Positions 1-64,000 of a stretch of 64,000 nucleotides of DNA are shown one piece after another. Location: the NCBI GenBank assembly GCA_903877135.1, contig CAIRCN010000020.1, forward strand, positions 62,001 to 126,000. Direction: 5' to 3'. The notes beneath the pieces were generated by a model. It saw only the letters and a program-made list of their open reading frames with translations, did not search any database and was not told the origin of the DNA. Within the stretch, counting starts at the first letter, position 1; each line of letters opens with the position of its first letter. The stretch is from an uncultured Opitutia bacterium (GTDB taxonomy: Bacteria; Verrucomicrobiota; Verrucomicrobiia; Opitutales; Opitutaceae). The translations under genes were made by a program, and so were the position numbers.

Positions 1-1482
1 GTGAACACACTGCTGCTCTATCCGCAGTTTCCAGACACGTTCTGGAGCTTCAAACACGCGTTGAAATTCATCCGCAAGAAGGCGGCACTGCCGCCGCTGG
101 GCCTGCTCACCTTTGCCGCGATGCTACCACCGGAGTGGAAGAAGCGGCTCGTGGACACCAACGTGCACCCGCTGCGTGACAAGGACATCGCGTGGGCTGA
201 TGTCGTATGCATCAGTGCGATGATCGCCCAACAGGAATCCGCGCAGGCGCTGATCGCGCGTTGCCGCGCGGCTGGCAAGACCATCATCGCCGGCGGACCG
301 CTGTTCACAAGCGCGCACGAACAGTTTCCCAGCGTCGATCACTTCGTGCTCAACGAGGCGGAGGAGACGCTGCCTGAGTTCCTAAGCGACTTCGCGGCCG
401 GTTGCGCCCAGCGCGTTTACTCCACATCGAAATTCGCCGACATGAGCCAGACGCCGGTGCCGCTCTGGGAACTGGCCGACCTGTCGCGCTACGGCTCGAT
501 GAGCCTACAGTTCTCCCGCGGCTGCCCGTTCGACTGCGAGTTTTGCGACGTGACAGCGAAGTTCGGCCACCGCCCGCGGATCAAGTCCGCCGCGCAGGTA
601 ACCGCAGAGCTCGACCGGCTGTGGGCAGCTGGCTGGCGCGGCTCGGTGTTTTTCGTCGATGACAACCTCATCGGCAACAAACACGCGCTGAAGACCGAGT
701 TGCTGCCCGCACTCATCGCGTGGCAGCGCGCCCGGCGGCGCGGCCTGCCCTTCTACACCGAGGCCTCGATCAACCTTGCCGACGACGCAGAACTCATGCG
801 GTTGATGAGCGAGGCGGGGTTCGACACGGTGTTCATCGGCATCGAGACGCCCGATACCGCCAGCCTCGCCGAGTGCAACAAGCGCCAGAACCAAAGCCGC
901 GACTTGGTCGCCGACGTGAAGCGCATCCAGCGCGCCGGGTTGCAGGTGCAGGGCGGCTTTATCGTCGGGTTCGACAGCGACGTCGCCAGCATCTTCCAGC
1001 GGCAAGTGGATTTCATCCAGCAGAGCGGCATCGTGACCGCGATGGTCGGCCTGCTCAACGCCCTGCCAGACACAAAGCTGCACGCGCGCCTGAAACGCGA
1101 AGGCCGGCTGAGCGGGCAGAGCAGCGGCAACAACAGCGACGGCTCGCTGAACTTCATCTCCCGCATGCCGGCCGCCCAGCTCATCGAAGGCTACAAGAGC
1201 ATCCTGCGTCGCATCTATGCGCCGCGGCCGTATTACCAGCGCGTCCGCACCTTCCTGCGGGTATACCGGCGGCCCAAAATCACCGTGGCGTTGGAATGGC
1301 GGCAATGCGTCGCGCTCGCTTACTCGGGACTACGGCTGGGGGTCTTGGGCCGCGAGCGCTTCCAATATTGGCGCCTGCTCGCCTGGACGCTGTTCCGCCG
1401 TCCTCGGCAGATGCACCTAGCGGTGACGTTCGCGATCTACGGCCATCATTTCCGGAAATGCTGCGCCGCCCTCGGCGTGTGA
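1..1482 (+). CDS. B12-binding-domain radical SAM protein
   Basis: The 493-residue product has an N-terminal Rossmann-like cobalamin-binding-type domain (about residues 1-140) followed by a radical SAM core. The [4Fe-4S] cluster cysteines are visible as CPFDCEFC (C175, C179, C182), followed by a (beta/alpha) barrel and a C-terminal helical extension typical of the DUF4070 subgroup. Members use S-adenosylmethionine and a corrinoid for methylations or rearrangements; the substrate cannot be read from sequence. The B12 loop lacks an obvious DxHxxG motif, so cobalamin may not be bound through histidine. The start is a GTG on base 1; the N-terminus resembles relatives, so the gene is probably complete, but a start upstream of the window cannot be excluded. 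It converges on the FKBP gene with 24 bp between. Confidence 0.88.
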   Translation: MNTLLLYPQFPDTFWSFKHALKFIRKKAALPPLGLLTFAAMLPPEWKKRLVDTNVHPLRDKDIAWADVVCISAMIAQQESAQALIARCRAAGKTIIAGGPLFTSAHEQFPSVDHFVLNEAEETLPEFLSDFAAGCAQRVYSTSKFADMSQTPVPLWELADLSRYGSMSLQFSRGCPFDCEFCDVTAKFGHRPRIKSAAQVTAELDRLWAAGWRGSVFFVDDNLIGNKHALKTELLPALIAWQRARRRGLPFYTEASINLADDAELMRLMSEAGFDTVFIGIETPDTASLAECNKRQNQSRDLVADVKRIQRAGLQVQGGFIVGFDSDVASIFQRQVDFIQQSGIVTAMVGLLNALPDTKLHARLKREGRLSGQSSGNNSDGSLNFISRMPAAQLIEGYKSILRRIYAPRPYYQRVRTFLRVYRRPKITVALEWRQCVALAYSGLRLGVLGRERFQYWRLLAWTLFRRPRQMHLAVTFAIYGHHFRKCCAALGV

Positions 1483-1506
1483 CGCCGCCCTGCGCTGCCG
1501 CCGCGC

Positions 1507-1998
1507 TCAGGGTTTCCACGGTGCGGTGGGGTTCACCGCGATTAGCTCGACCTCGAAAATTAGGCCGGAGTTGGGCGGGATATTGCCCGCGTGCATGTTA
1601 CCGTAGCCGAGCGACGGCGGGATGAAAAACTCGGCCTTGCCGCCGGGTTTGAGCGCCGGCATCGCCGCCGCCCAGCCGGCGATGACCCGGCTGACGGCGA
1701 GATCGTTGGGTTGTCCGCGCGCCCGGGAGCTGTCGAACACCGTGCCATCCCTGAGCCGGCCGACGTAGTGCACGCGGACGGTGTCCGTAAGTTTCGGTGC
1801 CACTCCCTCGCCCGGTGTGATGATGCGGATGCCAAGTCCGCTGCTGCGCCAGACGATGTCCTTGGCTTTTGCGGCATCACCAAAAAGTTTCGCGCGTAGC
1901 AGGGCGTCTTCATCCTGCACCGGCAGCGTCTCCTCCTTCGGGCTGCAGCCGCTGAGAAACAACCCCAGACTCACAGCCAATATCAGAATGCGCTTCAT
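1507..1998 (-). CDS. FKBP-type peptidyl-prolyl cis-trans isomerase, lipoprotein
   Basis: The 163-residue product begins with a lipoprotein signal: a basic start, a hydrophobic stretch and the lipobox LSGC with the acylated cysteine at position 18. The FKBP fold occupies about residues 55-158 and shows the family signatures VRVHYVGRLRDGTVFDSS, VIAGW and the aromatic pocket elements, ending in IFEVELIAV. FKBPs catalyse proline isomerisation, here presumably in the periplasm on an anchored protein. The linker between lipobox and fold is only about 35 residues and lacks the helical dimerisation domain of FkpA/Mip proteins, so this is the short, single-domain form. It is convergent with the upstream radical SAM gene. 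Confidence 0.92.
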   Translation of the reverse strand: MKRILILAVSLGLFLSGCSPKEETLPVQDEDALLRAKLFGDAAKAKDIVWRSSGLGIRIITPGEGVAPKLTDTVRVHYVGRLRDGTVFDSSRARGQPNDLAVSRVIAGWAAAMPALKPGGKAEFFIPPSLGYGNMHAGNIPPNSGLIFEVELIAVNPTAPWKP

Positions 1999-2059
1999 GG
2001 TGGCGCCATATTGAACGCCATCGTTGCCGCGCCAAGCCGGGAGTTCCGCGCCACCGCCG

Positions 2060-2524
2060 CTACGTCGTCACAAAATCGAGCACGATCGGCTGCACGAGCG
2101 CCTCGAAGTCCTCGTAGGCCAGTTTGATCACCTCGGTGTGCACGCCGGCGTTGAACGCGATTTCCGGTTCGTCCGCCAAGTTCGACGTCACATAGACCTT
2201 CATGCCATACAGGTTGCCGAACGGCGGCATGGCGCCGAGCTCGCAGTCGGGAAACGTGCCCTTGAACTCCGCCTCGCTGGCTAGTCGCACGTAGGAGCAG
2301 TCGAGCATCTCCCGCAGTTCGCCCAGCAGCAGGCGGCGGTTGGCCGGCAGCACCACCATCGCCATCTCGTCCTCGATTTTCACGATGAGTGTCTTGGCAA
2401 AATCCCGTCCCGACACATGGGCCGAGGCCGCGACCTCCGACGATGTGAAAGCCGGTGAATGCCGGATGCTGACGTATTTGATCCCGTGGTTGTCCAGATA
2501 CTCCTTCAACTTCGTGGCTGGCAT
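2060..2524 (-). CDS. YbaK/EbsC-family aminoacyl-tRNA deacylase
   Basis: The 154-residue product matches the YbaK/ProX superfamily, which hydrolyses mischarged aminoacyl-tRNAs in the cytoplasm. Visible signatures are the early HSPAFTSSEVAASAHVSGRD segment, the central KTLIVKIEDEMAMVVLPANR strand region, and the later FPDCELGAMPPFG loop typical of ProX-like deacylases. The start at 2524 is chosen because an AAGGAGG Shine-Dalgarno sequence sits four bases upstream of this ATG; an in-frame ATG at 2575 would add 17 residues unlike the family. It could be called a Cys-tRNA(Pro) or Ala-tRNA(Pro) deacylase, but substrate choice is not decidable here. It is divergent from the response regulator gene. 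Confidence 0.9.
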   Translation of the reverse strand: MPATKLKEYLDNHGIKYVSIRHSPAFTSSEVAASAHVSGRDFAKTLIVKIEDEMAMVVLPANRRLLLGELREMLDCSYVRLASEAEFKGTFPDCELGAMPPFGNLYGMKVYVTSNLADEPEIAFNAGVHTEVIKLAYEDFEALVQPIVLDFVTT

Positions 2525-2818
2525 ATGTCCTCCTTGGTTATTGCAGATTGGAGTTACGTTCCTGGCGGGCGGCACCGCGAGGCAGCACAGTCCGTCGTTG
2601 ACACCCTGAGTAATAGGCCGAGCGAATGGAAAAGTAAACCACTGTTCCGCTGAGCACGACGTTTAATGGGCAAGGTTCCCGCACGCATCTGGGGTGAAGG
2701 CTCCATCGCTCTTTTCGCGTTTTTTTGACATTGCCGAACCTGCAATTTTTGGTCTGCGCGCTTACATTTTGGCACTCTACTCATGTTCACCAATAGGCAG
2801 CCGCCTGTTATCCTAGCG

Positions 2819-3202
2819 ATGAAACCCCTGCGGGTCATCTATGTGGATGACATGCGCGAATTGCGCGAGCTGGTGCGCGAGGTGCTCCAGCGCGGCGGGC
2901 ACACGGTTGAATGTTACGCTGACGGCCGGCAGGTCTTGGATCGCCTGGTAAAAAATCCTGATATCGACCTGCTCATCACCGACCATCACATGCCGGGCAT
3001 CAACGGCCTGGAACTCGTGGCGCAAGTGCGCGAGGGCATATACCTCGGAAAAATCATCGTCTTTAGCTCCGAACTTCGCCGCGATGTCGCCAAGAGTTAC
3101 CGCGCACTGCGGGTCGACCGCATCTTGGCCAAACCGATATTTCCTACGGATCTGCGCCGCGTGATCGCTGAGCTTTTCCCCGCGCCGGCCTGCATCGGCT
3201 GA
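2819..3202 (+). CDS. single-domain response regulator (CheY-like receiver)
   Basis: The 127-residue protein is a lone receiver domain. The acidic pair D10/D11 (YVDD), the phospho-acceptor D55 (LLITDHHMPG), the Ser of FSS and the invariant Lys of LAKPIFP (K105) are all present, so it should be phosphorylatable. There is no output domain. No histidine kinase gene lies next to it, so the partner is encoded elsewhere. An in-frame ATG at 2783 would add 12 residues before the first beta strand; the start at 2819 fits the receiver fold better. The divergent 2525-2782 interval contains a TTGACA hexamer (2725-2730) but no convincing -10 partner at standard spacing. Confidence 0.9.
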   Translation: MKPLRVIYVDDMRELRELVREVLQRGGHTVECYADGRQVLDRLVKNPDIDLLITDHHMPGINGLELVAQVREGIYLGKIIVFSSELRRDVAKSYRALRVDRILAKPIFPTDLRRVIAELFPAPACIG

Positions 3203-3270
3203 GCCTCTGCTCCGGATTGTTCCCGTTGCGCGGACTTGCCCTGGGCACTGCGCGCCGTAAGTGTGGCCGG

Positions 3271-5424
3271 ATGTCCACTTCGCTCAATCGCAACGCCCTT
3301 CTCCTTGTGGCCCTGCGTCTCACCGCGGCGCTCTCCTTCGCCAGTCCTAATTTGCCGATGACCCCTAATCCCCTCCTCACCGAGAGCACCCTGCCCTACC
3401 ACCTGCCGCCGTTCGAACTGATCAAGGACGAGCATTTCGCCCCGGCCTTCGCGCAGGGCATGGCCGAAGATCTCCGCGAGAACGAGGCCATCGCCAACAA
3501 CCCTGAAAAGCCCACCTTCGAGAACACCATCGTGGCGATGGAGCGCGCCGGCCAGTTGCTCGAGCGCACCGACCGCGCCTTCGGCATCCTCACCGGGTCG
3601 CTCACCAATCCCACCCTGCTGAAGCTTGAGGCCGATCTGTCCCCAAAACAGGCGGCGCACCGCGACGCCATTCGCCTGAACCCCGCGCTCTTCGCCCGGG
3701 TGCAGGCCCTCTACAACGCGCGCGACACCCTCGGCCTCGACGCCGAGTCGAAACGCGTGCTCTGGCGCTACTACAAAGACTTCGTCCGCGCCGGCGCCCA
3801 GCTCTCCGACCCCGACAAAACCAAACTCAAAACCCTCAACTCCGAGCTCGCCGTCCTCCAGACAAAGTTTTCCCAGAACGTCCTCAAGGAAGTCGTCGAC
3901 TCCGCCGTGCTTGTCGACACCCGCGCGGAACTCGCCGGCTTGACCGACGCCCAGATCGCCGCCGCTTCCGCCGCCGCCAAGACCGCCAACCACGAAGGCA
4001 AGCTTCTCGTCCGCCTCCAGAACACCACCGGCCAGCCTTCGCTCGATTCTCTCGCCGACCGCGCGCTCCGCCGGAAAATCATGGAGGCCTCGCTCGCCCG
4101 TGGCAGTCGCGGCGGCGAGTTCGACAACCGCGAGGTTGTCGCACGCATCGCGCGGCTTCGCGCCGAGCGCGCCGCGCTCCTCGGCTACGCCAGCCACGCC
4201 GCCTACCAGCTCGACGAGCAGACGGCCGGCAGCGTCGACACCGTGAACCAGCTCCTCGCCCAGCTCGCGCCACCCGCCGTGGCCAACGCCCGCCGCGAGG
4301 CCGCCGCCATGCAGGCCATCGTCGATGCGGAGAAGGGCGGCTTCCAAATCGCCGCCTGGGACTGGGATTTCTACGCCGAAAAGGTCCGCAAGGAGCGCTA
4401 CGCCTTCGACGAATCGCAGCTCAAGCCCTATTTCGAACTCCGCCGCGTGCTCGTCGACGGCGTGTTCTACGCCGCCACCAAGCTCTATGGCATCACGTTC
4501 AAGGAGCGCACCGATTTGAAGGGCTACAGCCCCGACATGTTTGTCTTCGAGGTGTTCAACGCGGATGGCACTCCGCTCGGCCTCTTCCTCGGCGACTACT
4601 ACGCCCGCCCCAACAAGCGCGGCGGCGCCTGGATGAACGCCTACGTGCCGCAGTCCGGCCTGCTCGGCGACAAGCCCGTCATCGCCAATCATCTCAACAT
4701 CCCGAAGCCGCCCGCCGGCGAGCCCACGCTGCTGACGTGGGATGAGGTCAAGACGGCGTTCCACGAGTTTGGCCACGCACTGCACGGCCTGTTCTCCGAC
4801 GTGAAATATCCGCGTTTCTCCGGCACCTCCGTGCCGCGCGACTTCGTCGAGTTTCCCTCGCAGGTGAACGAAATGTGGCGCGACTGGCCCGAGGTCCTCT
4901 CGCACTACGCCCGGCACTATCAGACCGGCGCGCCGCTCCCGCAGGAGCTGCTCAACAAGGTCGCCGCCGCGGCGAAATTCAACCAGGGCTACATGACCAC
5001 CGAACTCGTCGCCGCCAACGTCATCGACCAGGCCTGGCACCAACTCAAAGCCGACACCGTGCCCGGCGCCGACGGCGTCGTGGCGTTCGAAACAGCCGCG
5101 CTGCAGAGGGCGGGTTTGGATTTCGCCCCGGTGCCCCCGCGCTACCGCAGCACCTATTTCTCCCACAGCTTCGCCGGCGGTTACTCCGCCGGTTACTACT
5201 CCTACTTCTGGAGCGAGGTGCTCGACGCCGACACGGTCGAGTGGTTCAAAACCCACGGCGGCCTCACGCGCGCCAACGGCGACCGCTTCCGGCAACTGCT
5301 GCTCTCCCGCGGCGGCAGTCAGGACGCGATGCAGATGTTCCGCGACTTCACTGGCGGCAACCCCGACATCAAGCCGCTGCTCCAGCGCCGCGGCCTCGAC
5401 CACCCGGTCGCCGGCGCGAAGTAA
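3271..5424 (+). CDS. M3-family metallopeptidase (Dcp/oligopeptidase A-like)
   Basis: The 717-residue protein (from this start) is a thimet-oligopeptidase-family zinc peptidase that degrades short peptides. The zinc site FHEFGHALHGLF is intact (H498, E499, H502), and the C-terminal substrate-binding region SHSFAGGYSAGYYSYFWSEV is conserved. The N-terminal mature sequence MTPNPLLTESTLPY aligns by eye with the very start of E. coli Dcp, so peptidyl-dipeptidase is the best guess. The start is uncertain: ATG 3271 gives a weak signal-like leader (LLLVALRLTAALSFA), while ATG 3358 gives a cytoplasmic Dcp-like start; the frame is also open back to 3217. No Shine-Dalgarno helps. A strong intrinsic terminator follows the gene. 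Confidence 0.92.
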   Translation: MSTSLNRNALLLVALRLTAALSFASPNLPMTPNPLLTESTLPYHLPPFELIKDEHFAPAFAQGMAEDLRENEAIANNPEKPTFENTIVAMERAGQLLERTDRAFGILTGSLTNPTLLKLEADLSPKQAAHRDAIRLNPALFARVQALYNARDTLGLDAESKRVLWRYYKDFVRAGAQLSDPDKTKLKTLNSELAVLQTKFSQNVLKEVVDSAVLVDTRAELAGLTDAQIAAASAAAKTANHEGKLLVRLQNTTGQPSLDSLADRALRRKIMEASLARGSRGGEFDNREVVARIARLRAERAALLGYASHAAYQLDEQTAGSVDTVNQLLAQLAPPAVANARREAAAMQAIVDAEKGGFQIAAWDWDFYAEKVRKERYAFDESQLKPYFELRRVLVDGVFYAATKLYGITFKERTDLKGYSPDMFVFEVFNADGTPLGLFLGDYYARPNKRGGAWMNAYVPQSGLLGDKPVIANHLNIPKPPAGEPTLLTWDEVKTAFHEFGHALHGLFSDVKYPRFSGTSVPRDFVEFPSQVNEMWRDWPEVLSHYARHYQTGAPLPQELLNKVAAAAKFNQGYMTTELVAANVIDQAWHQLKADTVPGADGVVAFETAALQRAGLDFAPVPPRYRSTYFSHSFAGGYSAGYYSYFWSEVLDADTVEWFKTHGGLTRANGDRFRQLLLSRGGSQDAMQMFRDFTGGNPDIKPLLQRRGLDHPVAGAK

Positions 5425-5447
5425 CTGCCCGTCCCGTCTCTCTCCCC

Positions 5448-5475
5448 GGCCCCACGGTTCGCCGCGGGGCCTTTT
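5448..5475 (+). terminator. intrinsic terminator after the M3 peptidase gene
   Basis: A ten-base stem (5448-5457 with 5462-5471, one mismatch) closes on a stable TTCG tetraloop and is followed directly by TTTT. It lies 24 bases after the peptidase stop codon and before the next plus-strand gene, so it should end the peptidase transcript. Confidence 0.75.
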
Positions 5476-5516
5476 GCGCGGCTTGCCTTGTGCGGTAGCC
5501 CGCGCAGCCTGCCACC

Positions 5517-6074
5517 ATGGGTCTTGGCCGAAAAATTGTGGACGCCGGCGACACGCTCATCGACCGCGTGCTCTGTGTCGTGGGCGCGATCGTGTTCTCC
5601 CAAGCGCCTGAGTTCATGCAGCAATACCTTCAACGCCTCGGCGGTCACCTCGACGAGGCCCGCCGGCAGCTCGCGCATTTTCAAGGGGTCGCCGCTCAGG
5701 CCGGCCTGACGCTGGACCGCCTCATCAGTCAGACGACCACCAACGCCGAGCCCACCGTCGCCAAACTCGGCGACGTCATGCGCGAAACCGCCACCCGCGT
5801 CGACACCCTCGCCGCCGCGCAGGACGCCCTGCAGCACGCCTCCCTCTTGACGCGGCCCTTCGTTTTCCTGCGCCACCTCGACACGGGCATCGCGCACGGC
5901 ACTTGGGCGATCTACAAGCCCGCCGTGCCCACCACCGTCGAGGGCCTCGCCTACGCACTCACCGGCATGCTCATGCTCCTCGCGCTCTATCACTTGGCGA
6001 TCAAGCTGCCCGTTTCGCGGCGCCTGAAGGCTGGCAAGCCAAGCCCCGCGTCCGAGCCCGCGAAATCTGTTTGA
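5517..6074 (+). CDS. DUF2937-like membrane protein
   Basis: The 185-residue product has a first hydrophobic segment near residues 15-33 (LIDRVLCVVGAIVF), then a QAPEFMQQYLQRLGGHLDEARRQL segment that resembles DUF2937 proteins, and a long helical middle. A second membrane segment lies near residues 145-165 (LAYALTGMLMLLALYHLAI), and the tail is basic. The spacing of two helices around an amphipathic middle fits DUF2937, a family without known function; assignment rests on recall of the family pattern. It sits between a terminator and pepT with a 32-base gap, so it may be cotranscribed with pepT. Confidence 0.7.
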   Translation: MGLGRKIVDAGDTLIDRVLCVVGAIVFSQAPEFMQQYLQRLGGHLDEARRQLAHFQGVAAQAGLTLDRLISQTTTNAEPTVAKLGDVMRETATRVDTLAAAQDALQHASLLTRPFVFLRHLDTGIAHGTWAIYKPAVPTTVEGLAYALTGMLMLLALYHLAIKLPVSRRLKAGKPSPASEPAKSV

Positions 6075-6106
6075 GCCGCCCGCCGCTTGCGCCGAGCGTT
6101 CTCCCC

Positions 6107-7351
6107 ATGCAGATCGACACCGACGACCTTCTTCAACGTTTCCTGCGCTACGTGCAGATCGACACCCGCAGCGATTCCCACTCCGAGACCTTTCCCAGCA
6201 CGCCCTGCCAATGGGATCTCCTTCGCCTGCTGGAAAACGAACTCCGCACCCTAGGCGCCTCCGACGTGACCTTAAACGCCCACGGCTACGTGCTCGCCAC
6301 GATCCCCGCCACATCGGCCAAACTAGGTATTCCGCGCATGGCGTGGTGCGGCCACGTCGACACCGCCACCAATCTCCCGAGCGCCGCCAAACCCATCGTC
6401 CACCGCGCCTACGACGGCCGGCCCATCGTCCTGCCCGACGACCCCACGCAAACGCTCACCGTCGAAACAACAGCTCACCTACGCGACGCCATCGGACACG
6501 ACATTATCACCGCCAGCGGCCATACGCTCCTTGGCGCCGACGACAAGTCCGGCGTCGCCGTCGTCATGGCCGCCGCGCGCCACCTGCTGCGGCACCCGGA
6601 AATCCCGCACGGCACCATCCGCCTCTGCTTCAACCCCGATGAGGAAATCGGCCGCGGCATGCACAAGCTCGACCTCGCCGAACTCGCAGCCGATGTCGCC
6701 TACACCCTCGACAGCGAGGTGCCTGGCGAGATCGACTTCGAGACTTTCAGCGCCGACGCTGCCGAGATCGAGATTCACGGCATCTCCTCGCACCCCGGCT
6801 GGGCAAAGGACGTGATGGTGAACGCGCTCCGCCTCGCCGGCCGCTTTCTCGCGGCGCTGCCGCGCGAGCTTTCACCCGAGAACACCGACGGGCGCGACGG
6901 CTTTATCCATCCGCTCGAATGCAACGGCTCCGCCGAAAAGGCGAAAATTTGGATGATCCTGCGCGACTTCGAGCTCGACGGCCTCGCCGCCAAGCGCGCC
7001 TGCGTCGAGCGCATCGTCGCCGAGCTGCGCGCCGCCGAGCCCCGGGCGCGCTTCGATCTCACCTTCCGCGAGCAATACCGCAACATGCGCTACTGGCTCG
7101 CCAACGACATGCGCCCGGTCGATTTCGGTCGCGAGGCGATGCGCCGTGCCGGACTCACGCCCGTCTCGCCGGCGATTCGCGGCGGCACCGACGGTTCCAA
7201 CCTCACCGCCCGCGGTCTGCCCACGCCGAACCTCTTTGTCGGCATGCACGAGGTGCACAGCCAGCGCGAGTGGGTCAGCCTGCAGGACATGGCCAAGGCC
7301 GTCGAAACGCTCGTCCGCCTCGCGCAAGTTTGGGAAGAGCGAGGCGCCTGA
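6107..7351 (+). CDS. pepT: peptidase T (M20B tripeptide aminopeptidase)
   Basis: The 414-residue product is close to the usual PepT length of about 410. The M20 metal-binding and catalytic residues are visible: H83 and D85 in WCGHVDTATN, D145 in LLGADDKSGVA, the E179/E180 pair in FNPDEEIG, an Asp in TLDSEVPGE, and a C-terminal His in VGMHEVHS. A lid/dimerisation domain is inserted at the usual place (HGISSHPGWAKDVMVNAL). PepT removes N-terminal residues from tripeptides in the cytoplasm. The frame is open upstream to 5903 but overlaps the previous gene there; ATG 6107 starts exactly at the family N-terminus (MQIDTDDLLQRFLRY). Confidence 0.95.
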   Translation: MQIDTDDLLQRFLRYVQIDTRSDSHSETFPSTPCQWDLLRLLENELRTLGASDVTLNAHGYVLATIPATSAKLGIPRMAWCGHVDTATNLPSAAKPIVHRAYDGRPIVLPDDPTQTLTVETTAHLRDAIGHDIITASGHTLLGADDKSGVAVVMAAARHLLRHPEIPHGTIRLCFNPDEEIGRGMHKLDLAELAADVAYTLDSEVPGEIDFETFSADAAEIEIHGISSHPGWAKDVMVNALRLAGRFLAALPRELSPENTDGRDGFIHPLECNGSAEKAKIWMILRDFELDGLAAKRACVERIVAELRAAEPRARFDLTFREQYRNMRYWLANDMRPVDFGREAMRRAGLTPVSPAIRGGTDGSNLTARGLPTPNLFVGMHEVHSQREWVSLQDMAKAVETLVRLAQVWEERGA

Positions 7352-7418
7352 GTCGCGCCGGATCGGCCATTGACTTCGCCCGCTGGCGGCAGACGAATAC
7401 ACCACCCTCCCAAAAACT

Positions 7419-7835
7419 ATGAAACGCCTCCTCCTCTCCCTCGCGGCGCTCGCCGCCGTCGTGATTCTCACCGCCGCAGCCAGTCCCCGCGTCAAGCCCG
7501 CCGCGCCCGAGCGCATCGCCCATGGCGCGGAGGTCAATATCCTCGATTACCTCGTCCCCGGCAAGACGACCGTCTTCGATTTTACCAGCGAATATTGCCC
7601 GCCCTGCCGCGGCATCTCGCCCCACCTCGACAAACTGCACGCGAGCCGCAGCGACATCGTCGTCGTGAAGGTCGATCTCAACCGCCCCGACGTGAAGGGC
7701 ATAGACTGGGCCTCACCCGTGGCCCGGCAGTATGGCATGAAATCGATCCCCCATTTCAAGGTCTACGGACCTGACGGCAAACTCGTCGCCGAGGGCAAAG
7801 AGGCCCGGCAACTCGTCACCAGTTGGTTTAGATAA
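7419..7835 (+). CDS. secreted thioredoxin-fold protein
   Basis: The 138-residue product starts with a signal peptide or membrane anchor (MKRLLLSLAALAAVVILTAAAS). The thioredoxin fold follows, with active-site Cys60 and Cys63 in FTSEYCPPCRGISPHL and the cis-proline loop in MKSIPHFKVYG. It should act as a disulfide oxidoreductase outside the cytoplasm. CPPC is more unusual than the CGPC of thioredoxin and shifts the redox potential in related proteins. It lies 67 bases after pepT and 23 bases before rlmN on the same strand, and may be cotranscribed with them. Confidence 0.88.
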   Translation: MKRLLLSLAALAAVVILTAAASPRVKPAAPERIAHGAEVNILDYLVPGKTTVFDFTSEYCPPCRGISPHLDKLHASRSDIVVVKVDLNRPDVKGIDWASPVARQYGMKSIPHFKVYGPDGKLVAEGKEARQLVTSWFR

Positions 7836-7858
7836 AGTCTGTCCCACCTCTCCTCGGC

Positions 7859-8914
7859 GTGAACCGCTCCCTCGCCGACCTTAGCCTCGCCGCCTTCGAG
7901 CAGCAGCTCGCCGACTGGGGTTTCAAGCGCAGCCACGCGGTGCGGATTCTCCGTTCGTTTTACGCCAGCGGCGAAATCTCGCCTGAGAGTCTGCGCCTGC
8001 CCGCCGCACTCGCCGAACGCCTTCACTCGGAGTTTGCCGGGAACGCGCCGACACTCGCCGCCCGGCAGGTCGCGGCCGATGGCACCGTCAAGCTCCTCCT
8101 GCGCCTCGCCGACGGGCGCGCCGTCGAGTCGGTGCTGATGCCCGGGCTGCGCGCTGATCGCGCCGCAGGCTGCCTCTCCTCGCAGGTCGGCTGCGCCATG
8201 GGCTGCGATTTCTGCGCCACCACCAAGACCGGCTTCGAGCGCAACCTCAGCGCCGGCGAAATCGTGGAGCAGTTCCTCGCCCTCCGGCGCGAGGCGCATC
8301 TCGCAGGACGCCGCCTGCAAACTGTCGTGTTCATGGGCATGGGCGAGCCCTTGCTCAACCTCGACGCCGTGCTCGAGGCAGTCGGACGCATCGCCGACAA
8401 CCGGGTCGGCGCCCTCGGCTGGCGGCAGATCACCATCTCGACCGTCGGCATCGTGCCCGGCATCGACGCTCTCACCGCCAGCGACCTCAACATCCACCTC
8501 GCCGTCTCGCTCCACGCCCCCGACGACGCCACCCGAGCGCAACTGCTCCCCGCCGGCCGGCGCTTCGCCATCGCCGACATCCTCGCCGCCGCCGACCGCT
8601 TTCAGGCGAGCCGCGGCCGCCCGGTGATCATCCAATATTGCCTGCTCAAAGGCGTGAACGACTCGCCCGCCCAGGCCCGCACGCTCGCCGCCCTGCTCGC
8701 CGGCCGACGCATGCACGTGAACCTCCTCCGCTACAACGCCACCGGTCTCAGCCTACGCGGCCGCACATACGAAGATGTCTCTGACAAAGGCGCCGCCGCC
8801 TTCGCCGCCGAACTCCGCACGCGCGGCGTCGTGACGCATTTTCGCCAGCCGCGCGGACCCGATATAGACGCCGCCTGTGGCCAGCTCCGCCGCCGTGTCG
8901 CCGCCACGGCGTGA
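7859..8914 (+). CDS. rlmN: 23S rRNA (adenine2503-C2)-methyltransferase
   Basis: The 351-residue product carries the radical SAM cluster motif CAMGCDFC (C112, C116, C119) inside the RlmN signature SSQVGCAMGCDFCATTKTGF. The second catalytic cysteine, which carries the methyl group in RlmN, is in the C-terminal DIDAACGQL motif. Other family blocks include VFMGMGEPLLNLD and ISTVGIVPGI. The enzyme methylates C2 of A2503 in 23S rRNA and some tRNAs. The start is GTG 7859; no in-frame ATG near the N-terminal helix fits. The stop codon overlaps a possible GTG start of the next gene. Confidence 0.96.
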   Translation: MNRSLADLSLAAFEQQLADWGFKRSHAVRILRSFYASGEISPESLRLPAALAERLHSEFAGNAPTLAARQVAADGTVKLLLRLADGRAVESVLMPGLRADRAAGCLSSQVGCAMGCDFCATTKTGFERNLSAGEIVEQFLALRREAHLAGRRLQTVVFMGMGEPLLNLDAVLEAVGRIADNRVGALGWRQITISTVGIVPGIDALTASDLNIHLAVSLHAPDDATRAQLLPAGRRFAIADILAAADRFQASRGRPVIIQYCLLKGVNDSPAQARTLAALLAGRRMHVNLLRYNATGLSLRGRTYEDVSDKGAAAFAAELRTRGVVTHFRQPRGPDIDAACGQLRRRVAATA

Positions 8915-8934
8915 AGCCGCGCCCTTCCGCCGTC

Positions 8935-9435
8935 ATGTCCAACCCGTGCGTTTTCTCCCCTGATCGGCACCACCGCTATTCGCTCATCCACCGCTGGGAC
9001 GAACTGTTGAACCCCGACCACGGCATCGCGTGGATTTGCCTGAACCCCAGCACCGCCGACGAAAACCAGCTCGACCCCACGCTCCGCCGCATCCGCGCGT
9101 TCTCGATCGCGTGGGGCTATTCGCACTTCGTCATGCTGAACGCCTTCGCCTTTCGCGCGACCGATCCCGCCGACATGAAGGCCTCCTCCGACCCCGTCGG
9201 CCCCGACAACGACCGCTGGATCGCCCATTGGGCGGCGCGCACCGATCGTGTGATGCTCGGCTGGGGCGAGCACGGCGCGCACCTCGACCGCCACGCCCAG
9301 GTGCTCGCGCTCCTCGACCCCGCCAAGACCTACTGCCTCGGCCGCAACGCCAGCGGCCAGCCCAAGCACCCGCTTTACGTCGCCGGCGCGACAAAACCCA
9401 TTCCTTTCTTTCCTGCCGACAACAACACCCCATGA
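8935..9435 (+). CDS. DUF1643 domain-containing protein
   Basis: The 166-residue product matches DUF1643 through the blocks WICLNPSTADENQLDPTLRR, WGYSHFVMLNAFAFRATDP and MLGWGEHG, followed by a nucleotide-like C-terminal YCLGRNASGQPKHPLY segment. The family is common in bacteria and phages and has no established biochemical role. ATG 8935 gives the expected N-terminus (SNPCVFSPDRHHRYSL); a GTG at 8911 overlapping the rlmN stop would add eight residues. The stop codon overlaps the ATG of the rhomboid gene as ATGA (9432-9435), so the two are probably translationally coupled. Confidence 0.88.
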   Translation: MSNPCVFSPDRHHRYSLIHRWDELLNPDHGIAWICLNPSTADENQLDPTLRRIRAFSIAWGYSHFVMLNAFAFRATDPADMKASSDPVGPDNDRWIAHWAARTDRVMLGWGEHGAHLDRHAQVLALLDPAKTYCLGRNASGQPKHPLYVAGATKPIPFFPADNNTP

Positions 9436-10916
9436 AATCCGCCGACCCCAACTCACCTCCACCCTCGCGGTCATTCATGGTCCACTTCGACGCTCTCAAG
9501 CTTTCATTTCACAACCTCGAGTTGAAGGGCGACGGGCAACTCGTCATGCAATCGGGCGAGGCGCTCTTTCAATTTACGGGCAAGAGCCGGATTTTGTTCT
9601 CACAGAAGGAAAAATCGCTCGCCTTCACACCCATCGACATCTGGAACGCCGTGCAGAACGGCGCGCGCCTCTCCTTCTCGACCGGCCTCGGTAATTGCGG
9701 CAAGCAGGGCAAGCGCTTCGAATTCTTGTGCGCGAACGACGCGGAGGCTGCTGAAATTTTCGCGCTCCTCCCGACGCGCGTGGACAGCGAGTTCACCGCC
9801 GAGCAGGATTTCGTCACCCGCCTGCGGCAGCTCCCCGGCTCTGCGTCGCCGCTGACTTCAGTGACCGGCCTCATTGTCGCCACCAACGTCATCGTGTTTG
9901 CCGTGATGGCCGGTTTTTTCGACGCCGGCTGGATTGAGGTGAACAGCATGACCGCCTACATCCGCCTGGGCGCAAACAACGGCGCCGCCACCACCGACGG
10001 CGAGTGGTGGCGCCTGCTCACGAGTGCATTCATGCATTTCGGCCTGCTCCACCTCGCGCTCAACATGTGGGCGCTGGTCAACGTGGGCGGACTGCTGGAA
10101 CGGCTCCTCGGCCGCTCGGTGTTCCTCTTTCTTTACCTCGCGTGCGGCATCGGCGGCAGTCTGGCGAGCATCGGCTGGCACGGCGACAAGATGTGGAGTG
10201 CCGGCGCGTCTGGCGCCGTTTTTGGGATTTGTGGCGGTTTGCTCGGCTATTCTCTGCGTCTGAGGCAAGTCATGCCGCGCGCCGTCTGGAAACCGCTACA
10301 AACCAGCGCGCTCACCTTCGCCGGCTACAATCTTCTCTATGGCCTCGCAAATCCCGGCATCGACAACGCCGCGCACATCGGCGGCCTGCTCACGGGCGTT
10401 ACCCTCGGCTGGCTGATCGCCGTGCCCGTCGACCTTGAGCGGCGGCCCGCTCTCATCCGCAAGAACCTGCGCCTAGGTCTGGCCGTCGCTGCGGTCGGCA
10501 TCGCCCTCGGCGTGACCGCCACGCCACGGTTTGATTACCGGGTGCAGGAGGAAATCGAGTGGGAGGGCGTCGTCAAAGGTTACGGGGAAAAAGAGACCGC
10601 TCTGATCCAACACGACCAGGAGGCGCGGAAACTGGCTTGGAAAGACGACGCCAGCCGCGCCAAATATGTGAAGTGGCTGGGCGACGAGATGATGCCATTT
10701 TGGGATTCGTGGGCCAGCCGACTCGCCGGCCTTCATTACACGCCGGACCGCCGGACCGAACGTCGGCGCGTGGTGTTGCTCCAATATTTTCACGTCCAAT
10801 CCGATGCGATCCGCCACCTTCGCGCCGGCGTGGAGAAAGATGATCCGGAGGAAATCAAGATCTACAACTCGCTCAGTAAACAAGCCGGCCAACTTATCCG
10901 CTCACTCTCACCTTGA
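9432..10916 (+). CDS. rhomboid-family intramembrane serine protease
   Basis: The 494-residue protein has a soluble N-terminal region (about 1-140) and then a rhomboid core with several membrane helices. The catalytic pair is present: S260 in the GASG motif (WSAGASGAVFGICGG) and H315 in DNAAHIGGLL; the HxxxN element is H207/N211 in LLHLALNMWAL. A C-terminal soluble region of about 150 residues follows. It should cleave transmembrane substrates in the inner membrane. The N-terminal domain may be a small PH-like or SH3-like platform but is not recognised with certainty. The start overlaps the preceding DUF1643 stop as ATGA. Confidence 0.93.
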   Translation: MKSADPNSPPPSRSFMVHFDALKLSFHNLELKGDGQLVMQSGEALFQFTGKSRILFSQKEKSLAFTPIDIWNAVQNGARLSFSTGLGNCGKQGKRFEFLCANDAEAAEIFALLPTRVDSEFTAEQDFVTRLRQLPGSASPLTSVTGLIVATNVIVFAVMAGFFDAGWIEVNSMTAYIRLGANNGAATTDGEWWRLLTSAFMHFGLLHLALNMWALVNVGGLLERLLGRSVFLFLYLACGIGGSLASIGWHGDKMWSAGASGAVFGICGGLLGYSLRLRQVMPRAVWKPLQTSALTFAGYNLLYGLANPGIDNAAHIGGLLTGVTLGWLIAVPVDLERRPALIRKNLRLGLAVAAVGIALGVTATPRFDYRVQEEIEWEGVVKGYGEKETALIQHDQEARKLAWKDDASRAKYVKWLGDEMMPFWDSWASRLAGLHYTPDRRTERRRVVLLQYFHVQSDAIRHLRAGVEKDDPEEIKIYNSLSKQAGQLIRSLSP

Positions 10917-11038
10917 GAGAAATGGCATCGGTGGCGCACACCTTTCCGGAAACTTTGTCCCGCAACCCCCGTCCTAACCGGTGACAACTCCGTAACGCAC
11001 CGCCTTGTGATCTCCTCCACTGCCTGCTTCCTGGTGCC

Positions 11039-12676
11039 ATGATCCAGCGGCGTCTTTCCCTCTTTCTCCTGCTCGCCTGCGTGCTCGCGGCATTGCTGCT
11101 CATGCGAGTTCGGCAGGACCACACGCCCATTTCCGCACCCTTGCCTGCCGGGCCAATCGTATACCGTGATACCGCTCAAGCGCCAACTTCGCCCGACGCA
11201 GATTCGCGCGCCCGCGCCGATGCCACCCGCCAGCTCCGGCCCAATCTCAAACGCCTCCTCGGCCGCCGCGACGCCCGCCCACGTGAAGCCGTGCTCACTT
11301 TCAAGGACGACGAAGCTTACCGTCGTTTTCTCGACCGCGCGCAAAAACTCGGCCTCACCGTCCACGGTCAGCTCGACGCCCTGCGCACCATCCGCATCAG
11401 CTACGCCTCGCTCGCCGCGCTGGAAAACGACCTGCTCCAGAACGGCATCGATTACGCCGACGTCACAGCGAATTTCTATGTGCACATCCCCGAGCCGCCC
11501 GCGAAGGCCGACCGCGCCGCCGCCAACGAAGTGCCGCTGCGCAACAACACCCTCGCCTTCCTCGGCGCAACTGGCGACCGCAGCACCTGGGGCCGCGGCA
11601 CCACCATTGCCGTCCTCGACAGCGGCGTCGCGCCCGATCCCACCTTCGGCGCGGGCCGCGTCCAATACCTCAACGTCGGCGCCGGCACGCTCCCCGGTAG
11701 CGGCCCCGAGGATGGCCACGGCACCGCTGTCGCCTCGCTCGCCGCCGGCCTCGCGGCCGATGCGCCCGGCGTCGCGCCCGCCGCCTCGGTCCTCAGTATC
11801 CGCGTTACCGGCACCGATGGAACAGGCGACATTTTTACCGTAGCGCAGGCCATCCTCGCCGCGGTCGATGCCGGCGCGCCGCTCATCAATATCAGCCTCG
11901 GCGGCTACCAGACTACGGCGTTGCTCGACGCCGCCATTGGCTACGCCACCTCCCGCGGCGCGCTCATCGTCGCCGCCGCCGGCAACGATCAGGCCACGCA
12001 GCTCACTTGGCCCGCCGCCGACCCGCGCGTCATCTCCGTCGGTGCCGTCGATGCCACCGGCCAGCAAGTGACGTTCTCCAACTCCGGCCCGCAGCTCCAG
12101 ATCACCGCGCCCGGCTACGGCGTGCAGACCGCATGGCTCGACAGCCAGCGCGTTTACGTCGACGGCACCTCCGCCAGTGCGCCGCTCGTCGCCGGCGCCA
12201 TCGCCGCCGTGATGTCGCAAAACCCCGGCTTCACCGCCGCGCAGGCCTGGGCCGTCGTGCAGCAAACCGTGAGCGATGCCGGTACGCCGGGGCCTGACCC
12301 CGATTACGGCAAAGGCATCCTCAACCTCGACTGGGCGCTGAACTACAACAACCCCGCGCACATCGACCCCGCCGTTTCCGCCCTCTACTACGATAGCGCC
12401 AACAGCCAGATGGAGTTCATCGTGCAAAACCGCAGCATGCAGACCGTCAGCGGACTCCGCCTCGACGTGGACACCAGCGGTTTCACGACGCCCTACCAAC
12501 TGCCCGACATCGCCGCCGGAGCGAGCTACGTCGTCAAAGTCCCCGTTGACCAGAAAACTCTCTCCGCCGCCGGCTCGCTGATTTTTACCGCCGACTTGGT
12601 GACGCCCTTCGGCCTGCTCGACGCCGTTCCCGCCAACAACCACCGCACCAGCCGGCTCATGGCACCGGGTCCATAA
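11039..12676 (+). CDS. S8 family (subtilisin-like) serine peptidase
   Basis: The 545-residue protein has an N-terminal signal or anchor (LFLLLACVLAALLLM), a prodomain-like region (about 60-150), and a subtilase catalytic domain (about 170-450). The triad is complete: D194 in AVLDSG, H227 in DGHGTAVASL, S378 in DGTSASAPLVAGAI; the oxyanion Asn is N316 in AAAGND. A C-terminal beta-rich domain (about 455-545) resembles CARDB-type modules. It should be an exported protease. It is followed immediately by a short inverted repeat and then converges with the MFS gene. Confidence 0.94.
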   Translation: MIQRRLSLFLLLACVLAALLLMRVRQDHTPISAPLPAGPIVYRDTAQAPTSPDADSRARADATRQLRPNLKRLLGRRDARPREAVLTFKDDEAYRRFLDRAQKLGLTVHGQLDALRTIRISYASLAALENDLLQNGIDYADVTANFYVHIPEPPAKADRAAANEVPLRNNTLAFLGATGDRSTWGRGTTIAVLDSGVAPDPTFGAGRVQYLNVGAGTLPGSGPEDGHGTAVASLAAGLAADAPGVAPAASVLSIRVTGTDGTGDIFTVAQAILAAVDAGAPLINISLGGYQTTALLDAAIGYATSRGALIVAAAGNDQATQLTWPAADPRVISVGAVDATGQQVTFSNSGPQLQITAPGYGVQTAWLDSQRVYVDGTSASAPLVAGAIAAVMSQNPGFTAAQAWAVVQQTVSDAGTPGPDPDYGKGILNLDWALNYNNPAHIDPAVSALYYDSANSQMEFIVQNRSMQTVSGLRLDVDTSGFTTPYQLPDIAAGASYVVKVPVDQKTLSAAGSLIFTADLVTPFGLLDAVPANNHRTSRLMAPGP

Positions 12677-12677
12677 T

Positions 12678-12704
12678 GTAGGGCGGGGCCAAACCCCGAC
12701 CTAC
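12678..12704. repeat. short inverted repeat / bidirectional terminator
   Basis: Arms GTAGGGCGGGG (12678-12688) and CCCCGACCTAC (12694-12704) pair over 11 bases with one mismatch around a five-base loop. It sits between the convergent subtilase and MFS genes and overlaps the MFS stop codon. Its structure (about 11-20 bp arms differing at one base) resembles the two inverted repeats found inside TIR genes in this window, although the sequence is different. Confidence 0.6.
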
Positions 12705-14155
12705 GTCGCCACCGTAGGCGCGACGTTCTCATGAGCGCCCTTGGTCAGCCATTTTTCTAGGAACGCGGCGACAATGCAGCCCGCCAGCGCGATGCAGCCC
12801 AGCACCAGCCACATGGCCTCCGGGCGTTGCCAGTAGCCGAGTTCGTGCTTGATCATCGCCTGTTGCAGCGGCTTGGCGACGCCGTGGATCGTCACCTTTT
12901 CGGGTGACCAGTGTTCGAGCAGGTGCCCGGAGAAGGCGCTGACGAGCGTCTTGGCCAAAAACCACGGGATCAGCGACAGGCCAAGATAGGTGCCTTCCTG
13001 GCCTTTCGGCGCGATCGTGGCGGTGTATTCGTAGAGCTTGGGCGACCAGATTACTTCGCCAATCGTGAGCAGAATCATGCAAAGGAGCGCCATCACGTAA
13101 TGTGCCTCGCCGATGGGCATCCCGTAAATCGTCCACGGCAGCGCCATCGGCAACAAGGAGATTGACGAGATCATCGCCCCGTAAACCAGCATCCGAAACA
13201 CGCTGAACTTGTTCGCAAACGGAATGAACAGGACGAGGCCGATCACGATGCCGATCGGGTTGATGGCATTGAGCGTGCCAAAGGCCGCATCGGGCCCGAT
13301 CGTGCGCAGCCAGTATTTCGGCATCAGCAGGTAAAGATAGACGAACACCGCCCGCACGCCGACAATCAGGCCGATCAGGACGAGCAACCGCCAGAGCGCC
13401 GGCTCGCGGATCATCTCGCGCCAGATCTGCAGTGGATTCTTGCGCGCGACCTTTTTTTCCTCGGTCTGGGCCTCCGGTGGATCGTTGGGATCGACCAGTT
13501 GCTCCTCGTTTTTGATCATCAGCTTTCCGACGATCAGGCAGAGCACCGCGGTGACCACGCCCATGGTGAAGATGTGGACGTTCGGCAGGTGCAGGAGCTT
13601 GCGGACGATGTCGATCGAAAAGCCCGCGGCGGCCGCCCCTATGTTCATGAAGAGATACCACAGGCTGAAACCGGCGCTGCGTGAACGCCGCGTCGTGAAA
13701 CGGTTTGTCGCCGATTGGAAAATCGTCTGCAGGCCGGCCATGAACGGCGCCATGAGGAAGAATAGCACACCGGCGATTAGGCCGCGGTGCGGCAGCGAGG
13801 GGGTCAGCCCGACCCACACCATCGCGAGGCGCAAAATAAGTTGTCCGCCCAGAGTGATGTTCAGCGATCGCCGGATGCCCAGCCAGTCGGTGGTCATGCC
13901 CGAAAAAAGCAGCATCAGCGACGTGGCCGACGTGAACGCCGTGATCACGTAGCCGGCCGAGCGGTCGCTCAGGCCGAGATCATCGGAAAGGAAAACGGCC
14001 GCAATCGTCAGCAGCGCGAAATACGCGGTGCAGTCCAGAAAGTTCACGATCTGGATGCCCCAGTATTCTGCGCGCGTCTCCTTGAGCACGCCGAAATCTT
14101 TGAAATAGCCGATGATCATCTCGGCGGTGGATCGACGCGCGGGGGATTCGCTCAT
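12701..14155 (-). CDS. MFS/POT-like membrane transporter
   Basis: The 484-residue protein is strongly hydrophobic with about 12 predicted helices. The first half shows the MFS pattern SGMTTDWLGIRRSL (loop 2-3 type motif), and a long charged cytoplasmic loop (about residues 225-260) separates the halves. The later block IGEVIWSPKLYEYTATIAPKGQEGTYLG is similar to proton-dependent oligopeptide transporters. The N-terminus carries a soluble stretch of about 35 residues. It probably imports peptides or another organic solute, but the substrate is not deducible. It is divergent from the first beta-helix gene, with 136 bases between the two starts. Confidence 0.85.
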   Translation of the reverse strand: MSESPARRSTAEMIIGYFKDFGVLKETRAEYWGIQIVNFLDCTAYFALLTIAAVFLSDDLGLSDRSAGYVITAFTSATSLMLLFSGMTTDWLGIRRSLNITLGGQLILRLAMVWVGLTPSLPHRGLIAGVLFFLMAPFMAGLQTIFQSATNRFTTRRSRSAGFSLWYLFMNIGAAAAGFSIDIVRKLLHLPNVHIFTMGVVTAVLCLIVGKLMIKNEEQLVDPNDPPEAQTEEKKVARKNPLQIWREMIREPALWRLLVLIGLIVGVRAVFVYLYLLMPKYWLRTIGPDAAFGTLNAINPIGIVIGLVLFIPFANKFSVFRMLVYGAMISSISLLPMALPWTIYGMPIGEAHYVMALLCMILLTIGEVIWSPKLYEYTATIAPKGQEGTYLGLSLIPWFLAKTLVSAFSGHLLEHWSPEKVTIHGVAKPLQQAMIKHELGYWQRPEAMWLVLGCIALAGCIVAAFLEKWLTKGAHENVAPTVAT

Positions 14156-14291
14156 GGGAGGGAGAAGGGCATTGGGGGATGACGGGGAAGCGGGTGACTA
14201 TCTGAATCACACCGAAAAATGCGATGCCGATCTTGCCGTCATTTTCCTTTCGCCAGCGACACGACGCACCGTTTGGCTCCCCGCGCCTTCC

Positions 14292-16409
14292 ATGTCCACC
14301 TTCCACCTCTCGCCCCGCGGACGCGACTCGGCTCCCGGTTCCGCTCAACGCCCCTGGGCCACGCTCGCCGGCGCACGCGATAATCTCCGCCGCCTCCGCG
14401 CCACTGGCAAAATCACCGGCCCCGTCACCGTCCTCGTCCACGACGGCCGCTACACGCAGGCCGAGACCGCGGCGTTCAACCACACTGACTCGCACACTTG
14501 CTACGCCGCTGCGACCGGCGCGTCGCCCGTGTTCGATGGCGGCGAGCAACTCACCGGCTGGACCGTGGGCGTGCGCAATGGCCGCGCCGAGTGGACCCTT
14601 GACCTGCCCGACGTCGTGAAAGGCAAGCGCCACTTCCGCTCGCTCTTCGTCAACGGTCGCCGCGCCCCTCGCGCCCGCCTCCCCAAATTCACGCCCGACA
14701 CTGCGGGCGGACAAAACGTCTTCCGTATCGGCGAAATTCTCGAGCCGGAGAAAGTGGGCCTGACCGATGGACGCGACACCTTCAAACCCGCTCCCGGCGA
14801 CGTCGATCCCGTATGGACCTCGCTGCCCGACTCCGAGTTCGTGGTGATGCACTTTTGGGTCGAGGAACGGTTGCCCAAACCCGCGCTCAATCCACGCACC
14901 GGTTGGGTGAGCTTCGCCCGCCGCGCCCTGTTCAGCCTCTACGATTCGCACTCGAAACCCGACGGCACCCGCGACCACGCCCGCTATTACATCGACAACC
15001 TTTTCGAGGCGCTCACCGAGCCCGGCGAGTGGTATCTCAGCCGCGAGACCGGCCGGCTCTACTACCTGCCCCGTTCCGGCGAAACGCTGGAGAACACCAC
15101 CATCATCGCGCCACGCCTGCACACCTTCGTGCGAGCGGTCGGCACCGTGTTCGGTGAAGTTGGCGACCGCATCGATGTCAACGGCACGAGGCATGTCCGC
15201 GGCCTCGAGTTCTCCGGCCTCACCTTCCGCCACGCCGACTGGTATTCGCCGCTCGCCGAAAAATTCTTCCCCTCGCACGACTTGCTTGAAGGCCACGATC
15301 TCCCCATCGGCGGCAGCCCGCAGGCCGCCATCGCCGTGCCCGGCGCGCTGGTCTTCCGCGCTGCCCGCGACTGCCGCGTCACCGACTGCACCGTCGAGCA
15401 TGTCGGTCTCTACGCCCTTGAATTCGGCGCCGGCTGCCGCGACTGCGCCGCCGGCGGCAACACGCTCCGCGACCTCGGCGCCGGCGGCATCCGCGCCGGC
15501 GGCTCCGACCTCGACGGCTTCGCCGAACGCCACACCGGCAACCTCACCATCACCGACAACCACATCCACCACATCGGGCGCGTCTTTCACCAGGGCATCG
15601 GCGTGCTCCTCGGCAACGCCGCCGACTGTCTCGTCGCGCACAACCACATCCACGACACCTGCTACACCGGCATCTCCCTCGGCTGGACCTGGGGATACCG
15701 CGACACCATCGCCACCCACAATCGCGTCGAGTCCAACCTAATTCACGACATCGGCGCAGGCATCCTCAGCGACATGGGCGGCATCTACACGCTCGGCGTG
15801 CAGCCCGGCACCGTCATCCGCGGCAATCACCTCCACCACATCTGGTCGCACGACTACGGCGGGTGGGGCGTCTACCTCGACGAGGGCACTGCCCACGTCC
15901 TCGTCGAGCACAACCTCGTGCACGACACGAGGGACTCCGGTTTTCACATTCACTACGGCCGCGAAAACGTCGCCCGCTACAACATCTTCGCTCGCGGCAG
16001 GCGCGCCACCGTCGCCGTCGGCAAAATCGAACCCGGTCACTACGCCGCGAGTTTTTATAACAACATCCTCCTCGGCCCGAGCGAGTCGCTCTACCGCAGC
16101 GGCTATCAAGGCAACATCGCCGTCGGCGCCCTCGTCGCGAACGCGAACTGCTTCTGGTTCCCCGGCGGCAAGCTCCCCCCGAGCGTCAACCCCGAGAGCT
16201 ATCTCAAGGACAAGGGCACCCCGCATTTCCTCACTTTCGCCGCCTGGCAAAAAGCCGGCCACGACCAGCTCTCGCTCATTGCCGACCCAAAGATCACCGG
16301 AGGCAAAAAAACCTGGCGCCTCGCGAAAAACTCCCCCGCCCTAAAACTCGGCTTCAAGCCCTGGGACTGGTCGAAGTGTGGCGTGCGGCCGTCGAATCAG
16401 CACAGCTAA
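14292..16409 (+). CDS. right-handed parallel beta-helix protein, copy 1
   Basis: The 705-residue product begins with the pattern FHLSPRGRDSAPGSAQRPWATLAGARD, found in beta-helix proteins of the GH141/pectate-lyase-like group, followed by a beta-sandwich-like insertion and a parallel beta-helix with repeated turns such as NHIHDTCYTGISLG, NLIHDIGAGILSDMGGIYTLG and NHLHHIWSHDYGGWGVYLDEG. Enzymes of this type act on plant or algal polysaccharides, but no catalytic residue is assigned here. No signal peptide is visible, so it is probably cytoplasmic or the start is upstream. ATG 14292 is chosen because it starts the conserved N-terminus; the frame is open back to 14112, where it overlaps the divergent MFS gene. 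Confidence 0.85.
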   Translation: MSTFHLSPRGRDSAPGSAQRPWATLAGARDNLRRLRATGKITGPVTVLVHDGRYTQAETAAFNHTDSHTCYAAATGASPVFDGGEQLTGWTVGVRNGRAEWTLDLPDVVKGKRHFRSLFVNGRRAPRARLPKFTPDTAGGQNVFRIGEILEPEKVGLTDGRDTFKPAPGDVDPVWTSLPDSEFVVMHFWVEERLPKPALNPRTGWVSFARRALFSLYDSHSKPDGTRDHARYYIDNLFEALTEPGEWYLSRETGRLYYLPRSGETLENTTIIAPRLHTFVRAVGTVFGEVGDRIDVNGTRHVRGLEFSGLTFRHADWYSPLAEKFFPSHDLLEGHDLPIGGSPQAAIAVPGALVFRAARDCRVTDCTVEHVGLYALEFGAGCRDCAAGGNTLRDLGAGGIRAGGSDLDGFAERHTGNLTITDNHIHHIGRVFHQGIGVLLGNAADCLVAHNHIHDTCYTGISLGWTWGYRDTIATHNRVESNLIHDIGAGILSDMGGIYTLGVQPGTVIRGNHLHHIWSHDYGGWGVYLDEGTAHVLVEHNLVHDTRDSGFHIHYGRENVARYNIFARGRRATVAVGKIEPGHYAASFYNNILLGPSESLYRSGYQGNIAVGALVANANCFWFPGGKLPPSVNPESYLKDKGTPHFLTFAAWQKAGHDQLSLIADPKITGGKKTWRLAKNSPALKLGFKPWDWSKCGVRPSNQHS

Positions 16410-16422
16410 AATTCCTGTTTCC

Positions 16423-18525
16423 ATGCACACATTCCACCTCTCGCCCCGTGGACTCGATTCGGCTCCCGGTTCTGCCCAACGCCCCTGGGCCACGCTCGCC
16501 GGTGCCCGCGACAACCTCTGCGCCCTCCGCAAGGCCGGCAAGGTCACCGACCCCGTCACCGTCCTCGTGCACGACGGCCGCTTTGCGCTGAAGGAGACCG
16601 TCAACTTCGGCCCGGAGGATTCGCACACCCGCTACATCGCCGCGCCGCGCGCCCGGCCCGTCTTCGACGGCGGCGAGCTGCTCACCGGCTGGCAGGTCGG
16701 CGAGCGCAACGGCCGCGCTGAGTGGACGCTCGATCTGCCCGAGGTCGCCTCCGGCAAGTGGTTTTTCCGCTCGCTCTTTGTCAACGGCCTCCGCGCCCCG
16801 CGTGCGCGCCTGCCGAAATTCTCCCCCGACACCCAGGGCGCGAAGAACGTGTTTCGCATCGGCGAAATTCTGCACCCCGAGCAGACCGACCTCTTCGCCG
16901 GCAACGACACGTTCAAACCCGTGCCGGGCCAGGTGCAAAACTGGGCCTCGCTGCCAGACGCCGAGTGCGTGCTGCTGCATTACTGGATCGAGGAGCGCCT
17001 GCCTCGCCCCGCGCTCAATCCGCGCACCGGCTGGCTCAGCTTCGCGCGCAAATCCGCGTTCTGCCTCTTCGAGGCCTACGAAAACGCCTTCGGCAAACGC
17101 GACCTCGCCCGCTACTACCTCGACAACCTCTTCGAGGCGCTCACCGAGCCCGGTGAATGGTATCTCAACCGCGAGACGGGCCGGCTGCATTACCTGCCCC
17201 GGCCCGGTGAGACGCCCGCCAACACCGCGGTCAGCGCGCCGCTGCTTTTCGCCTTTGTCCGCGCCAGCGGCCGGTTCTTCAACGACACGATCAACCCCGT
17301 CGACGCCAACGCCACCGTGCACGTCCGCGGGCTCGAGTTCAGCGGGCTGACCTTTCGCCACGCCGACTGGTTCTCGCCACTCGCGCAGTTGCCGCCCTTC
17401 CACCGCAAGCCCTACGGCGAGGACACGCCCATCGGCGGCAGCGTGCAGGCCGCCCACATGGTGCCAGGCGCCATCACGATCCGCGCGGCACGCGACTGTG
17501 CGGTGCGCGACTGCACCATCGAGCACGCCGGACTCTACGGCCTAGAGTTTGACGAGGGCTGCCGCGATTGCGCGGCCGTTGGCAACCACTTGCACGACCT
17601 CGGTGCCGGCGGCATCCGTGGCGGCGGCACCGACCTCGACGGCCATCTCGACGGTCGCACCGGCCATCTCACGATCTCCGACAACACCATCCACCACATC
17701 GGGCGGATTTTTCACCAAGGCGTCGGCGTGTTTCTCGGCCACGCGTTCGACTGCGTGGTGGCGCACAACCACATCCACGACGCCTGCTACACCGGCATCT
17801 CCACCGGCTGGACCTGGGGGTTCCGCGAGACGCCGTCGCGCAACAACCGCATCGAGCACAATCTCATTCACGATATCGGCGCCGGCATCCTGAGCGACAT
17901 GGGCGGCATCTACACGCTCGGCGTCCAGCCCGGCACCGTCCTCCGCGGCAACCACCTCCATCACATCTGGTCGCAGGCCTACGGCGGCTGGGGCATCTAC
18001 CTCGACGAGGGCACGGCGCACCTGATCGTCGAGCACAACCTCGTGCATGACACCAAGGACGCGCCATTCAACATTCACTACGCCCGCGAAAACGTCGTCC
18101 GCCACAACATCTTCGCCCGTGGCCAGCACGCCCTCGCCTCCGTCTATCGCATCGAGCCGGGCAGCATGAGCGCCACGTTCCTCAACAACATTCTCGTCGG
18201 CCCCAGCGGAAAACTCTTTTCCGGCGGCTACAAGGGCGACATCTCACGCGGCGCGCTCGAGTCCAATGCCAACTGCTTCTGGTTTCCCGACGGCAAGTTC
18301 GCCCCAAGCGGTCATCCCGACACGCGCACCGACGTGCCCCACAATATCAGCTATGCGGCGTGGCGCCGCACCGGTCACGACGCTCTCTCGATCGTCGCCG
18401 ACCCGAAGCTCACCGAGGGCCGGAAAACATGGCGGCTCGCGCCCAACTCGCCAGCGCTGAAGCTCGGCTTCAAGCCGTGGGACTGGTCGAAGTGCGGTCC
18501 GCGGCCACCGGCTAAGCGCGGTTAA
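16423..18525 (+). CDS. right-handed parallel beta-helix protein, copy 2
   Basis: The 700-residue product is a full-length paralogue of the preceding gene, 13 bases downstream. The two share the N-terminal MxTFHLSPRG block, the RSLFVNG.RAPRARLPKF block, the ALNPRTGW block, the beta-helix turns and the C-terminal PALKLGFKPWDWSKCG. They diverge in the middle (residues about 340-380), where each has a different loop. The pair clearly arose by tandem duplication and is probably cotranscribed, ending at the terminator at 18658. The same GH141-like carbohydrate role is suggested, with related but possibly different substrates. No signal peptide is seen. Confidence 0.85.
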   Translation: MHTFHLSPRGLDSAPGSAQRPWATLAGARDNLCALRKAGKVTDPVTVLVHDGRFALKETVNFGPEDSHTRYIAAPRARPVFDGGELLTGWQVGERNGRAEWTLDLPEVASGKWFFRSLFVNGLRAPRARLPKFSPDTQGAKNVFRIGEILHPEQTDLFAGNDTFKPVPGQVQNWASLPDAECVLLHYWIEERLPRPALNPRTGWLSFARKSAFCLFEAYENAFGKRDLARYYLDNLFEALTEPGEWYLNRETGRLHYLPRPGETPANTAVSAPLLFAFVRASGRFFNDTINPVDANATVHVRGLEFSGLTFRHADWFSPLAQLPPFHRKPYGEDTPIGGSVQAAHMVPGAITIRAARDCAVRDCTIEHAGLYGLEFDEGCRDCAAVGNHLHDLGAGGIRGGGTDLDGHLDGRTGHLTISDNTIHHIGRIFHQGVGVFLGHAFDCVVAHNHIHDACYTGISTGWTWGFRETPSRNNRIEHNLIHDIGAGILSDMGGIYTLGVQPGTVLRGNHLHHIWSQAYGGWGIYLDEGTAHLIVEHNLVHDTKDAPFNIHYARENVVRHNIFARGQHALASVYRIEPGSMSATFLNNILVGPSGKLFSGGYKGDISRGALESNANCFWFPDGKFAPSGHPDTRTDVPHNISYAAWRRTGHDALSIVADPKLTEGRKTWRLAPNSPALKLGFKPWDWSKCGPRPPAKRG

Positions 18526-18657
18526 CGCAGGCCAGCAAACTTGCTCGCGCTTTCGAACTGCCTGCACAGGACGTCTGTCTTGCAGACGCCGACGTTCGCC
18601 CGCGCCTCTCTGCATTGGAAGCGGCCGCTGACACCAAACCGGTTCCGTCACAAGCCC

Positions 18658-18686
18658 AGCGCAGGACTTGCCCTGCGCTTTTTTAT
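18658..18686 (+). terminator. intrinsic terminator between beta-helix pair and fabF
   Basis: The stem AGCGCAGG (18658-18665) pairs with CCTGCGCT (18672-18679) and is followed by a run of six T. A second small hairpin (CGTCTG/CAGACG, 18572-18588) lies upstream in the same 179-base gap. The terminator ends only 19 bases before the fabF start, so the fabF promoter must lie upstream of or within it, or transcription reads through. Confidence 0.75.
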
Positions 18687-18704
18687 CCTTTCCCTTTTTC
18701 CGGC

Positions 18705-20030
18705 ATGCAACCCGCCCTTCACCTCTCCCGCCGCCGCGTGGTCGTCACCGGACTCGGCGCTGTGACTCCCGTCGGCAACACGGCCGCCGATACTTGGGCC
18801 GCGCTGATCGCCGGCCGCAGCGGTATCGGACGTATCACGCGCTTCGACCCGACCGGTTGCACGGCGCAGATCGCAGCGGAGGTGCGCGGTTTCGATTGCA
18901 CCAAGCACCTGCCGGTGCCGTTGCACCCCCGCGGGACCGGGGGCGAGCCGCTCGTGCAGGCCCTCACCCTGAAGGAAGTTAAAAAATTCGGCCGTTTCAC
19001 CCACCTCGGGACGGTGGCCGCGGTGGAGGCCTACACCGACTCCGGGCTCGACGCGCACCGCGCCACTCTCTCAGCAGACCTCATGGGGGTGAGCATCGGC
19101 GTCGGTCTTGGCGGCCTGCCCGAGATGGAGGCGATGCACGACACGTGGAAGGCCGGTGGTTTCCGAAAGATCTCGCCCTTCTTCATCATTCAAATCGCGC
19201 CGAATCTCCTCGCGGGGCAGGTGAGCCTCGCGCTGGATTTTCGCGGGCCCAACATGAGCGTCGCCTCCGCCTGTGCCACGAGCGGACACGCGCTCGGCGA
19301 GGCGGCGGCGGCCATTGCGCGCGGCGACGCCGACGTGATGCTGGCGGGCGGCGCGGAATCGGCGATCACGCCGCTCTCCATCGGAGCGTTTGCCCAGATG
19401 CGCGCGCTGTCGACACGCAACGACGCGCCGGAAAAAGCCTCGCGGCCCTACGACCAGGACCGCGACGGGTTTGTGCTCGGCGAGGGCGCGGTGGTCTTCG
19501 TGCTGGAGGAACGCGAGCAGGCGCTGCGGCGCGGCGCGCGCATTTACGCCGAACTACGCGGCTACGGGGCCACGGCCGACGCCTACCATCTTTCCTCGCT
19601 CGCGCCCGGCGCCGAGGGTTCCGCCCGCGCCATGCGCGCCGCCATTGAACGGTCCGGGCTCGCACCGACGGAGATCGACTACGTGTCCGCACACGCGACC
19701 TCGACCCCGGGCGGCGATGGCGAGGAAGCGGCGGCGATCGCGGCGGTGTTTGCCGACAGCAAGGCCAACCTCCACGTCAGCGGCGTAAAATCGATGACCG
19801 GCCACCTGCTCGGCGGCGCGGGCGCGATGGGCGCGTTTGCGGCTGTGAAGGCGATCCACGACAGCGTCATTTCTCCCACGATCAACCTGGAGAACATCGA
19901 TCCGGTGTGCGCCTCGCTCGGGCTGAACTTCACGCCGAACATCGCGGTGCACCGGCCCGTGCGCGCCGCACTGGCGAACAGTTTCGGCTTCGGTGGCACC
20001 AACGCCTCGCTGGTATTCGCTTGTGCTTAA
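18705..20030 (+). CDS. fabF: beta-ketoacyl-ACP synthase II
   Basis: The 441-residue product is a type II fatty acid elongation enzyme that condenses malonyl-ACP with acyl-ACP. The thiolase-fold active site is complete: C190 in VASACATSGHALG, H330 in SAHATSTPGGD, K362 and H367 in KSMTGHLLGGAGAM. It is slightly longer than E. coli FabF (about 413) owing to an insertion near residues 64-90 (KHLPVPLHPRGTGGEPLVQ). HATSTP replaces the usual HGTSTP. No acpP or other fab gene is adjacent, so it may be a secondary KAS II. ATG 18705 starts right before the conserved RRVVVTGLGAVTPVG. It overlaps the next small gene by eight bases. Confidence 0.93.
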   Translation: MQPALHLSRRRVVVTGLGAVTPVGNTAADTWAALIAGRSGIGRITRFDPTGCTAQIAAEVRGFDCTKHLPVPLHPRGTGGEPLVQALTLKEVKKFGRFTHLGTVAAVEAYTDSGLDAHRATLSADLMGVSIGVGLGGLPEMEAMHDTWKAGGFRKISPFFIIQIAPNLLAGQVSLALDFRGPNMSVASACATSGHALGEAAAAIARGDADVMLAGGAESAITPLSIGAFAQMRALSTRNDAPEKASRPYDQDRDGFVLGEGAVVFVLEEREQALRRGARIYAELRGYGATADAYHLSSLAPGAEGSARAMRAAIERSGLAPTEIDYVSAHATSTPGGDGEEAAAIAAVFADSKANLHVSGVKSMTGHLLGGAGAMGAFAAVKAIHDSVISPTINLENIDPVCASLGLNFTPNIAVHRPVRAALANSFGFGGTNASLVFACA

Positions 20031-20379
20031 AGAAATTCACCATGTGCGTCAGGAACCCGACCGGCAGCGACGCTGGTTTGAGGATGAGGGGCTGGAACTG
20101 ATCGTCTGGCACGAACCGGCCAGTGTCATCAGAGGTTTCCAGCTTTGCTACACAACACAGCATGGCGAACGGGCGCTGACATGGCGACCAGACCTTGGTT
20201 TCAGTCATGCGCAGGTCGACACGGGCGACGCATCACCATTCAAAAACGAGACGCCCGTGCTGGTGCCCGATGGAGCGGTGCCGTGGGTTGAGTTGGCGGA
20301 GCGATTTCGGTCGGCAGGAGCGCAACTCGAATCGCCGCTGTGTGAGCTCGTGTTAGCACGACTTGTCGCCAGAAACTGA
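20023..20379 (+). CDS. conserved hypothetical protein
   Basis: The 118-residue product starts at GTG 20023, inside the fabF stop region. It has the pattern LKEIHHVRQEPDRQRRWF, then DLGFSHAQVDTGD and a TPVLVPDGAVPW segment, which together recall a small uncharacterised bacterial family seen in proteobacteria and verrucomicrobia. It contains no membrane segment, signal peptide or cofactor motif, and no function can be given. The overlap with fabF (20023-20030) suggests translational coupling. An alternative GTG at 20044 would shorten it by seven residues. Confidence 0.7.
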   Translation: MLKEIHHVRQEPDRQRRWFEDEGLELIVWHEPASVIRGFQLCYTTQHGERALTWRPDLGFSHAQVDTGDASPFKNETPVLVPDGAVPWVELAERFRSAGAQLESPLCELVLARLVARN

Positions 20380-20383
20380 GGCC

Positions 20384-20752
20384 ATGCCCACGCTGATCTT
20401 GCTCGCGCCGCTGTTCCTCGCATTCGAGGTCTGGCAACTCGTGCTCAGCGAGCGCTACCTCGGTATCAAGCAGATCGCGCGCAACGGCGACCCGCGCACC
20501 CTCGGGCTCGCCGAGGTCACGGCCTTCTGCTGGAGCACGGCCATCGTCGGTTACTGGGTGTGGATGTTCGGCCTGCTGTTCGCACCGTTCACCCGTGTGC
20601 ACGGGCTCAGCCTGCTCGCCGTGTCGGCGGTCGGATTTTCCCTGCGGCGCAACTCCGGCCTCAAGTGGGTGCTCGTCATCCTCACGTTCGAGGGCGCCGT
20701 GCGCGTGGGCCTGCTCATCTCGCTGCTCGGGATGGCGTGGCACAGCCTTTAA
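20384..20752 (+). CDS. small membrane protein of unknown function
   Basis: The 122-residue product is mostly hydrophobic with about four predicted helices: residues 1-20 (MPTLILLAPLFLAFEVWQLV), 45-70 (AFCWSTAIVGYWVWMFGLLF), 75-92 and 100-120. No domain is recognised. ATG 20384 is chosen, with a Met seven codons upstream as the alternative. It lies four bases after the previous gene and ends in a four-base convergent overlap with the release-factor-like gene. Confidence 0.7.
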   Translation: MPTLILLAPLFLAFEVWQLVLSERYLGIKQIARNGDPRTLGLAEVTAFCWSTAIVGYWVWMFGLLFAPFTRVHGLSLLAVSAVGFSLRRNSGLKWVLVILTFEGAVRVGLLISLLGMAWHSL

Positions 20753-21141
20753 TCGGACCCAATTCGTCCCCGCTGCTGTTTGATCCCAGCGCGGTGCTTC
20801 TTCGACTCGATCATCCGAATTTTCTGCCCGCGCGATTTCTGCCGCGTCCGTCGGCGCTCCGTCTCGCGCGCTGCCACTGCCGCTTCGGCTTTCACCCGCG
20901 CCCGCGTCTCCAGCTTTGCGCACAATTCCGCCCACGCCAGCTCCCGGTTGGCCGATTGCAACCGTTCGGTCTGACACCGCACCTCGACCCCGCTAGGCCG
21001 GTGCCGCAGCCACACGGTGGATGAGGTCTTGTTGATTTTTTGGCCGCCGGGCCCGGAGCCGCGCACAAACCGTTCGTCCACGTCCTCCACCCGCATACCG
21101 AGCGCGGTCAGCCGGCGGTCAATTTCAGGTGATACAGGCAT
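20749..21141 (-). CDS. GGQ-domain peptide chain release factor-like protein
   Basis: The 130-residue product holds only the class I release factor catalytic module. The GGQ motif is at residues 32-34 in VRGSGPGGQKINKTSSTVWLRH, and the C-terminus is a basic tail (RRRTRQKSRGQKIR). It lacks the codon-recognition domains of RF1/RF2. Proteins of this build, such as ArfB and the mitochondrial C12orf65/mtRF-R type, hydrolyse peptidyl-tRNA on stalled ribosomes; the short basic tail and NKTSSTVWLRHxPSGVEV pattern fit the C12orf65-like group better than ArfB. It should act in ribosome rescue. Confidence 0.87.
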   Translation of the reverse strand: MPVSPEIDRRLTALGMRVEDVDERFVRGSGPGGQKINKTSSTVWLRHRPSGVEVRCQTERLQSANRELAWAELCAKLETRARVKAEAAVAARETERRRTRQKSRGQKIRMIESKKHRAGIKQQRGRIGSD

Positions 21142-21171
21142 CGGACCGCTTTTTACCGTCGCTGCCGCGGC

Positions 21172-22962
21172 TCACGGCACGCACTCGAACACCAGCACCT
21201 CGAACGGTCGCAGCGCGATCTTCACCGGCACGCCCGCGCGCACAGTGGCCATCGGCGCCGGCGCGTCCGCATAGGGACTGCTGACGCGAAACACCGCCAC
21301 CGCGTCCGCCGGCAGCTCAAACGCCGCGCCCGCCTCGAACTCAAACGTCGCCGGCCGGTCGGACGGGTTGCGCAGCGTCACGATGCCCTTTTCGCGCGAC
21401 CAGGCCGCCCAGCCATAGACTTCCAGCTTGCCGGGATCGCCGCCGAGCCAGTGCACGTCGCGCAGCGTGGCGGAGTTGGCGCGCGACCAGCGCGCGGCGG
21501 CGGCCAGGTCGTCCCAGTTTTTCACCGTGAGCAGCGCGGGCGAGAGGTAGAGTTCCTGGAGCTGCGTGCCGTTGCCAAAATAGGAACGCACCTCGCTGGC
21601 GAAGTCGCCACCCGGATCAGTGCCAAGCTGCTTCGGGCGCTCGGCGTAGAGCACGCCATGCACCATCAGGGAATTCAGCGGATACAGCAGCCCGCGGCGC
21701 ACGACATTGCGGTAGGTTTCCTGATCACGGTAGGTCATCCAGCGCTGCCGGTCGGTGCCGACGCCGGCGAAATTGAAGTCCTCGCCGTCGCGCCAAATGT
21801 TGTCGACATGGAACAGCCACCACGGCGACGGCCAGGTGCCGGTCGTCTGGCTGATGTAGATGTCCGGTCGCAGGGCGCGCAGCTCGTGGACGAGCCGCAG
21901 CATCGCGTCAAAATCCCGCCCCGCCGCCGGATCGATCTTGCCCGTAGCCTCGATCGAGCCGATGCCGTCAAATTTGAAATACACCACGCCGCTATCGCGG
22001 ACCACACCCGTGCAGATTTCGCTGAAACGCGCATAGTAACGCGGACCAGCGAGCGAGAAATTCTTGCCGCGCATCTCGAAGCCCTGCAGCACGGCGGCGG
22101 CGATGCGCGCGCCGTGGGCCTTGCTGTAGCCGCCCCACGGCGAGAGCCAGATGCCCGGCGCCGCCCCAAAACGGTATGCGGCAGCGGTGACGTTCTTCAA
22201 GCCCTCCGGCCAGCCCGCGTGAAAGCGCCACAGCGAGTTCACGTCGTCCCAGCCGTCGTCGAGCACGAAGCTGTCGAGCCTCACGCCGCGGCGCTCCACG
22301 AGTTCTCGCCCGATAAACGCCACCTCGCCCAGCACCTCGGCCTCGGTAAACTTCCGTCCGCAACCGAGGCTATACCAGTTGTTGTGATGAAGGAATGGCT
22401 GGTAAGGCCGGGCGCGCTCGTGCTCGACGTAAGCCAGGAAATCGCGCCGAAGCTGCCCGGGCCGGTAAGTGCCCATGACCAGCGACGCCGTCACCGTCTC
22501 TCCCGGCCGCAACGGCTGCATGAGCGGAAGCGCACAGCGCACGCGGCCTGCCGCCACGCCGTTCTCCGCGAGCGGATGCTCGACGCCAAGGAAATGCCGG
22601 TCGGTGACGACTGGCGAGCCGCTGAAATCGCCCACCACGCGCGCCGGGGTGCCGTCGATCCTGCCAACTGGCTCGTCCAGCATCACGATGCGCGCGAGCG
22701 GCTGGTCCTCCTTGCCGTTATTCGTCACCGTCAGGATCGTGCGGGAGAAATTGGCTCGCGGATAGCCTTCGAAGCGGCGCGTGACCGCGAGTTGCCGCTC
22801 GGCGTCGGCGAAGTCCACGCCCCAGGCTTGGTTCTCGCGGAGGTCGGCCTGCCGGAGCCGCGTGCCATCGGAAAATTCCAGCGCGAAAGGCGCGGGCGGC
22901 GCCGCCGCCAGAACCTCCACCACAGCCGTCAGGCCGGCCAACCACCACCGGATGAATTTCAT
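21172..22962 (-). CDS. GH36-like alpha-galactosidase family protein
   Basis: The 596-residue protein has an N-terminal signal (FIRWWLAGLTAVVEVLAAAPPAP), an N-terminal beta-sandwich and a (beta/alpha)8 barrel. The barrel pattern DSFVLDDGWDD and YFKFDGIG matches clan GH-D enzymes, where D332 would be the nucleophile; a candidate acid/base Asp is in IWRDGEDFNF. A C-terminal antiparallel beta domain follows (FELPADAVAVFRVSSP). Clan GH-D enzymes release alpha-linked galactose or related sugars; exact specificity is unclear. ATG 22962 is chosen for the signal peptide; the frame is open upstream to 23109, into the neighbouring permease gene. Confidence 0.85.
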   Translation of the reverse strand: MKFIRWWLAGLTAVVEVLAAAPPAPFALEFSDGTRLRQADLRENQAWGVDFADAERQLAVTRRFEGYPRANFSRTILTVTNNGKEDQPLARIVMLDEPVGRIDGTPARVVGDFSGSPVVTDRHFLGVEHPLAENGVAAGRVRCALPLMQPLRPGETVTASLVMGTYRPGQLRRDFLAYVEHERARPYQPFLHHNNWYSLGCGRKFTEAEVLGEVAFIGRELVERRGVRLDSFVLDDGWDDVNSLWRFHAGWPEGLKNVTAAAYRFGAAPGIWLSPWGGYSKAHGARIAAAVLQGFEMRGKNFSLAGPRYYARFSEICTGVVRDSGVVYFKFDGIGSIEATGKIDPAAGRDFDAMLRLVHELRALRPDIYISQTTGTWPSPWWLFHVDNIWRDGEDFNFAGVGTDRQRWMTYRDQETYRNVVRRGLLYPLNSLMVHGVLYAERPKQLGTDPGGDFASEVRSYFGNGTQLQELYLSPALLTVKNWDDLAAAARWSRANSATLRDVHWLGGDPGKLEVYGWAAWSREKGIVTLRNPSDRPATFEFEAGAAFELPADAVAVFRVSSPYADAPAPMATVRAGVPVKIALRPFEVLVFECVP

Positions 22963-23068
22963 GCGGGCATCAAAGACCCGCAGCCCGGCTGGGCAATCCT
23001 CAAGGCGATCGGCCAGCGGAGCGCATGACAGCAATTCCGGGGCAAGATCCATCGGATGCGGGCCGTGT

Positions 23069-24484
23069 TCAATTTTTTCGCGGTGCGCCCGCTCTCCACC
23101 AGATTTCAAACGCCGCCGCGCCCGCCACGAGTATGATCACGCCGCCGGCGGCCGCGAACGGATCGCCGAGAAATCCCGTGGCCAGCCCGCAGAGAACATA
23201 AAACAGCATGCCGGCCACCGGCAGCGGATAGAGCGGCATGGCGAATTGCCCGGCTCCAATCGGCTGGCGCCGCCGCATCCGCACCGCTCCGACCGCCACC
23301 AGCCCGTAGAACGGTAAAAAACCGAGGATCATATAGCGCGTCAGCCGCTCGAAGCCGCCGCCGGAGGCAATGTAGAGCAGTGTCATGCCGCCGTAGATCG
23401 CGATGGCCACCACCGGGGTTTTCCAACGCGGATGCACCCACGCGACCGCGCGGAAAAACTGTCCCTCCTCCGCCAGCGCGAAAATGATCTTGGGATTGCA
23501 CAACAGCGAGCTGAACACCGTGCAGGCCGCGCTTGCCGCGACAAACACCGTCACGAATTTCGCGCCACTTTCACCGAGCACGCGGCCCATCGCGGTCGCC
23601 GCGAGCGCCTTCGACGACGCCACCTCGCCCAGCGTGAGCGTGTGGAAAAACCCCAGATTCACCGCGAGGTAGACCGCGAGGATTAGCCCCATACCCAGCA
23701 ATGTCGCGCGCGGCAGGTTTTTCCGCGGCTCGCGCACTTCGCCCGCCACGAGCGCCAGTCCGTCCCAGCCATCATAGGCAAACATCGTCGCCACCACTGC
23801 CAGCCCGAAACCGATCCAGAGATTGCCCATCTTTGCCGGCACGATAGCCGCGGTCTCGGCCGGCGCGTTCGAGGAAAAACACAGCACGACAACCGCGATC
23901 AGTGCCGCGATCTTGAAAATCCCCGCGCCACCAGTCAACCGTGCGACTAGTCGGCTCGAGCGCATGTTCAGCAGCATGATGCCGCCCACCCACCCCAGCC
24001 CCAGCGCGGTCTGCGCGCTTTCGCTGAGCGCCATGATCGAACCCAGGTTGCGCACGCTCACCAACGTGATGGCGGCGGCCGACACCGGGTTGAGAAACAT
24101 CGAGGTCCACCCGAAGAGAAACGCCGCGCGCGAGCCAAAGGCGTTTTGCAGAAAAACCGTCGTGCCACCCGAGCGCGGCGTCCGCACCGCCAGCTCGGCC
24201 ATCACGAGCGCGCCGCACATCGCCGCCACCGCGCCCACCACCCACGCGAGCAACGAGAGCGAGATCGAGCCCGTCTTTCCCGCCACCACTCCCGGCGACT
24301 GCAAAATGCCGACACCAATCGTAAATGTGACCAGCACCAGGGCTGCATTCCACACCCCGAGATGACGCGGCAGCCGACTGGGGTCCGTGACGGCTAGAGC
24401 AGCGGGGTCACAAATGCGCCGCTCCGCTTCGGCGTCTTGCGACGCATGGCTCAGAAAAACGGCTTTGCCGGCGGATTCGGGCAT
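23069..24484 (-). CDS. APC-family amino acid permease with TIR-derived N-terminus
   Basis: The 471-residue product is an amino acid/polyamine permease with about 12 helices. The first helix has the family pattern TFTIGVGILQSPGVVA, and further blocks include AYDGWDGLALVAGEVREPRKNLPRA, typical of APC/LAT-like carriers. The odd part is the N-terminus: residues 4-26 (SAGKAVFLSHASQDAEAERR) copy the beta-A/alpha-A start of the TIR proteins encoded upstream, after which the sequence changes abruptly to permease (PSRLPRHLGVWNAALV). The permease has lost its native start and uses the TIR start region. It follows the truncated TIR gene by 49 bases and may be the last gene of the operon. Confidence 0.88.
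   Translation of the reverse strand: MPESAGKAVFLSHASQDAEAERRICDPAALAVTDPSRLPRHLGVWNAALVLVTFTIGVGILQSPGVVAGKTGSISLSLLAWVVGAVAAMCGALVMAELAVRTPRSGGTTVFLQNAFGSRAAFLFGWTSMFLNPVSAAAITLVSVRNLGSIMALSESAQTALGLGWVGGIMLLNMRSSRLVARLTGGAGIFKIAALIAVVVLCFSSNAPAETAAIVPAKMGNLWIGFGLAVVATMFAYDGWDGLALVAGEVREPRKNLPRATLLGMGLILAVYLAVNLGFFHTLTLGEVASSKALAATAMGRVLGESGAKFVTVFVAASAACTVFSSLLCNPKIIFALAEEGQFFRAVAWVHPRWKTPVVAIAIYGGMTLLYIASGGGFERLTRYMILGFLPFYGLVAVGAVRMRRRQPIGAGQFAMPLYPLPVAGMLFYVLCGLATGFLGDPFAAAGGVIILVAGAAAFEIWWRAGAPRKN
24407..24484 (-). other. TIR domain N-terminal remnant in the permease gene
   Basis: Codons 1-26 of the permease gene encode a piece matching the start of the TIR proteins: MPESAGKAVFLSHASQDAEA against MSDSGKAVFLSYASQDAEA in the 24854-28174 gene. 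Only the first beta strand and helix remain. This is the fourteenth TIR-derived segment of the cluster and marks a recombination junction. Confidence 0.8.
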
Positions 24485-24533
24485 GGGCAGCGGGAGGCAA
24501 GACAAGTGCCGTGCCAACTAGGGACTGACCAGC

Positions 24534-24857
24534 CTAAAGCGGAAAGCCCCCCAGACGCGACCGATGCGAGCGAGCATCCGCCAGCAGATGCGAGCGGTCG
24601 ACCGCGAGTTTCCACTCGAGTCGAAAGTAACCCTCGGCACGCGCGTTGGTGTTTGCCGAAATTACCGGCACGAACAGCGCGCACTCCTTGATCTGCCGGC
24701 GAATCTTCGCGCCCCACGCGTCGCCGCCCACGAGCTCGTTCTGGTCGAACCACACTTCAAGGCCGACGGCGCGGAGTGCGTCGCAAATTTTTAGCACCGC
24801 CTCCGCGTCCTGCGACGCGTAGCTGAGGAAGACGGCTTTATTTTCCGCGGCGCTCAT
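24534..24857 (-). CDS. truncated TIR domain protein
   Basis: The 107-residue product contains the first two thirds of a TIR_2 domain: KAVFLSYASQDAEAVLKICD, EVWFDQNELVGGDAW and ANTNARAEGYFRLEWKLAVD, including the conserved Glu of FRLEW. It is closest to the TIR of the 31425-34544 gene, but homology ends after DRSHLLAD, where an unrelated 11-residue tail runs to a stop; the last TIR strand (FLFPVVIDE), linker, membrane helix and TPRs are missing. It is probably a decayed gene, although a free mini-TIR cannot be excluded. Its ATG overlaps the preceding stop as ATGA, with AGGAGG eight bases upstream inside that gene. Confidence 0.85.
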   Translation of the reverse strand: MSAAENKAVFLSYASQDAEAVLKICDALRAVGLEVWFDQNELVGGDAWGAKIRRQIKECALFVPVISANTNARAEGYFRLEWKLAVDRSHLLADARSHRSRLGGFPL

Positions 24858-27800
24858 TTCTTCACCTCCTGCTCCTTGAGCATCCGGGCCAGCGTCTCGC
24901 GCGCGACCTTGTATTCCTCTACGCAATGGAAGTTCACCATCAGCTGCTGAAATGCCGGCGTATCGCGGACGGAGTCGAACATCGGGTGCCAGTAGAGCCG
25001 GCTTTGCACGATGTCGGGCATGTGGGCCAACTGCGGCAGTCCCTCGGCAAAATTCCCCAGGGCACAAAGCGCGTAGCCACGCTGGTAGCTGCCAGCGGGC
25101 ATCAACGGCCGGAGCGACTCCCCCAGGCGGGCCGCCTCGTCAGCCGCCCCGTTTAGGCGCAAAACCTGCAGGGCCTCACCGGCGGCATACCAGCCGGACG
25201 CAATCAGGCGGGCATCCGACAACACCTTTCGCGCGGCGGCCATGGCTTCCTCTTTGCGGCCCAGTTCGAACAGCACGCGAGCCCGCTCGGATTCCAACGG
25301 CAGGAACGACTCGTTGCGCAGCGCCGCCGCGCGATCAAACATCGTCAGGGCTTCCGCGTATTGCCGGGCGTCGTGTAGATAAAAGCCGTGGATGAACAGG
25401 ATGATAAACGACACGGGATCAAGCGCCTCGGCCCGCCCGATCTCCTTGAGCGCCAAGTCCAGCCGGCCCTGACCGGCCAGGACGTGGGAGTGCCAATGGT
25501 AGGCGGTCGCGAAGTTGGGATTGGCGGCGAAGGCCAGCTGAAACTCCTGTTCGGCCTCCACTAGCTGCCGGTTGTCCGTGTAGACAAAGCCAATCGTCGC
25601 GTGGGGCTCGGCCAATGACGGATCCATCTGCAGGGCCAGCCGGCTTTGGGCCAGCGCCAGCTGGTCAAACTCCTCGACGCGACCGACGCCATCCAGCAAA
25701 CGATAGCGCCCGCGCAGAGCCGTGGTGGTGGCCAGTCCGGCCTGGGCCAAGGCAAACTGAGGATCGATCTTCAACGCCTGGGTGAACGCCCGCTCGGCTT
25801 GCTCGAAGCCGGCCGTTGTCCGCGGCGTCAGAAAATAGCGTCCTTCCAGCATGAACCGGTGAGCCTCGGGATCCACCGCGCGAGCGGCCTTGGTCGCACC
25901 GAGCTTGATCTGCAGTTGCTGCGCAATGAGCCCCGCGATCTCGTCCTGCACGGCGAAGATGTCCTTGAGGTCGCGCGTGAAGGTGTCGCTCCACACGTGA
26001 AAGCCATCCGCCGCCTTGATGAGCTGTGCCGTGATGCGGACCTTGTCGCCCGACTTCCGCACGCTGCCCTCGACGACGTAGGCCACGCCGAGTTTTTGCG
26101 CGATCTCCGGAATCGGCACTTCCTTGCCCTTGAAATAAAACGCCGAGGTCCGCGCCGAAACTTTGAGGCCGGGAATCTTGGCCAGCACGTTGAGCAATTC
26201 CTCGCTGATGCCATCGGAGAAATACTCGTTGGCCTTGTCGTCGCTGAGATTTTCGAACGCCAGCACGGCGACCGACTTGTCGTCAGGCTTCGCCGCGGCG
26301 AACGACGGGGTGCCGGCTCCGCCGTTTTCAGCCCGGCGAAGTTGCTCCAACAGCTGCGCATAGCCCGGCCGGTCGCGCAACGTGTCCCACCGCGGCTCGG
26401 TGGCAAGCGTGGCCGCCGAGACTTCACCCCAGACTTGCGTGGAACGGCGCTCCCCTGACAGCAGTGCGATCGCGCGGTCGGGCTCGCCGAGCCACCCATA
26501 GGCTTCCGCGAGAAGCTCCCGATTCACCCAATCACCGATGATGCGCTGGTCCGCCGCGCAAGTTGCAACGATCTGGCGCGCCTCGTCCATCCGATGCTGG
26601 GCGGCGAGCATGACCGCCAGCATCGGTCGCATGTAGCGCTCATTGGAGTTGGCCGCGAGTTTCTCCCGCACCACGCGCTCGGCGAGCTGCCATTGCTCGA
26701 GCGCGAGTGCCGGCTGGCCCGCCAGCTCATACGCATGCGCCAGCAGATAGGATTTGGGGCCGGTGTAAAAATTGTCCTCCAAATAATCGACGGCGAGCGC
26801 GTTGAGCACCCGGACCGCCGCCGCGCCATCGCGCCGCAGCGATGCCGCCAGATAGCGCATGAACGCCACGCGCGGCTCGTCGCGCTTGAGCTCCGGCACG
26901 CGGTCGAGCCAGGCGTCCATCTTCGCGGGATCGGCGGTGGCGGTATATTCGATCACCGCGCCCTGGACGAAGGTGCGCCAGAACGGCTGCGCGGCGATCG
27001 CGCGGTGGTTCGCCTCCCGCGCCTCATCCCACCGGCCGGCGAAATCGAAATCGTTGGCGGCGTAATAATACAACTCGGCCGGGTGTGACACGCGGGCGGC
27101 CGCATCCCGGTTGAAATGCGCCCGCTCGACCCAGTCGGCGATCTGCAACGACTGCGCGAGGATGACCTTGTAATTTTGCGGATCGCTAGCGTGCGCCTGG
27201 GCAAGAAAATCCTTCGCCCGCTCCGTTTCGCCCATGACCTGCCGGTGCAGGGCCAGGGCGAGCAGCGCATCCGTGTTTTGCGGACCGAGCCGAAGCGCCT
27301 TGTCTGCCTCAGCCAAGGACCGAGCCAGACGCTGGCGCTCCCTATCATAGGCACGCGAATAGAAATAATGATTCAACAGCGCCGACGCGCCCCACGCCTC
27401 GCCCGAAGTTGGCGCGAGATCCGTGGCGCGCTTCAATAGATTTTCCGCCAGCCCGAATTCGTTGCGCGCCGAGTCCGGGTCGTAGATGATTTCGCGCGCC
27501 TGCTTCACGAGCTGCTCCGCCTCGCTCAAAGTTTTCGCCGGCACGCCCGCCTTTTCCGCGACACTCGCCGGCGGTGCACTGCTGAATTGCCACCACGCCA
27601 CCGCTGCCACTATGAGCGCCAACGCAGCGGCGATCAGCACATAAGCCTTGGCCCCGGGCTTCCCAACAGCTTCGCGGGCAGTTAACGGCTCGTTCAAACC
27701 TGTGGCGCGAGCCGCCTCGTGCTTCAACACGCCGGTGCGGTGCGACCAAAGCTTGAGGAAGCGTTGCTGCACCTCTGGCGTCACTTCGCCGCTGCGTAGA

Positions 27801-28174
27801 CGCGTCCACTGCACGGCGCGGAAACGGTCCGGCACGAGCGCGGCGGGCTCGCGCGTGTCGTCGATGACGACCGGCAAAATGAACGGCACGCCGCTCGCGA
27901 TGCCCATCGCGCGCTGCGCAGCAAGTTCCCACTCGATCCGGAAATAGCCTTCGTGCCTCGCCTGCGTGTTGGCCGAGATGACCGGGATGAAGAGCACGCA
28001 CTCCTTGATCTGGCGGCGGATCTTGACGTCCCACTCATCGCCGTGCTCGAGTCCGCCGTCGGCATCGAACCACACCTCGACGCCACCCGAGCGCAGCGCC
28101 TCGCAAATGCGCCGCGCCGCCTCCGCGTCTTGCGAGGCATAGGAAAGAAAAACCGCTTTACCTGAGTCGCTCAT
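24854..28174 (-). CDS. TIR-TM-TPR-TolB-like-TPR protein
   Basis: The 1106-residue protein has an N-terminal TIR_2 domain (residues 6-145; conserved Glu E81 in GYFRIEW), a linker, one membrane helix (about 174-195, YVLIAAALALIVAAVAWW), a first TPR block (about 210-620), a TolB-N/FlgO-like domain (about 625-760, DKSVAVLAFENLSDDKANEY, SDGISEELLNVLAKIPGLKV), and a second TPR block to the end. TIR_2 domains can cleave NAD+ or make nucleotide signals; TPRs bind proteins. The TIR domain differs from that of the next gene upstream (28171-31428) at only a handful of positions, whereas the first TPR blocks are not alike. It overlaps both neighbours by four bases. Confidence 0.92.
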   Translation of the reverse strand: MSDSGKAVFLSYASQDAEAARRICEALRSGGVEVWFDADGGLEHGDEWDVKIRRQIKECVLFIPVISANTQARHEGYFRIEWELAAQRAMGIASGVPFILPVVIDDTREPAALVPDRFRAVQWTRLRSGEVTPEVQQRFLKLWSHRTGVLKHEAARATGLNEPLTAREAVGKPGAKAYVLIAAALALIVAAVAWWQFSSAPPASVAEKAGVPAKTLSEAEQLVKQAREIIYDPDSARNEFGLAENLLKRATDLAPTSGEAWGASALLNHYFYSRAYDRERQRLARSLAEADKALRLGPQNTDALLALALHRQVMGETERAKDFLAQAHASDPQNYKVILAQSLQIADWVERAHFNRDAAARVSHPAELYYYAANDFDFAGRWDEAREANHRAIAAQPFWRTFVQGAVIEYTATADPAKMDAWLDRVPELKRDEPRVAFMRYLAASLRRDGAAAVRVLNALAVDYLEDNFYTGPKSYLLAHAYELAGQPALALEQWQLAERVVREKLAANSNERYMRPMLAVMLAAQHRMDEARQIVATCAADQRIIGDWVNRELLAEAYGWLGEPDRAIALLSGERRSTQVWGEVSAATLATEPRWDTLRDRPGYAQLLEQLRRAENGGAGTPSFAAAKPDDKSVAVLAFENLSDDKANEYFSDGISEELLNVLAKIPGLKVSARTSAFYFKGKEVPIPEIAQKLGVAYVVEGSVRKSGDKVRITAQLIKAADGFHVWSDTFTRDLKDIFAVQDEIAGLIAQQLQIKLGATKAARAVDPEAHRFMLEGRYFLTPRTTAGFEQAERAFTQALKIDPQFALAQAGLATTTALRGRYRLLDGVGRVEEFDQLALAQSRLALQMDPSLAEPHATIGFVYTDNRQLVEAEQEFQLAFAANPNFATAYHWHSHVLAGQGRLDLALKEIGRAEALDPVSFIILFIHGFYLHDARQYAEALTMFDRAAALRNESFLPLESERARVLFELGRKEEAMAAARKVLSDARLIASGWYAAGEALQVLRLNGAADEAARLGESLRPLMPAGSYQRGYALCALGNFAEGLPQLAHMPDIVQSRLYWHPMFDSVRDTPAFQQLMVNFHCVEEYKVARETLARMLKEQEVKK

Positions 28175-31100
28175 TTCAACTGGTCGTCAGCGAGACCCGT
28201 CTTGTGCAGGAACACCGGCCAGCGTGGGTCGTCGCGCAGGGTTTCCAGAAAGATAGCGGATCGGCTCCATGCGAGGCCCGAGTCGCGCTGGCGGTAGGCC
28301 CGCTCAAGCCACTCGAACGCGCGGTCGTTGTCCCGCCTGAAGGCGTAAACTTCTGCGATTTGATAGGCGGCGACCTCGGCATAGGCCTTGATGAGCTGGG
28401 CGAGGGTGGCGTCGGCCTCGGCTTGCTTTTTCTGACCCCACTGGGCCAGTGCCAGCGCGTAGAGCCGCGACCAATCGTTCGTCTCCTGCGTGGCCTCGGT
28501 TGCGGCTTCGTCGAATCGGCCTGCCGCCGTGAAGTTGAAGCTCACTCCCGCATGGCCCCACGGAGCTTTCGGATTCAGCTCACTGAGCCGGCGAAACTCC
28601 GCTTCCGCCTCCTTGTAACGCCCCAAGGCGCTCAATGCGAAACCATGATCTCCTCGCACGGACGGGTTCACCGGATCCAGCGCCACCGCCTGCGCCCCCA
28701 GTTCTGCCGCCCTGTCCTTTTCGCCGAAATAATAGGCGAGCCGGGCCGCACTGTCTAACACCTCCGCATCGGACGGCGCCAAGGCTTGGGCGTGCCGCAG
28801 CGACTCGCGCGCTCCCTTCCAGTCGAATTCGGAGCCGGTCTGGACCTCGACTTGCGCCAGGTAGGCGACAGCGAGGTTCGGATCCAGTTCCAGCGCCCGG
28901 TTTGCCGCTTCCCGCGCCAGCCGGTAACCGGCTTCAAAATCTGGCCGCGTATCCGCGTAACCGCCCTGCACCGAGCCGGCGCGAGACAAGGCCGCCCACG
29001 CCAGTGCAAACTGCGGATCGAGTTGCACCGCGCGCTGCAGCAAACCGACCGCCTTGGTTGCGCTCTCATACGAAAATTGGTTCAGGAAAAATTTCCCCTG
29101 CAGGTAAAGCTGGTGCGCCTCGGGATTGGCCATCCGGTCCGCCCGCGTATCGGCCCCCAGTTTTAGTTCCAGGTTTTGCGCGATCAGCCCCGCGATCTCA
29201 TCCTGCACGGCGAAGATATCCTTCAGCTCGCGGGTGAAGGTGTCGCTCCACACATGGAAACCATCGGCGGCCTTGATGAGCTGGGCGGTGATACGGACCT
29301 TGTCACCAGCCTTGCGGACGCTGCCCTCGACGACGTAAGCGACGCCGAGTTGCTTCGCGATCTCGGGCACCGGCACCTCCTTGCCCTTGAAATAAAACGC
29401 CGAGGTGCGCGCTGAAACTTTTAGGCCGGGAATTTTCGCCAGCACGTTGAGCAACTCCTCGCTGATGCCGTCGGAGAAATATTCGTTGCCCTTGTCGTCG
29501 CTCAGATTTGCGAACGCCAGCACGGCGACGGATTTCGCGTCCGGCGCACCGGCCACCGCCGCGCTCGATTTGGCTGGGTCGCTGAGCTGCGCGACTATTT
29601 CCGGGTCGCTCCACCAATCCTTCACGCGTGGATCGATTTGGAGCAGGTTGCGAAAATAGCGCCGCCAGCCCGCGGTCGTCGCGGCCTTGCGGAGATAATT
29701 CAGCGCCGACTCCTTGTCGCCCAGAACGAGACTCGCGGCGAGCGGGCCATACCAATACTCGGCGGGATAAAGCGGATCGAAATCCCACGCGCTCGTGGCC
29801 TCGATCACGCCGGGCAGCGCCGCCCGCGCCTCCGCCAGCCGGCCGAGCCGCAACAGCGTCCACACCTCGAGCTGGCGGTAGCGATTCTTGCCCGGATCCT
29901 TCGCGCGCGCCTGCGTCACCTCCGCGTGCGCCGCCTCGAATTCGCCGCGCGCCTGCTCGGATTTTCCCTGCAACACCAGCAGGTCACCCGCGATCAGCGC
30001 CTTGGGGGTCTCGCCATAGTTGCGCAACCACACGCCGGACAGTTGCTGCACCGTGGCGATCGCGCGCTCCGTGTCGCCGCTGGCGAGCGCGTAGATGAAT
30101 GAAGGCATCGCCTCTCGCGCGTTGTCGCGAACCTGCGGCGGCATCTTCACGAGCCAGTCCTTCATCATCGGCAAATCGGCGTGGGCGAACGCGGCAAACG
30201 CCGCGAGGTCGGCGTGCAGGCCACCATAGAGCAGCGAAGTCGGCGGCGTGAAGGCGAGCGTGTCGCGAAATGCTTTTTCCGCGCCATCGAAATCTTCCAG
30301 GTAGAGCTGCACCAGGCCGTAGTCGTAGTGCACCAGCGCGTTGTCCGGAAAAAGCTCGAGCGCATGCTGGGCATTGCGCCGCGCCTCGTCGCGCTTTCTC
30401 TGAAACACCAGAGTGAAGCTGAGCATCCGGTAGTAGCGCGGATCGCGCGGGTTGATCGCGATGGCCTGCCGTAGGAGTTGTTCCCCGCGCGCGGGATCGC
30501 TGCCGAGGTAGCCGTTGGAATAAAACACACCCTGGGCCGCCAGAGCATCGGTATTCTGCGGCGCGAGCCTCACTGCGCGCTCGGTGTATTGACGCGCGAG
30601 CGCACGCCGTTCCTCGGACATGTCGAACCCGCGGACCATGAAGAGATCGTTGAGCCACGCGTAGAGAATGACCGCGTCGGTATCGGACGGGCGCTTCGCG
30701 AGGACCGTCTTCAAGATGTCGTCGGCGAGGGCAAAACCCTCCGCCGTCGAATCGGGCGAATTGAAATCGAACAGTGCCGCGGCTCGCGCTAGTTCCGGAT
30801 CGCGCGGGGCCGAAGTCGCGCCCGGCCAGAATTTCCAAAGGGCCGCAGCGGCGATCAAAGCCACCGCCAACGTCGCAAAAATGCGGCGGCCTGCCTTTGA
30901 AATGGCACGGGTATCCTGCCCGTGAAGTCCGGACGCGGGCAGGATGCCCGTGCCACGTTCCGCCGACTCGTGCTTTAAAACGCCCGTGCGATGCGACCAG
31001 AGTTTCAGGAAACGCTGCTGCACCTCGGGAGGAACTTCGCCGTGGCGCAGCCTTGTCCACTGCACCGCCCGGAAACGGTCCGGCACGAGCGCGGCGGGCT

Positions 31101-31428
31101 CGCGCGTGTCGTCGATGACGACCGGCAAAATGAACGGCACGCCGCTCGCTATGCCCATCGCGCGCTGCGCAGCAAGTTCCCACTCGATCCGGAAATAGCC
31201 TTCGTGCCTCGCCTGCGTGCTGGCCGAGATGACGGGGATAAAGAGCACGCACTCCTTGATCTGGCGGCGGATTTTCGTGTCCCACTCGTCGCCGTGTTCG
31301 AGCCCGCCGTCGGCGTCAAACCACACCTCGACCCCGCCGCTACGCAGCGCCTCGCAAATGCGCCGCGCCGCTTCCGCGTCTTGTGACGCGTAGCTGAGGA
31401 AGACGGCCTTGTTGACGGCTTCGCTCAT
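28171..31428 (-). CDS. TIR-TM-TPR-TolB-like-TPR protein with repeat-encoded linker
   Basis: The 1085-residue protein has a TIR_2 domain (7-146; Glu E82 in GYFRIEW), a linker that contains an in-frame inverted repeat (residues about 158-174, TGILPASGLHGQDTR), a membrane helix (about 183-200), a TPR block (about 210-610), a TolB-N/FlgO-like domain (about 625-760; SDGISEELLNVLAKIPGLKV) and further TPRs with clear motifs such as ALELDPNLAVAYLAQ. ATG 31428 is chosen because it overlaps the upstream stop as ATGA and has AAGGAG upstream of it; an in-frame GTG 60 bases earlier lies inside the previous gene. Architecture is shared only with the next gene (24854-28174). Confidence 0.92.
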   Translation of the reverse strand: MSEAVNKAVFLSYASQDAEAARRICEALRSGGVEVWFDADGGLEHGDEWDTKIRRQIKECVLFIPVISASTQARHEGYFRIEWELAAQRAMGIASGVPFILPVVIDDTREPAALVPDRFRAVQWTRLRHGEVPPEVQQRFLKLWSHRTGVLKHESAERGTGILPASGLHGQDTRAISKAGRRIFATLAVALIAAAALWKFWPGATSAPRDPELARAAALFDFNSPDSTAEGFALADDILKTVLAKRPSDTDAVILYAWLNDLFMVRGFDMSEERRALARQYTERAVRLAPQNTDALAAQGVFYSNGYLGSDPARGEQLLRQAIAINPRDPRYYRMLSFTLVFQRKRDEARRNAQHALELFPDNALVHYDYGLVQLYLEDFDGAEKAFRDTLAFTPPTSLLYGGLHADLAAFAAFAHADLPMMKDWLVKMPPQVRDNAREAMPSFIYALASGDTERAIATVQQLSGVWLRNYGETPKALIAGDLLVLQGKSEQARGEFEAAHAEVTQARAKDPGKNRYRQLEVWTLLRLGRLAEARAALPGVIEATSAWDFDPLYPAEYWYGPLAASLVLGDKESALNYLRKAATTAGWRRYFRNLLQIDPRVKDWWSDPEIVAQLSDPAKSSAAVAGAPDAKSVAVLAFANLSDDKGNEYFSDGISEELLNVLAKIPGLKVSARTSAFYFKGKEVPVPEIAKQLGVAYVVEGSVRKAGDKVRITAQLIKAADGFHVWSDTFTRELKDIFAVQDEIAGLIAQNLELKLGADTRADRMANPEAHQLYLQGKFFLNQFSYESATKAVGLLQRAVQLDPQFALAWAALSRAGSVQGGYADTRPDFEAGYRLAREAANRALELDPNLAVAYLAQVEVQTGSEFDWKGARESLRHAQALAPSDAEVLDSAARLAYYFGEKDRAAELGAQAVALDPVNPSVRGDHGFALSALGRYKEAEAEFRRLSELNPKAPWGHAGVSFNFTAAGRFDEAATEATQETNDWSRLYALALAQWGQKKQAEADATLAQLIKAYAEVAAYQIAEVYAFRRDNDRAFEWLERAYRQRDSGLAWSRSAIFLETLRDDPRWPVFLHKTGLADDQLK
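30903..30955. repeat. inverted repeat inserted in frame in a TIR gene
   Basis: Arms 30903-30922 and 30936-30955 pair over 20 bases with a single mismatch around a 13-base loop (arm TGGCACGGGTATCCTGCCCG). It falls in the linker between TIR and membrane helix of the 28171-31428 gene and keeps the reading frame. The form is that of a REP/MITE-like interspersed repeat. Confidence 0.8.
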
Positions 31429-34400
31429 TTCTTCGGCTCCTTGAGCAGGGCCTCGAACTCCGCCTGGCCGCGGAGCTTGTCCCACCACGGATCGAGCGGG
31501 ATCACTTTGCGCGTGGTGAACAAATTCTGATCAATCTCCTGAGCGAGATACGGCATCGCCTTAGCGGTATCGCCCAAGGCCGCGTAATACCGCGCCAGTA
31601 ACGCCGGCCGCCAATACCTGAACTCTTCCTTCCAAACCGGCTCGATCGGAGCCACGATCCGGGCTGCTTCCTCACGCTGGTCGAGCCACGCGAGGGTGAT
31701 GGCGAGTTCGACTTGATATTTCTCGTTGGCGGGATCGTCCTGCAGCCGTTGGCGCAGCACAGTTTCGGCCGCCTGCCAGTCGTTGCGAGCCAAGTTGTCC
31801 TTGCCGGCCAGCCGGTGCGCCAGCGCGAGTGACCAGGACTTCGGTCGCAGCGGCATGACCGAGTCGTCAAAATAGTTGCGCGCCGTCAACGCGGCCGCGG
31901 CCTCGATACGGTCGGGCCGGTGCTCCAGCATAGCGGCCCACATTGCCACGAAGACCGAACGGTCCTCGGACCGCTCGGCCAGTGGCAATTTTTCCAATTG
32001 ATCCAGCGTCGCACGCATCGCGGGCAAATCGCTGCGCCAACCCCCGATCAAGCCTGCCTTCAAAATCAGCGCCGAGGAGAACGGCTGGATCGCGACCGCG
32101 ATGTCAAGTTGCTCAATCGCTCGATCCAGGTTTTCTAATTTTGCGCCGCCGTTTCCGTAGGTCGTGTAGGTCATCGCCAGCTCGTAGCGCAACAGCGGAT
32201 CGCGCGGCGCGCGCTTGGCTGCGGCGAGCAACACCACGCGGGCTTCCTCCACGCGACCATGACCACTCAGGGTATAACCCAGCGCACGAGCCAAACGGAT
32301 GTGATTGGGGTTGTTCGTCGTCGCGCGGCGCAAATGCGCCTCGGCTTGGTCGAAGGCGCCCTGCGTCCGCAGCAGATGGCCGAGCGCGAGCAGTGCCTCG
32401 GGCTCATTCGGATCGAGCGCCAGCGCCCGATTAGCAAACGCCTGCGTATCCTGTTTGCGCTTCTCGCTCATATCCCAGTTGCGGAAAAGCCACGCCGACT
32501 GGATGCCGGCGCGCACCCCCCACGCGGCGGCAGAATCGGGGTCCTTTTCCGTCGCGCGGCGGGCCAAGTCCTCCGCCGGCGCGAGATCGTCGCGCGTGAA
32601 GCCGACCTTGACGATCAGCGCCAGCGCGCGCGCCGCGAGTTGCGCGCCTTCGCTCAGTAGCTTCGCTTCGATTTTTTCCGCCGGCTCCACGCACAGCGCC
32701 TGGAACCGCGGGTCGTCGCGAATCTTGTCCCAGAGCGGATCGAGCCGCAGCAGTGCGACCGTGAGGGGCCAGCGAGTCGCGTAGGCCACCTCCAATTCTT
32801 GCTTGAGCAGCGGCACGGCGAGATCGGCGCGGCCGAGGGCAGCGTAGATCCGCACCAGCGAGGCGGTCCAGACCCTCATTCTCGAGCCCGCCAGTTCTTC
32901 GACGATCTTAGCCTCCCGCATCGCGGCTTCGGTCTGGCCGGACCACGCGAGCAGTTCACCGAGCCGCAGATGTTGCTCGGGATCGTTGGGATCGTCCTGC
33001 AACCGCCGCCGCACGACCACGAGGCCGGCTTCCCAGGCGAGACGCGCGGCTTCGGGGCGGTTGGCCTGCGCGTGCGCGAGTCCCGCCAGCAAACCTTTCG
33101 GCCCGGTGAACCAAGCATCGTTGATGTAGTCGGCCGGCAACCGATCCAAGGCCCGCAACGCCTCATCTGGTTTACGATTCATCTGCGCCACCAGCGCCGT
33201 CACGAGCGCCGTGCGCGGCTCGGTGCGCACCGCGGGAGGCGCCGCGGCGAGCAAGCGCGCGGCTTCGTCGGCGCGGCCGTGCCAAATCACCTCCAGCATA
33301 GCCTGCCCGACGACAAAGTTGGTGGAGGGCACGTCCGCGACCGCATCGCGAATCGCGGGCTCAGCCTCGGCAAAACGCCGCTGATACAGAAAGACGAGAA
33401 ACTCGTTGTAGAGCCCGAGCGGACGCCACTCCGGCACGTTCGCCATCCGCTGAAAGTAGCCGAGCGCGACGTCGAGTTTCTGCTGCGTCACCGAGTTCGA
33501 GCCAAGTGCCAGTAGGACCCGGCCGTCCTCCGGCGCGAGCACCAACGCGCGCTGCAAGAGAGCTTCGGTCCGCGTAAAGTCAGACCGCCCGATCGAGCGA
33601 CCCAGAGCGAGCAAGGCTTCGACCGAATCCGGGGCGAGCTTGATCGCCCGCTCGGCCTGGGTGCGCCCGGCCTCGCGCCGGCTCGGGCTGCGATCGAAGG
33701 CCCGGGAAAGGTAAGCGGTGTTGATCCGCGAGGAGATCGCCCAGATTTCTCCGTCGGTTTGTTCGAGCTCGAGCGCGCGTTTCAACAATCCTTCGGCCGC
33801 CGCGAAATCGTCCGGCGTCGAATCGATCTTATCGACCAGTGCACGGGCTTTGTAAGCGAGCTGCCGCGCATCGGAGAGCGGCGCGGCCGGTGGCACCGGC
33901 GACGGGGCCGTCGCAACCGCCGCCGGCGACTTTGTTTCGGCGCGCCGCGGCGGCGTCCACATCGGGCGAAACGCGTAAACCAAACCGATCGCGAGGCCGC
34001 CGATGATTGAGACGACGCGAATCCAGTGTGGGCCGGACTTGCCCGAGGCCGCTACGCCTTCGCTGCTTTCCGCTGGACGCGCACGACCCGTCTCGACCGC
34101 GGGTGCGGGTCCGCCAACGAGCAATTTTGTCACGCGCTTCGCGAGTGTCTCGGGCGTGTCCTTTACATTGAGCCTCGTCCACTGCACGTCGCGGAATTTG
34201 TCCGGCACGCGCGCCGCCGCGTCGGACGTTTCGTCGATCACGACGGGGAAAAGGAACGGCGCGTCGTCCGCCATCAGGTGCGAGCGATCGACGGCAAGTT
34301 TCCATTCAAGCCGAAAGTATCCCTCCGCCCGCGCCTGCGTGTTCGCCGAAATCACTGGCACGAACAACGCACACTCCTTGATTTGCCGGCGGATTTTTTG

Positions 34401-34544
34401 GTCCCACGCATCGCCGCCGACGAGTTCGTTCTTGTCGAACCACACTTCGACGCCCGACGCCCGCAGCGCCTCCGCGATGCGCTCCACCGCCGGCGCGTCC
34501 TGTGACGCGTAGCTGAGGAATACTGCTTTGGTGGGCTCTCTCAT
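31425..34544 (-). CDS. TIR-TM-TPR protein without TolB-like domain
   Basis: The 1039-residue protein has a TIR_2 domain (6-145; Glu E80 in GYFRLEW; EVWFDKNELVGGDAWDQ), a Ser/Ala-rich linker, a membrane helix (about 174-192, WIRVVSIIGGLAIGLVYAF), and then about 830 residues of TPR-like helices in two halves (examples RALELEQTDGEIWAISSR and RALALDPNEPEALLALGHLL). Unlike most of its neighbours it shows no TolB-N/FlgO-like block; TPRs begin soon after the helix. The FRPM tail after the helix resembles the LRP tail of the other paralogues. The conserved TIR Glu is kept, so catalysis is possible. It overlaps both neighbours by four bases. Confidence 0.92.
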   Translation of the reverse strand: MREPTKAVFLSYASQDAPAVERIAEALRASGVEVWFDKNELVGGDAWDQKIRRQIKECALFVPVISANTQARAEGYFRLEWKLAVDRSHLMADDAPFLFPVVIDETSDAAARVPDKFRDVQWTRLNVKDTPETLAKRVTKLLVGGPAPAVETGRARPAESSEGVAASGKSGPHWIRVVSIIGGLAIGLVYAFRPMWTPPRRAETKSPAAVATAPSPVPPAAPLSDARQLAYKARALVDKIDSTPDDFAAAEGLLKRALELEQTDGEIWAISSRINTAYLSRAFDRSPSRREAGRTQAERAIKLAPDSVEALLALGRSIGRSDFTRTEALLQRALVLAPEDGRVLLALGSNSVTQQKLDVALGYFQRMANVPEWRPLGLYNEFLVFLYQRRFAEAEPAIRDAVADVPSTNFVVGQAMLEVIWHGRADEAARLLAAAPPAVRTEPRTALVTALVAQMNRKPDEALRALDRLPADYINDAWFTGPKGLLAGLAHAQANRPEAARLAWEAGLVVVRRRLQDDPNDPEQHLRLGELLAWSGQTEAAMREAKIVEELAGSRMRVWTASLVRIYAALGRADLAVPLLKQELEVAYATRWPLTVALLRLDPLWDKIRDDPRFQALCVEPAEKIEAKLLSEGAQLAARALALIVKVGFTRDDLAPAEDLARRATEKDPDSAAAWGVRAGIQSAWLFRNWDMSEKRKQDTQAFANRALALDPNEPEALLALGHLLRTQGAFDQAEAHLRRATTNNPNHIRLARALGYTLSGHGRVEEARVVLLAAAKRAPRDPLLRYELAMTYTTYGNGGAKLENLDRAIEQLDIAVAIQPFSSALILKAGLIGGWRSDLPAMRATLDQLEKLPLAERSEDRSVFVAMWAAMLEHRPDRIEAAAALTARNYFDDSVMPLRPKSWSLALAHRLAGKDNLARNDWQAAETVLRQRLQDDPANEKYQVELAITLAWLDQREEAARIVAPIEPVWKEEFRYWRPALLARYYAALGDTAKAMPYLAQEIDQNLFTTRKVIPLDPWWDKLRGQAEFEALLKEPKK

Positions 34545-36412
34545 GCCAGTTGCTCGTCAGTGAGTTTAATTTTGCGCAGGAACGGCAGCCAGCGCGGGTC
34601 CGAATGCAGATTTCTCATGAGCGGATCGCATCTCATCAATGCCGTCCCAGAATCCCGCACCCGGTAACTCTCCTCCAGCCACGCATAGGCCTGGTCAATG
34701 TCGCCGCGGAAAGCGTGAACCTGGGCCACCTGATAGGCTGCGTGGGTTCCATCCTTCGCCTTCAATTCCTCCAGCGCCGCCTCCGATTCCTCCAGCCTTC
34801 CCTGAGCAAATCGCGCGCAGGCCAACGCAGTCTGTCTGGCCCAGCCGGCCGGCACTTCCTCGGCGGCCTTGGCGGCCTCGTCGGTGCGGCCTTGGAACAA
34901 AAGGGCCAGAAAGAGGAAGAGCCGGCTCCGCAGGCCCGCGGGATTCAGCGAGATCATGCGGTCCGACTGTTTCTCCATTTCCTCAAAACGGCCCGCCAGA
35001 CCCAGACTTCGGGCCAGGGCATAATTCGAAAAATAGTTGAGCGGGTCGAGTTCCACAGCTTTGCCCGCCAAGCGAATAGCCTCGTCGCACCTACCGGTGA
35101 TTCCTGCCAGATGGGCCACCATGCTCATGGTCTCCACGTCTCCAGGGGCGAGTTCCAACGCCCGCGCAAGCAAAGCCGACGCCTGCTTCCAGTCCCAACC
35201 ATAAAGAAGCTCGATGAAAGCTCGGGCAAAATGACCTTTGGCCAGATCCGGATCCAAGGCAATCGCCCGCTGGGCCGCCTCGCGGCCCAGACGGCTGCCC
35301 GACTCGATCCCATAAACGCCGGAGCCCGCCGACATACCGTAGCCCAGCGCCAGCCACGCCCAAGTGAGCGCTGATTCCGGATCGATTTCCAACGACTGCC
35401 GGTAGCACTGGATGGCCCGTTCGTATTCGGATGGCACCTCGCGGTAGAAAATCGTCCGCCCTTCCAGAAACAGACGGTAAGCGGCCGGGTTGACCTCGCG
35501 GGCCACACGGACCGTCGCGCCCAGCGTAAGCGAGAGGCTTTTCGCGATCAGCCCAGCGATCTCGTCCTGCACGGCAAAGATGTCCTTCAAGTCGCGCGTA
35601 AACGTGTCGGACCACACGTGGAAGCCATCCGCCGCCTTGATGAGCTGCGCGGTGATGCGGACGCGGTCGCCCGCTTTGCGCACGCTGCCCTCGACGACGT
35701 AAGCCACGCCGAGCTGCCGCGCGATGTCGGGAATAGGTGTGTTTCGGCCCTTGAAGTGAAACGCCGAGGTGCGCGCGGAAACCTTCAGGCCCGGCACGCG
35801 GACAAGCACGTTGATCAACTCCTCGCTGATCCCATCCGAAAAAAATTCGTTCTCCGCGTCGTTGCTCAGATTCGCGAACGCGAGCACGGCAACGGAGTTT
35901 CCCGCCACCGCCGGCACAGCGTCGGTCAGCCGCGGCGGACTCGGTGGCGGCGCAGCCGAACGTGACTGGGCCGTGCCTACGCCCGCCAACAACCGCCGCA
36001 CATGCTCCGCCACGGCCGGTGGTGTTTCCCCGCCAGGCAGGCGCGTCCATTGCACCGCAAGAAACGAATCCGGCACATCGGCGCCAGCATCCGGCGTCTG
36101 ATCCACGCAAACCGGCAGCACGAAGGTCTTGTTCCGGCCCATCAAATGCGTGCGCTGATCAGCTAGCCGCCATTCGAGGCGGAAATAACCCTCGGGGCGC
36201 GACTGTGTGCTGGCCGATATGATCGGCACGAACAGCGCGCATGCCTTGACCTGCTGACGTATTTTTTGGTCCCAAGCGTCGCCCCCACGGAGTTCTCTTT
36301 GGTCAAACCACACCTCAATGCCGGAACTACGCAGCACCTCCGCGATCCGTCGCGCAGCGTCCGTGTCCTCACGGGCATAGCTCAGAAAAACGGCTTTGGT
36401 CGCGTCGCTCAT
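34541..36412 (-). CDS. TIR-TolB-like-TPR protein lacking a membrane helix
   Basis: The 623-residue protein has a TIR_2 domain (6-145; E80 in GYFRLEW), a short proline-rich linker (RSAAPPPSPPRLTDAVPAV) and then directly a TolB-N/FlgO-like domain (about 171-300, NSVAVLAFANLSNDAENEF, SDGISEELINVLVRVPGLKV), followed by TPRs (about 310-600, for example RALELAPGDVETMSMVAHLA). No hydrophobic helix separates TIR and TolB-like parts, so it is the only TolB-containing member predicted to be wholly cytoplasmic. It overlaps the next gene by four bases and lies three bases after the previous stop. Confidence 0.92.
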   Translation of the reverse strand: MSDATKAVFLSYAREDTDAARRIAEVLRSSGIEVWFDQRELRGGDAWDQKIRQQVKACALFVPIISASTQSRPEGYFRLEWRLADQRTHLMGRNKTFVLPVCVDQTPDAGADVPDSFLAVQWTRLPGGETPPAVAEHVRRLLAGVGTAQSRSAAPPPSPPRLTDAVPAVAGNSVAVLAFANLSNDAENEFFSDGISEELINVLVRVPGLKVSARTSAFHFKGRNTPIPDIARQLGVAYVVEGSVRKAGDRVRITAQLIKAADGFHVWSDTFTRDLKDIFAVQDEIAGLIAKSLSLTLGATVRVAREVNPAAYRLFLEGRTIFYREVPSEYERAIQCYRQSLEIDPESALTWAWLALGYGMSAGSGVYGIESGSRLGREAAQRAIALDPDLAKGHFARAFIELLYGWDWKQASALLARALELAPGDVETMSMVAHLAGITGRCDEAIRLAGKAVELDPLNYFSNYALARSLGLAGRFEEMEKQSDRMISLNPAGLRSRLFLFLALLFQGRTDEAAKAAEEVPAGWARQTALACARFAQGRLEESEAALEELKAKDGTHAAYQVAQVHAFRGDIDQAYAWLEESYRVRDSGTALMRCDPLMRNLHSDPRWLPFLRKIKLTDEQLA

Positions 36413-36415
36413 TGG

Positions 36416-38737
36416 TCAGAACAGCGGTTCGTTATTCTTGGGGTCGGCGAGCAGGGCCTTAAAACGTAGATCATCCCTCAACGGTTTCCATGAACCAGAC
36501 TGGTAGCCGTAACCGCGGTCGCGATAAATATTGGTGCCGAAAGGCACGTGGAGCAGCCGCTCGAATTCCGCCAGCGCACGTTCCTTTTCACCGCACCACG
36601 CGAGCGCACCGGCCAGTGCGGCAGCGTCGGTGGGGCCCTGCAACGCATCGCGCGAGGGCGGCATCAGCTCGAGGGCCTTTTCCCGGCAGCGCATCGACTC
36701 ATCCTTTTCCCCCAGCAATGCATGGGCCATGGCGAGATTGATCCACAAGATGTCATTGCCGGCCTGCCGGGTTTCCTCGGCGTTCATGACGGCCAGCGCT
36801 TCCCGCGCCCGGGCCCGCGCCGCCGACAGGTCGCCCATCTCGGCCAGGGCGGCGGCGGTGACCACATCTTGCTGCCACGAAGGATCGTCCTCCGAGTCGA
36901 AATGACGCTGCAATCCGTCGAGGCGCATGACTTCGGCCCAATCACCGCGCATGAGGGCAAGCAGGCGCTGGTAATAAATGTGCTCGGCGCGCTCGGCAGG
37001 CGGCACCACGCGCCGGGCAAACTCCGTCATTTCCGTCGTGGAGCCGCGGGCACTGTAAGTGACCACCGCAAGAAACGATCTCGCGTAGAGATTCTCCGGC
37101 CAGTACTGAACGCATTTCCGCGCGAGCGCCTCGCCCTCGGCGTAGCGCCGGCCCATCGTCAGCAACTCGAGTGCAGTGGTCGCATACTTGGAATTGTCGG
37201 AATCAAGTTCGAGCGCGCGCTTGAAATTACGCCACGAATCGGCGAAACGGCCCTGCCGGCGCTGGATAAGCGCCATCGACCAGAACAGCGCCGGATCGTT
37301 CGGCCGGAGTTGCGCGAGCCGCGTGTAGTTTTCGGTCGCGCGCGCATAATCGCGATAACCATAGTAATAATAATCGCCCTGCCCTTCGATGACCGTGGGA
37401 TCATTCGGCGCGAGGCGGACGGCGGTTTCGATCGCGTCCTTCGCGCCGGCCAGCAGCGCGGCCGTCTGGTCCAGGTTGAAATATTCGAAGGCCCGGCGCG
37501 ATCCGAGCTCCGCCCAGGCGGCGGCGAACTTGGGATCGAGTTGCACGGCCTGTTCGAGCATCGGAATGATGCCATGCGCCTCGATGACGCCTCCGTTGTA
37601 ACGCAGATTGCGCGCTTTCAGGAAAAGGTCGTAGGCCACGGGGTTGTCGGTCGGCCGGCGCTCAAGAATCGACTTTGCCTCGGGCGAGATCACCGACTGC
37701 AAAGCGCCCGCGATCGCCGTCGCCAGCTCGCCTTGGATCGTGAACACATCCGTAAGGTCGCGGTCGTAGGCCTTGGCCCAGAGATGCTCGTCCGTCGCCG
37801 CCCGGATGAGCTGGCCGGTCACGCGCACCTTGTTGCCGGATCGCCGCACGCTGCCTTCGAGCACGTAGGCGACCTTCAACTCCTGTGCGATCTGGCTGAT
37901 CGGCTTGGTCGTGCCGCGATATTGCATGACCGACGTGCGCGAGACGACTCGCACATCGCGGATCATCGCAAGGTTGGTGAGGATGTCCTCGTGGATGCCT
38001 TCGGTGAAAAACTCGTTCTCTTTTTCAGAGCTCATGTTCTCGAACGGCAAGACCGCGATCGACTTGTCGTTCACTGGGGATGCCGCGACTACCGGCGACT
38101 TGGCCGCGTCGGCCCGGTGCGGCAGCGGCAACGGCTCTGCGCCCGGATGGCGTAGCCACAGAAAAAACGCCACCAACACCGCGGGCACAGCGACCACCAC
38201 CGCCGCCCAGGCCCAAATCGGCACGGGTGGTTTGGATGGGGCCGCGCCACCCCCATCGTGTTGCGCGGAACGGACCGCCGTGCCGCTGCCCGCAGGCCGC
38301 CGCGGCGCCTCGAGCAGCCGTTTCACCTGCTCGACGAACTGCGGCGAAGGCACGCCGTGTGTCAGGCGCGTCCAGTGAAAACGCATAAATTCCTCCGGCA
38401 CCGCCGCGGCGGCCTCACGCGTCTCGTCGATCACCACAGGCACAACGAACGCCACACCGTGCACCATGTCGCGCGTGCGCTCCACCGCGAGCAGCCACTC
38501 GCGGCGAAAATAACCCTCGTGGCGCTCCTGTGTCTGCGCAGACACCAGCGGCACAAACAGCGCGCACTCTCGGATCTGTTTCTTGATTTTGGCGTCCCAC
38601 GAGTCGCCGCCGCGGAGCTCGCTCTGGTCGAACCACACTTCGACACCAAACGCCCGTAGCGCGTCGGCGATCCGCCGCGCCGCCTCGGTGTCCTCGCGGG
38701 CGTAACTCAGGAAAACAGCTTTAGTCGATTCGCTCAT
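36416..38737 (-). CDS. TIR-TM-TolB-like-TPR protein
   Basis: The 773-residue protein has a TIR_2 domain (6-145; E80 in GYFRREW), a linker, a membrane helix (about 173-195, WAWAAVVVAVPAVLVAFFLW) ending in LRHPG, and a TolB-N/FlgO-like domain of the HEDILTNL subtype (about 222-350; NDKSIAVLPFENMSSEKENE). TPRs follow to the C-terminus, which ends FKALLADPKNNEPLF. The last motif is shared with the 38739-41054 and 53558-55849 proteins, showing they form one subfamily. It lies one base from its upstream neighbour and three from its downstream neighbour. Confidence 0.92.
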   Translation of the reverse strand: MSESTKAVFLSYAREDTEAARRIADALRAFGVEVWFDQSELRGGDSWDAKIKKQIRECALFVPLVSAQTQERHEGYFRREWLLAVERTRDMVHGVAFVVPVVIDETREAAAAVPEEFMRFHWTRLTHGVPSPQFVEQVKRLLEAPRRPAGSGTAVRSAQHDGGGAAPSKPPVPIWAWAAVVVAVPAVLVAFFLWLRHPGAEPLPLPHRADAAKSPVVAASPVNDKSIAVLPFENMSSEKENEFFTEGIHEDILTNLAMIRDVRVVSRTSVMQYRGTTKPISQIAQELKVAYVLEGSVRRSGNKVRVTGQLIRAATDEHLWAKAYDRDLTDVFTIQGELATAIAGALQSVISPEAKSILERRPTDNPVAYDLFLKARNLRYNGGVIEAHGIIPMLEQAVQLDPKFAAAWAELGSRRAFEYFNLDQTAALLAGAKDAIETAVRLAPNDPTVIEGQGDYYYYGYRDYARATENYTRLAQLRPNDPALFWSMALIQRRQGRFADSWRNFKRALELDSDNSKYATTALELLTMGRRYAEGEALARKCVQYWPENLYARSFLAVVTYSARGSTTEMTEFARRVVPPAERAEHIYYQRLLALMRGDWAEVMRLDGLQRHFDSEDDPSWQQDVVTAAALAEMGDLSAARARAREALAVMNAEETRQAGNDILWINLAMAHALLGEKDESMRCREKALELMPPSRDALQGPTDAAALAGALAWCGEKERALAEFERLLHVPFGTNIYRDRGYGYQSGSWKPLRDDLRFKALLADPKNNEPLF

Positions 38738-38738
38738 G

Positions 38739-41054
38739 TCAGAAAAGCGGCGCGTTGTTCTTCGGGTCGTTGACGATGGCCTCGAAGCGCGAGTCGCCTT
38801 TCAGCGGCAGGAGCCACGGATTTTTTTTTAGCTCGTAAACATTCGCATTCGACGGCTCGGCGAGCAGGCGGCTCAACTCCGCGCAGGCCGCCTCCTTTTC
38901 GCCAGTCCACGCCAGCGCGACCACGAGCCCCGACCGGCTGCCCGTGCCCGACAGTGTGTCGCGGCTCTCGGGGACAAGCTCGAGCGACCTGTGCGCTGCG
39001 GCGAGCGCCTCGTCCTTGTGGCCAAGCATGGATTCGATCAACGCAAGGTTGATCCATATGGTCGAGTTTTCCGGTTCGTTCACGAGCCGGGAGCGCAAGT
39101 CAGCGGGCACTTTCTCCACCAACGCGCGGGCACCGGCGATGTCGCCTGTCGCCACGGCGATGACGGCGCCGCGCCACGGCGCAAACCGGCCGAAGGCGAG
39201 AAGGTCTCCCCATTCGCCGGGAAATTCGCGTTCGAGCTGCGCCGTCGTGACGAGATCGCCCTTGGCTGCAGCCCAGAGTTTTCGATAACCCGCCGCCAGC
39301 GCTGACCCGGCCCGCCCCGCGATGGGGCCAGCCAGCAATTCGTCGGCCTCCTTCGTCGAGCCACGCGCGTTGAAGTGCAGCCACGCCAGGGTGAACGATT
39401 CGCGCAGCGACTCCGGCAGCAGGCGCACACGCCGGGCCTGCTCGGTGATCGCCTCGTCGTAGCGCCGCAGGGCTCGATAAGAAACCACGAGGTTGCGCGC
39501 CACCTCGGGCGAGCCGGGATCGAGCAGTCCGGCGCGGTGCAGACTGGCTAAAGACTCCGCCCACTTGCCCTGCCGCCGCTGGACCAGCCCGGTCATGAAA
39601 TGCCCGTAGTAATCGCTGGGCCACTGTCGCGTGATCCGGTTGAATTGCTCCAAGGCGTGCGGAAAATCCCGCAGGCCGTAGTAGAAATAGGTTCCGACGC
39701 CGGCGATCACCGCGGGATTGTCGGGGTCGAGCCGCCGCGCCGTCTCCATCGCCTCCCGCGCCAAGGCCAGACGCTTTTCAGAGACATCGTAGGAGTTGAA
39801 CCGCATCTCCGCCTGGACGGTGACCAAGTCGGCCCAAGCGGTGGCGAACAAGGGGTCAATCGTTGTGGCGCTCCGCAGCAGCGCGATCTGCGTCTCCAAT
39901 TCCTTGCGCGTGTCGTTGCCGTCGCGATTGATTTGCCGCGCCTTGAGATAGAGATCGTAGGCGGCGGGATCGGCGGTCGGCCTGCGCTCAAGAAGGCTTT
40001 TTTCCGACGGCGTGAGCGTGGCGGAAAGCGCACCGGCGATTTCCTTCGCAAGGTCGGCCTGAATCGCAAAGACATCCGTGAGATCGCGGTCATAGCTCTG
40101 CGCCCAGACGTGCTCGTCGGTGCGCGCGTTGATGAGTTGGCCGGTCACACGCACTTTGTTGCCCGCGCGCTGCACGCTGCCCTCGAGAATCCATGCGACG
40201 CCAAGTTCCTGGCCGATCTGACGGATTTTTTTCGTGGTGCTTCGATATTCCATCACCGACGTTCGCGAGACGACGCGCAGCTCCGCGATATGCGCGAGGT
40301 TGGTGAGAATGTCCTCGTGGATGCCGTCAGTGAAAAACTCGTTTTCCTTGTCCACGCTCCGGTTCACAAACGGCAGGACGGCGATCGACTTGTCATTGAC
40401 GGCGGGCGCGGGTTTGGGTGCCGGGCTGGTTTCCAGCTGTTGAAGCGGCGCCGAGTCTGTGGCCGGGCGCCGGAGCCACAGCGCGCCAACGATCATTGCA
40501 ATAATTATAGCGGCGATCCATATTCCCAAAGGACTGCGCTGCGCACTTCGCTCTCGTGCGGTCGGCGTCTCGCCCGTAGCCTGACGCCCTGCAGGCGCAG
40601 TAGTCGGAACCGATTTTTTCGGCGCTTCGAGCAGGCGCTTCACCTGCATCACAAACTCCGGCGTGGCTTCGCCATTCGACAGGCGCGTCCACTGGTAGCG
40701 CATGAACTCCTCCGGCACGGCTGCGTCATTTTCCCGCGTGCCATCAATGACGATGGGCACGATGAAAGACTTGCCGACCGCCATGTCGTGCGTGCGGTCG
40801 ACGGCAAGTTTCCACTCACGGCGGAAGTAGCCTTCGGCGCGCTCTTCGGTGCGTTGGGAGACGAGCGGCAGGAACAACGCGCAAGTTTTGATTTGGTTGC
40901 GGATTTTCTGGTCCCACGCATCGCCGCCGCGCAGTTCGCTTTGGTCAAACCACACCTCGACGCCAAACGCGCGCAACGCTTCCGCAATGTGTTTGGCCGC
41001 GTCGGTGTCTTCACGGGCATAACTTAAGAAAACGGCTTTGGTGGCGTTGCTCAT
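38739..41054 (-). CDS. TIR-TM-TolB-like-TPR protein
   Basis: The 771-residue protein has a TIR_2 domain (6-145; E80 in GYFRREW), an Arg-rich linker (GRQATGETPTARERSAQRSP), a membrane helix (about 176-195, GIWIAAIIIAMIVGALWL) ending in RRPA, a TolB-N/FlgO-like domain of the HEDILTNL subtype (about 219-350; NDKSIAVLPFVNRSVDKENE) and TPRs (for example ARRLDPDNPAVIAGVGTYFY). The C-terminus is FEAIVNDPKNNAPLF. The positive residues before the helix favour a cytoplasmic TIR, with TolB-like and TPR parts possibly outside. Its start overlaps the upstream stop by four bases. Confidence 0.92.
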   Translation of the reverse strand: MSNATKAVFLSYAREDTDAAKHIAEALRAFGVEVWFDQSELRGGDAWDQKIRNQIKTCALFLPLVSQRTEERAEGYFRREWKLAVDRTHDMAVGKSFIVPIVIDGTRENDAAVPEEFMRYQWTRLSNGEATPEFVMQVKRLLEAPKKSVPTTAPAGRQATGETPTARERSAQRSPLGIWIAAIIIAMIVGALWLRRPATDSAPLQQLETSPAPKPAPAVNDKSIAVLPFVNRSVDKENEFFTDGIHEDILTNLAHIAELRVVSRTSVMEYRSTTKKIRQIGQELGVAWILEGSVQRAGNKVRVTGQLINARTDEHVWAQSYDRDLTDVFAIQADLAKEIAGALSATLTPSEKSLLERRPTADPAAYDLYLKARQINRDGNDTRKELETQIALLRSATTIDPLFATAWADLVTVQAEMRFNSYDVSEKRLALAREAMETARRLDPDNPAVIAGVGTYFYYGLRDFPHALEQFNRITRQWPSDYYGHFMTGLVQRRQGKWAESLASLHRAGLLDPGSPEVARNLVVSYRALRRYDEAITEQARRVRLLPESLRESFTLAWLHFNARGSTKEADELLAGPIAGRAGSALAAGYRKLWAAAKGDLVTTAQLEREFPGEWGDLLAFGRFAPWRGAVIAVATGDIAGARALVEKVPADLRSRLVNEPENSTIWINLALIESMLGHKDEALAAAHRSLELVPESRDTLSGTGSRSGLVVALAWTGEKEAACAELSRLLAEPSNANVYELKKNPWLLPLKGDSRFEAIVNDPKNNAPLF

Positions 41055-43369
41055 AACGGTTTCGCCGAACGCAGAATCTCCTCGAAGCGCGGGTCGTCAT
41101 TCAACCGCGACCAGAGCGGATCATGGCGATAATCGTTGGGCGAAGTGCCATCCGCCGCGCGCACCAGATGGCGCAGCGCGGTCAGCGCCTCATCCCTCCG
41201 GCCCAGTAGCGCGTAAAGCCCGCCTAAGATTCGTTTCGATCCAATGGCGCTAAATGCATCAAGCGCCTGTTGCTGGGCTAGAGCTTCGCGTCCATCCCGC
41301 GCTGCTTCCTCAGCGCGACCGACGTAGGCTTCGGCCGCGGCAATGGCCATAAGAACGGTTGGCTGCTGACGGCGGGTCCATGAGTGATGGCGATAATGGG
41401 CGATGGCCTCGGCGGCGAACTTGGCGGCGGCTTCATGGTCACCACGCAGGCAAGCCACCAAGGCACGCGCCGAGGCGGTATCCTCATTGATCGTGCCACC
41501 GAAGGAGCCTAAAAAGGTCAGCCGCGGATCGGCGAGTATGCGCTCGGCCGCGACTAGATCGCCAGAATACATGGCGACCTCGTAATTCACTTGGAGCTGG
41601 TCGCGCTCATCGGCTCCGGCGCGCGGCGCGGCCCAGCCGCGGATGAAGGCGTCGCCGTCGCCATCGAGAGCGTATTGAGCCCGCAAGAGCACTGTGAGCA
41701 GGCGCACGTCCGCGGGGAAAACGGTCAGATAATGGGCGGCCAGCTTACAAGTCTCGGCGTAGCGCCGCAGGGCAAAGTTGGAATCCACCAGGGTGGAAAC
41801 GATGCTGTTGTCGTGCGGATTGAGCGCAGCGGCGCGCTCAAAATGCAGCATGGTCTCGGGCCACTGCGCGAGGCGCCGGTGCGCCAGGCCGATGCGATAA
41901 AGGAGTTGTGCGTCATTCGGGAGGTTGGGTTCGGCCAGCGCGTATTCGGCCAGCGCCGCCTGCCAATCCAGATCGCAGATGTAGCTGAATGAGCCCTGCG
42001 CCAGATGGGTTTCGGGCGCAGTTGGGGCGAGGCGCCGGGCGATGTTCAAAGTGTCGAGCGATTTCTGGCGGCGTTCGGGGGTGGGATCCACCGCGCCGAA
42101 CCAATACATGAGACCGTGGACCATCGACAGATTCGCGTAGGCCAGGGCAAACGCCGGATCTTTGGCCACAGCCTGATCGAGTAACGCGATGACATTCTCG
42201 TATTCCTCGCGCTTAGAAAGCGCACCGAACCGCTCCTGCAGGATGCGGGCGCGCGAGTAGAGTTCGTAGGCTTCCTGGTTTTGCGTCGGCCGTAGTTCGA
42301 TGAGCGTGCGCTCGCCTGGCGTCAGCGTGGCCTTGAGCGCCGCGGCAATTTTTTGTGCGAGGCTCGCCTGCAACGCGAAGATATCGCCAGTGTCGCCATC
42401 GAAGGTGTCGGCCCAGAGGTGCTCATCGGTGCGCGCGTCGATGAGCTGGGCGTTCATGTGGACTTTGCTGCCAACGCGGCGGATGCTGCCCTCGAGGATA
42501 GCCGCCACGCCGAGTTCGGCGGCAATTTTTTTCAGGTTGCGCGCCGCAGGGTCGCGATAGGCGAGCACCGAAGTGCGGGAAATAACTTTCAGGTCACGGA
42601 TTTTTGCCAGGTTGGTGATGACGTCGTCATGCACGCCGTCGGCAAAGAACTCGTTTTCCTTGTCCGTGCTCAGGTTGGCGAACGGGAGCACGGCGATGGA
42701 TTTTGCTGCTGCCGCAGGCGGGGGCTTCGTTTCCGTCGCCGGTTTGGCGGTGGCTGGCGGCGGCATTTCCCTGACGGCGGGACGCAGCCATCCATACAGC
42801 GCCGCCATGAGAACTACGCCAGCGGCGATCCATGCCGCTGCCGGAACACGACGTAGCGCAGGCTTCCAGCCTGCCATCTGAACCGGATGTAGGCTGGGAG
42901 CCTGCGCTACACTCGCGACCGCTCCGGCCCTCGTGTGCGCTTCGAGGAGGCGTTTGATTTGCGCGACGAACTGCGGCGTGGGCAGCGCGCCGGGCAGGCG
43001 CGTCCACTGCACGCGCATAAACTCCGGCGGCACGACAGCCCCGGTTTCGCGCGTATCGTCGATGACCACGGGGGCCAGAAATGGAACCCCTTCCGCCATC
43101 AGGTGCGTCTGCTCGACGGCGAGTTTCCACTCGAGCCGGAAGTAGCCTTTGCCGCGTTCCTGCGTGTGCTGGGAAATGATCGGGAGGAAGAGCGTGCAAT
43201 CGCCGATCTGGCGCCGAATTTTTTGATCCCATGCGTCGCCGCCGCGCAGCTCATTTTCATCGAACCAGACCTCGAGGCCGCTGCTGCGCAGCGCCTCGGC
43301 GACGCGGCGCGCCGCCGCCGCATCGTCGCGGGCATAGCTGAGAAAAACGGCTTTGGTGGATTCGCTCAT
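41051..43369 (-). CDS. TIR-TM-TolB-like-TPR protein with repeat-encoded linker
   Basis: The 772-residue protein has a TIR_2 domain (6-145; E80 in GYFRLEW; box 1 reads SYARDDAAAA), a linker with an in-frame inverted repeat (residues about 154-173, including APSLHPVQMAGWKPALRR), a membrane helix (about 178-196), a TolB-N/FlgO-like domain of the HDDVITNL type (about 222-350; AKSIAVLPFANLSTDKENE) and TPRs to the end. It lacks the DPKNNAPL tail of its nearest relatives and ends PRFEEILRSAKPL. The TIR is closest to that of the next upstream gene (43366-45414; SQHTQxRxKGYFRLEWKLAV). It overlaps both neighbours by four bases. Confidence 0.92.
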   Translation of the reverse strand: MSESTKAVFLSYARDDAAAARRVAEALRSSGLEVWFDENELRGGDAWDQKIRRQIGDCTLFLPIISQHTQERGKGYFRLEWKLAVEQTHLMAEGVPFLAPVVIDDTRETGAVVPPEFMRVQWTRLPGALPTPQFVAQIKRLLEAHTRAGAVASVAQAPSLHPVQMAGWKPALRRVPAAAWIAAGVVLMAALYGWLRPAVREMPPPATAKPATETKPPPAAAAKSIAVLPFANLSTDKENEFFADGVHDDVITNLAKIRDLKVISRTSVLAYRDPAARNLKKIAAELGVAAILEGSIRRVGSKVHMNAQLIDARTDEHLWADTFDGDTGDIFALQASLAQKIAAALKATLTPGERTLIELRPTQNQEAYELYSRARILQERFGALSKREEYENVIALLDQAVAKDPAFALAYANLSMVHGLMYWFGAVDPTPERRQKSLDTLNIARRLAPTAPETHLAQGSFSYICDLDWQAALAEYALAEPNLPNDAQLLYRIGLAHRRLAQWPETMLHFERAAALNPHDNSIVSTLVDSNFALRRYAETCKLAAHYLTVFPADVRLLTVLLRAQYALDGDGDAFIRGWAAPRAGADERDQLQVNYEVAMYSGDLVAAERILADPRLTFLGSFGGTINEDTASARALVACLRGDHEAAAKFAAEAIAHYRHHSWTRRQQPTVLMAIAAAEAYVGRAEEAARDGREALAQQQALDAFSAIGSKRILGGLYALLGRRDEALTALRHLVRAADGTSPNDYRHDPLWSRLNDDPRFEEILRSAKPL
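42853..42910. repeat. inverted repeat inserted in frame in a TIR gene
   Basis: Arms 42853-42872 and 42891-42910 pair over 20 bases with one mismatch around an 18-base loop (arm GTAGCGCAGGCTTCCAGCCT). It lies in the linker just before the membrane helix of the 41051-43369 gene and keeps the frame. The sequence family differs from the repeat at 30903-30955, but position and design are the same. Confidence 0.8.
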
Positions 43370-45414
43370 TTGGTTTTCGGGAGCGGGTGCGCGGCGCGCC
43401 AGGCCCGCGCGCGGGCGTGGGCTTCGGTCATGCCGAGTTCCGCGATGAGCGCCACGTAGCGCGGATCCTGACGGATCGGGTCGAATGCCGGGTCAATGAA
43501 CACGAGGGAGAAAATCGAGATGGGTATTTTCGCCGGGTCCATCGCCGCCAGCGCGTCAACCGGCCGGCCAATGGCCGCCAGCGCCCGGTAGTTGGTGCCT
43601 CCGGGGATGCCCGCCAGCAATTGTTCGGCTTCTTGCTTGAGGCCGGCCCGGACCAACACCTTCACCACTTCGGGGACATAAAAGGGGTTTTTATAGGGCT
43701 GACGGCGGACCAACGCCACTGCATCGTCGTGCCGGCCGAGCGAAGAGAGAGTAGCCGCCTTGAAAATCGCCGCCTGGAGAGAGTCGGGCTGCAGCGTCAG
43801 CGCACGATCGATGATCGGGAGCGCCTCGACCGATCGACCCTCGTCTTCCAGGAGGATGGCGTAATTGTCCAGAATCCGGGGGGAAAACGGGTCAAGCGCG
43901 GCCGCGCGCGCAAGTTCGTCCCGTGCTTCGTCGAACTGCCCGTCGCTCTGTAGCAGGCGGCCCAAAAAATGGTGGCCGGTGGCATAGTTGGGATTGAGCG
44001 CAAGGGCGAGGCGCAGCTCACGGGCACTCTCCTCGAACTGGCCGTTAAACATGAGCAAATTGCCGAGAGTGGCATGCGCCTCGGCGAGGTTGGGGTCGAG
44101 CGCGAGCGCGCGGTCCACTTGGGCGCGGAGGCGGGCAAACTCGGGAGAGTTGCGCTGGCCGAAAGTGTTAATCTTGCCGGTTTCGACGGCCCGGATCACC
44201 CAGACATCCGCGAGGGCGGCATGGGCCCGGGCGAATTTCGGCTCCAGCGTGAGCGCGCGGTTCAGCAGCTCCTCGGCCCGGTCGTAGGCCGCAAGGGTGC
44301 GCTGGTTCCACGCCTGCCGCGCCTGCACGTAAAGCTCAAAGGCCTCCGGGTTCACCGCGGCCGTTGCGGCGGCGGAGCTTGCGCCGAGTTTAAGCGAAAG
44401 CTGCTTCGCGATGAGGCCGGCGATCTCGTCCTGCACGGCGAAGATGTTTTTCAGTTCGCGGTCGAAGTGGTCGCTCCACACGTGGTAGCCGTCGGCGGCC
44501 TTGATGAGCTGCGCCGTGATGCGCACGCTGTCGCCCGCACGCTGCACACTGCCCTCGACGACATAGGCCACGTTGAGTTTCTGTGCGATCTCGGCCATCG
44601 GGAGATTCTTGCCCTTGAAATAGAACGCCGAGGTGCGCGCCGCCACGCGCAAGCCGGGCACCTTCGCCAGTGCGTCGAGCAGGTTCTCGCTGATCCCGTC
44701 GGACAAATACTCGCTGTTGCGCGCTTCGCTCAGATCAGCGAACGCGAGCACAGCAACGGAATTATCGGTGGCGGGAGCAACAGGCGCGGGCTGAGAGACG
44801 ACAGGCGGCGAGGCGGCGGGTTCATTCGCCGCTGGGCGCAATGCGAAGAACGTGACGGCGCCGAGCAAAGCCACACCCACGACCGCTGCGAGCCACAGGT
44901 GCATCCTCGTCGGGGGCGACGCCGCGGACGCGGGCGCAGCTGCCACGGGCGCGGGGCGTGCGCCCGGCGCGTCCTTGTCCGGACCGTCAAGAAGGCGTTT
45001 GATTTGCGCGACGAACTGCGGCGTGGGCAGCGCGCCGGGCAGCCGCGTCCACTGCACTCTCATGAACTCCGCTGGCACAGCCGCTCCGCTCTCTAGCGTG
45101 TCATCGACCACGACCGGGGCGAGAAAGGGCACGCCTTCCAGCATGAGGTGCGTCTGCTCGACGGCCAGTTTCCATTCAAGCCGGAAGTAACCCTTACTGC
45201 GGTCCTGCGTGTGCTGCGAAATGACCGGCAGGAATAGCGTGCAGTCATTGATTTGCTTCCGGATTTTTTGATCCCATGTATCACCACCACGCAGCTCGCT
45301 CTGGTCGAACCATACCTCGACGCCGTGACTGCGCAGGGCGTCGGCAATGCGCCGGGCCGCGTCCGTATCTTCACGGGCGTAACTGAGAAAAACAGCCTTG
45401 GCGGCGGCGCTCAT
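43366..45414 (-). CDS. TIR-TM-TolB-like-TPR protein
   Basis: The 682-residue protein has a TIR_2 domain (6-145; E80 in GYFRLEW), an Ala/Pro-rich linker, a membrane helix (about 172-191, LWLAAVVGVALLGAVTFF) ending in ALRPAANE, a TolB-N/FlgO-like domain of the SENLLDALAKVPGL subtype (about 216-345) and regular TPRs (about 355-600), for example RALALDPNLAEAHATLGNLL and LALALNPNYATGHHFLGRLL. The C-terminal TPR region is shorter than in neighbours. It begins 12 bases after the NTPase gene stop and overlaps the next gene by four bases. Confidence 0.92.
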   Translation of the reverse strand: MSAAAKAVFLSYAREDTDAARRIADALRSHGVEVWFDQSELRGGDTWDQKIRKQINDCTLFLPVISQHTQDRSKGYFRLEWKLAVEQTHLMLEGVPFLAPVVVDDTLESGAAVPAEFMRVQWTRLPGALPTPQFVAQIKRLLDGPDKDAPGARPAPVAAAPASAASPPTRMHLWLAAVVGVALLGAVTFFALRPAANEPAASPPVVSQPAPVAPATDNSVAVLAFADLSEARNSEYLSDGISENLLDALAKVPGLRVAARTSAFYFKGKNLPMAEIAQKLNVAYVVEGSVQRAGDSVRITAQLIKAADGYHVWSDHFDRELKNIFAVQDEIAGLIAKQLSLKLGASSAAATAAVNPEAFELYVQARQAWNQRTLAAYDRAEELLNRALTLEPKFARAHAALADVWVIRAVETGKINTFGQRNSPEFARLRAQVDRALALDPNLAEAHATLGNLLMFNGQFEESARELRLALALNPNYATGHHFLGRLLQSDGQFDEARDELARAAALDPFSPRILDNYAILLEDEGRSVEALPIIDRALTLQPDSLQAAIFKAATLSSLGRHDDAVALVRRQPYKNPFYVPEVVKVLVRAGLKQEAEQLLAGIPGGTNYRALAAIGRPVDALAAMDPAKIPISIFSLVFIDPAFDPIRQDPRYVALIAELGMTEAHARARAWRAAHPLPKTK

Positions 45415-45426
45415 GAATGGCCTGGC

Positions 45427-48400
45427 TTAAGCGCCTGATTTGGCCCGGGCGTCGGACACCCATTGGATGATTTCGCGATTTTGGAGCAGTTGTTGGGCTT
45501 CAAGCGACATTCCCCCGAGCACACCCGCGGCCTGATCGAGCAGTGCACGGCGTTGTTCCTGGCCGTTCACATCGCCGGGTTGCGCCAGCGCCTGCTGATA
45601 GAGTGCGCGGGCAAAGTCCTGCCGGAACTTGGTGTCGGTCGCGCCCTGGACCAGTTGCTGCCGATAATAGTCCACTGATTCACTAAGCAGGCCGAGTACC
45701 TCGTCGCGGCGGCCCGAGCCGAGCAGGGCCTGACCGAGCCGCACTTTTGTGCGCGCCTGGCTTTCCGCTCTCGTCTGCTGGTCGAGGCGGTGGCCATAGG
45801 CGGGATTTTGGAGGAGTTCGCGGGACACTGTAGCTGCCTCCTCCAACTGGCCGACACGCAGGGCGGATTCCGTTTTCCACACGCGGCTTTGGCGCAGAGC
45901 GTTGGTGTGGAAGTCCACGCTGCCCTCGTGCTGCAATTTCATGCCGGCGAGCCGGTCGCTGATCACTACCGCGCGCCGATGGATGGTGGCGTAGTCTCCC
46001 TGCGCGGCGAGAAGGTCGAACTCGAGCATTTCCAGGCTGGCGCTGCTGATTGCGGTCAGCTCCGGGTCGATATTGCGGTCCTTGACAAATTGCGCGTAGA
46101 CGCGCTTCGCCTCCGCAAGACCGGCACGCGCTTCCGCCAAGTTGCCGCGCTGCGACTCGTAGGCGACGATGGTGGCCCAAGTCCAAAAGACGCTCACGTT
46201 CATGCCGGTCTTGTTGCGCGGGTCTTTCTCGAGCGCGACCCCATCGCAGGCTTTGCGGATGGCGTCGGCCACGCGACCTTCTTCATAATAGGTTTCCGCC
46301 ACATCGCGGACGCTCACGCCATAGAACTGCCAGCCACTGCTGTCGGCAGGATTGAAGCGCGTGTAGTAGCGACAGGCCTCCTCCGATTTGCCGTAGTGCA
46401 ATTCGGCATCTTTCAAATCGTGATGGCTGCGGGCTACGATGGCCTGCATGTTTTGCGAGAAGAAACGATTCCGCATGGCGCGCAGGTCGCCGGGACGCTG
46501 CTCAAGCACTTTCTCGGCGATGTCGCTGACGATGCTTGCGAGCCGCTCGGCCTCGTCGATCCGGCCGAGCACCTGGGCCATTCGCGACTGGGAGTCGGTC
46601 ACGTCGCCATAAATCGAGGCGGCCGTCAGATCGGTGAGCGTAACCGCGCCCATGTCGACGAGGATTTTGCGCGACTCCTCGCAGTTGTCGTAGCCGTCGG
46701 CGGGGTTTGGTTGGGCGTGCCCGAGGTATTGGAGCATGTCGGCAAAGGCGAGCTTCGTGCTGCGGGGCGCCCGCCCCGAGGCCACAATGGGGCGCAGCAA
46801 GTCAACTGCCTTGATCAACTCCGCCCGCGTGTCGCCCAGCGCCGCAGTCGAGGCAGTGGAAAAATATGCCAAGGCCAGCGCCGCCCGGGTCTCATCGGTG
46901 TCATGGCCCGAGGTGCGCAGATCCTCGAAAATCTTCCGGGCCTGCTGCGCCACTGCAGCGGCGGCAGCGTCCTGGCCAGCATCGAAAAGCGAGCTGGCTT
47001 TGCGCACGAGCGCAAGGCCGCGATAGAGGCGCGTCTGTGGGGACATCAACGCGGCGGGCAGGCCGTCGTAGTAAGCCACGGCCTTGTCGGCCAGCTGGCC
47101 GACAATCTCGCTGCGGCCCGTGGGCCTGAGCTCCTCGTAGAAATCGTCGAGCAAAAAGCCAACGAGCTTTTCAGCCTCGGCGCGGGCGTGCTCGGCCAGT
47201 GCGCGGGTCTGAGCAGCCTCGACCTCGGCGGCGCGGGCGCGGCGCAGGTTGATCCAGCCAAACACCGCGCTCCCTGCCGCCAGCAGCATGAGCACGCTGG
47301 CCACGGCGGCGACAAGCCGCGCGCGCACGAGCGCCCGGTGGGTCGCAATCTCTCGCTCCTTCTGGGCGGCAAGCTGGCGCTTCGATTCCTCCAACGCTTC
47401 GCGCTCGTGGCGCACGCCGCGACTGGCACCGATGACGCTGCACAAGACGTCGTGCGTGATCTCGACCCGTCGCATGTCGAGTCGATCTTCCACGCGCAAT
47501 AAGCGGCGGTCCACAAGGGCCGCAAGCGCGTCAGGCTTGGCGCCGGCAGCGGCAAACCCTTTCCGAACGCGTTCCTCTGCGACGCTCTCGCGGAAACCGG
47601 AGTCAGTCAGCATCTCGTCCTCGATAAACATCCGCACGCCGTCGGGCTGATCCGCAAGGACGCGTTCGTAGAACTCCGACAGGATGGTGTCGCGTGAGCC
47701 GGCGAGCAGGTCGGCAGAGATTTCCGCGTGGCCCCGGGCGAGTCGGGTGTTGTTCAGCTCGCGGCAGATGAGGCTGAGCAGCGAGGGCTCGACCTCGGCG
47801 TGGGATAGATCGGCTCCACCGGCAACGAAGCGCACAATGGCAGCGGCCACCGTCTCTGTGACCAGGTGCGGCGCGGGCCGACACACGGCAGCGATCGCCT
47901 GCGTGCCAGTCATCCGGGCGAGGCGCATGCGGTTCTGCGTGACGGACGGCATTTGCCCCTTCAGCCCCTCAAGGTGCGCGAGGTAGTCTTCTCTCAGCGA
48001 GATGAGAATGCGGTAGTCGGCGCGGGCAAAATCGAACTTGGCGGCGTCGGCCTCGTCGCGGTCAATGCGCGTTTCTAGCGCGGCCGGCGGGCGATTTTCT
48101 ACGAGGTCGGCGAGATCGGCGAGGAATTCCTGCGCGCGTTTCCGGCCGGCGTCGTCCGTCTGGGCCAGTGTGAAGATTTCCTCGAACTGGTCGAAGATGA
48201 GGATGGGAATGAGCGTGCGCCCCTCGGCGTCCTTGAGCACGTCCTCGCGGTGGTGGAGGAATTCCCAGAGCGTCTCGCCGGAGACTGCCGATCCGCTCTG
48301 CGTCCACGTGCCGGCGGCCTCGGTGGCGCGAAAGACAGCGCGCTTGATCTGCTCGGCGGGCGGCGGCGAGTGCGGGTCGTAGTCGAGCCGCACATAGACG

Positions 48401-48642
48401 GGACAGAAACCCTCGGGCCGCAGGCGCGGCACGAGGCCCGCCTGGAGAATGGAGGTTTTGCCGAGACCAGACTGACCAAAGAGGATCGTGAGGAGCTTGC
48501 GCTGCACGCGGCGACCGAGTTCGGCGGCCTCTTCCTCGCGGCCGTGGAAATAGCCACGGGTTTCCTCGGTGAAGGAAACGAGTCCGAGCCAGGGATGCTG
48601 CGCATCAACGGTCGCAATGGGGGCGGGGGCGGATGGTTTCAT
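45427..48642 (-). CDS. nSTAND-type NTPase with membrane helix and TPR region
   Basis: The 1071-residue protein starts with a short block (PWLGLVSFTEETRGYFHGRE) typical of nSTAND1 proteins, then a P-loop NTPase: Walker A GQSGLGKTS (56-64) and Walker B LIPILIFDQFEEIF (144-157), a hallmark DQFEE motif. A helical/winged-helix-like region (about 250-400), a coiled coil (about 411-440) and a membrane helix (about 443-463) follow. The C-terminal 570 residues are TPR-like helices. STAND ATPases are ligand-triggered switches that oligomerise, often for defence. It has no TIR of its own, so it may act with the TIR proteins of the same operon. Its ATG overlaps the SIR2-TIR gene stop as ATGA. Confidence 0.9.
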   Translation of the reverse strand: MKPSAPAPIATVDAQHPWLGLVSFTEETRGYFHGREEEAAELGRRVQRKLLTILFGQSGLGKTSILQAGLVPRLRPEGFCPVYVRLDYDPHSPPPAEQIKRAVFRATEAAGTWTQSGSAVSGETLWEFLHHREDVLKDAEGRTLIPILIFDQFEEIFTLAQTDDAGRKRAQEFLADLADLVENRPPAALETRIDRDEADAAKFDFARADYRILISLREDYLAHLEGLKGQMPSVTQNRMRLARMTGTQAIAAVCRPAPHLVTETVAAAIVRFVAGGADLSHAEVEPSLLSLICRELNNTRLARGHAEISADLLAGSRDTILSEFYERVLADQPDGVRMFIEDEMLTDSGFRESVAEERVRKGFAAAGAKPDALAALVDRRLLRVEDRLDMRRVEITHDVLCSVIGASRGVRHEREALEESKRQLAAQKEREIATHRALVRARLVAAVASVLMLLAAGSAVFGWINLRRARAAEVEAAQTRALAEHARAEAEKLVGFLLDDFYEELRPTGRSEIVGQLADKAVAYYDGLPAALMSPQTRLYRGLALVRKASSLFDAGQDAAAAAVAQQARKIFEDLRTSGHDTDETRAALALAYFSTASTAALGDTRAELIKAVDLLRPIVASGRAPRSTKLAFADMLQYLGHAQPNPADGYDNCEESRKILVDMGAVTLTDLTAASIYGDVTDSQSRMAQVLGRIDEAERLASIVSDIAEKVLEQRPGDLRAMRNRFFSQNMQAIVARSHHDLKDAELHYGKSEEACRYYTRFNPADSSGWQFYGVSVRDVAETYYEEGRVADAIRKACDGVALEKDPRNKTGMNVSVFWTWATIVAYESQRGNLAEARAGLAEAKRVYAQFVKDRNIDPELTAISSASLEMLEFDLLAAQGDYATIHRRAVVISDRLAGMKLQHEGSVDFHTNALRQSRVWKTESALRVGQLEEAATVSRELLQNPAYGHRLDQQTRAESQARTKVRLGQALLGSGRRDEVLGLLSESVDYYRQQLVQGATDTKFRQDFARALYQQALAQPGDVNGQEQRRALLDQAAGVLGGMSLEAQQLLQNREIIQWVSDARAKSGA

Positions 48643-50033
48643 GTGCGGCGGGCGTTAAAAAATTCCTGCAGACGGCGGGTGAACTCAGGCGGTGGTTCGC
48701 CACCGGGCAGCCGTGCAAAGTGCACAGCCTTGAATTTCTCCGGCACGATGGCATCGGCCTCGGTCGTGCCATCGATGCAGACCGGCAAAATGAACACCGC
48801 GCCGTCCGCCATACCGCGCGTGCGGTCAACAGCGTAGCTCCATTCGCGGCGGAAATACCCCTCGTGCCGCCGCTGCGTGGTGGCGGAAACCACGGGCAAA
48901 AAAAACGAGCAGCGGGCGATGTTACCTCGGATTTTTCGATCGTAGTCGTCGCCGCTTTCCAGCCGGTCCATATCGAACCACGTGGTGATGCCCGCCGCGT
49001 CGAGACCGGCCCGGAGCCGCTCAACTGCCGGCAGATCTTCGCGCGCGTAGCTGATGAAAACGGCGTTTTCGGGCATTTCACGGGCCGGCGGCAGAAACCG
49101 CATAGGGGAGCCTGAGCCGCCCGCGGTGGTCGCGGCGACACCGCGTCGAGCCATCCAGCGGCGGTGCAACTCCGCCACGAATTCCACGGCGCCGGCAAAC
49201 ATCCGCGTGCGCACGCTGACCTGCTGCAGGAACGATACGAGGCGCACGTCAGTGAGGCTGTGGCTGTCCGCTAGAATCTCACCAACATCGCGCGGGTCGG
49301 AGAGGCGCCGGCGTTTGGTCATGCGCAGAAAGAGCCGCGCGAGCCAGTTGGAGAAATCGCTGCCGATGACGAGCAGGTGGTTGTGCTCGAGGGCATGGAA
49401 GAGTTTTTCAGGCGTGAGGTGCTCGCTCTGCAGCGCGCAGACGAACTCCAGCATGTCTTCGTCGGAGATGACGTAGGTCGGTGACGCGGAGAGGCGGCCG
49501 AGCAGGTGGTAGACGACGGGCCGCTGGAGGTCGTCGCGTTCGACCGGCAGGTCAGCCACGCGGTTGGGCGCATAGGCGATGACCTCGGTGTTGGCCGCGC
49601 CGCCGAAGCGGACTTGGTTGATGGCCTGCTCCAGCAACGGATCGAACGTCATTGTGACGTAGAGGTTGAAGTCGGTGATTTCCGCGAGCTGCCGGAGCGG
49701 CAGTGGCGGCTGGAAGGCCGCCTCGCGCATGATGGTGCGGAGCCGGGTGTAGGCCTCCTCGCGGCGCCCGTGTGCGGTCAGGTAACTGCACACAACATCG
49801 TTCAGCGTGATTGGCTGAGGCAGCGGCGCAGGATCGACACCCAACCGGGCGGCGAGTTTCTCCGCCAGCCATTCCAAGAGGAGGCGCGGGCCGGACTCTG
49901 TCTCCACCTTGAGTAGTTCGGGGCCCACGATGGGGATAACGCGCTTTTCCTCGATGTAGTTGAGCAGGTCTTCCCACACGTCGTCGTTGAACGCTGTGGC
50001 GGAGAAGGAAGTGGCGGCGATTTCGGTGTTCAT
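48639..50033 (-). CDS. SIR2-like/TIR fusion protein
   Basis: The 464-residue protein has a SIR2-like domain (about 30-290): a diverged nucleotide loop IPIVGPELL, YVTMTFDPLLEQA (about 125-137), VVYHLLGRL with H176, and HNHLLVIGSDFSNW. After a linker comes a TIR_2 domain (about 322-460; ISYARED, E397 in GYFRREW). SIR2-like and TIR domains are both NAD+-consuming modules in phage defence. By eye the SIR2 TNxD motif is changed (Asn replaced by Thr129), so the SIR2 part may bind rather than cleave NAD+. It has no membrane helix, and is the only protein here with TIR at the C-terminus. Its start is 27 bases after the previous stop. Confidence 0.88.
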   Translation of the reverse strand: MNTEIAATSFSATAFNDDVWEDLLNYIEEKRVIPIVGPELLKVETESGPRLLLEWLAEKLAARLGVDPAPLPQPITLNDVVCSYLTAHGRREEAYTRLRTIMREAAFQPPLPLRQLAEITDFNLYVTMTFDPLLEQAINQVRFGGAANTEVIAYAPNRVADLPVERDDLQRPVVYHLLGRLSASPTYVISDEDMLEFVCALQSEHLTPEKLFHALEHNHLLVIGSDFSNWLARLFLRMTKRRRLSDPRDVGEILADSHSLTDVRLVSFLQQVSVRTRMFAGAVEFVAELHRRWMARRGVAATTAGGSGSPMRFLPPAREMPENAVFISYAREDLPAVERLRAGLDAAGITTWFDMDRLESGDDYDRKIRGNIARCSFFLPVVSATTQRRHEGYFRREWSYAVDRTRGMADGAVFILPVCIDGTTEADAIVPEKFKAVHFARLPGGEPPPEFTRRLQEFFNARRT

Positions 50034-50060
50034 TGGTGAGGGTAGTTGAAAGATAAAATA

Positions 50061-51200
50061 TTAGGGTGCGGCGGCGTTGACCCGCAGAGCGAGGGCCCGC
50101 TCGACGCTCTCACGCAGTTCCTGCGCCGTGAGCGGATTGCGGAAGGTCGCCCGGTCGAGCGGCACCCGCCAGGTTTCGATTTTTCCGGCGAGGGATGGGA
50201 AACGGGTCGCCGCCTCACCGCGCCACTTCGCCGCATCGGCGTCGTTTTCGAACGAATGCCGCGAATAGACAATGAACCTCACCTGCGGGTCCAACGTCGC
50301 CAAGTAGCCGAGACAGGCGACGAGCTTGTTGTCCGCGATCGGGTAGAGTTCCTCCGCCCGGTTCGACGGAAAAGTGTAGAAGCACGAACGGTGCAGCACG
50401 ATCAGCGCGGGGTGGACCTTGGCGATCTCGCTCTCGCGGTGCCAGACGGAGCTGGTGTTTTCCTTGATGATCGAGATGGGCAGATCGTGCAGCGCGTCGG
50501 TGATGTCGTCGGCATTGGTGCCCCCGCTCTTGAGCGTCGCCGGGTCGTAAACACGGTCAACGTAAGGCGAGTCCATCAGCACTACCACCGGCGGGCCGGA
50601 ATGGGCGGTCGATCCGGCGCGCGGCGCAAGCTTCCACCACATGCCCGCAATGGCGAGAGCGAGCAGGGCCACCGTGAGCACCGTTTTCCAAACGGAACTC
50701 GGCCGCGCAAGTGGTGCGTGACTCGATCCTCCCGCCGCCGGACTGGCCGCCAACGCGGGCTTGCGCTGCTGCCCGAGCAGCCGCTGCACCTGTTCGACAA
50801 ACTGTGGCGAGGGCACGCCATTCGGCAGCCGGGTCCAGTGGGCGCGAATAAACGCGTCCGGCACCGATGCGCCTGCTTCCGCCGTGTCGTCGATGACGAC
50901 TGGCACGATGAATGGCACGCTCTTCGCGATGTGCTGGGTGCGCTCTTCCGCCAGCGTCCATTCCAAGCGGAAATAACCTTCGCCGCGCGCTTGAGTGTGC
51001 ACCGAAATGATCGGGACGAACAGCGCGCAATCCTTGATTTGACGGCGGATGTTCTGGTCCCATGCGTCGCCACCGCGCAATTCGCTTTGGTCGAGCCACG
51101 CCTCGACCCCAAATGCTCGCAGCGCGTCGGCGATGCGGCGCGCGGCGTCAGTGTCCTCGCGTGCGTAGCTCAGAAAAACGGCTTTGGTGGACTCGCTCAT
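50061..51200 (-). CDS. TIR-TM protein with unrecognised C-terminal domain
   Basis: The 379-residue protein is the shortest intact TIR member. It has a TIR_2 domain (6-145; E80 in GYFRLEW; EAWLDQSE replaces the usual EVWFDQ), a membrane helix (about 171-189, TVLTVALLALAIAGMWW), and a C-terminal domain of about 175 residues with no TolB-like or TPR pattern. That domain alternates strands and helices (PPVVVLMDSPYVDRVYD, PALIVLHRSCFYTF, VRFIVYSRHSFEND), as in an alpha/beta fold; I do not recognise it. It might be a ligand-binding or second enzymatic module. It overlaps the previous stop by four bases. Confidence 0.88.
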   Translation of the reverse strand: MSESTKAVFLSYAREDTDAARRIADALRAFGVEAWLDQSELRGGDAWDQNIRRQIKDCALFVPIISVHTQARGEGYFRLEWTLAEERTQHIAKSVPFIVPVVIDDTAEAGASVPDAFIRAHWTRLPNGVPSPQFVEQVQRLLGQQRKPALAASPAAGGSSHAPLARPSSVWKTVLTVALLALAIAGMWWKLAPRAGSTAHSGPPVVVLMDSPYVDRVYDPATLKSGGTNADDITDALHDLPISIIKENTSSVWHRESEIAKVHPALIVLHRSCFYTFPSNRAEELYPIADNKLVACLGYLATLDPQVRFIVYSRHSFENDADAAKWRGEAATRFPSLAGKIETWRVPLDRATFRNPLTAQELRESVERALALRVNAAAP

Positions 51201-53554
51201 TTTTTCGGGCGCGGCTGGGCATCGGCGCGGGCCTCGGCTTGCTTCATCAATTGTTGAAAGCGCGGGTCGCTGCGCAGCGGTTCGTAGTCGTCGGACGTGC
51301 GCAGGCCGTAGCCGAAGCCGTAGCCCGCTTCGTGCACGGCGCGCAGCTCGGCGATGGCGTCGTCCATGCGTCCGAGCAGCGCGAACACGACGGCTTTGGA
51401 TCGGCGCTGGGAGAGAATCGTCCCGAATTCATGACTGTCGGCAGCGCGGCGATCGATTTCGTCCATGATGGCGTTGGCCTCGGCGGTTTGGCCCCGACGG
51501 GCCAGGACATACGCGCCGTAGTTTGTAAAGCCAAACGAATCAGGAAAATCACTTCGAAATTTCTCTACCTCGGCCAGCACTTCGGTTTCGAGTTCCGTGG
51601 AGCGGGCCGAGTGGCCGCGCCGCGCCTCGAGATGTGCGATGCGATACAACGCGATAATGGCCACGCCGCGCGGGCCGCTGCGATGGGCAAATTGTGCGGC
51701 GGTAATGGAGCGTGCATGCTTGTAGTCCGCGACGGCATCATCGATTTGACCCAAGCGGCTGCGATATAAGGCGCGACTGGAGTAAAAACGCATGTTGGTT
51801 TCACTCGGCTGCCCGGGCATCGTTTCCAGCAGCGCGAGTGCGGCAGCGGCATCGCCGGTCCACGCATAAAGGATGTTGTGCTTTTGGCGGATGGTTTCCT
51901 CGCCGTTGTCGCCCACGGCGGCTGCCCGATCGCAAAGCCGGTAGGCCTCGGCAAAATGTCCCGCCAAGCTGAGGAGCTGCGATATTGCTTCGAGGTTGTC
52001 GACGTTTTGCGGATCGGCCTCGACGGCGCGCGCGGCCAGCGAGGACAGCGGGTCGCCCCACTGGCCGGCGGCATAGGCGATTTGCACGCGCACGGCGGCA
52101 ACTTCAACCTCGCCGGGTCGCAGCTGCTCGACGATGTCCAGTTCGTGCCGAGCCTGCGCCAAGTCACGATCGATGACGAGATGCAGGCGGGCCTGGGCGA
52201 GGTGCGCCTCGGGCAGGTTCCCATCGAGTCGCAAGGCGGTGGCGGCCGCGGCGCGGGCCTTGTTTTGCTGCTCATCGCTGCGGTCAAAGCCGCTGCTCAC
52301 GATGCGCGCGACCGTCTCGGCGAGTCGGGCCCAGGCCAGCGCGTAGTCCGGATCGAGGCGGACGGCGGTTTCAAAATAGCGCACGGCATCGGGGCCGATT
52401 CGCTCGCTAAAGCCGGTGGTCTGAGCGGCGCGGCCGCGCAAGTAGGCTTCGTAGGCGGCTGGATTTTTCGTCGGCGCGACCGAAGCGGTGGGCGCTGGGA
52501 TGGTGATGCCGAGTTTGAGCGAAAGGTTTTTGGCGATGATGGCGGAGATTTCCTCCTCGACGGCGAACACGTCCTTCAGGTCGCGCGTGAACGTGTCCGA
52601 CCACATGTGGAAGCCGTCCGCCGCCTTGATGAGCTGCGCGGTGATTTTCACGCGGTCGCCCGCGCGCTGCACGCTGCCCTCGACGACGTAGGCAACATTG
52701 AGTTTTTGGGCGATTTCCGGAATCGGCACGCTCTTGCCTTTAAAGGAAAACGCTGAAGTGCGGGCCGCCACGCCGAGACCGGGGATTTTTGCGAGGGCAT
52801 TTAGCAGCTCCTCGCTGATGCCGTCGGAAAGATATTCGCTGTTATGCGCCTCGCTCATGTCTGTAAATGCGAGCACACCGACGGATTTGTCGTTGGCGGG
52901 CGCAGGCGCAGCGGCTGGCGCAGCTTTGGTTTCCGCGGCCACTTTCGTCGAAGCGGGCGGCTCCTGCGTTGCCGGGCGCAGCACGAAATAAGCGACGGCG
53001 CCGAGCAGCAGGACGCCACCTGCCGTGACCGCCCAGATCGGAACGCCGGGCGTGCGTGGCGCGGTAGTCGCGGCCGGCGCCGTGACGGGAAATGCGGGTC
53101 GTTTGGGTGCGGCAGCGCGCGGCGTCTCGAGCAGGCGTTTCACCTGTGCGGCGAACTGCGGCGTTGTGCGGCCATGCGGCAGGCGCGTCCACTGCACGCG
53201 CATGAATTCCTCCGGCACGAGCGCGGCGGACTCGGCGGTGTCGTCGATCACCACGGGCACGAGAAACGGGATGCCCGCCGCCATGTCGTGCGTGCGCTCG
53301 GCGGCGAGTTTCCATTCGCGGCGAAAGTAGCCTTCGCCGCGACCCTGCGTGTGCGCGGAGACGATGGGGATGATGAGCGAGCAACTGCGAATCTGGCCGC
53401 GAATTTTTTGATCCCAAGAATCGCCGCCACGGAGTTCGTTCTGGTCGAACCACACCTCGAGCCCGTGGCTGCGCAATGCCTCCGCGATGCGGTCAGCGGC
53501 AACCGAATCCTCACGCGCGTAGCTGATGAAAATAGCTGGGGTCGTTTCGCTCAT
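51197..53554 (-). CDS. TIR-TM-TolB-like-TPR protein
   Basis: The 785-residue protein has a TIR_2 domain (6-145; E80 in GYFRREW), an Ala/Pro linker, a membrane helix (about 173-192, IWAVTAGGVLLLGAVAYFVL) ending in RPATQE, a TolB-N/FlgO-like domain of the SEELLNALAKIPGL subtype (about 222-350; NDKSVGVLAFTDMSEAHNSE) and TPRs (about 360-770, for example AVRLDPDYALAWARLAETVA). The TolB part is close to that of the 43366-45414 protein (ARTSAF.FKGK). It starts three bases after the first gene of the operon and overlaps the next by four bases. Confidence 0.92.
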   Translation of the reverse strand: MSETTPAIFISYAREDSVAADRIAEALRSHGLEVWFDQNELRGGDSWDQKIRGQIRSCSLIIPIVSAHTQGRGEGYFRREWKLAAERTHDMAAGIPFLVPVVIDDTAESAALVPEEFMRVQWTRLPHGRTTPQFAAQVKRLLETPRAAAPKRPAFPVTAPAATTAPRTPGVPIWAVTAGGVLLLGAVAYFVLRPATQEPPASTKVAAETKAAPAAAPAPANDKSVGVLAFTDMSEAHNSEYLSDGISEELLNALAKIPGLGVAARTSAFSFKGKSVPIPEIAQKLNVAYVVEGSVQRAGDRVKITAQLIKAADGFHMWSDTFTRDLKDVFAVEEEISAIIAKNLSLKLGITIPAPTASVAPTKNPAAYEAYLRGRAAQTTGFSERIGPDAVRYFETAVRLDPDYALAWARLAETVARIVSSGFDRSDEQQNKARAAAATALRLDGNLPEAHLAQARLHLVIDRDLAQARHELDIVEQLRPGEVEVAAVRVQIAYAAGQWGDPLSSLAARAVEADPQNVDNLEAISQLLSLAGHFAEAYRLCDRAAAVGDNGEETIRQKHNILYAWTGDAAAALALLETMPGQPSETNMRFYSSRALYRSRLGQIDDAVADYKHARSITAAQFAHRSGPRGVAIIALYRIAHLEARRGHSARSTELETEVLAEVEKFRSDFPDSFGFTNYGAYVLARRGQTAEANAIMDEIDRRAADSHEFGTILSQRRSKAVVFALLGRMDDAIAELRAVHEAGYGFGYGLRTSDDYEPLRSDPRFQQLMKQAEARADAQPRPKK

Positions 53555-53557
53555 CGT

Positions 53558-55849
53558 TCAGTAAAGTGGCGCGTTGTTCTTCGGGTCGTTGATGAGCGCC
53601 TGAAAGCGCGGGTCGGCGCGCAGCGGGGCATAGAGCCGCTCTGTCTGGAGGTAGTGGACGTTCACGTAGCTGGGGCGGTGGAGCAGGCGTGTGTATTCGG
53701 CGAGCGCGCGCTCCTTGTCGCCGTCCAACAAATAATCATTGGCCAGAAACTCGCTGAAGCGCGCACTATCGAAGGCATCAAGCGACTCCGGCATGAGCTC
53801 TGTGCATTTTCGGGCGTGCGCGAGGGCTGCCTCCTTTTGACCGAGGATGAGCTCTATTAGAGCCAACCCCGCCCAGAGATTATTGTTGGCGGGTTGAAGC
53901 TGCAACGTGGCCTGAACCTCGGCTGGGAAACCGCCGAGCCGCGCCTGTGCGGCAGCGACATCGCCATGCACAAAGTAAGCGAGGGCGCTGAACACAGCTT
54001 GTTCCGAACGAGGCCTGCCGTCGGTGTCGAAGTAGGGTTGCAACTGGTCGAGCCGCTTATATTCGATCATGTCGTCCATGCGATTGGCGCGACCCTTCCG
54101 CCAGGCAATGACCCGAGGTGTGTTTTGCTGTTCGGGTGAGAGCTGCGCGAACCAATCCTCGCTTTCCTTCCAAGAGCCGGTAGCGTCGAAGAGGAGCAGG
54201 TGAAGCCTGAACAGGTCGGGCAAATCGTCGGGCAGCAGGGCCACCAGCCGGCGCTGGACAGCGATGGCTTCATCCCACCGCCGGACTAATTCCAAGGACG
54301 AGACGAGGTTGCGGGCATAATTGAAATTAGCCTGCTCGAGCTGGTAAGCTTTCCAAAGATTCGAAAGCGATTCAGTCCAGCGGCCCTGCCGGCGCTGGAT
54401 GAGGCCGAGAGAACTGAAAGCAGTCGGATCGTTGGGCTTCATCCGCGCGAGTTTTTTATACTGCTCGGTGGCGCGCGCATAATCGCGGTAGGCGTAGTAG
54501 GCGTAGGTGCCGAGTGCCTGGATGACGTCGGGCGACTCCGGCGCGAGACGGACAGCCTGAGCAATGGCGGCGTCGGCCTGGGCGAGGCGGGCCGGTGTGT
54601 GGTCGTAGTTCCAAAAGACGTTGAGCGCGTGGGTGACAGCCAACTCGCCCCACGCCGCGGCGAACTTGGGATCCTGTTGCACGGCCAGTTGGTATAGCGC
54701 CTCCTGCTTATCGAGACCGGTCTTGGTGTTGCGGTCGCGGTTGCGTGAAGCGCGGCCCTGCAGGTAGGAATCGTAGGAGACGGGGTTTTCCGTAGGACGG
54801 CGCTCAAGGAGTTTCTGGGTCTGCGGCGTGAGCGCCGCCTCGAGCGCGCCGGCAATCTCGGTGGCGAGCGCGGCCTGAATCGCGAACACATCGGTGAGAT
54901 CGCGGTCGTAGCTTTTCGCCCAGACATGCTCGTCGGTGCGGGCGTTGATGAGCTGGCCGGTGACGCGGACTTTGTTGCCGGAGCGGCGCACGCTGCCCTC
55001 GAGAATGTAGGCAACGCCGAGCTCCTCGCCAATTTGGCGGAGCGATTTCTTCGAGTCGCGATACTGCACGACCGTCGTGCGCGAGACGACTTTCAGGTCG
55101 CGAATGAGCGCGAGGTTCGTGAGCAAATCCTCGTGCACGCCGTCAGCGAAGAAGCCCGTGTCCTTCTCATCGCTCATGTTGGCGAAGGGAAGGACGGCGA
55201 TCGATTTGTCGCTGATTTTTGCCGCAACCGGCGCTGAGACAGGCTCGGCGGCCAAAGGTTTTTCCTTCGCCGCCGGGCGCAACGCGAAAAACGCGGCTGC
55301 GCCAATCGCGATCACGGCGACCATGGCGATGGCAAACAGGGGTGTCTTGCTGGGTATTGCTGGCGCCGGTGATGCAGTCGGCGAGGCGGCGACTTCAGCC
55401 GTGCGGCGGGGCTCGAGCAGGCGCTTGGTCTGCGTGACAAACTCGGGGGTGGGCATGCCGCCGGCCAATCGCGTCCACTGCACGCGCATGAACTGCTCGG
55501 GCACAAGTGCGGCTGACTCCGCGGTGGCATCAATCACCACCGGCACGATGAACGGCACGCCGTCCGCCATATCGTGGGTGCGTTCGACGGCGATTTTCCA
55601 TTCACGGCGGAAGTAACCTTCGGTGCGCTGCTGCGTGCGCGCCGAGATCACCGGCATGAAGAGAGCACAGGCGCGGATTTGCCCGCGAATCTTGGCGTCC
55701 CAAGTGTCGCCGCCGCGCAGTTCGTTCTGGTCGAACCACACCTCAATACCAAAGCCCCGCAGCGCGTCAGCGATACGGCGCGCCGCTTCGGTATCTTCGC
55801 GGGCATAGCTGAGAAAAATACCGCCAAGAGTCAGGAGATGTTCCGGCAT
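53558..55849 (-). CDS. TIR-TM-TolB-like-TPR protein, first gene of the operon
   Basis: The 763-residue protein has a TIR_2 domain (about 10-145; E83 in GYFRREW), a linker, a membrane helix (about 171-190, LFAIAMVAVIAIGAAAFFAL) ending in RPAAKE, a TolB-N/FlgO-like domain of the HEDLLTNL subtype (about 213-340; SDKSIAVLPFANMSDEKDTG) and TPRs (about 350-740). The tail FQALINDPKNNAPLY matches the 36416 and 38739 proteins. Its N-terminus (MPEHLLTLGGIFLSYARED) differs from the MSExTKAVFLSY start of the others. It is preceded by an AT-rich gap with a candidate promoter and a terminator, which makes it the operon head. No Shine-Dalgarno is evident. Confidence 0.92.
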   Translation of the reverse strand: MPEHLLTLGGIFLSYAREDTEAARRIADALRGFGIEVWFDQNELRGGDTWDAKIRGQIRACALFMPVISARTQQRTEGYFRREWKIAVERTHDMADGVPFIVPVVIDATAESAALVPEQFMRVQWTRLAGGMPTPEFVTQTKRLLEPRRTAEVAASPTASPAPAIPSKTPLFAIAMVAVIAIGAAAFFALRPAAKEKPLAAEPVSAPVAAKISDKSIAVLPFANMSDEKDTGFFADGVHEDLLTNLALIRDLKVVSRTTVVQYRDSKKSLRQIGEELGVAYILEGSVRRSGNKVRVTGQLINARTDEHVWAKSYDRDLTDVFAIQAALATEIAGALEAALTPQTQKLLERRPTENPVSYDSYLQGRASRNRDRNTKTGLDKQEALYQLAVQQDPKFAAAWGELAVTHALNVFWNYDHTPARLAQADAAIAQAVRLAPESPDVIQALGTYAYYAYRDYARATEQYKKLARMKPNDPTAFSSLGLIQRRQGRWTESLSNLWKAYQLEQANFNYARNLVSSLELVRRWDEAIAVQRRLVALLPDDLPDLFRLHLLLFDATGSWKESEDWFAQLSPEQQNTPRVIAWRKGRANRMDDMIEYKRLDQLQPYFDTDGRPRSEQAVFSALAYFVHGDVAAAQARLGGFPAEVQATLQLQPANNNLWAGLALIELILGQKEAALAHARKCTELMPESLDAFDSARFSEFLANDYLLDGDKERALAEYTRLLHRPSYVNVHYLQTERLYAPLRADPRFQALINDPKNNAPLY

Positions 55850-55867
55850 GTAAGCATTTCTGTTGGT

Positions 55868-55902
55868 AGTTATTAATGTAATGACTCAAGCACATAAATC
55901 AA
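55868..55902 (-). promoter_or_regulatory. candidate promoter of the TIR operon
   Basis: On the minus strand TTGATT (55897-55902) and TACATT (55875-55880) are 16 bases apart, in a locally AT-rich patch just upstream of the first TIR gene. A start near 55868 would leave a leader of about 19 bases. Matches to consensus are partial and no operator or second signal is seen, so this is only a candidate. Confidence 0.35.
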
Positions 55903-56082
55903 TGCCAGTAGTCATGATGCCACTCAGCCGACCATATTTCATACACCGGCAAGCTAATCCGCTGCCGATACTCAAGGTTATGGGTCTTCCAGATCACCGG
56001 TAACTCGTGAGCACAAATGAAGGTGACCAAGCCATTCGGCTGTCTTCTGGGAAAGCGCCTTTTCCACAGTATAAATAAAGAA

Positions 56083-56110
56083 CCGGGGCGGGAAATATTT
56101 CCCGCCCCGG
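56083..56110. terminator. perfect palindromic bidirectional terminator
   Basis: A perfect 28-base palindrome (arm CCGGGGCGGGAAAT) is followed by TGTTGTTTT on the plus strand and by TTCTTTATTT on the minus strand. It lies 33 bases after the stop of the 79-residue minus-strand gene and should stop that transcript before the TIR operon. Together with the operon promoter region it isolates the TIR cluster. Confidence 0.8.
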
Positions 56111-56142
56111 TGTTGTTTTCTGGTTATACCCGCGGCATTGGC

Positions 56143-56382
56143 TCAGGCGGCCTTGCGCCACGGAAGCTGACGGACCAGACGATGCCAAGCTTTGGGCAGG
56201 ATGGCAGCCGCCTGCTTCCAGTCGGTCTTGTTGAACTCTGGTCGCTCCTCCAATGTATCGCTTTCGAAGAGGTAGTCGTCTGCGGTTTGGTTGGAGTCAT
56301 CGACTTCATACCAAGCGACAAACGTCACCCCCGAGAGGATGCCCGGATTCACGACATGGAGCTGTCTTGTCTTTTTCTTCAT
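56143..56382 (-). CDS. small hypothetical protein
   Basis: The 79-residue product begins MKKKTRQLHVVNPGILSGVT and contains VTFVAWYEVDDSNQTADDYL, an acidic middle and a basic, tryptophan-containing end (LPKAWHRLVRQLPWRKAA). No membrane segment, signal or motif is found and no family is recognised. ATG 56382 is chosen over an upstream ATG at 56436, because the extra residues are Arg-rich and look like shadow coding. A perfect terminator follows directly, which supports a real transcript. The coding probability is moderate. Confidence 0.55.
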   Translation of the reverse strand: MKKKTRQLHVVNPGILSGVTFVAWYEVDDSNQTADDYLFESDTLEERPEFNKTDWKQAAAILPKAWHRLVRQLPWRKAA

Positions 56383-56583
56383 GGTCAGATGGAGACTTCG
56401 CACACGATTGCCGCGACGCCTCCCGCCTGACCACAAAACCTGGTAAAGAACGCCCCTACCGTGCCGGCCCCAGCATCTGCGTCAAATGCCACTCGCAAAT
56501 TATTCGCAAGCTGTTATCCTGAAGTGTAATACTCATATTATTCGTCAGGCAGTTTAAAACTGGAAAAGGAAACATAACCTCGT

Positions 56584-57207
56584 TCACTTGCCCAGCTTGC
56601 GGAGCGCCTTGTTGATTTTCCCAAGATCGCAGGCCTCTGGATCGTAGTCAGGCCCTAGCCACTCCCGCCATTCGCGGCCGAGGTCGGTGTGCGGCTCCTT
56701 CAGACACGCAAGCATATCGTGGAACGCCTCCTTCCCGCCGCAATCCTCCGGCGGCCCCGCCCGCTCGCCAGCGAGGCAAACCGGGTAATGCGCGCCTTTC
56801 TCCGCAATGCCGATTTTTTCGACTTTGATCGCCACCTGCCAGCCCTCACCGAAGTGGTAGCCGTAGGTAAAACGCTCGCGGTGCTCAAGGTCCAAGTCGG
56901 CCAGCGTCACGTCACGATCATCCTCGATGGTGAGTTCCTCCTGTTTCAGCGGGTTGCCAAAACGCAGGTCGTCGAGGTTGAAGGCGTGGGTCTGGTAGTC
57001 GAACCAGTCGAACGCGACTTGGATCGCATCGTGCAGACGCGAGACCCACATCGATTCACGGAGGGCGAGCCGCCGCCAAATGCGCGGCTGGCACCCGACG
57101 ACGGAGAGATGCAGCGTGAACACGCGTTCCGCTGCCTTCTTTGCCTTCGCGCCCTGGCCTTCATGGAGTCCAATCATGGAAACCGCCAGTTTGAACGCCC
57201 GCCCCAC
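56584..57207 (-). CDS. plasmid pRiA4b ORF-3 family protein
   Basis: The 207-residue product shows the family pattern: RIWRRLAL, LHDAIQVAFDWFDYQTHAF, a TLADLDLEHRERFTYGYHFG block, GEGWQVAIKVEKI and a cysteine-containing CLAGERAGPPEDCGGKEAF near the end. The family is found on plasmids, in IS1096-like elements and in chromosomes, and its function is not established. No transposase lies nearby, so it need not be mobile here. The start may be ATG 57207 or the Met ten codons later. The 201 bases between it and the 79-residue gene hold nothing else that I can identify. Confidence 0.85.
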   Translation of the reverse strand: MGRAFKLAVSMIGLHEGQGAKAKKAAERVFTLHLSVVGCQPRIWRRLALRESMWVSRLHDAIQVAFDWFDYQTHAFNLDDLRFGNPLKQEELTIEDDRDVTLADLDLEHRERFTYGYHFGEGWQVAIKVEKIGIAEKGAHYPVCLAGERAGPPEDCGGKEAFHDMLACLKEPHTDLGREWREWLGPDYDPEACDLGKINKALRKLGK

Positions 57208-57278
57208 CCGCGCGCAAGCCGCCTATCTAACGCTCGCCGAGCCCCGTCGTCTGCAGGCTAGGGCAAAGGACAGATTAG

Positions 57279-57428
57279 GCTGTGCGGGTATTACCGCTCG
57301 ATGGTTTCGATCCCGTGGTGGTTGCGGTATTGTGGAAAGGTAAGCCTGATTCTCTGCAACGCGCGTTTCTGGAGCATACCCAGCGTTACGTGGCGAACAG
57401 TGGCCTGCCCGAGCCTGTCGGGATCTGA
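57279..57428 (+). pseudogene. LysR-type regulator C-terminal fragment
   Basis: After a TAG stop the plus strand encodes about 49 residues ending in a stop. They read VRVLPLDGFDPVVVAVLWKG, KPDSLQRAFLEHTQRYVANS and so on, which looks like the last strand and helix of a LysR effector-binding domain. No start codon, DNA-binding part or upstream homology is seen, so it would be a 3' gene remnant. Identity is by pattern only. Confidence 0.4.
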
Positions 57429-57477
57429 TAGCTCATGAGTAAATGGATGGATTCGCCCGAGCCCATGCAGTCCAACC

Positions 57478-59595
57478 TCAAAACCGATACGCAACGCTGG
57501 CGCCGAGTTGGCGCGGGTCGGCGCGGTCTTCGTAGCGCGTCGGAGTGTAGTCCGGGTCCGCATTGCCGAAAAAGAAGACGCGTTTCTCGTAGACCTCGTT
57601 GAAAACGTTGCGGCCCCAGACGGTGAATGTCCACGCGCGCCACGCGTAGCCGAAGCTGGCGTTGACGAGGTGGAAGGCGCGGCGGGCCTCGTTGTCGGTG
57701 TTGGAGTCGAGTTGGCTCGCGCGGGCGACGAGTTCGGCGTTGGCGAAAAAGCCCGTGGCGTCGTGCCAGCGCGTGCCGAGCGTGTAACCGTAGCGTGGGG
57801 TATTGGCGAGGCTACGACCACCACCGGTGTAGCCGTTCGGCAGCGTGATGGGGTCGAGCGAGGAATCCATCTGCGCGAGCGTGGCGTGCAGCGACCAGTC
57901 GGGCGTGAGCGCGTAGCCTGCCGCGGCCTCGAGACCGGAGATGGTGGCGTCGTGACCGTTGGCGGTGAAGAAGCGGTAGGTGCCGCCGAAGCCGGCGGAG
58001 TCACGCACCTGCGCGTTGCGGCGCGCGAGGTAGAACACGGTGACCTCGCCCGTGAGGCGGCGGTCGAGCCAGTTGCCGCGCAGGCCGGCCTCGTAGTTCC
58101 AGAGCGTCTCGTTGCCGTAGGTGAGCGGGTCGCCGGCGAGCGGATCGATGCGGGCGTCGAGGTTGACGCCGCCAGCCTTGAAGCCGCGCGTGACGGATGC
58201 GAACACGACGTCATGCTCGCTCAGGTCGTGTTCGAGGGTGATCTTGCCGCCAAAGAGCGTGCCGTCGAAGGTCGGTTGAAACGTGACCGGCGGGGCGTAG
58301 GTGCCGGCGGTGGCGTCGAAATAGGTCTTCGTGCCACGGCCGTCGATGCTGACGCGCTCGGTGCGCAAGCCGACGATGAGGCGCGTGGTGGCGCTGAAGT
58401 CGTGGGCCACCTGGCCAAAGAGGGCGGCGTTGGCGGCGCGGTAGCGGGTGTTGAGGCCGTTGATTTCGGTGGGATAGGAATCGGTGTAGGCACCGTTCTC
58501 GCGGGTGTCGGCGTAGTAGGCGCCAAGCGTCCAGCGGTCGATCCAGCCGAGTGCGCCGCGGGTGAGCGTGGAGTCGAGACGTAGTTCCTGGTTGACGACG
58601 GTGCGGTGGCGGCGGAGGTCGCTGAAGCCTTGGTAGGAGGCGGCCGTCCAATCGTCGTCGTAGCTGTAGCGCGACTGCGTCCAAGTGCCGCCGGTGACGC
58701 TGGTGAGGCGCGCGCCGTCGAAGCCGGTGAAGGTGCCGCGCAGGCTGGCGGCGCGGGAGCGCTGCTCGTCGCGGCCGGGCTGGTCGCTGTAGGTTAGGCG
58801 GCCATTGTTATCGAGGGCGAACTCGTCGAAGCCGTTGCGGAAATCGGCGTAGAGCAGCGCGGCGTCCCAGCGCCAGAGGGGCGAGGGGTTGGCAGTGAAG
58901 CGCAGGCGCGCGGTGAACTCGTCACGGGCGTTGGTGTCGCGGTTGAGCGTAACGTTGTGGCGGTAGCCGTCGCTGTTGGCCTGGTAAATCGCGAGGCGCG
59001 CCATGAGCGCCTCGGGGCGGTCGGCGCTGAGCGGACCGCCGATGGCGAAGCCGCCCTCGCGCAACGCGTTGCCGCCTGCCGCGGCCTCGACCGCGCCGGT
59101 CCAGAACGGTGTGGGGGCGTTGGTGACGAGACGGACGACTCCACCGGCAGCGTTGGCGCCGAACGCCCCGGCCTGCGGGCCGCGGAGCACTTCGACCTGA
59201 CTCACGTCGAAGGTGCCGCCGATCGTGCCGAGGCCGGTGAAGTCGAGGTCATCGACGAGGAAGCGCACCGTGGCATCGGGCGTCTCGCCCTCGTATTGGG
59301 AGTTCTCGCCGATGCCGCGGATCTGGAAAAAGCGCGACCGCGAGGTGGCGCCAGACCAGGTGAGATTGGGGATCTCGTCGGCGAGGTCGCCGAAATGGCG
59401 GACGTTGCCGGCGCGCAGGGCCTGCTGGTCATAGACGGTGACGCTGGCCGGGATGAGTTCGAGAGGTGATTCCCAGAGGTCGGCGGTCACACGCAGCGGC
59501 GCGAGGGTGACGGAGGGAGTGGCGGTTTGCGCGCGGGCGGAGTTAAGCGCGACGAGGGTCGCGGCGGTGAGGAGGATTCGTGTCGGGAGCTTCAT
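57478..59595 (-). CDS. TonB-dependent outer-membrane receptor (thiamine-regulated)
   Basis: The 705-residue protein has a signal peptide (MKLPTRILLTAATLVALNSA, cleavage near RAQ), a TonB-box-like stretch (VTLAPLRVTADL), a plug domain (about 45-155, RFFQIRGIG and VEVLRGPQAGAFGANAAGGV), and a 22-strand beta-barrel ending in the required aromatic residue (SVAYRF). It should import a bulky nutrient across the outer membrane with TonB energy. A TPP riboswitch lies 80-170 bases upstream on the same strand, so the likely cargo is thiamine, a phosphate ester or a precursor. ATG 59595 is chosen because it begins the signal peptide. Confidence 0.93.
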   Translation of the reverse strand: MKLPTRILLTAATLVALNSARAQTATPSVTLAPLRVTADLWESPLELIPASVTVYDQQALRAGNVRHFGDLADEIPNLTWSGATSRSRFFQIRGIGENSQYEGETPDATVRFLVDDLDFTGLGTIGGTFDVSQVEVLRGPQAGAFGANAAGGVVRLVTNAPTPFWTGAVEAAAGGNALREGGFAIGGPLSADRPEALMARLAIYQANSDGYRHNVTLNRDTNARDEFTARLRFTANPSPLWRWDAALLYADFRNGFDEFALDNNGRLTYSDQPGRDEQRSRAASLRGTFTGFDGARLTSVTGGTWTQSRYSYDDDWTAASYQGFSDLRRHRTVVNQELRLDSTLTRGALGWIDRWTLGAYYADTRENGAYTDSYPTEINGLNTRYRAANAALFGQVAHDFSATTRLIVGLRTERVSIDGRGTKTYFDATAGTYAPPVTFQPTFDGTLFGGKITLEHDLSEHDVVFASVTRGFKAGGVNLDARIDPLAGDPLTYGNETLWNYEAGLRGNWLDRRLTGEVTVFYLARRNAQVRDSAGFGGTYRFFTANGHDATISGLEAAAGYALTPDWSLHATLAQMDSSLDPITLPNGYTGGGRSLANTPRYGYTLGTRWHDATGFFANAELVARASQLDSNTDNEARRAFHLVNASFGYAWRAWTFTVWGRNVFNEVYEKRVFFFGNADPDYTPTRYEDRADPRQLGASVAYRF

Positions 59596-59634
59596 GGTGG
59601 TGGTGCCCGACCCAAATTGGACTCCCGACAGAAG

Positions 59635-59649
59635 GGGCGCCACGCGCCC
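59635..59649 (-). terminator. expression-platform hairpin below the TPP riboswitch
   Basis: GGGCGC (59644-59649 on minus) pairs with GCGCCC (59635-59640) around a GTG loop, followed by CTTCTGT. It sits between the TPP aptamer and the receptor start, where a terminator or sequestering hairpin is expected. Its T run is weak. Confidence 0.4.
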
Positions 59650-59677
59650 GGATGGCGCTCTTCGCGGCGCCTGCTGT

Positions 59678-59766
59678 TTCCTTCGTCGGCATGATCCGTT
59701 TCAGGTTCGAAGGGTCGAGTGGCCGGTCGCACCACAGTCTCAGCCCTCCGCGGAGGACACCCCTAC
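59678..59766 (-). promoter_or_regulatory. TPP riboswitch (THI element)
   Basis: The minus strand carries the conserved THI order: AGGGGTG, then GGCTGAGA, then ACCCTTCGAACCTGA, then CGGATCATGCCGACGAAGGA. These match the two pyrimidine and pyrophosphate sensor helices of the TPP aptamer. It precedes the TonB-dependent receptor and should repress it when TPP is abundant. A candidate upstream promoter has TTGCGC (59872-59877) and TATGTA (59851-59856) at a short 15-base spacing. Confidence 0.88.
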
Positions 59767-59890
59767 AGGCATCGCGGACGAAATGCCGATTGCACCTTTG
59801 CGCAAGCTTTAGTTTCCGCGCCGGCCCCGGCACAGGCCATAACTCAAGCATACATATAGACCACTGGAATTGCGCAAAGGACAGGCCTGA

Positions 59891-60004
59891 AAACACAAAA
59901 GCCACCTCATCAGAGGCGGCCGTTGTGACCAGAACACCAAGCAAAACCGGATGAACTACAAACTACGTGGGGATAGATGCGGCCGGGCGCGAAACGCTCA
60001 AAAA
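59891..60004 (-). ncRNA. structured repeat / putative small RNA, copy 1
   Basis: This 114-base segment is one of two similar copies. Read on the minus strand it starts TTTTTGAGCGTTTC, contains a conserved TATCCCCAC and GTAGTTTGTAGTTC core, and ends in a hairpin (59901-59920, 8-bp stem) followed by TTTTGTGTTTT, which is a good intrinsic terminator. Single-base indels relative to copy 2 break every reading frame, which argues for RNA rather than protein. No known RNA family is recognised. Confidence 0.5.
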
Positions 60005-60083
60005 TAGTGCGCGAATTCTCGAAAAACACGCCGCCCACCGGGTGAAGGCGGAAGCCTGCCGCCACCGGGTTCCTCAGGTCCGG

Positions 60084-60227
60084 AAACACAGAGGCCGCCC
60101 TCGCGAGAGGGCGGCCAGTGTGACCTAACACCAAGCAAACCGTTAGAACTACAAACAATCACCGTTCTTGCGAACAGTGCTGACTACATGGGGATAGACG
60201 GCGTCAGATGCAAAACGCTCAAAAAAA
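60084..60227 (-). ncRNA. structured repeat / putative small RNA, copy 2
   Basis: This copy matches copy 1 along its length but carries a 28-base insertion (60156-60183) that itself folds into an 8-bp hairpin with one mismatch. The terminal hairpin (9-bp stem 60093-60101 with 60108-60116) is stronger than in copy 1 and differs in sequence while keeping its place, as in a compensated RNA stem. A TATAAC (60257-60262) lies upstream on the minus strand as a possible -10. The function is unknown. Confidence 0.5.
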
Positions 60228-60419
60228 CTCGGGAAAATCAATCGGTGTCAAACTAAGTTATAACTATTTGTTCATTAACATTAAACAATATTACCAACGT
60301 ATCGTCATAACGGGAGCACTCTACTTGACGCCAAATTCGCCTCTCTCACAGCGAAAATCCCTGCGTAATTCTCATAGAAGTGACGCCCAACGGCGGCACC
60401 GGCACGCGCATCCTCAACC
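60228..60419. other. AT-rich intergenic segment
   Basis: This stretch between the repeats and the KamA-family gene is clearly richer in A+T than the rest of the window (for example 60250-60300). It holds a possible promoter for the putative small RNAs but no convincing gene or further repeat. Confidence 0.5.
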
Positions 60420-61601
60420 TCATTCGCTTACCACATGCTCAACCAAGGGGGCAGTGACAGATAGCGGCGTGTTTTTCACCGGATAACGGAAGATGTGCCC
60501 CTCGTAGTTTCGGAACACCACCTCGTCGGCGGTGATCTTCTCCACGTAGTCGGGATTGATCGGCACCTTGCCGCCACCGCCGGGCGCATCGATGACGTAT
60601 TGCGGGATGGCGTAGCCTGTAGTGTGTCCGCGGAGGGCGCGGATGATCTCGATACCCTTGCGCACATCCACCTTGAAGTGACTACCGCCGGTGATGAGGT
60701 CCATCTGGTAGAGGTAGTAGGGCCGCACCCGCATGCGCAACAGCCGGTGGATGAGAGCCTTCATGACCTCGGTATCGTCGTTCACGCCTTTAAGCAACAC
60801 GCTCTGGTTGCCCAGCGGCACACCGGCAAACGATAGCCGGTCGCAAGCCGCGCGCAGCTCGGCGGTGCACTCCTTCGGATGATTCACGTGGATGCTCATC
60901 CAGATCGGGCCGTATTTCTTGAAAACCTCGCACAGCTCAGCCGTGATCCGCTGCGGCAGAAACACCGGTATGCGCGACCCGATGCGGATGAACTCGACAT
61001 GCGGGATCGCCCGCAACCGCGCGAGCAGGTGCTCGATCTTCTTGTCAGACAGCAGCAACGGATCCCCTCCCGAGAGCAAAACGTCGCGCACCTCCGTGTG
61101 CGCCTCGATGTAGCGCAGCGCCTGCTCGTAGTCCGGGTGAAAATCGTAATGTTGCGCGTTGGAGACCAGCCGGCTGCGCGTGCAGTAGCGGCAATAGGCG
61201 GCACAGCGGTCGGTGACCAAAAACAGCACGCGGTCCGGATAACGGTGCACCAACCCCGGCACCGGCGAATGCGAGTCCTCGCCCAGCGAATCAAGCTGTT
61301 CCTCCGCGCTGACCAGCATCTCGCCGGAGCGGGGGATCACCTGCTTGCGAATTGGGCAGTTTGGGTCGTTGCGGTCGATGAGGTTGAAAAAATAAGGGGT
61401 GATCGCCAGCGCCAGCTTCTCGCTGGCGTGGGCGCAACCGGCCTTCTCATCGGCCGTGAGCGTCATGAAACGCTCCAACTGCTCCGCCGTCGTCAGGCGG
61501 TTCTTCAACTGCCACGTCCAGTCGTGCCAGTCGGTTTCGGGAGTTTGCTGCCACAGCCCCTGGCCTTGAAACCAGCTGGCAGGGTCTTCGGTGTAGGACA
61601 T
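60420..61601 (-). CDS. kamA: KamA-family radical SAM lysine 2,3-aminomutase
   Basis: The 393-residue protein has the radical SAM cluster C133, C137, C140 in DRCAAYCRYCTRSR, the family segment NDPNCPIRKQVIP, and the pyridoxal-phosphate lysine K345 in DAPGGGGKVPINP. It should interconvert alpha- and beta-lysine or a related amino acid in an SAM- and PLP-dependent reaction. It is longer than EpmB (about 340) and fits KamA better. ATG 61601 is chosen because the family N-terminus begins here; the frame is open upstream to 61655. It is divergent from carA, 116 bases away. Confidence 0.9.
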   Translation of the reverse strand: MSYTEDPASWFQGQGLWQQTPETDWHDWTWQLKNRLTTAEQLERFMTLTADEKAGCAHASEKLALAITPYFFNLIDRNDPNCPIRKQVIPRSGEMLVSAEEQLDSLGEDSHSPVPGLVHRYPDRVLFLVTDRCAAYCRYCTRSRLVSNAQHYDFHPDYEQALRYIEAHTEVRDVLLSGGDPLLLSDKKIEHLLARLRAIPHVEFIRIGSRIPVFLPQRITAELCEVFKKYGPIWMSIHVNHPKECTAELRAACDRLSFAGVPLGNQSVLLKGVNDDTEVMKALIHRLLRMRVRPYYLYQMDLITGGSHFKVDVRKGIEIIRALRGHTTGYAIPQYVIDAPGGGGKVPINPDYVEKITADEVVFRNYEGHIFRYPVKNTPLSVTAPLVEHVVSE

Positions 61602-61717
61602 CGTTGTGGCCAAACGGGTATTTGCCCCCCCGGCCCCTGTCAAACCCCGGCGCAATATTGCACATGCCCGTGATTCCCCTTGGCAGCAGCCGCTGGAGCG
61701 TTTTTCGTCAGGCTTTA

Positions 61718-62890
61718 ATGTCCCCGTCCAAACCCGGAGTTCTCGCCCTTGCCGACGGCAGCGTATTTCGCGGCCTCGCCTTTGGCGCCGACGCCACCAT
61801 TGCTGGCGAGTGCGTCTTCAACACCTCGATGACCGGCTATCAGGAGATCCTCACCGACCCCTCCTATTTCGGCCAGATCGTCACCATGACCGCCGTGCAG
61901 ATCGGTAACTACGGGCTCACGCCTGAGGACGAGGAATCCTCCGGCCCAAAATGTGCCGGCTTTATCGTCCGTGAAGTCTCCCCAGTCGTCTCGAACTGGC
62001 GCAGCCGCATTTCCCTCCCAGACTACCTCGCCAAGCACGGCATCCCCGGCCTCAGCGAAATCGACACCCGCGCCCTCACGAAAAAACTCCGCGTCGACGG
62101 CGCGATGAAGTCCTGTCTCAGCACGCTCCCCATCAGCGACGAGGAGGCGGTCGCCCGGGCCCGCGCCTGGCGCGACATGGCCGGCAGCGACTACGTGAAG
62201 GACGTCACCTGCCGTGAGCCCTACCTCTGGCGCGCCGATTCCGCGGAAAACTTCAACGCCGCCTACATGCCCGTCGGCACCACGATGAACGCGCCCGCCA
62301 CACCGGCGATTAAATTCCGCGTCGCCGCCTTCGACTACGGCGCGAAGCACACCATTTTTCGCAAACTCGTTCGTCACGGCTTCGAAGTGCAGGTTTTCCC
62401 CGCTACCGCGACCCACGAGCAAATCCGCGAGCACGCGCCCGACGCCGTTTTCCTCTCCAACGGTCCCGGCGACCCCGCCGCCCTACCCTACATTCACAAA
62501 ACCGTCACCGGCCTGCTGCCTGACTTCCCAATCTTCGGCATCTGTCTCGGGCACCAAATGCTCACGCACGCGCTCGGCGGCACGACGTTCAAGCTCAAGT
62601 TCGGTCACCGCGGCGGCAACCAGCCCGTGAAGAACTTCGAGACCGGCAAAGTCTCCATCACCGCGCAAAACCACGGCTTCGCCACCGACCCGAAATCACT
62701 CGATAAAACCGGCGCGAAAGTCACCGAGATCAACCTCAACGACCAGACCGTCGAAGGCCTGCGCCACACGACGCTCCCGATCTTCAGCGTGCAATACCAC
62801 CCCGAAGCCGCCCCCGGCCCGAACGACGCCGACCCGCTCTTCACCGATTTTTACCGAATGGTCGAAGCCCGCAAAGCCGGGAAGGTTTAA
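61718..62890 (+). CDS. carA: carbamoyl-phosphate synthase small subunit
   Basis: The 390-residue protein has the CPSase small-chain N-terminal domain (about 6-150, GECVFNTSMTGYQEILTDPS) and a class I glutamine amidotransferase domain with nucleophile C276 in GICLGHQ and H361/E363 in YHPEAAPGP. It supplies ammonia from glutamine to CarB for carbamoyl phosphate, used in arginine and pyrimidine synthesis. carB is not adjacent. ATG 61718 starts just before the conserved LALADGSVFRG; the frame is open back to 61604, toward the divergent kamA start, and those residues are unlike the family. Confidence 0.95.
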   Translation: MSPSKPGVLALADGSVFRGLAFGADATIAGECVFNTSMTGYQEILTDPSYFGQIVTMTAVQIGNYGLTPEDEESSGPKCAGFIVREVSPVVSNWRSRISLPDYLAKHGIPGLSEIDTRALTKKLRVDGAMKSCLSTLPISDEEAVARARAWRDMAGSDYVKDVTCREPYLWRADSAENFNAAYMPVGTTMNAPATPAIKFRVAAFDYGAKHTIFRKLVRHGFEVQVFPATATHEQIREHAPDAVFLSNGPGDPAALPYIHKTVTGLLPDFPIFGICLGHQMLTHALGGTTFKLKFGHRGGNQPVKNFETGKVSITAQNHGFATDPKSLDKTGAKVTEINLNDQTVEGLRHTTLPIFSVQYHPEAAPGPNDADPLFTDFYRMVEARKAGKV

Positions 62891-62927
62891 TCTGGCCTTT
62901 GCTAGGTTTCGGTTCGAGGAATCGAGC

Positions 62928-63263
62928 ATGAGCTCTCCTGAAATCGTCTTTGATTCGGAGGACATCGCGAAGAATAAGGTTTTCGCCGTCCTCGCCTACA
63001 TCTGGATTTTGTTTCTCATCCCGCTCCTTGCCGCGAAGGACTCGAAGTTTGCGCGCTTTCACGCCTATCAAGGCGTGGCCCTATTCGTGACTTGGGTAGT
63101 CGTCGGCGTGATCGACCGTCTGCTGCCCTACAGCCTGAGCGGCATCGGTTGGCTGCTCTCGGTTGGTCTGTTCGTGCTAATGGTCATCGGCATCATCAAC
63201 GCCGCCCAGGGCCGTGGACGCCAGCTGCCGGTTATTGGGGGCTTCCTGCAGCCCGACCGCTGA
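62928..63263 (+). CDS. DUF4870-like small membrane protein
   Basis: The 111-residue product starts with a short soluble stretch (MSSPEIVFDSEDIAKNK) and has about three helices: VFAVLAYIWILFLIPLLAA, VALFVTWVVVGVIDRLL and WLLSVGLFVLMVIGIINAA. The KDSKFARFHAYQGVALF motif between the first two helices is characteristic of DUF4870-type proteins of unknown function. A glycine/arginine-rich tail (GRGRQLPVIGGFLQPDR) follows. It lies 37 bases after carA. Confidence 0.85.
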   Translation: MSSPEIVFDSEDIAKNKVFAVLAYIWILFLIPLLAAKDSKFARFHAYQGVALFVTWVVVGVIDRLLPYSLSGIGWLLSVGLFVLMVIGIINAAQGRGRQLPVIGGFLQPDR

Positions 63264-63284
63264 GCGCCGGGCAGACCGCCCGCG

Positions 63285-64000
63285 CTAATCCAATTCGACG
63301 GCACCATTGCGCGTGATTTTCAACACGCGCTCCCGACCCAGATGCTGCAATCGCACCGTCGCCGGATAGGCGTCGGCTGGCAGCACGGGATTCGCCGTCA
63401 CGCCACGCAAAGTCAGTTCGATCCCCAGCAGCCACCTCGGCAACGCGCACGCAACCAGTCCCTGATCAGCCAGAAACGGCTCGGCCGCGATCGGTTCGTA
63501 GGAAGGAAATTCCTTCGGAATCATCACGGCCTGCACCACGGTGCGGCTCGGCTGCCCGGAAAAATCCCAATAGTTGGAGCCCTCAACCAGCGCCGTGGCG
63601 GCGAAGCGCGCCAGCAGTTTCCACCACGCCGCCAGCGCCTCGTCGATGCAGCCCACCTTCACGAGCGCGCCAATCCAGTGGTAATTCCACGAGGCGAGAC
63701 AGCCGCCGTTCATAGTCTCGCCAAAGCGCGTGACGTCGGCGTCAAACCTGCGCCGCATGAACGAAAATTCCTCTGCGTCGTAGAGATTTGTCTGAATCGA
63801 AAAACAGTTTTCCCACGCCGGCCCGAGTTCGAGCCGGCGCGCCAGCACGGCATCGACGATGCGCCGTGCGCGGTCTGCCGACACCATGCCCGCCACGACC
63901 GCCATGAGCTGCGGCGGGGCGTAGAGGAAAAATCGAGGCACACCCTGCAGATCGATCCAGTCAGCGTAATAGCCGCGTTCTTCGCTCCAGAAATCGCGGT
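63285..64000 (-). CDS. glycosidase-like protein, 3' part (runs off window)
   Basis: The frame is open from the window edge to a stop at 63285, giving at least 238 residues of the C-terminal part. The pattern RDFWSEERGYYADWIDLQG, LYDAEEFSFMRRRFDADV, TMNGGCLASWNYHWIGALVK and VEGSNYWDFSGQPS resembles the (alpha/alpha)6 barrel glycosidases of the trehalase or alpha-L-rhamnosidase-like groups. Specificity cannot be told from the fragment. The start lies upstream, beyond 64000. It is convergent with the DUF4870 gene. Confidence 0.75.
   Translation of the reverse strand, partial: RDFWSEERGYYADWIDLQGVPRFFLYAPPQLMAVVAGMVSADRARRIVDAVLARRLELGPAWENCFSIQTNLYDAEEFSFMRRRFDADVTRFGETMNGGCLASWNYHWIGALVKVGCIDEALAAWWKLLARFAATALVEGSNYWDFSGQPSRTVVQAVMIPKEFPSYEPIAAEPFLADQGLVACALPRWLLGIELTLRGVTANPVLPADAYPATVRLQHLGRERVLKITRNGAVELD

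What the first reader, a model, noticed from the sequence alone, without database searches (positions are those of the whole stretch)
24534..55849. A 31-kb minus-strand operon of 12 TIR receptors plus a STAND NTPase
Twelve intact TIR_2 genes, one truncated TIR gene and one nSTAND NTPase lie in one direction without a foreign gene between them. Gaps are at most 27 bases. Every TIR, including the truncated one, keeps the Glu of the GYFRxEW motif, so all could be enzymes. I know of TIR defence genes in ones and twos, but not of a run of this size; that statement is from memory.
Basis: partly seen in the sequence, partly recalled or inferred. Interest (0 to 1): 0.93.

Follow-up and report, generated by a model that had tools for sequence, protein, structure and literature searches.

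The report
Ordered operon of membrane TIR receptors
A bacterium carries twelve TIR sensor-enzyme genes head to tail, most predicted to span the cell membrane with a variable sensor outside and a conserved NAD-cutting-type domain inside, around a two-gene module also found in another phylum; it looks like an innate-immunity receptor set, but no function has been tested.

Summary
In detail: 14 minus-strand genes (24534-55849), overlaps of 4 bp or gaps of 1-27 bp, 12 intact TIR_2 genes, one truncated TIR, one nSTAND1 NTPase; the catalytic-type Glu is in 13 of 13. (1) Ten TIR proteins have a TM; the model of one has an ectodomain best matched by the CadC periplasmic domain: a one-component receptor with TIR in place of the DNA-binding domain. 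(2) Gene 48639-50033 is a SIR2-TIR fusion paired with the nSTAND1 gene; this cassette recurs in Opitutaceae and Proteobacteria (nSTAND beside it in 77 of 80 loci). Its SIR2 part lost the catalytic Asn and His in 85 of 85 sequences. (3) The array is mostly not a recent tandem burst: its TIRs are spread over the family tree, and gene order is shared across genera (89 concordant, 30 discordant pairs, p 1.5e-4). Effector parts are conserved, most sensor parts diverge (paralogues: TIR 63%, TPR 29%). A congener has one TIR gene at the same site. TIR and class III cyclase share one protein in two genomes and replace each other in one. Best reading: a repertoire of transmembrane TIR immune-type receptors. 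Defence is inferred, not shown.

The parts
53558..55849 (-). TIR-TM-TolB-like-TPR receptor, 763 aa, first gene of the array
   Evidence: TIR_2 3e-20; AlphaFold pLDDT 90.6, helix 173-188; ectodomain best match CadC periplasmic domain Z 18.8
51197..53554 (-). TIR-TM-TolB-like-TPR receptor, 785 aa
   Evidence: TIR_2 5.3e-21; TM from 173
50061..51200 (-). TIR-TM protein with unassigned C-terminal domain of about 170 aa, 379 aa in all; the congener G021 has only this type at the site
   Evidence: TIR_2 1.8e-19, no other Pfam; 61% identical over its length to the single TIR gene of G021
48639..50033 (-). SIR2(pseudo)-TIR fusion, 464 aa, no TM; cassette gene 1
   Evidence: SIR2_2 5.7e-9 and TIR_2 8.6e-18; Asn and His positions lost in 85 of 85; fold match ThsA, KomC, DSR2, Avs5
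45427..48642 (-). nSTAND1 NTPase-TM-C-terminal sensor (weak TPR), 1071 aa; cassette gene 2, overlaps gene 1 by 4 bp
   Evidence: PF20703 6.9e-31, TPR_12 0.0026; Walker A GQSGLGKT and ILIFDQFEE; TM from 443
43366..45414 (-). TIR-TM-TolB-like-TPR receptor, 682 aa
   Evidence: TIR_2 2.3e-21, FlgO 0.0013 (below cut-off)
41051..43369 (-). TIR-TM-TolB-like-TPR receptor, 772 aa
   Evidence: TIR_2 2.4e-19; TolB-like
38739..41054 (-). TIR-TM-TolB-like-TPR receptor, 771 aa
   Evidence: TIR_2 1.5e-20; TolB-like
36416..38737 (-). TIR-TM-TolB-like-TPR receptor, 773 aa
   Evidence: TIR_2 9.1e-21; TolB-like
34541..36412 (-). TIR-TolB-like-TPR protein without TM, 623 aa; 5 of 5 members of the class seen lack the TM
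   Evidence: TIR_2 2.1e-21; no TM
31425..34544 (-). TIR-TM-TPR protein without TolB-like domain, 1039 aa
   Evidence: TIR_2 3.1e-21; no TolB-like match
28171..31428 (-). TIR-TM-TPR-TolB-like-TPR receptor, start taken at the ATG at 31428 (a GTG start would give 31488)
   Evidence: TIR_2 2.4e-18; TIR 97% identical to the next gene
24854..28174 (-). TIR-TM-TPR-TolB-like-TPR receptor, 1106 aa
   Evidence: TIR_2 9.9e-19
24534..24857 (-). truncated TIR gene (about 105 aa), Glu kept
   Evidence: TIR_2 2.9e-17 over profile 1-77; sequence
24407..24484 (-). second TIR 5' remnant (about 25 codons) at the distal end
   Evidence: DNA match of this place to starts of TIR genes in G021 and G092; sequence
56082..56111 (.). 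13-bp-stem terminator-like hairpin that separates the array from the upstream gene
   Evidence: 3 terminator-like sites found in that scan, 1.9 expected
55850..56081 (-). presumed leader/promoter region of the array (no sigma-70-like match found in it)

Best explanation
This is an ordered repertoire of immune-type receptors, co-encoded in what is probably one operon. Ten proteins put a TIR enzyme domain in the cytosol, cross the membrane once, and hold a sensor outside the cytosol, in most of them CadC-like (TolB-like plus TPR superhelix): the topology of a Toll-like receptor, from unrelated sensor parts and in the opposite N-to-C order. Ligand binding by the variable TPR superhelix brings TIRs together; assembled TIRs cleave NAD+ (or make a nucleotide signal) and arrest or kill the cell, or warn a partner. 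The central cassette is a second arm: the nSTAND1 protein senses with its own variable C-terminal part, oligomerises with ATP, and gathers the SIR2-TIR protein, whose SIR2 fold no longer has the catalytic residues and probably serves as the assembly scaffold that activates its TIR. Shown by computation: anatomy, predicted folds, TM and charge bias, catalytic Glu, loss of the SIR2 residues, cassette conservation, shared gene order, constant effector and mostly variable sensor, copy-number difference at a fixed site. Inferred: topology in the cell, ligand binding, oligomerisation, NAD+ cleavage, antiphage role.
For: Domains. Model of 53558-55849: pLDDT 90.6; ectodomain 207-537 matches CadC periplasmic domain 3ly8 (Z 18.8, 305 residues, rmsd 4.0), TolB (Z about 15); TIR matches SPARTA TIR-APAZ (Z 15.8), RUN1 and SARM1 TIRs. 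TM in 95 of 110 TIR proteins; of these 95, more K/R on the TIR side in 51, fewer in 24, tied in 20. Catalytic Glu 203 of 203. Cassette: nSTAND in 77 of 80 loci; 50 of 252 genomes of the family match this SIR2 domain. SIR2: Asn to Thr/Ser and His to Leu/Phe/Met in 85 of 85, columns set by profile alignment with 22 SIR2_2 proteins that carry the T(T/S/Q)N(Y/F/W)D motif, probability 96.6; the PaAvs5 paper, passages seen, names TTNXD and HG as active-site motifs. Effector against sensor identity: window paralogues TIR 63, TolB 57, TPR 29; 20 pairs with relatives, TIR 81, TolB 77, TPR 48; nSTAND n=66, 73 against 33, close group n=11, 88 against 46. Gene order 89 to 30, 3 of 20,000 shuffles as high. 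Congener: one TIR gene at the same site.
Against: No function was measured. Nearby genes are housekeeping or transport (ketoacyl synthase, amino-acid permease, TonB receptor, lysine-2,3-aminomutase type, carbamoyl-phosphate synthase), not a defence island. PADLOC and NCBIfam give only partial TIR, TPR or cyclase matches, no system. The class of 34541 lacks the TM in 5 of 5, so its same-type sensor would be cytosolic, and in its three pairs the TPR part (79, 58, 78%) is about as conserved as the TIR (79, 79, 75%). The pairs were chosen for TIR identity of at least 72%, which favours TIR over TPR, and cover 8 window genes. CadC itself senses pH and lysine/cadaverine (recalled), so the ectodomain could serve ordinary sensing. 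The charge bias is modest. Relaxed constraint would also give divergent TPRs; no selection test was run.
Confidence: 0.5

Rival explanations
1. Ordinary envelope or nutrient signalling: CadC-type one-component receptors whose output domain became TIR (or a class III cyclase), making a nucleotide signal for regulation, not for immunity.
For: CadC is the top ectodomain match. A cyclase takes the TIR place after the same SIR2 domain in G047 (PF00211 4e-9; 1 of 66 SIR2 frames in 64 loci), and TIR and cyclase share one polypeptide in this genome (L065, PF00211 2.5e-8) and in G023 (my cyclase profile). Housekeeping neighbours.
Against: Patchy presence (TIR_2 in 57 of 100 family genomes; 1 against 13 TIRs at one site in one genus), sensor divergence, and STAND plus SIR2-fold partners usual in defence (recalled; fold matches).
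Confidence: 0.27
2. Kin or cell-contact recognition (allorecognition, heteroincompatibility-like): the variable sensors read molecules of neighbours or injected toxins and trigger TIR-dependent arrest.
For: Predicted extracytoplasmic variable sensors and a membrane nSTAND fit contact sensing better than detection of cytosolic phage parts. PMC10907252 (passages seen) raises an allorecognition-like role for variable STAND sensors.
Against: No polymorphism data within a species; secretion systems near the array were not looked for.
Confidence: 0.13
3. A recent tandem amplification without special function, a local paralogue bloom.
For: Two neighbours have 97% identical TIRs, another pair 82%; remnants at the distal end. 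In two other genomes, G043 and G054, array TIRs do cluster on the tree, and all genome labels together cluster somewhat (64 changes, shuffled 71.3).
Against: The 15 own TIRs need 14 label changes, as many as shuffled labels (14.3); relatives in other genera; shared order. The TIR alignment is short and 29 of 91 inner branches are open.
Confidence: 0.05
4. TIR and pseudo-SIR2 parts are scaffolds only; output goes through an unknown partner.
For: The SIR2 part has lost its active-site residues.
Against: The TIR Glu and following Trp are invariant in 203 of 203 while linkers average 37% identity.
Confidence: 0.05

Closest known systems
CadC / ToxR-type one-component membrane regulators (PDB 3ly7-3lya)
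   Same: N-terminal cytosolic output domain, one TM (recalled for CadC), periplasmic ectodomain; fold match Z 18.8
   Different: Output is TIR, not winged helix; longer TPR superhelix; arrays of up to 12 intact TIR genes
Toll-like receptors (animals; recalled)
   Same: Repeat ectodomain outside, one TM, cytosolic TIR (predicted here)
   Different: Reverse domain order, TPR/TolB-like instead of LRR, bacterial TIR_2; no homology of the sensor claimed
Thoeris (ThsA SIR2-SLOG + ThsB TIR; architecture recalled)
   Same: TIR and SIR2 fold; ThsA is the top fold match of the SIR2-TIR model (Z 20.2, but rmsd 15 over both domains)
   Different: One fused protein, SIR2 active site lost, TIR instead of SLOG, nSTAND partner
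AVAST type 5 (SIR2-nSTAND3-repeats), PMC12931631 (passages seen)
   Same: SIR2 fold with a STAND NTPase and a variable repeat sensor
   Different: There one protein with active SIR2 and nSTAND3; here two proteins, nSTAND1, TM, pseudo-SIR2 joined to TIR
SPARTA TIR-APAZ
   Same: Nearest solved TIRs by structure (Z about 15.8 and 15.6)
   Different: No Argonaute gene among the array genes
Pycsar (cyclase + PycTIR; architecture recalled)
   Same: Pairs a class III-type cyclase with TIR; weak PycC matches to the cyclases
   Different: Here fused or exchanged, with a CadC-like or SIR2/nSTAND sensor; Pfam lists no cyclic-nucleotide-binding domain in L065 or L055
NTP-dependent conflict systems of multicellular bacteria (PMC7159879, PMC8195603; passages seen)
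   Same: STAND NTPases, repeats and exchangeable effectors; TIR in the first paper, TIR, SIR2 and cyclase in the second
   Different: PMC7159879 has no occurrence of SIR2 and TolB only in its references; the passages seen describe no TIR arrays with TolB-like sensors and no SIR2-TIR/nSTAND1 pair

Membership tests
TIR_2 domain family (PF13676) with NADase-type active site | Match above the curated cut-off | tested here: met
   13 of 13 window TIRs over 28 bits
TIR_2 domain family (PF13676) with NADase-type active site | Catalytic Glu | tested here: met
   13 of 13 and 203 of 203; aligned with a Glu of PDB 3h16 and 7uwg in the printed alignments
TIR_2 domain family (PF13676) with NADase-type active site | NAD+ cleavage | not testable with these tools
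   needs assay
CadC-type one-component receptor | CadC-like periplasmic domain after one TM | tested here: met
   one model only (53558-55849), Z 18.8; TM in 10 of 12 intact TIR proteins; periplasmic location not tested
CadC-type one-component receptor | N-terminal winged-helix DNA-binding domain | tested here: not met
   TIR_2 in that place
Thoeris | ThsA: SIR2 with catalytic Asn and His plus SLOG (recalled) | tested here: not met
   Asn and His lost 85 of 85; TIR follows the SIR2
AVAST type 5 | SIR2, nSTAND3 and repeats in one protein | tested here: not met
   separate genes, nSTAND1 PF20703; definition from PMC12931631
STAND NTPase | STAND NTPase domain with Walker A and B | tested here: met
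   PF20703 6.9e-31; GQSGLGKT, ILIFDQFEE
STAND NTPase | C-terminal repeat sensor | tested here: inconclusive
   window protein only TPR_12 0.0026, below its cut-off; homologue in G037 TPR_2 1.6e-7, over its cut-off
Active sirtuin (SIR2_2) | GAGXS, TTNXD and HG motifs | tested here: not met
   window has GPEL, TMTFD and LG at these places; motif definition from PMC12931631
Pycsar | PycC cyclase with a separate cyclic-nucleotide-gated effector (recalled) | tested here: inconclusive
   weak PycC matches to the cyclases of L055 (1.5e-6) and L065 (0.0037); no array gene has a cyclase match
Toll-like receptor | LRR ectodomain and homologous architecture (recalled) | tested here: not met
   TolB-like plus TPR, TIR at the N terminus
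Antiphage defence system | Protection against phage | not testable with these tools
   needs challenge experiment

The most novel reading that the evidence does not exclude
Bacteria of the Opitutaceae own an inherited, ordered repertoire of Toll-like-topology receptors: single-pass proteins with CadC-type variable ectodomains and NAD-processing TIR tails, encoded in one transcript together with a SIR2(pseudo)-TIR/nSTAND1 module, most genes a separate old specificity that is gained and lost at a fixed site, and with TIR and class III cyclase as exchangeable or joint outputs.
Probability: 0.35. Interest if true: 0.9.

Novelty: new variant of a known kind. Interest (0 to 1): 0.75.

Why it matters
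Most tested bacterial TIR defence proteins known to me (recalled) sense inside the cell. A gene set whose sensors are predicted to lie outside the cytosol and whose TIR lies inside would let one ask directly whether bacteria have surface pattern recognition by TIR receptors, and what the ligands are. The constant-effector, variable-sensor split and the shared gene order make the array a natural library of ligand specificities. The pseudo-SIR2/nSTAND1 cassette, with members in genomes titled Lysobacter telluris, Lysobacter profundi and Rhodanobacter sp. B05, can be tested without the array and would show whether a dead sirtuin fold can be the assembly scaffold for a TIR.

Tried and rejected
Recent tandem burst: rejected as the main story by the TIR tree and shared order, though two neighbour pairs are recent and G043 and G054 show local clusters. 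Mobile or phage origin: not pursued; the flanks are collinear with a congener, so the site is chromosomal; viral and plasmid collections were not scanned. Diversity-generating retroelements (PMC10907252, passages seen): none was searched for in this genome. Internal promoters and terminators: no more than in shuffles; other promoter types are not covered. SIR2 profile against PDB sequences: no SIR2 match at E up to 10, so the residue mapping rests on profile alignment with phylum SIR2_2 proteins, picked because they carry the TTN-type motif (22 of 30 loci; 8 dropped). A residue-level superposition on a solved sirtuin was not available. Cyclase for TIR exchange: 66 SIR2 frames in 64 loci of the family, the window's own among them: 59 with TIR, 1 cyclase, 6 neither (pieces of frames broken by stops or shifts, in L247, L259 twice, L272, L283, L284); six regions fetched (L285-L290) repeat loci already counted and were left out, and the partial matches were mostly not fetched. 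So the exchange is a single case, from a fragmented draft. L141 is a SIR2-TIR without nSTAND in the 1.9 kb held downstream, followed by a Crp-type gene (naming by eye); the other two of the three loci without nSTAND end within about 100 bp of the gene (L068, L084). The gene-order test used 25 arrays that I chose among the fetched loci (two of them with one mapped gene only), took the majority strand, and maps genes to their best window match; part of its signal is that short proteins come first and long ones last. Fold matches beyond CadC and TolB for the TPR part (many repeat proteins) are not informative. Literature: ten searches over open PubMed Central papers; among their hits I noticed no description of TIR/CadC-like arrays or of the SIR2-TIR/nSTAND1 pair, but I saw listings, and passages of five papers only; subscription papers and preprints are not in that library.
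Full report
On the minus strand, 55849 down to 24534, fourteen genes follow one another; of the 13 junctions 8 overlap by 4 bp and 5 have gaps of 1 to 27 bp. Pfam finds TIR_2 in 13 of them and nSTAND1 in the other. Thirteen of the 15 TIR_2 places of the 4.23-Mb draft genome are here. Twelve of the TIR genes are intact; the thirteenth breaks off after about 100 residues, and a further 25-codon TIR start lies behind it. The active-site Glu is present in all 13.

The proteins are not all alike. Six (53558, 51197, 43366, 41051, 38739, 36416) are TIR, TM, TolB-like, TPR. Two (28171, 24854) are longer: TIR, TM, TPR, TolB-like, TPR. 31425 is TIR, TM, TPR without a TolB-like match, and 50061 is TIR, TM and a short unassigned domain. 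These ten have a TM by hydropathy. 34541 has TIR, TolB-like and TPR but no TM. All 10 TolB-like matches in this genome lie in TIR proteins, 9 of them in the array.

Mean pLDDT is 90.6, with a helix at 173-188 between the TIR and the TolB-like domain. Structural comparison puts the four CadC periplasmic-domain entries first (Z 18.0-18.8 over 303-308 residues, model about 207-537), followed by TPR superhelices, SPARTA TIRs, TolB and plant TIRs. By plain Foldseek E-value the TPR superhelix of O-GlcNAc transferase ranks above CadC. TPR superhelices match many repeat proteins, so only the CadC and TolB matches say something specific. In 110 TIR proteins of at least 330 residues (window and fetched loci, SIR2-TIR left out) 95 have a TM by hydropathy; among these K/R are more frequent on the TIR side in 51, on the other side in 24, equal in 20. 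This favours a cytosolic TIR and an outside sensor. The TM-less class (34541 and relatives in four other loci) is an exception in 5 of 5.

The SIR2-TIR and nSTAND1 genes form a cassette of their own. A scan of GTDB genomes gave 186 relatives, of which the best 80 were kept. The record titles are Opitutaceae and other Verrucomicrobiota, Gamma- and Betaproteobacteria, with Lysobacter telluris, Lysobacter profundi and Rhodanobacter sp. B05 among them. nSTAND is found beside it in 77 of 80; in two of the others the contig ends, and one (L141) lacks it in the 1.9 kb held. Other TIR genes lie in the fetched flanks of 16 of 80 (flanks are up to 10 kb and often cut by the contig). Within the family, 50 of 252 genomes match this SIR2 domain, a few of them weakly. 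The SIR2 part has the fold of antiphage sirtuins (KomC Z 19.8, DSR2 about 18, Avs5 16.9; ThsA 20.2 over both domains at high rmsd), but the Asn of TTNXD is Thr or Ser and the His of HG is Leu, Phe or Met in 85 of 85 sequences. It is probably a non-enzymatic assembly domain. In one genome (G047) a class III cyclase stands where TIR stands in the others. In this genome (contig C24) and in G023, TIR and cyclase occur in one protein. These are three observations, not a census; among 66 SIR2 frames of the family the cyclase occurs once.

Constant effector, variable sensor. Among window paralogues mean identity is 63% for TIR (55 pairs), 57% for TolB-like (36) and 29% for TPR regions (45). Among 20 pairs with relatives elsewhere it is 81, 77 and 48%; these were picked for at least 72% TIR identity and 85% coverage, which leans towards TIR, and involve 8 window genes. 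In the 34541 class the TPR part is about as conserved as the TIR. For nSTAND it is 73 against 33% in 66 full-length proteins found through the NTPase domain, and 88 against 46% in the 11 closest. Relaxed constraint would give the same direction.

History. On a tree of 94 TIR domains the 15 of this genome need 14 label changes, against 14.3 when labels are shuffled; the alignment has 145 columns and 29 of 91 inner branches are open. Two other genomes (G043, G054) do show local clusters, and taken together genome labels cluster somewhat (64 changes against 71.3). So the array here holds many old lineages, with relatives in arrays of other genera. The order of these lineages along the arrays agrees with the window in 89 gene pairs and disagrees in 30 over the 25 arrays I compared (3 of 20,000 shuffles as high). 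G021, of the same genus, has the same flanking genes and one TIR gene between them, an orthologue of 50061 (61% over the whole length). In G092 and G037 the cassette-bearing array lies 2.6 and 9.5 kb from matches to the same right-hand flank; in G015 it does not lie beside it. TIR number at this site thus differs from 1 to 13 between two genomes of one genus.

Reading. The anatomy is that of a receptor set with output by TIR and, rarely, cyclase. The best explanation is an innate-immunity repertoire with an outer arm (transmembrane TIR receptors) and a STAND arm (nSTAND1 that gathers pseudo-SIR2-TIR). Ordinary envelope signalling is the main rival. No assay, expression or phage data exist here. 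Ten literature searches (listed under Tried and rejected) showed no earlier description among the hits I saw, in a library that lacks most subscription papers and preprints. From papers I saw listings, and passages of PMC7159879, PMC12700824, PMC12931631, PMC10907252 and PMC8195603 only.

Verdict: a real and unusual cluster, the longest of its kind among the 100 family genomes compared, made of parts whose families are known but whose combination appears new.

Noticed in passing
window 24407-24484 and 24534-24857: Two TIR remnants end the array, a sign of loss or recombination at its distal end; the TTG start listed for the permease ORF at 24517 lies upstream of the second remnant and is unlikely to be real.
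   Followed up: partly
L065:8126-11188 (own genome, contig C24): One protein with TIR, class III cyclase, TM, TPR and a TolB-like domain; a relative with TIR and cyclase in G023 (L061).
   Followed up: partly
L055:5816-7267 (G047): SIR2 domain of the cassette joined to a class III cyclase instead of TIR, with the same nSTAND1 next to it.
   Followed up: partly
window 50061-51200, C-terminal part of about 170 aa: Domain without a Pfam match, conserved in the only TIR gene of the congener G021 at this site.
   Followed up: no
window 34541-36412: A class of the array that lacks the TM in all 5 members seen (window, L050, L057, L081, L143).
   Followed up: partly
window 56584-57207: Gene of the pRiA4b ORF-3 family (PF07929) upstream of the array terminator, same strand.
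   Followed up: no
G482 (genome search handle): One draft genome with 10 matches to the cassette SIR2 domain, some partial; a possible separate expansion of the cassette.
   Followed up: partly
L052:8034-18552 (G043:C29): Two SIR2-TIR/nSTAND cassettes in tandem; the genome has 50 TIR_2 matches.
   Followed up: partly
L141:1925-4267: SIR2-TIR without nSTAND beside it, followed by a Crp-type regulator gene, in a Burkholderiales draft genome.
   Followed up: partly
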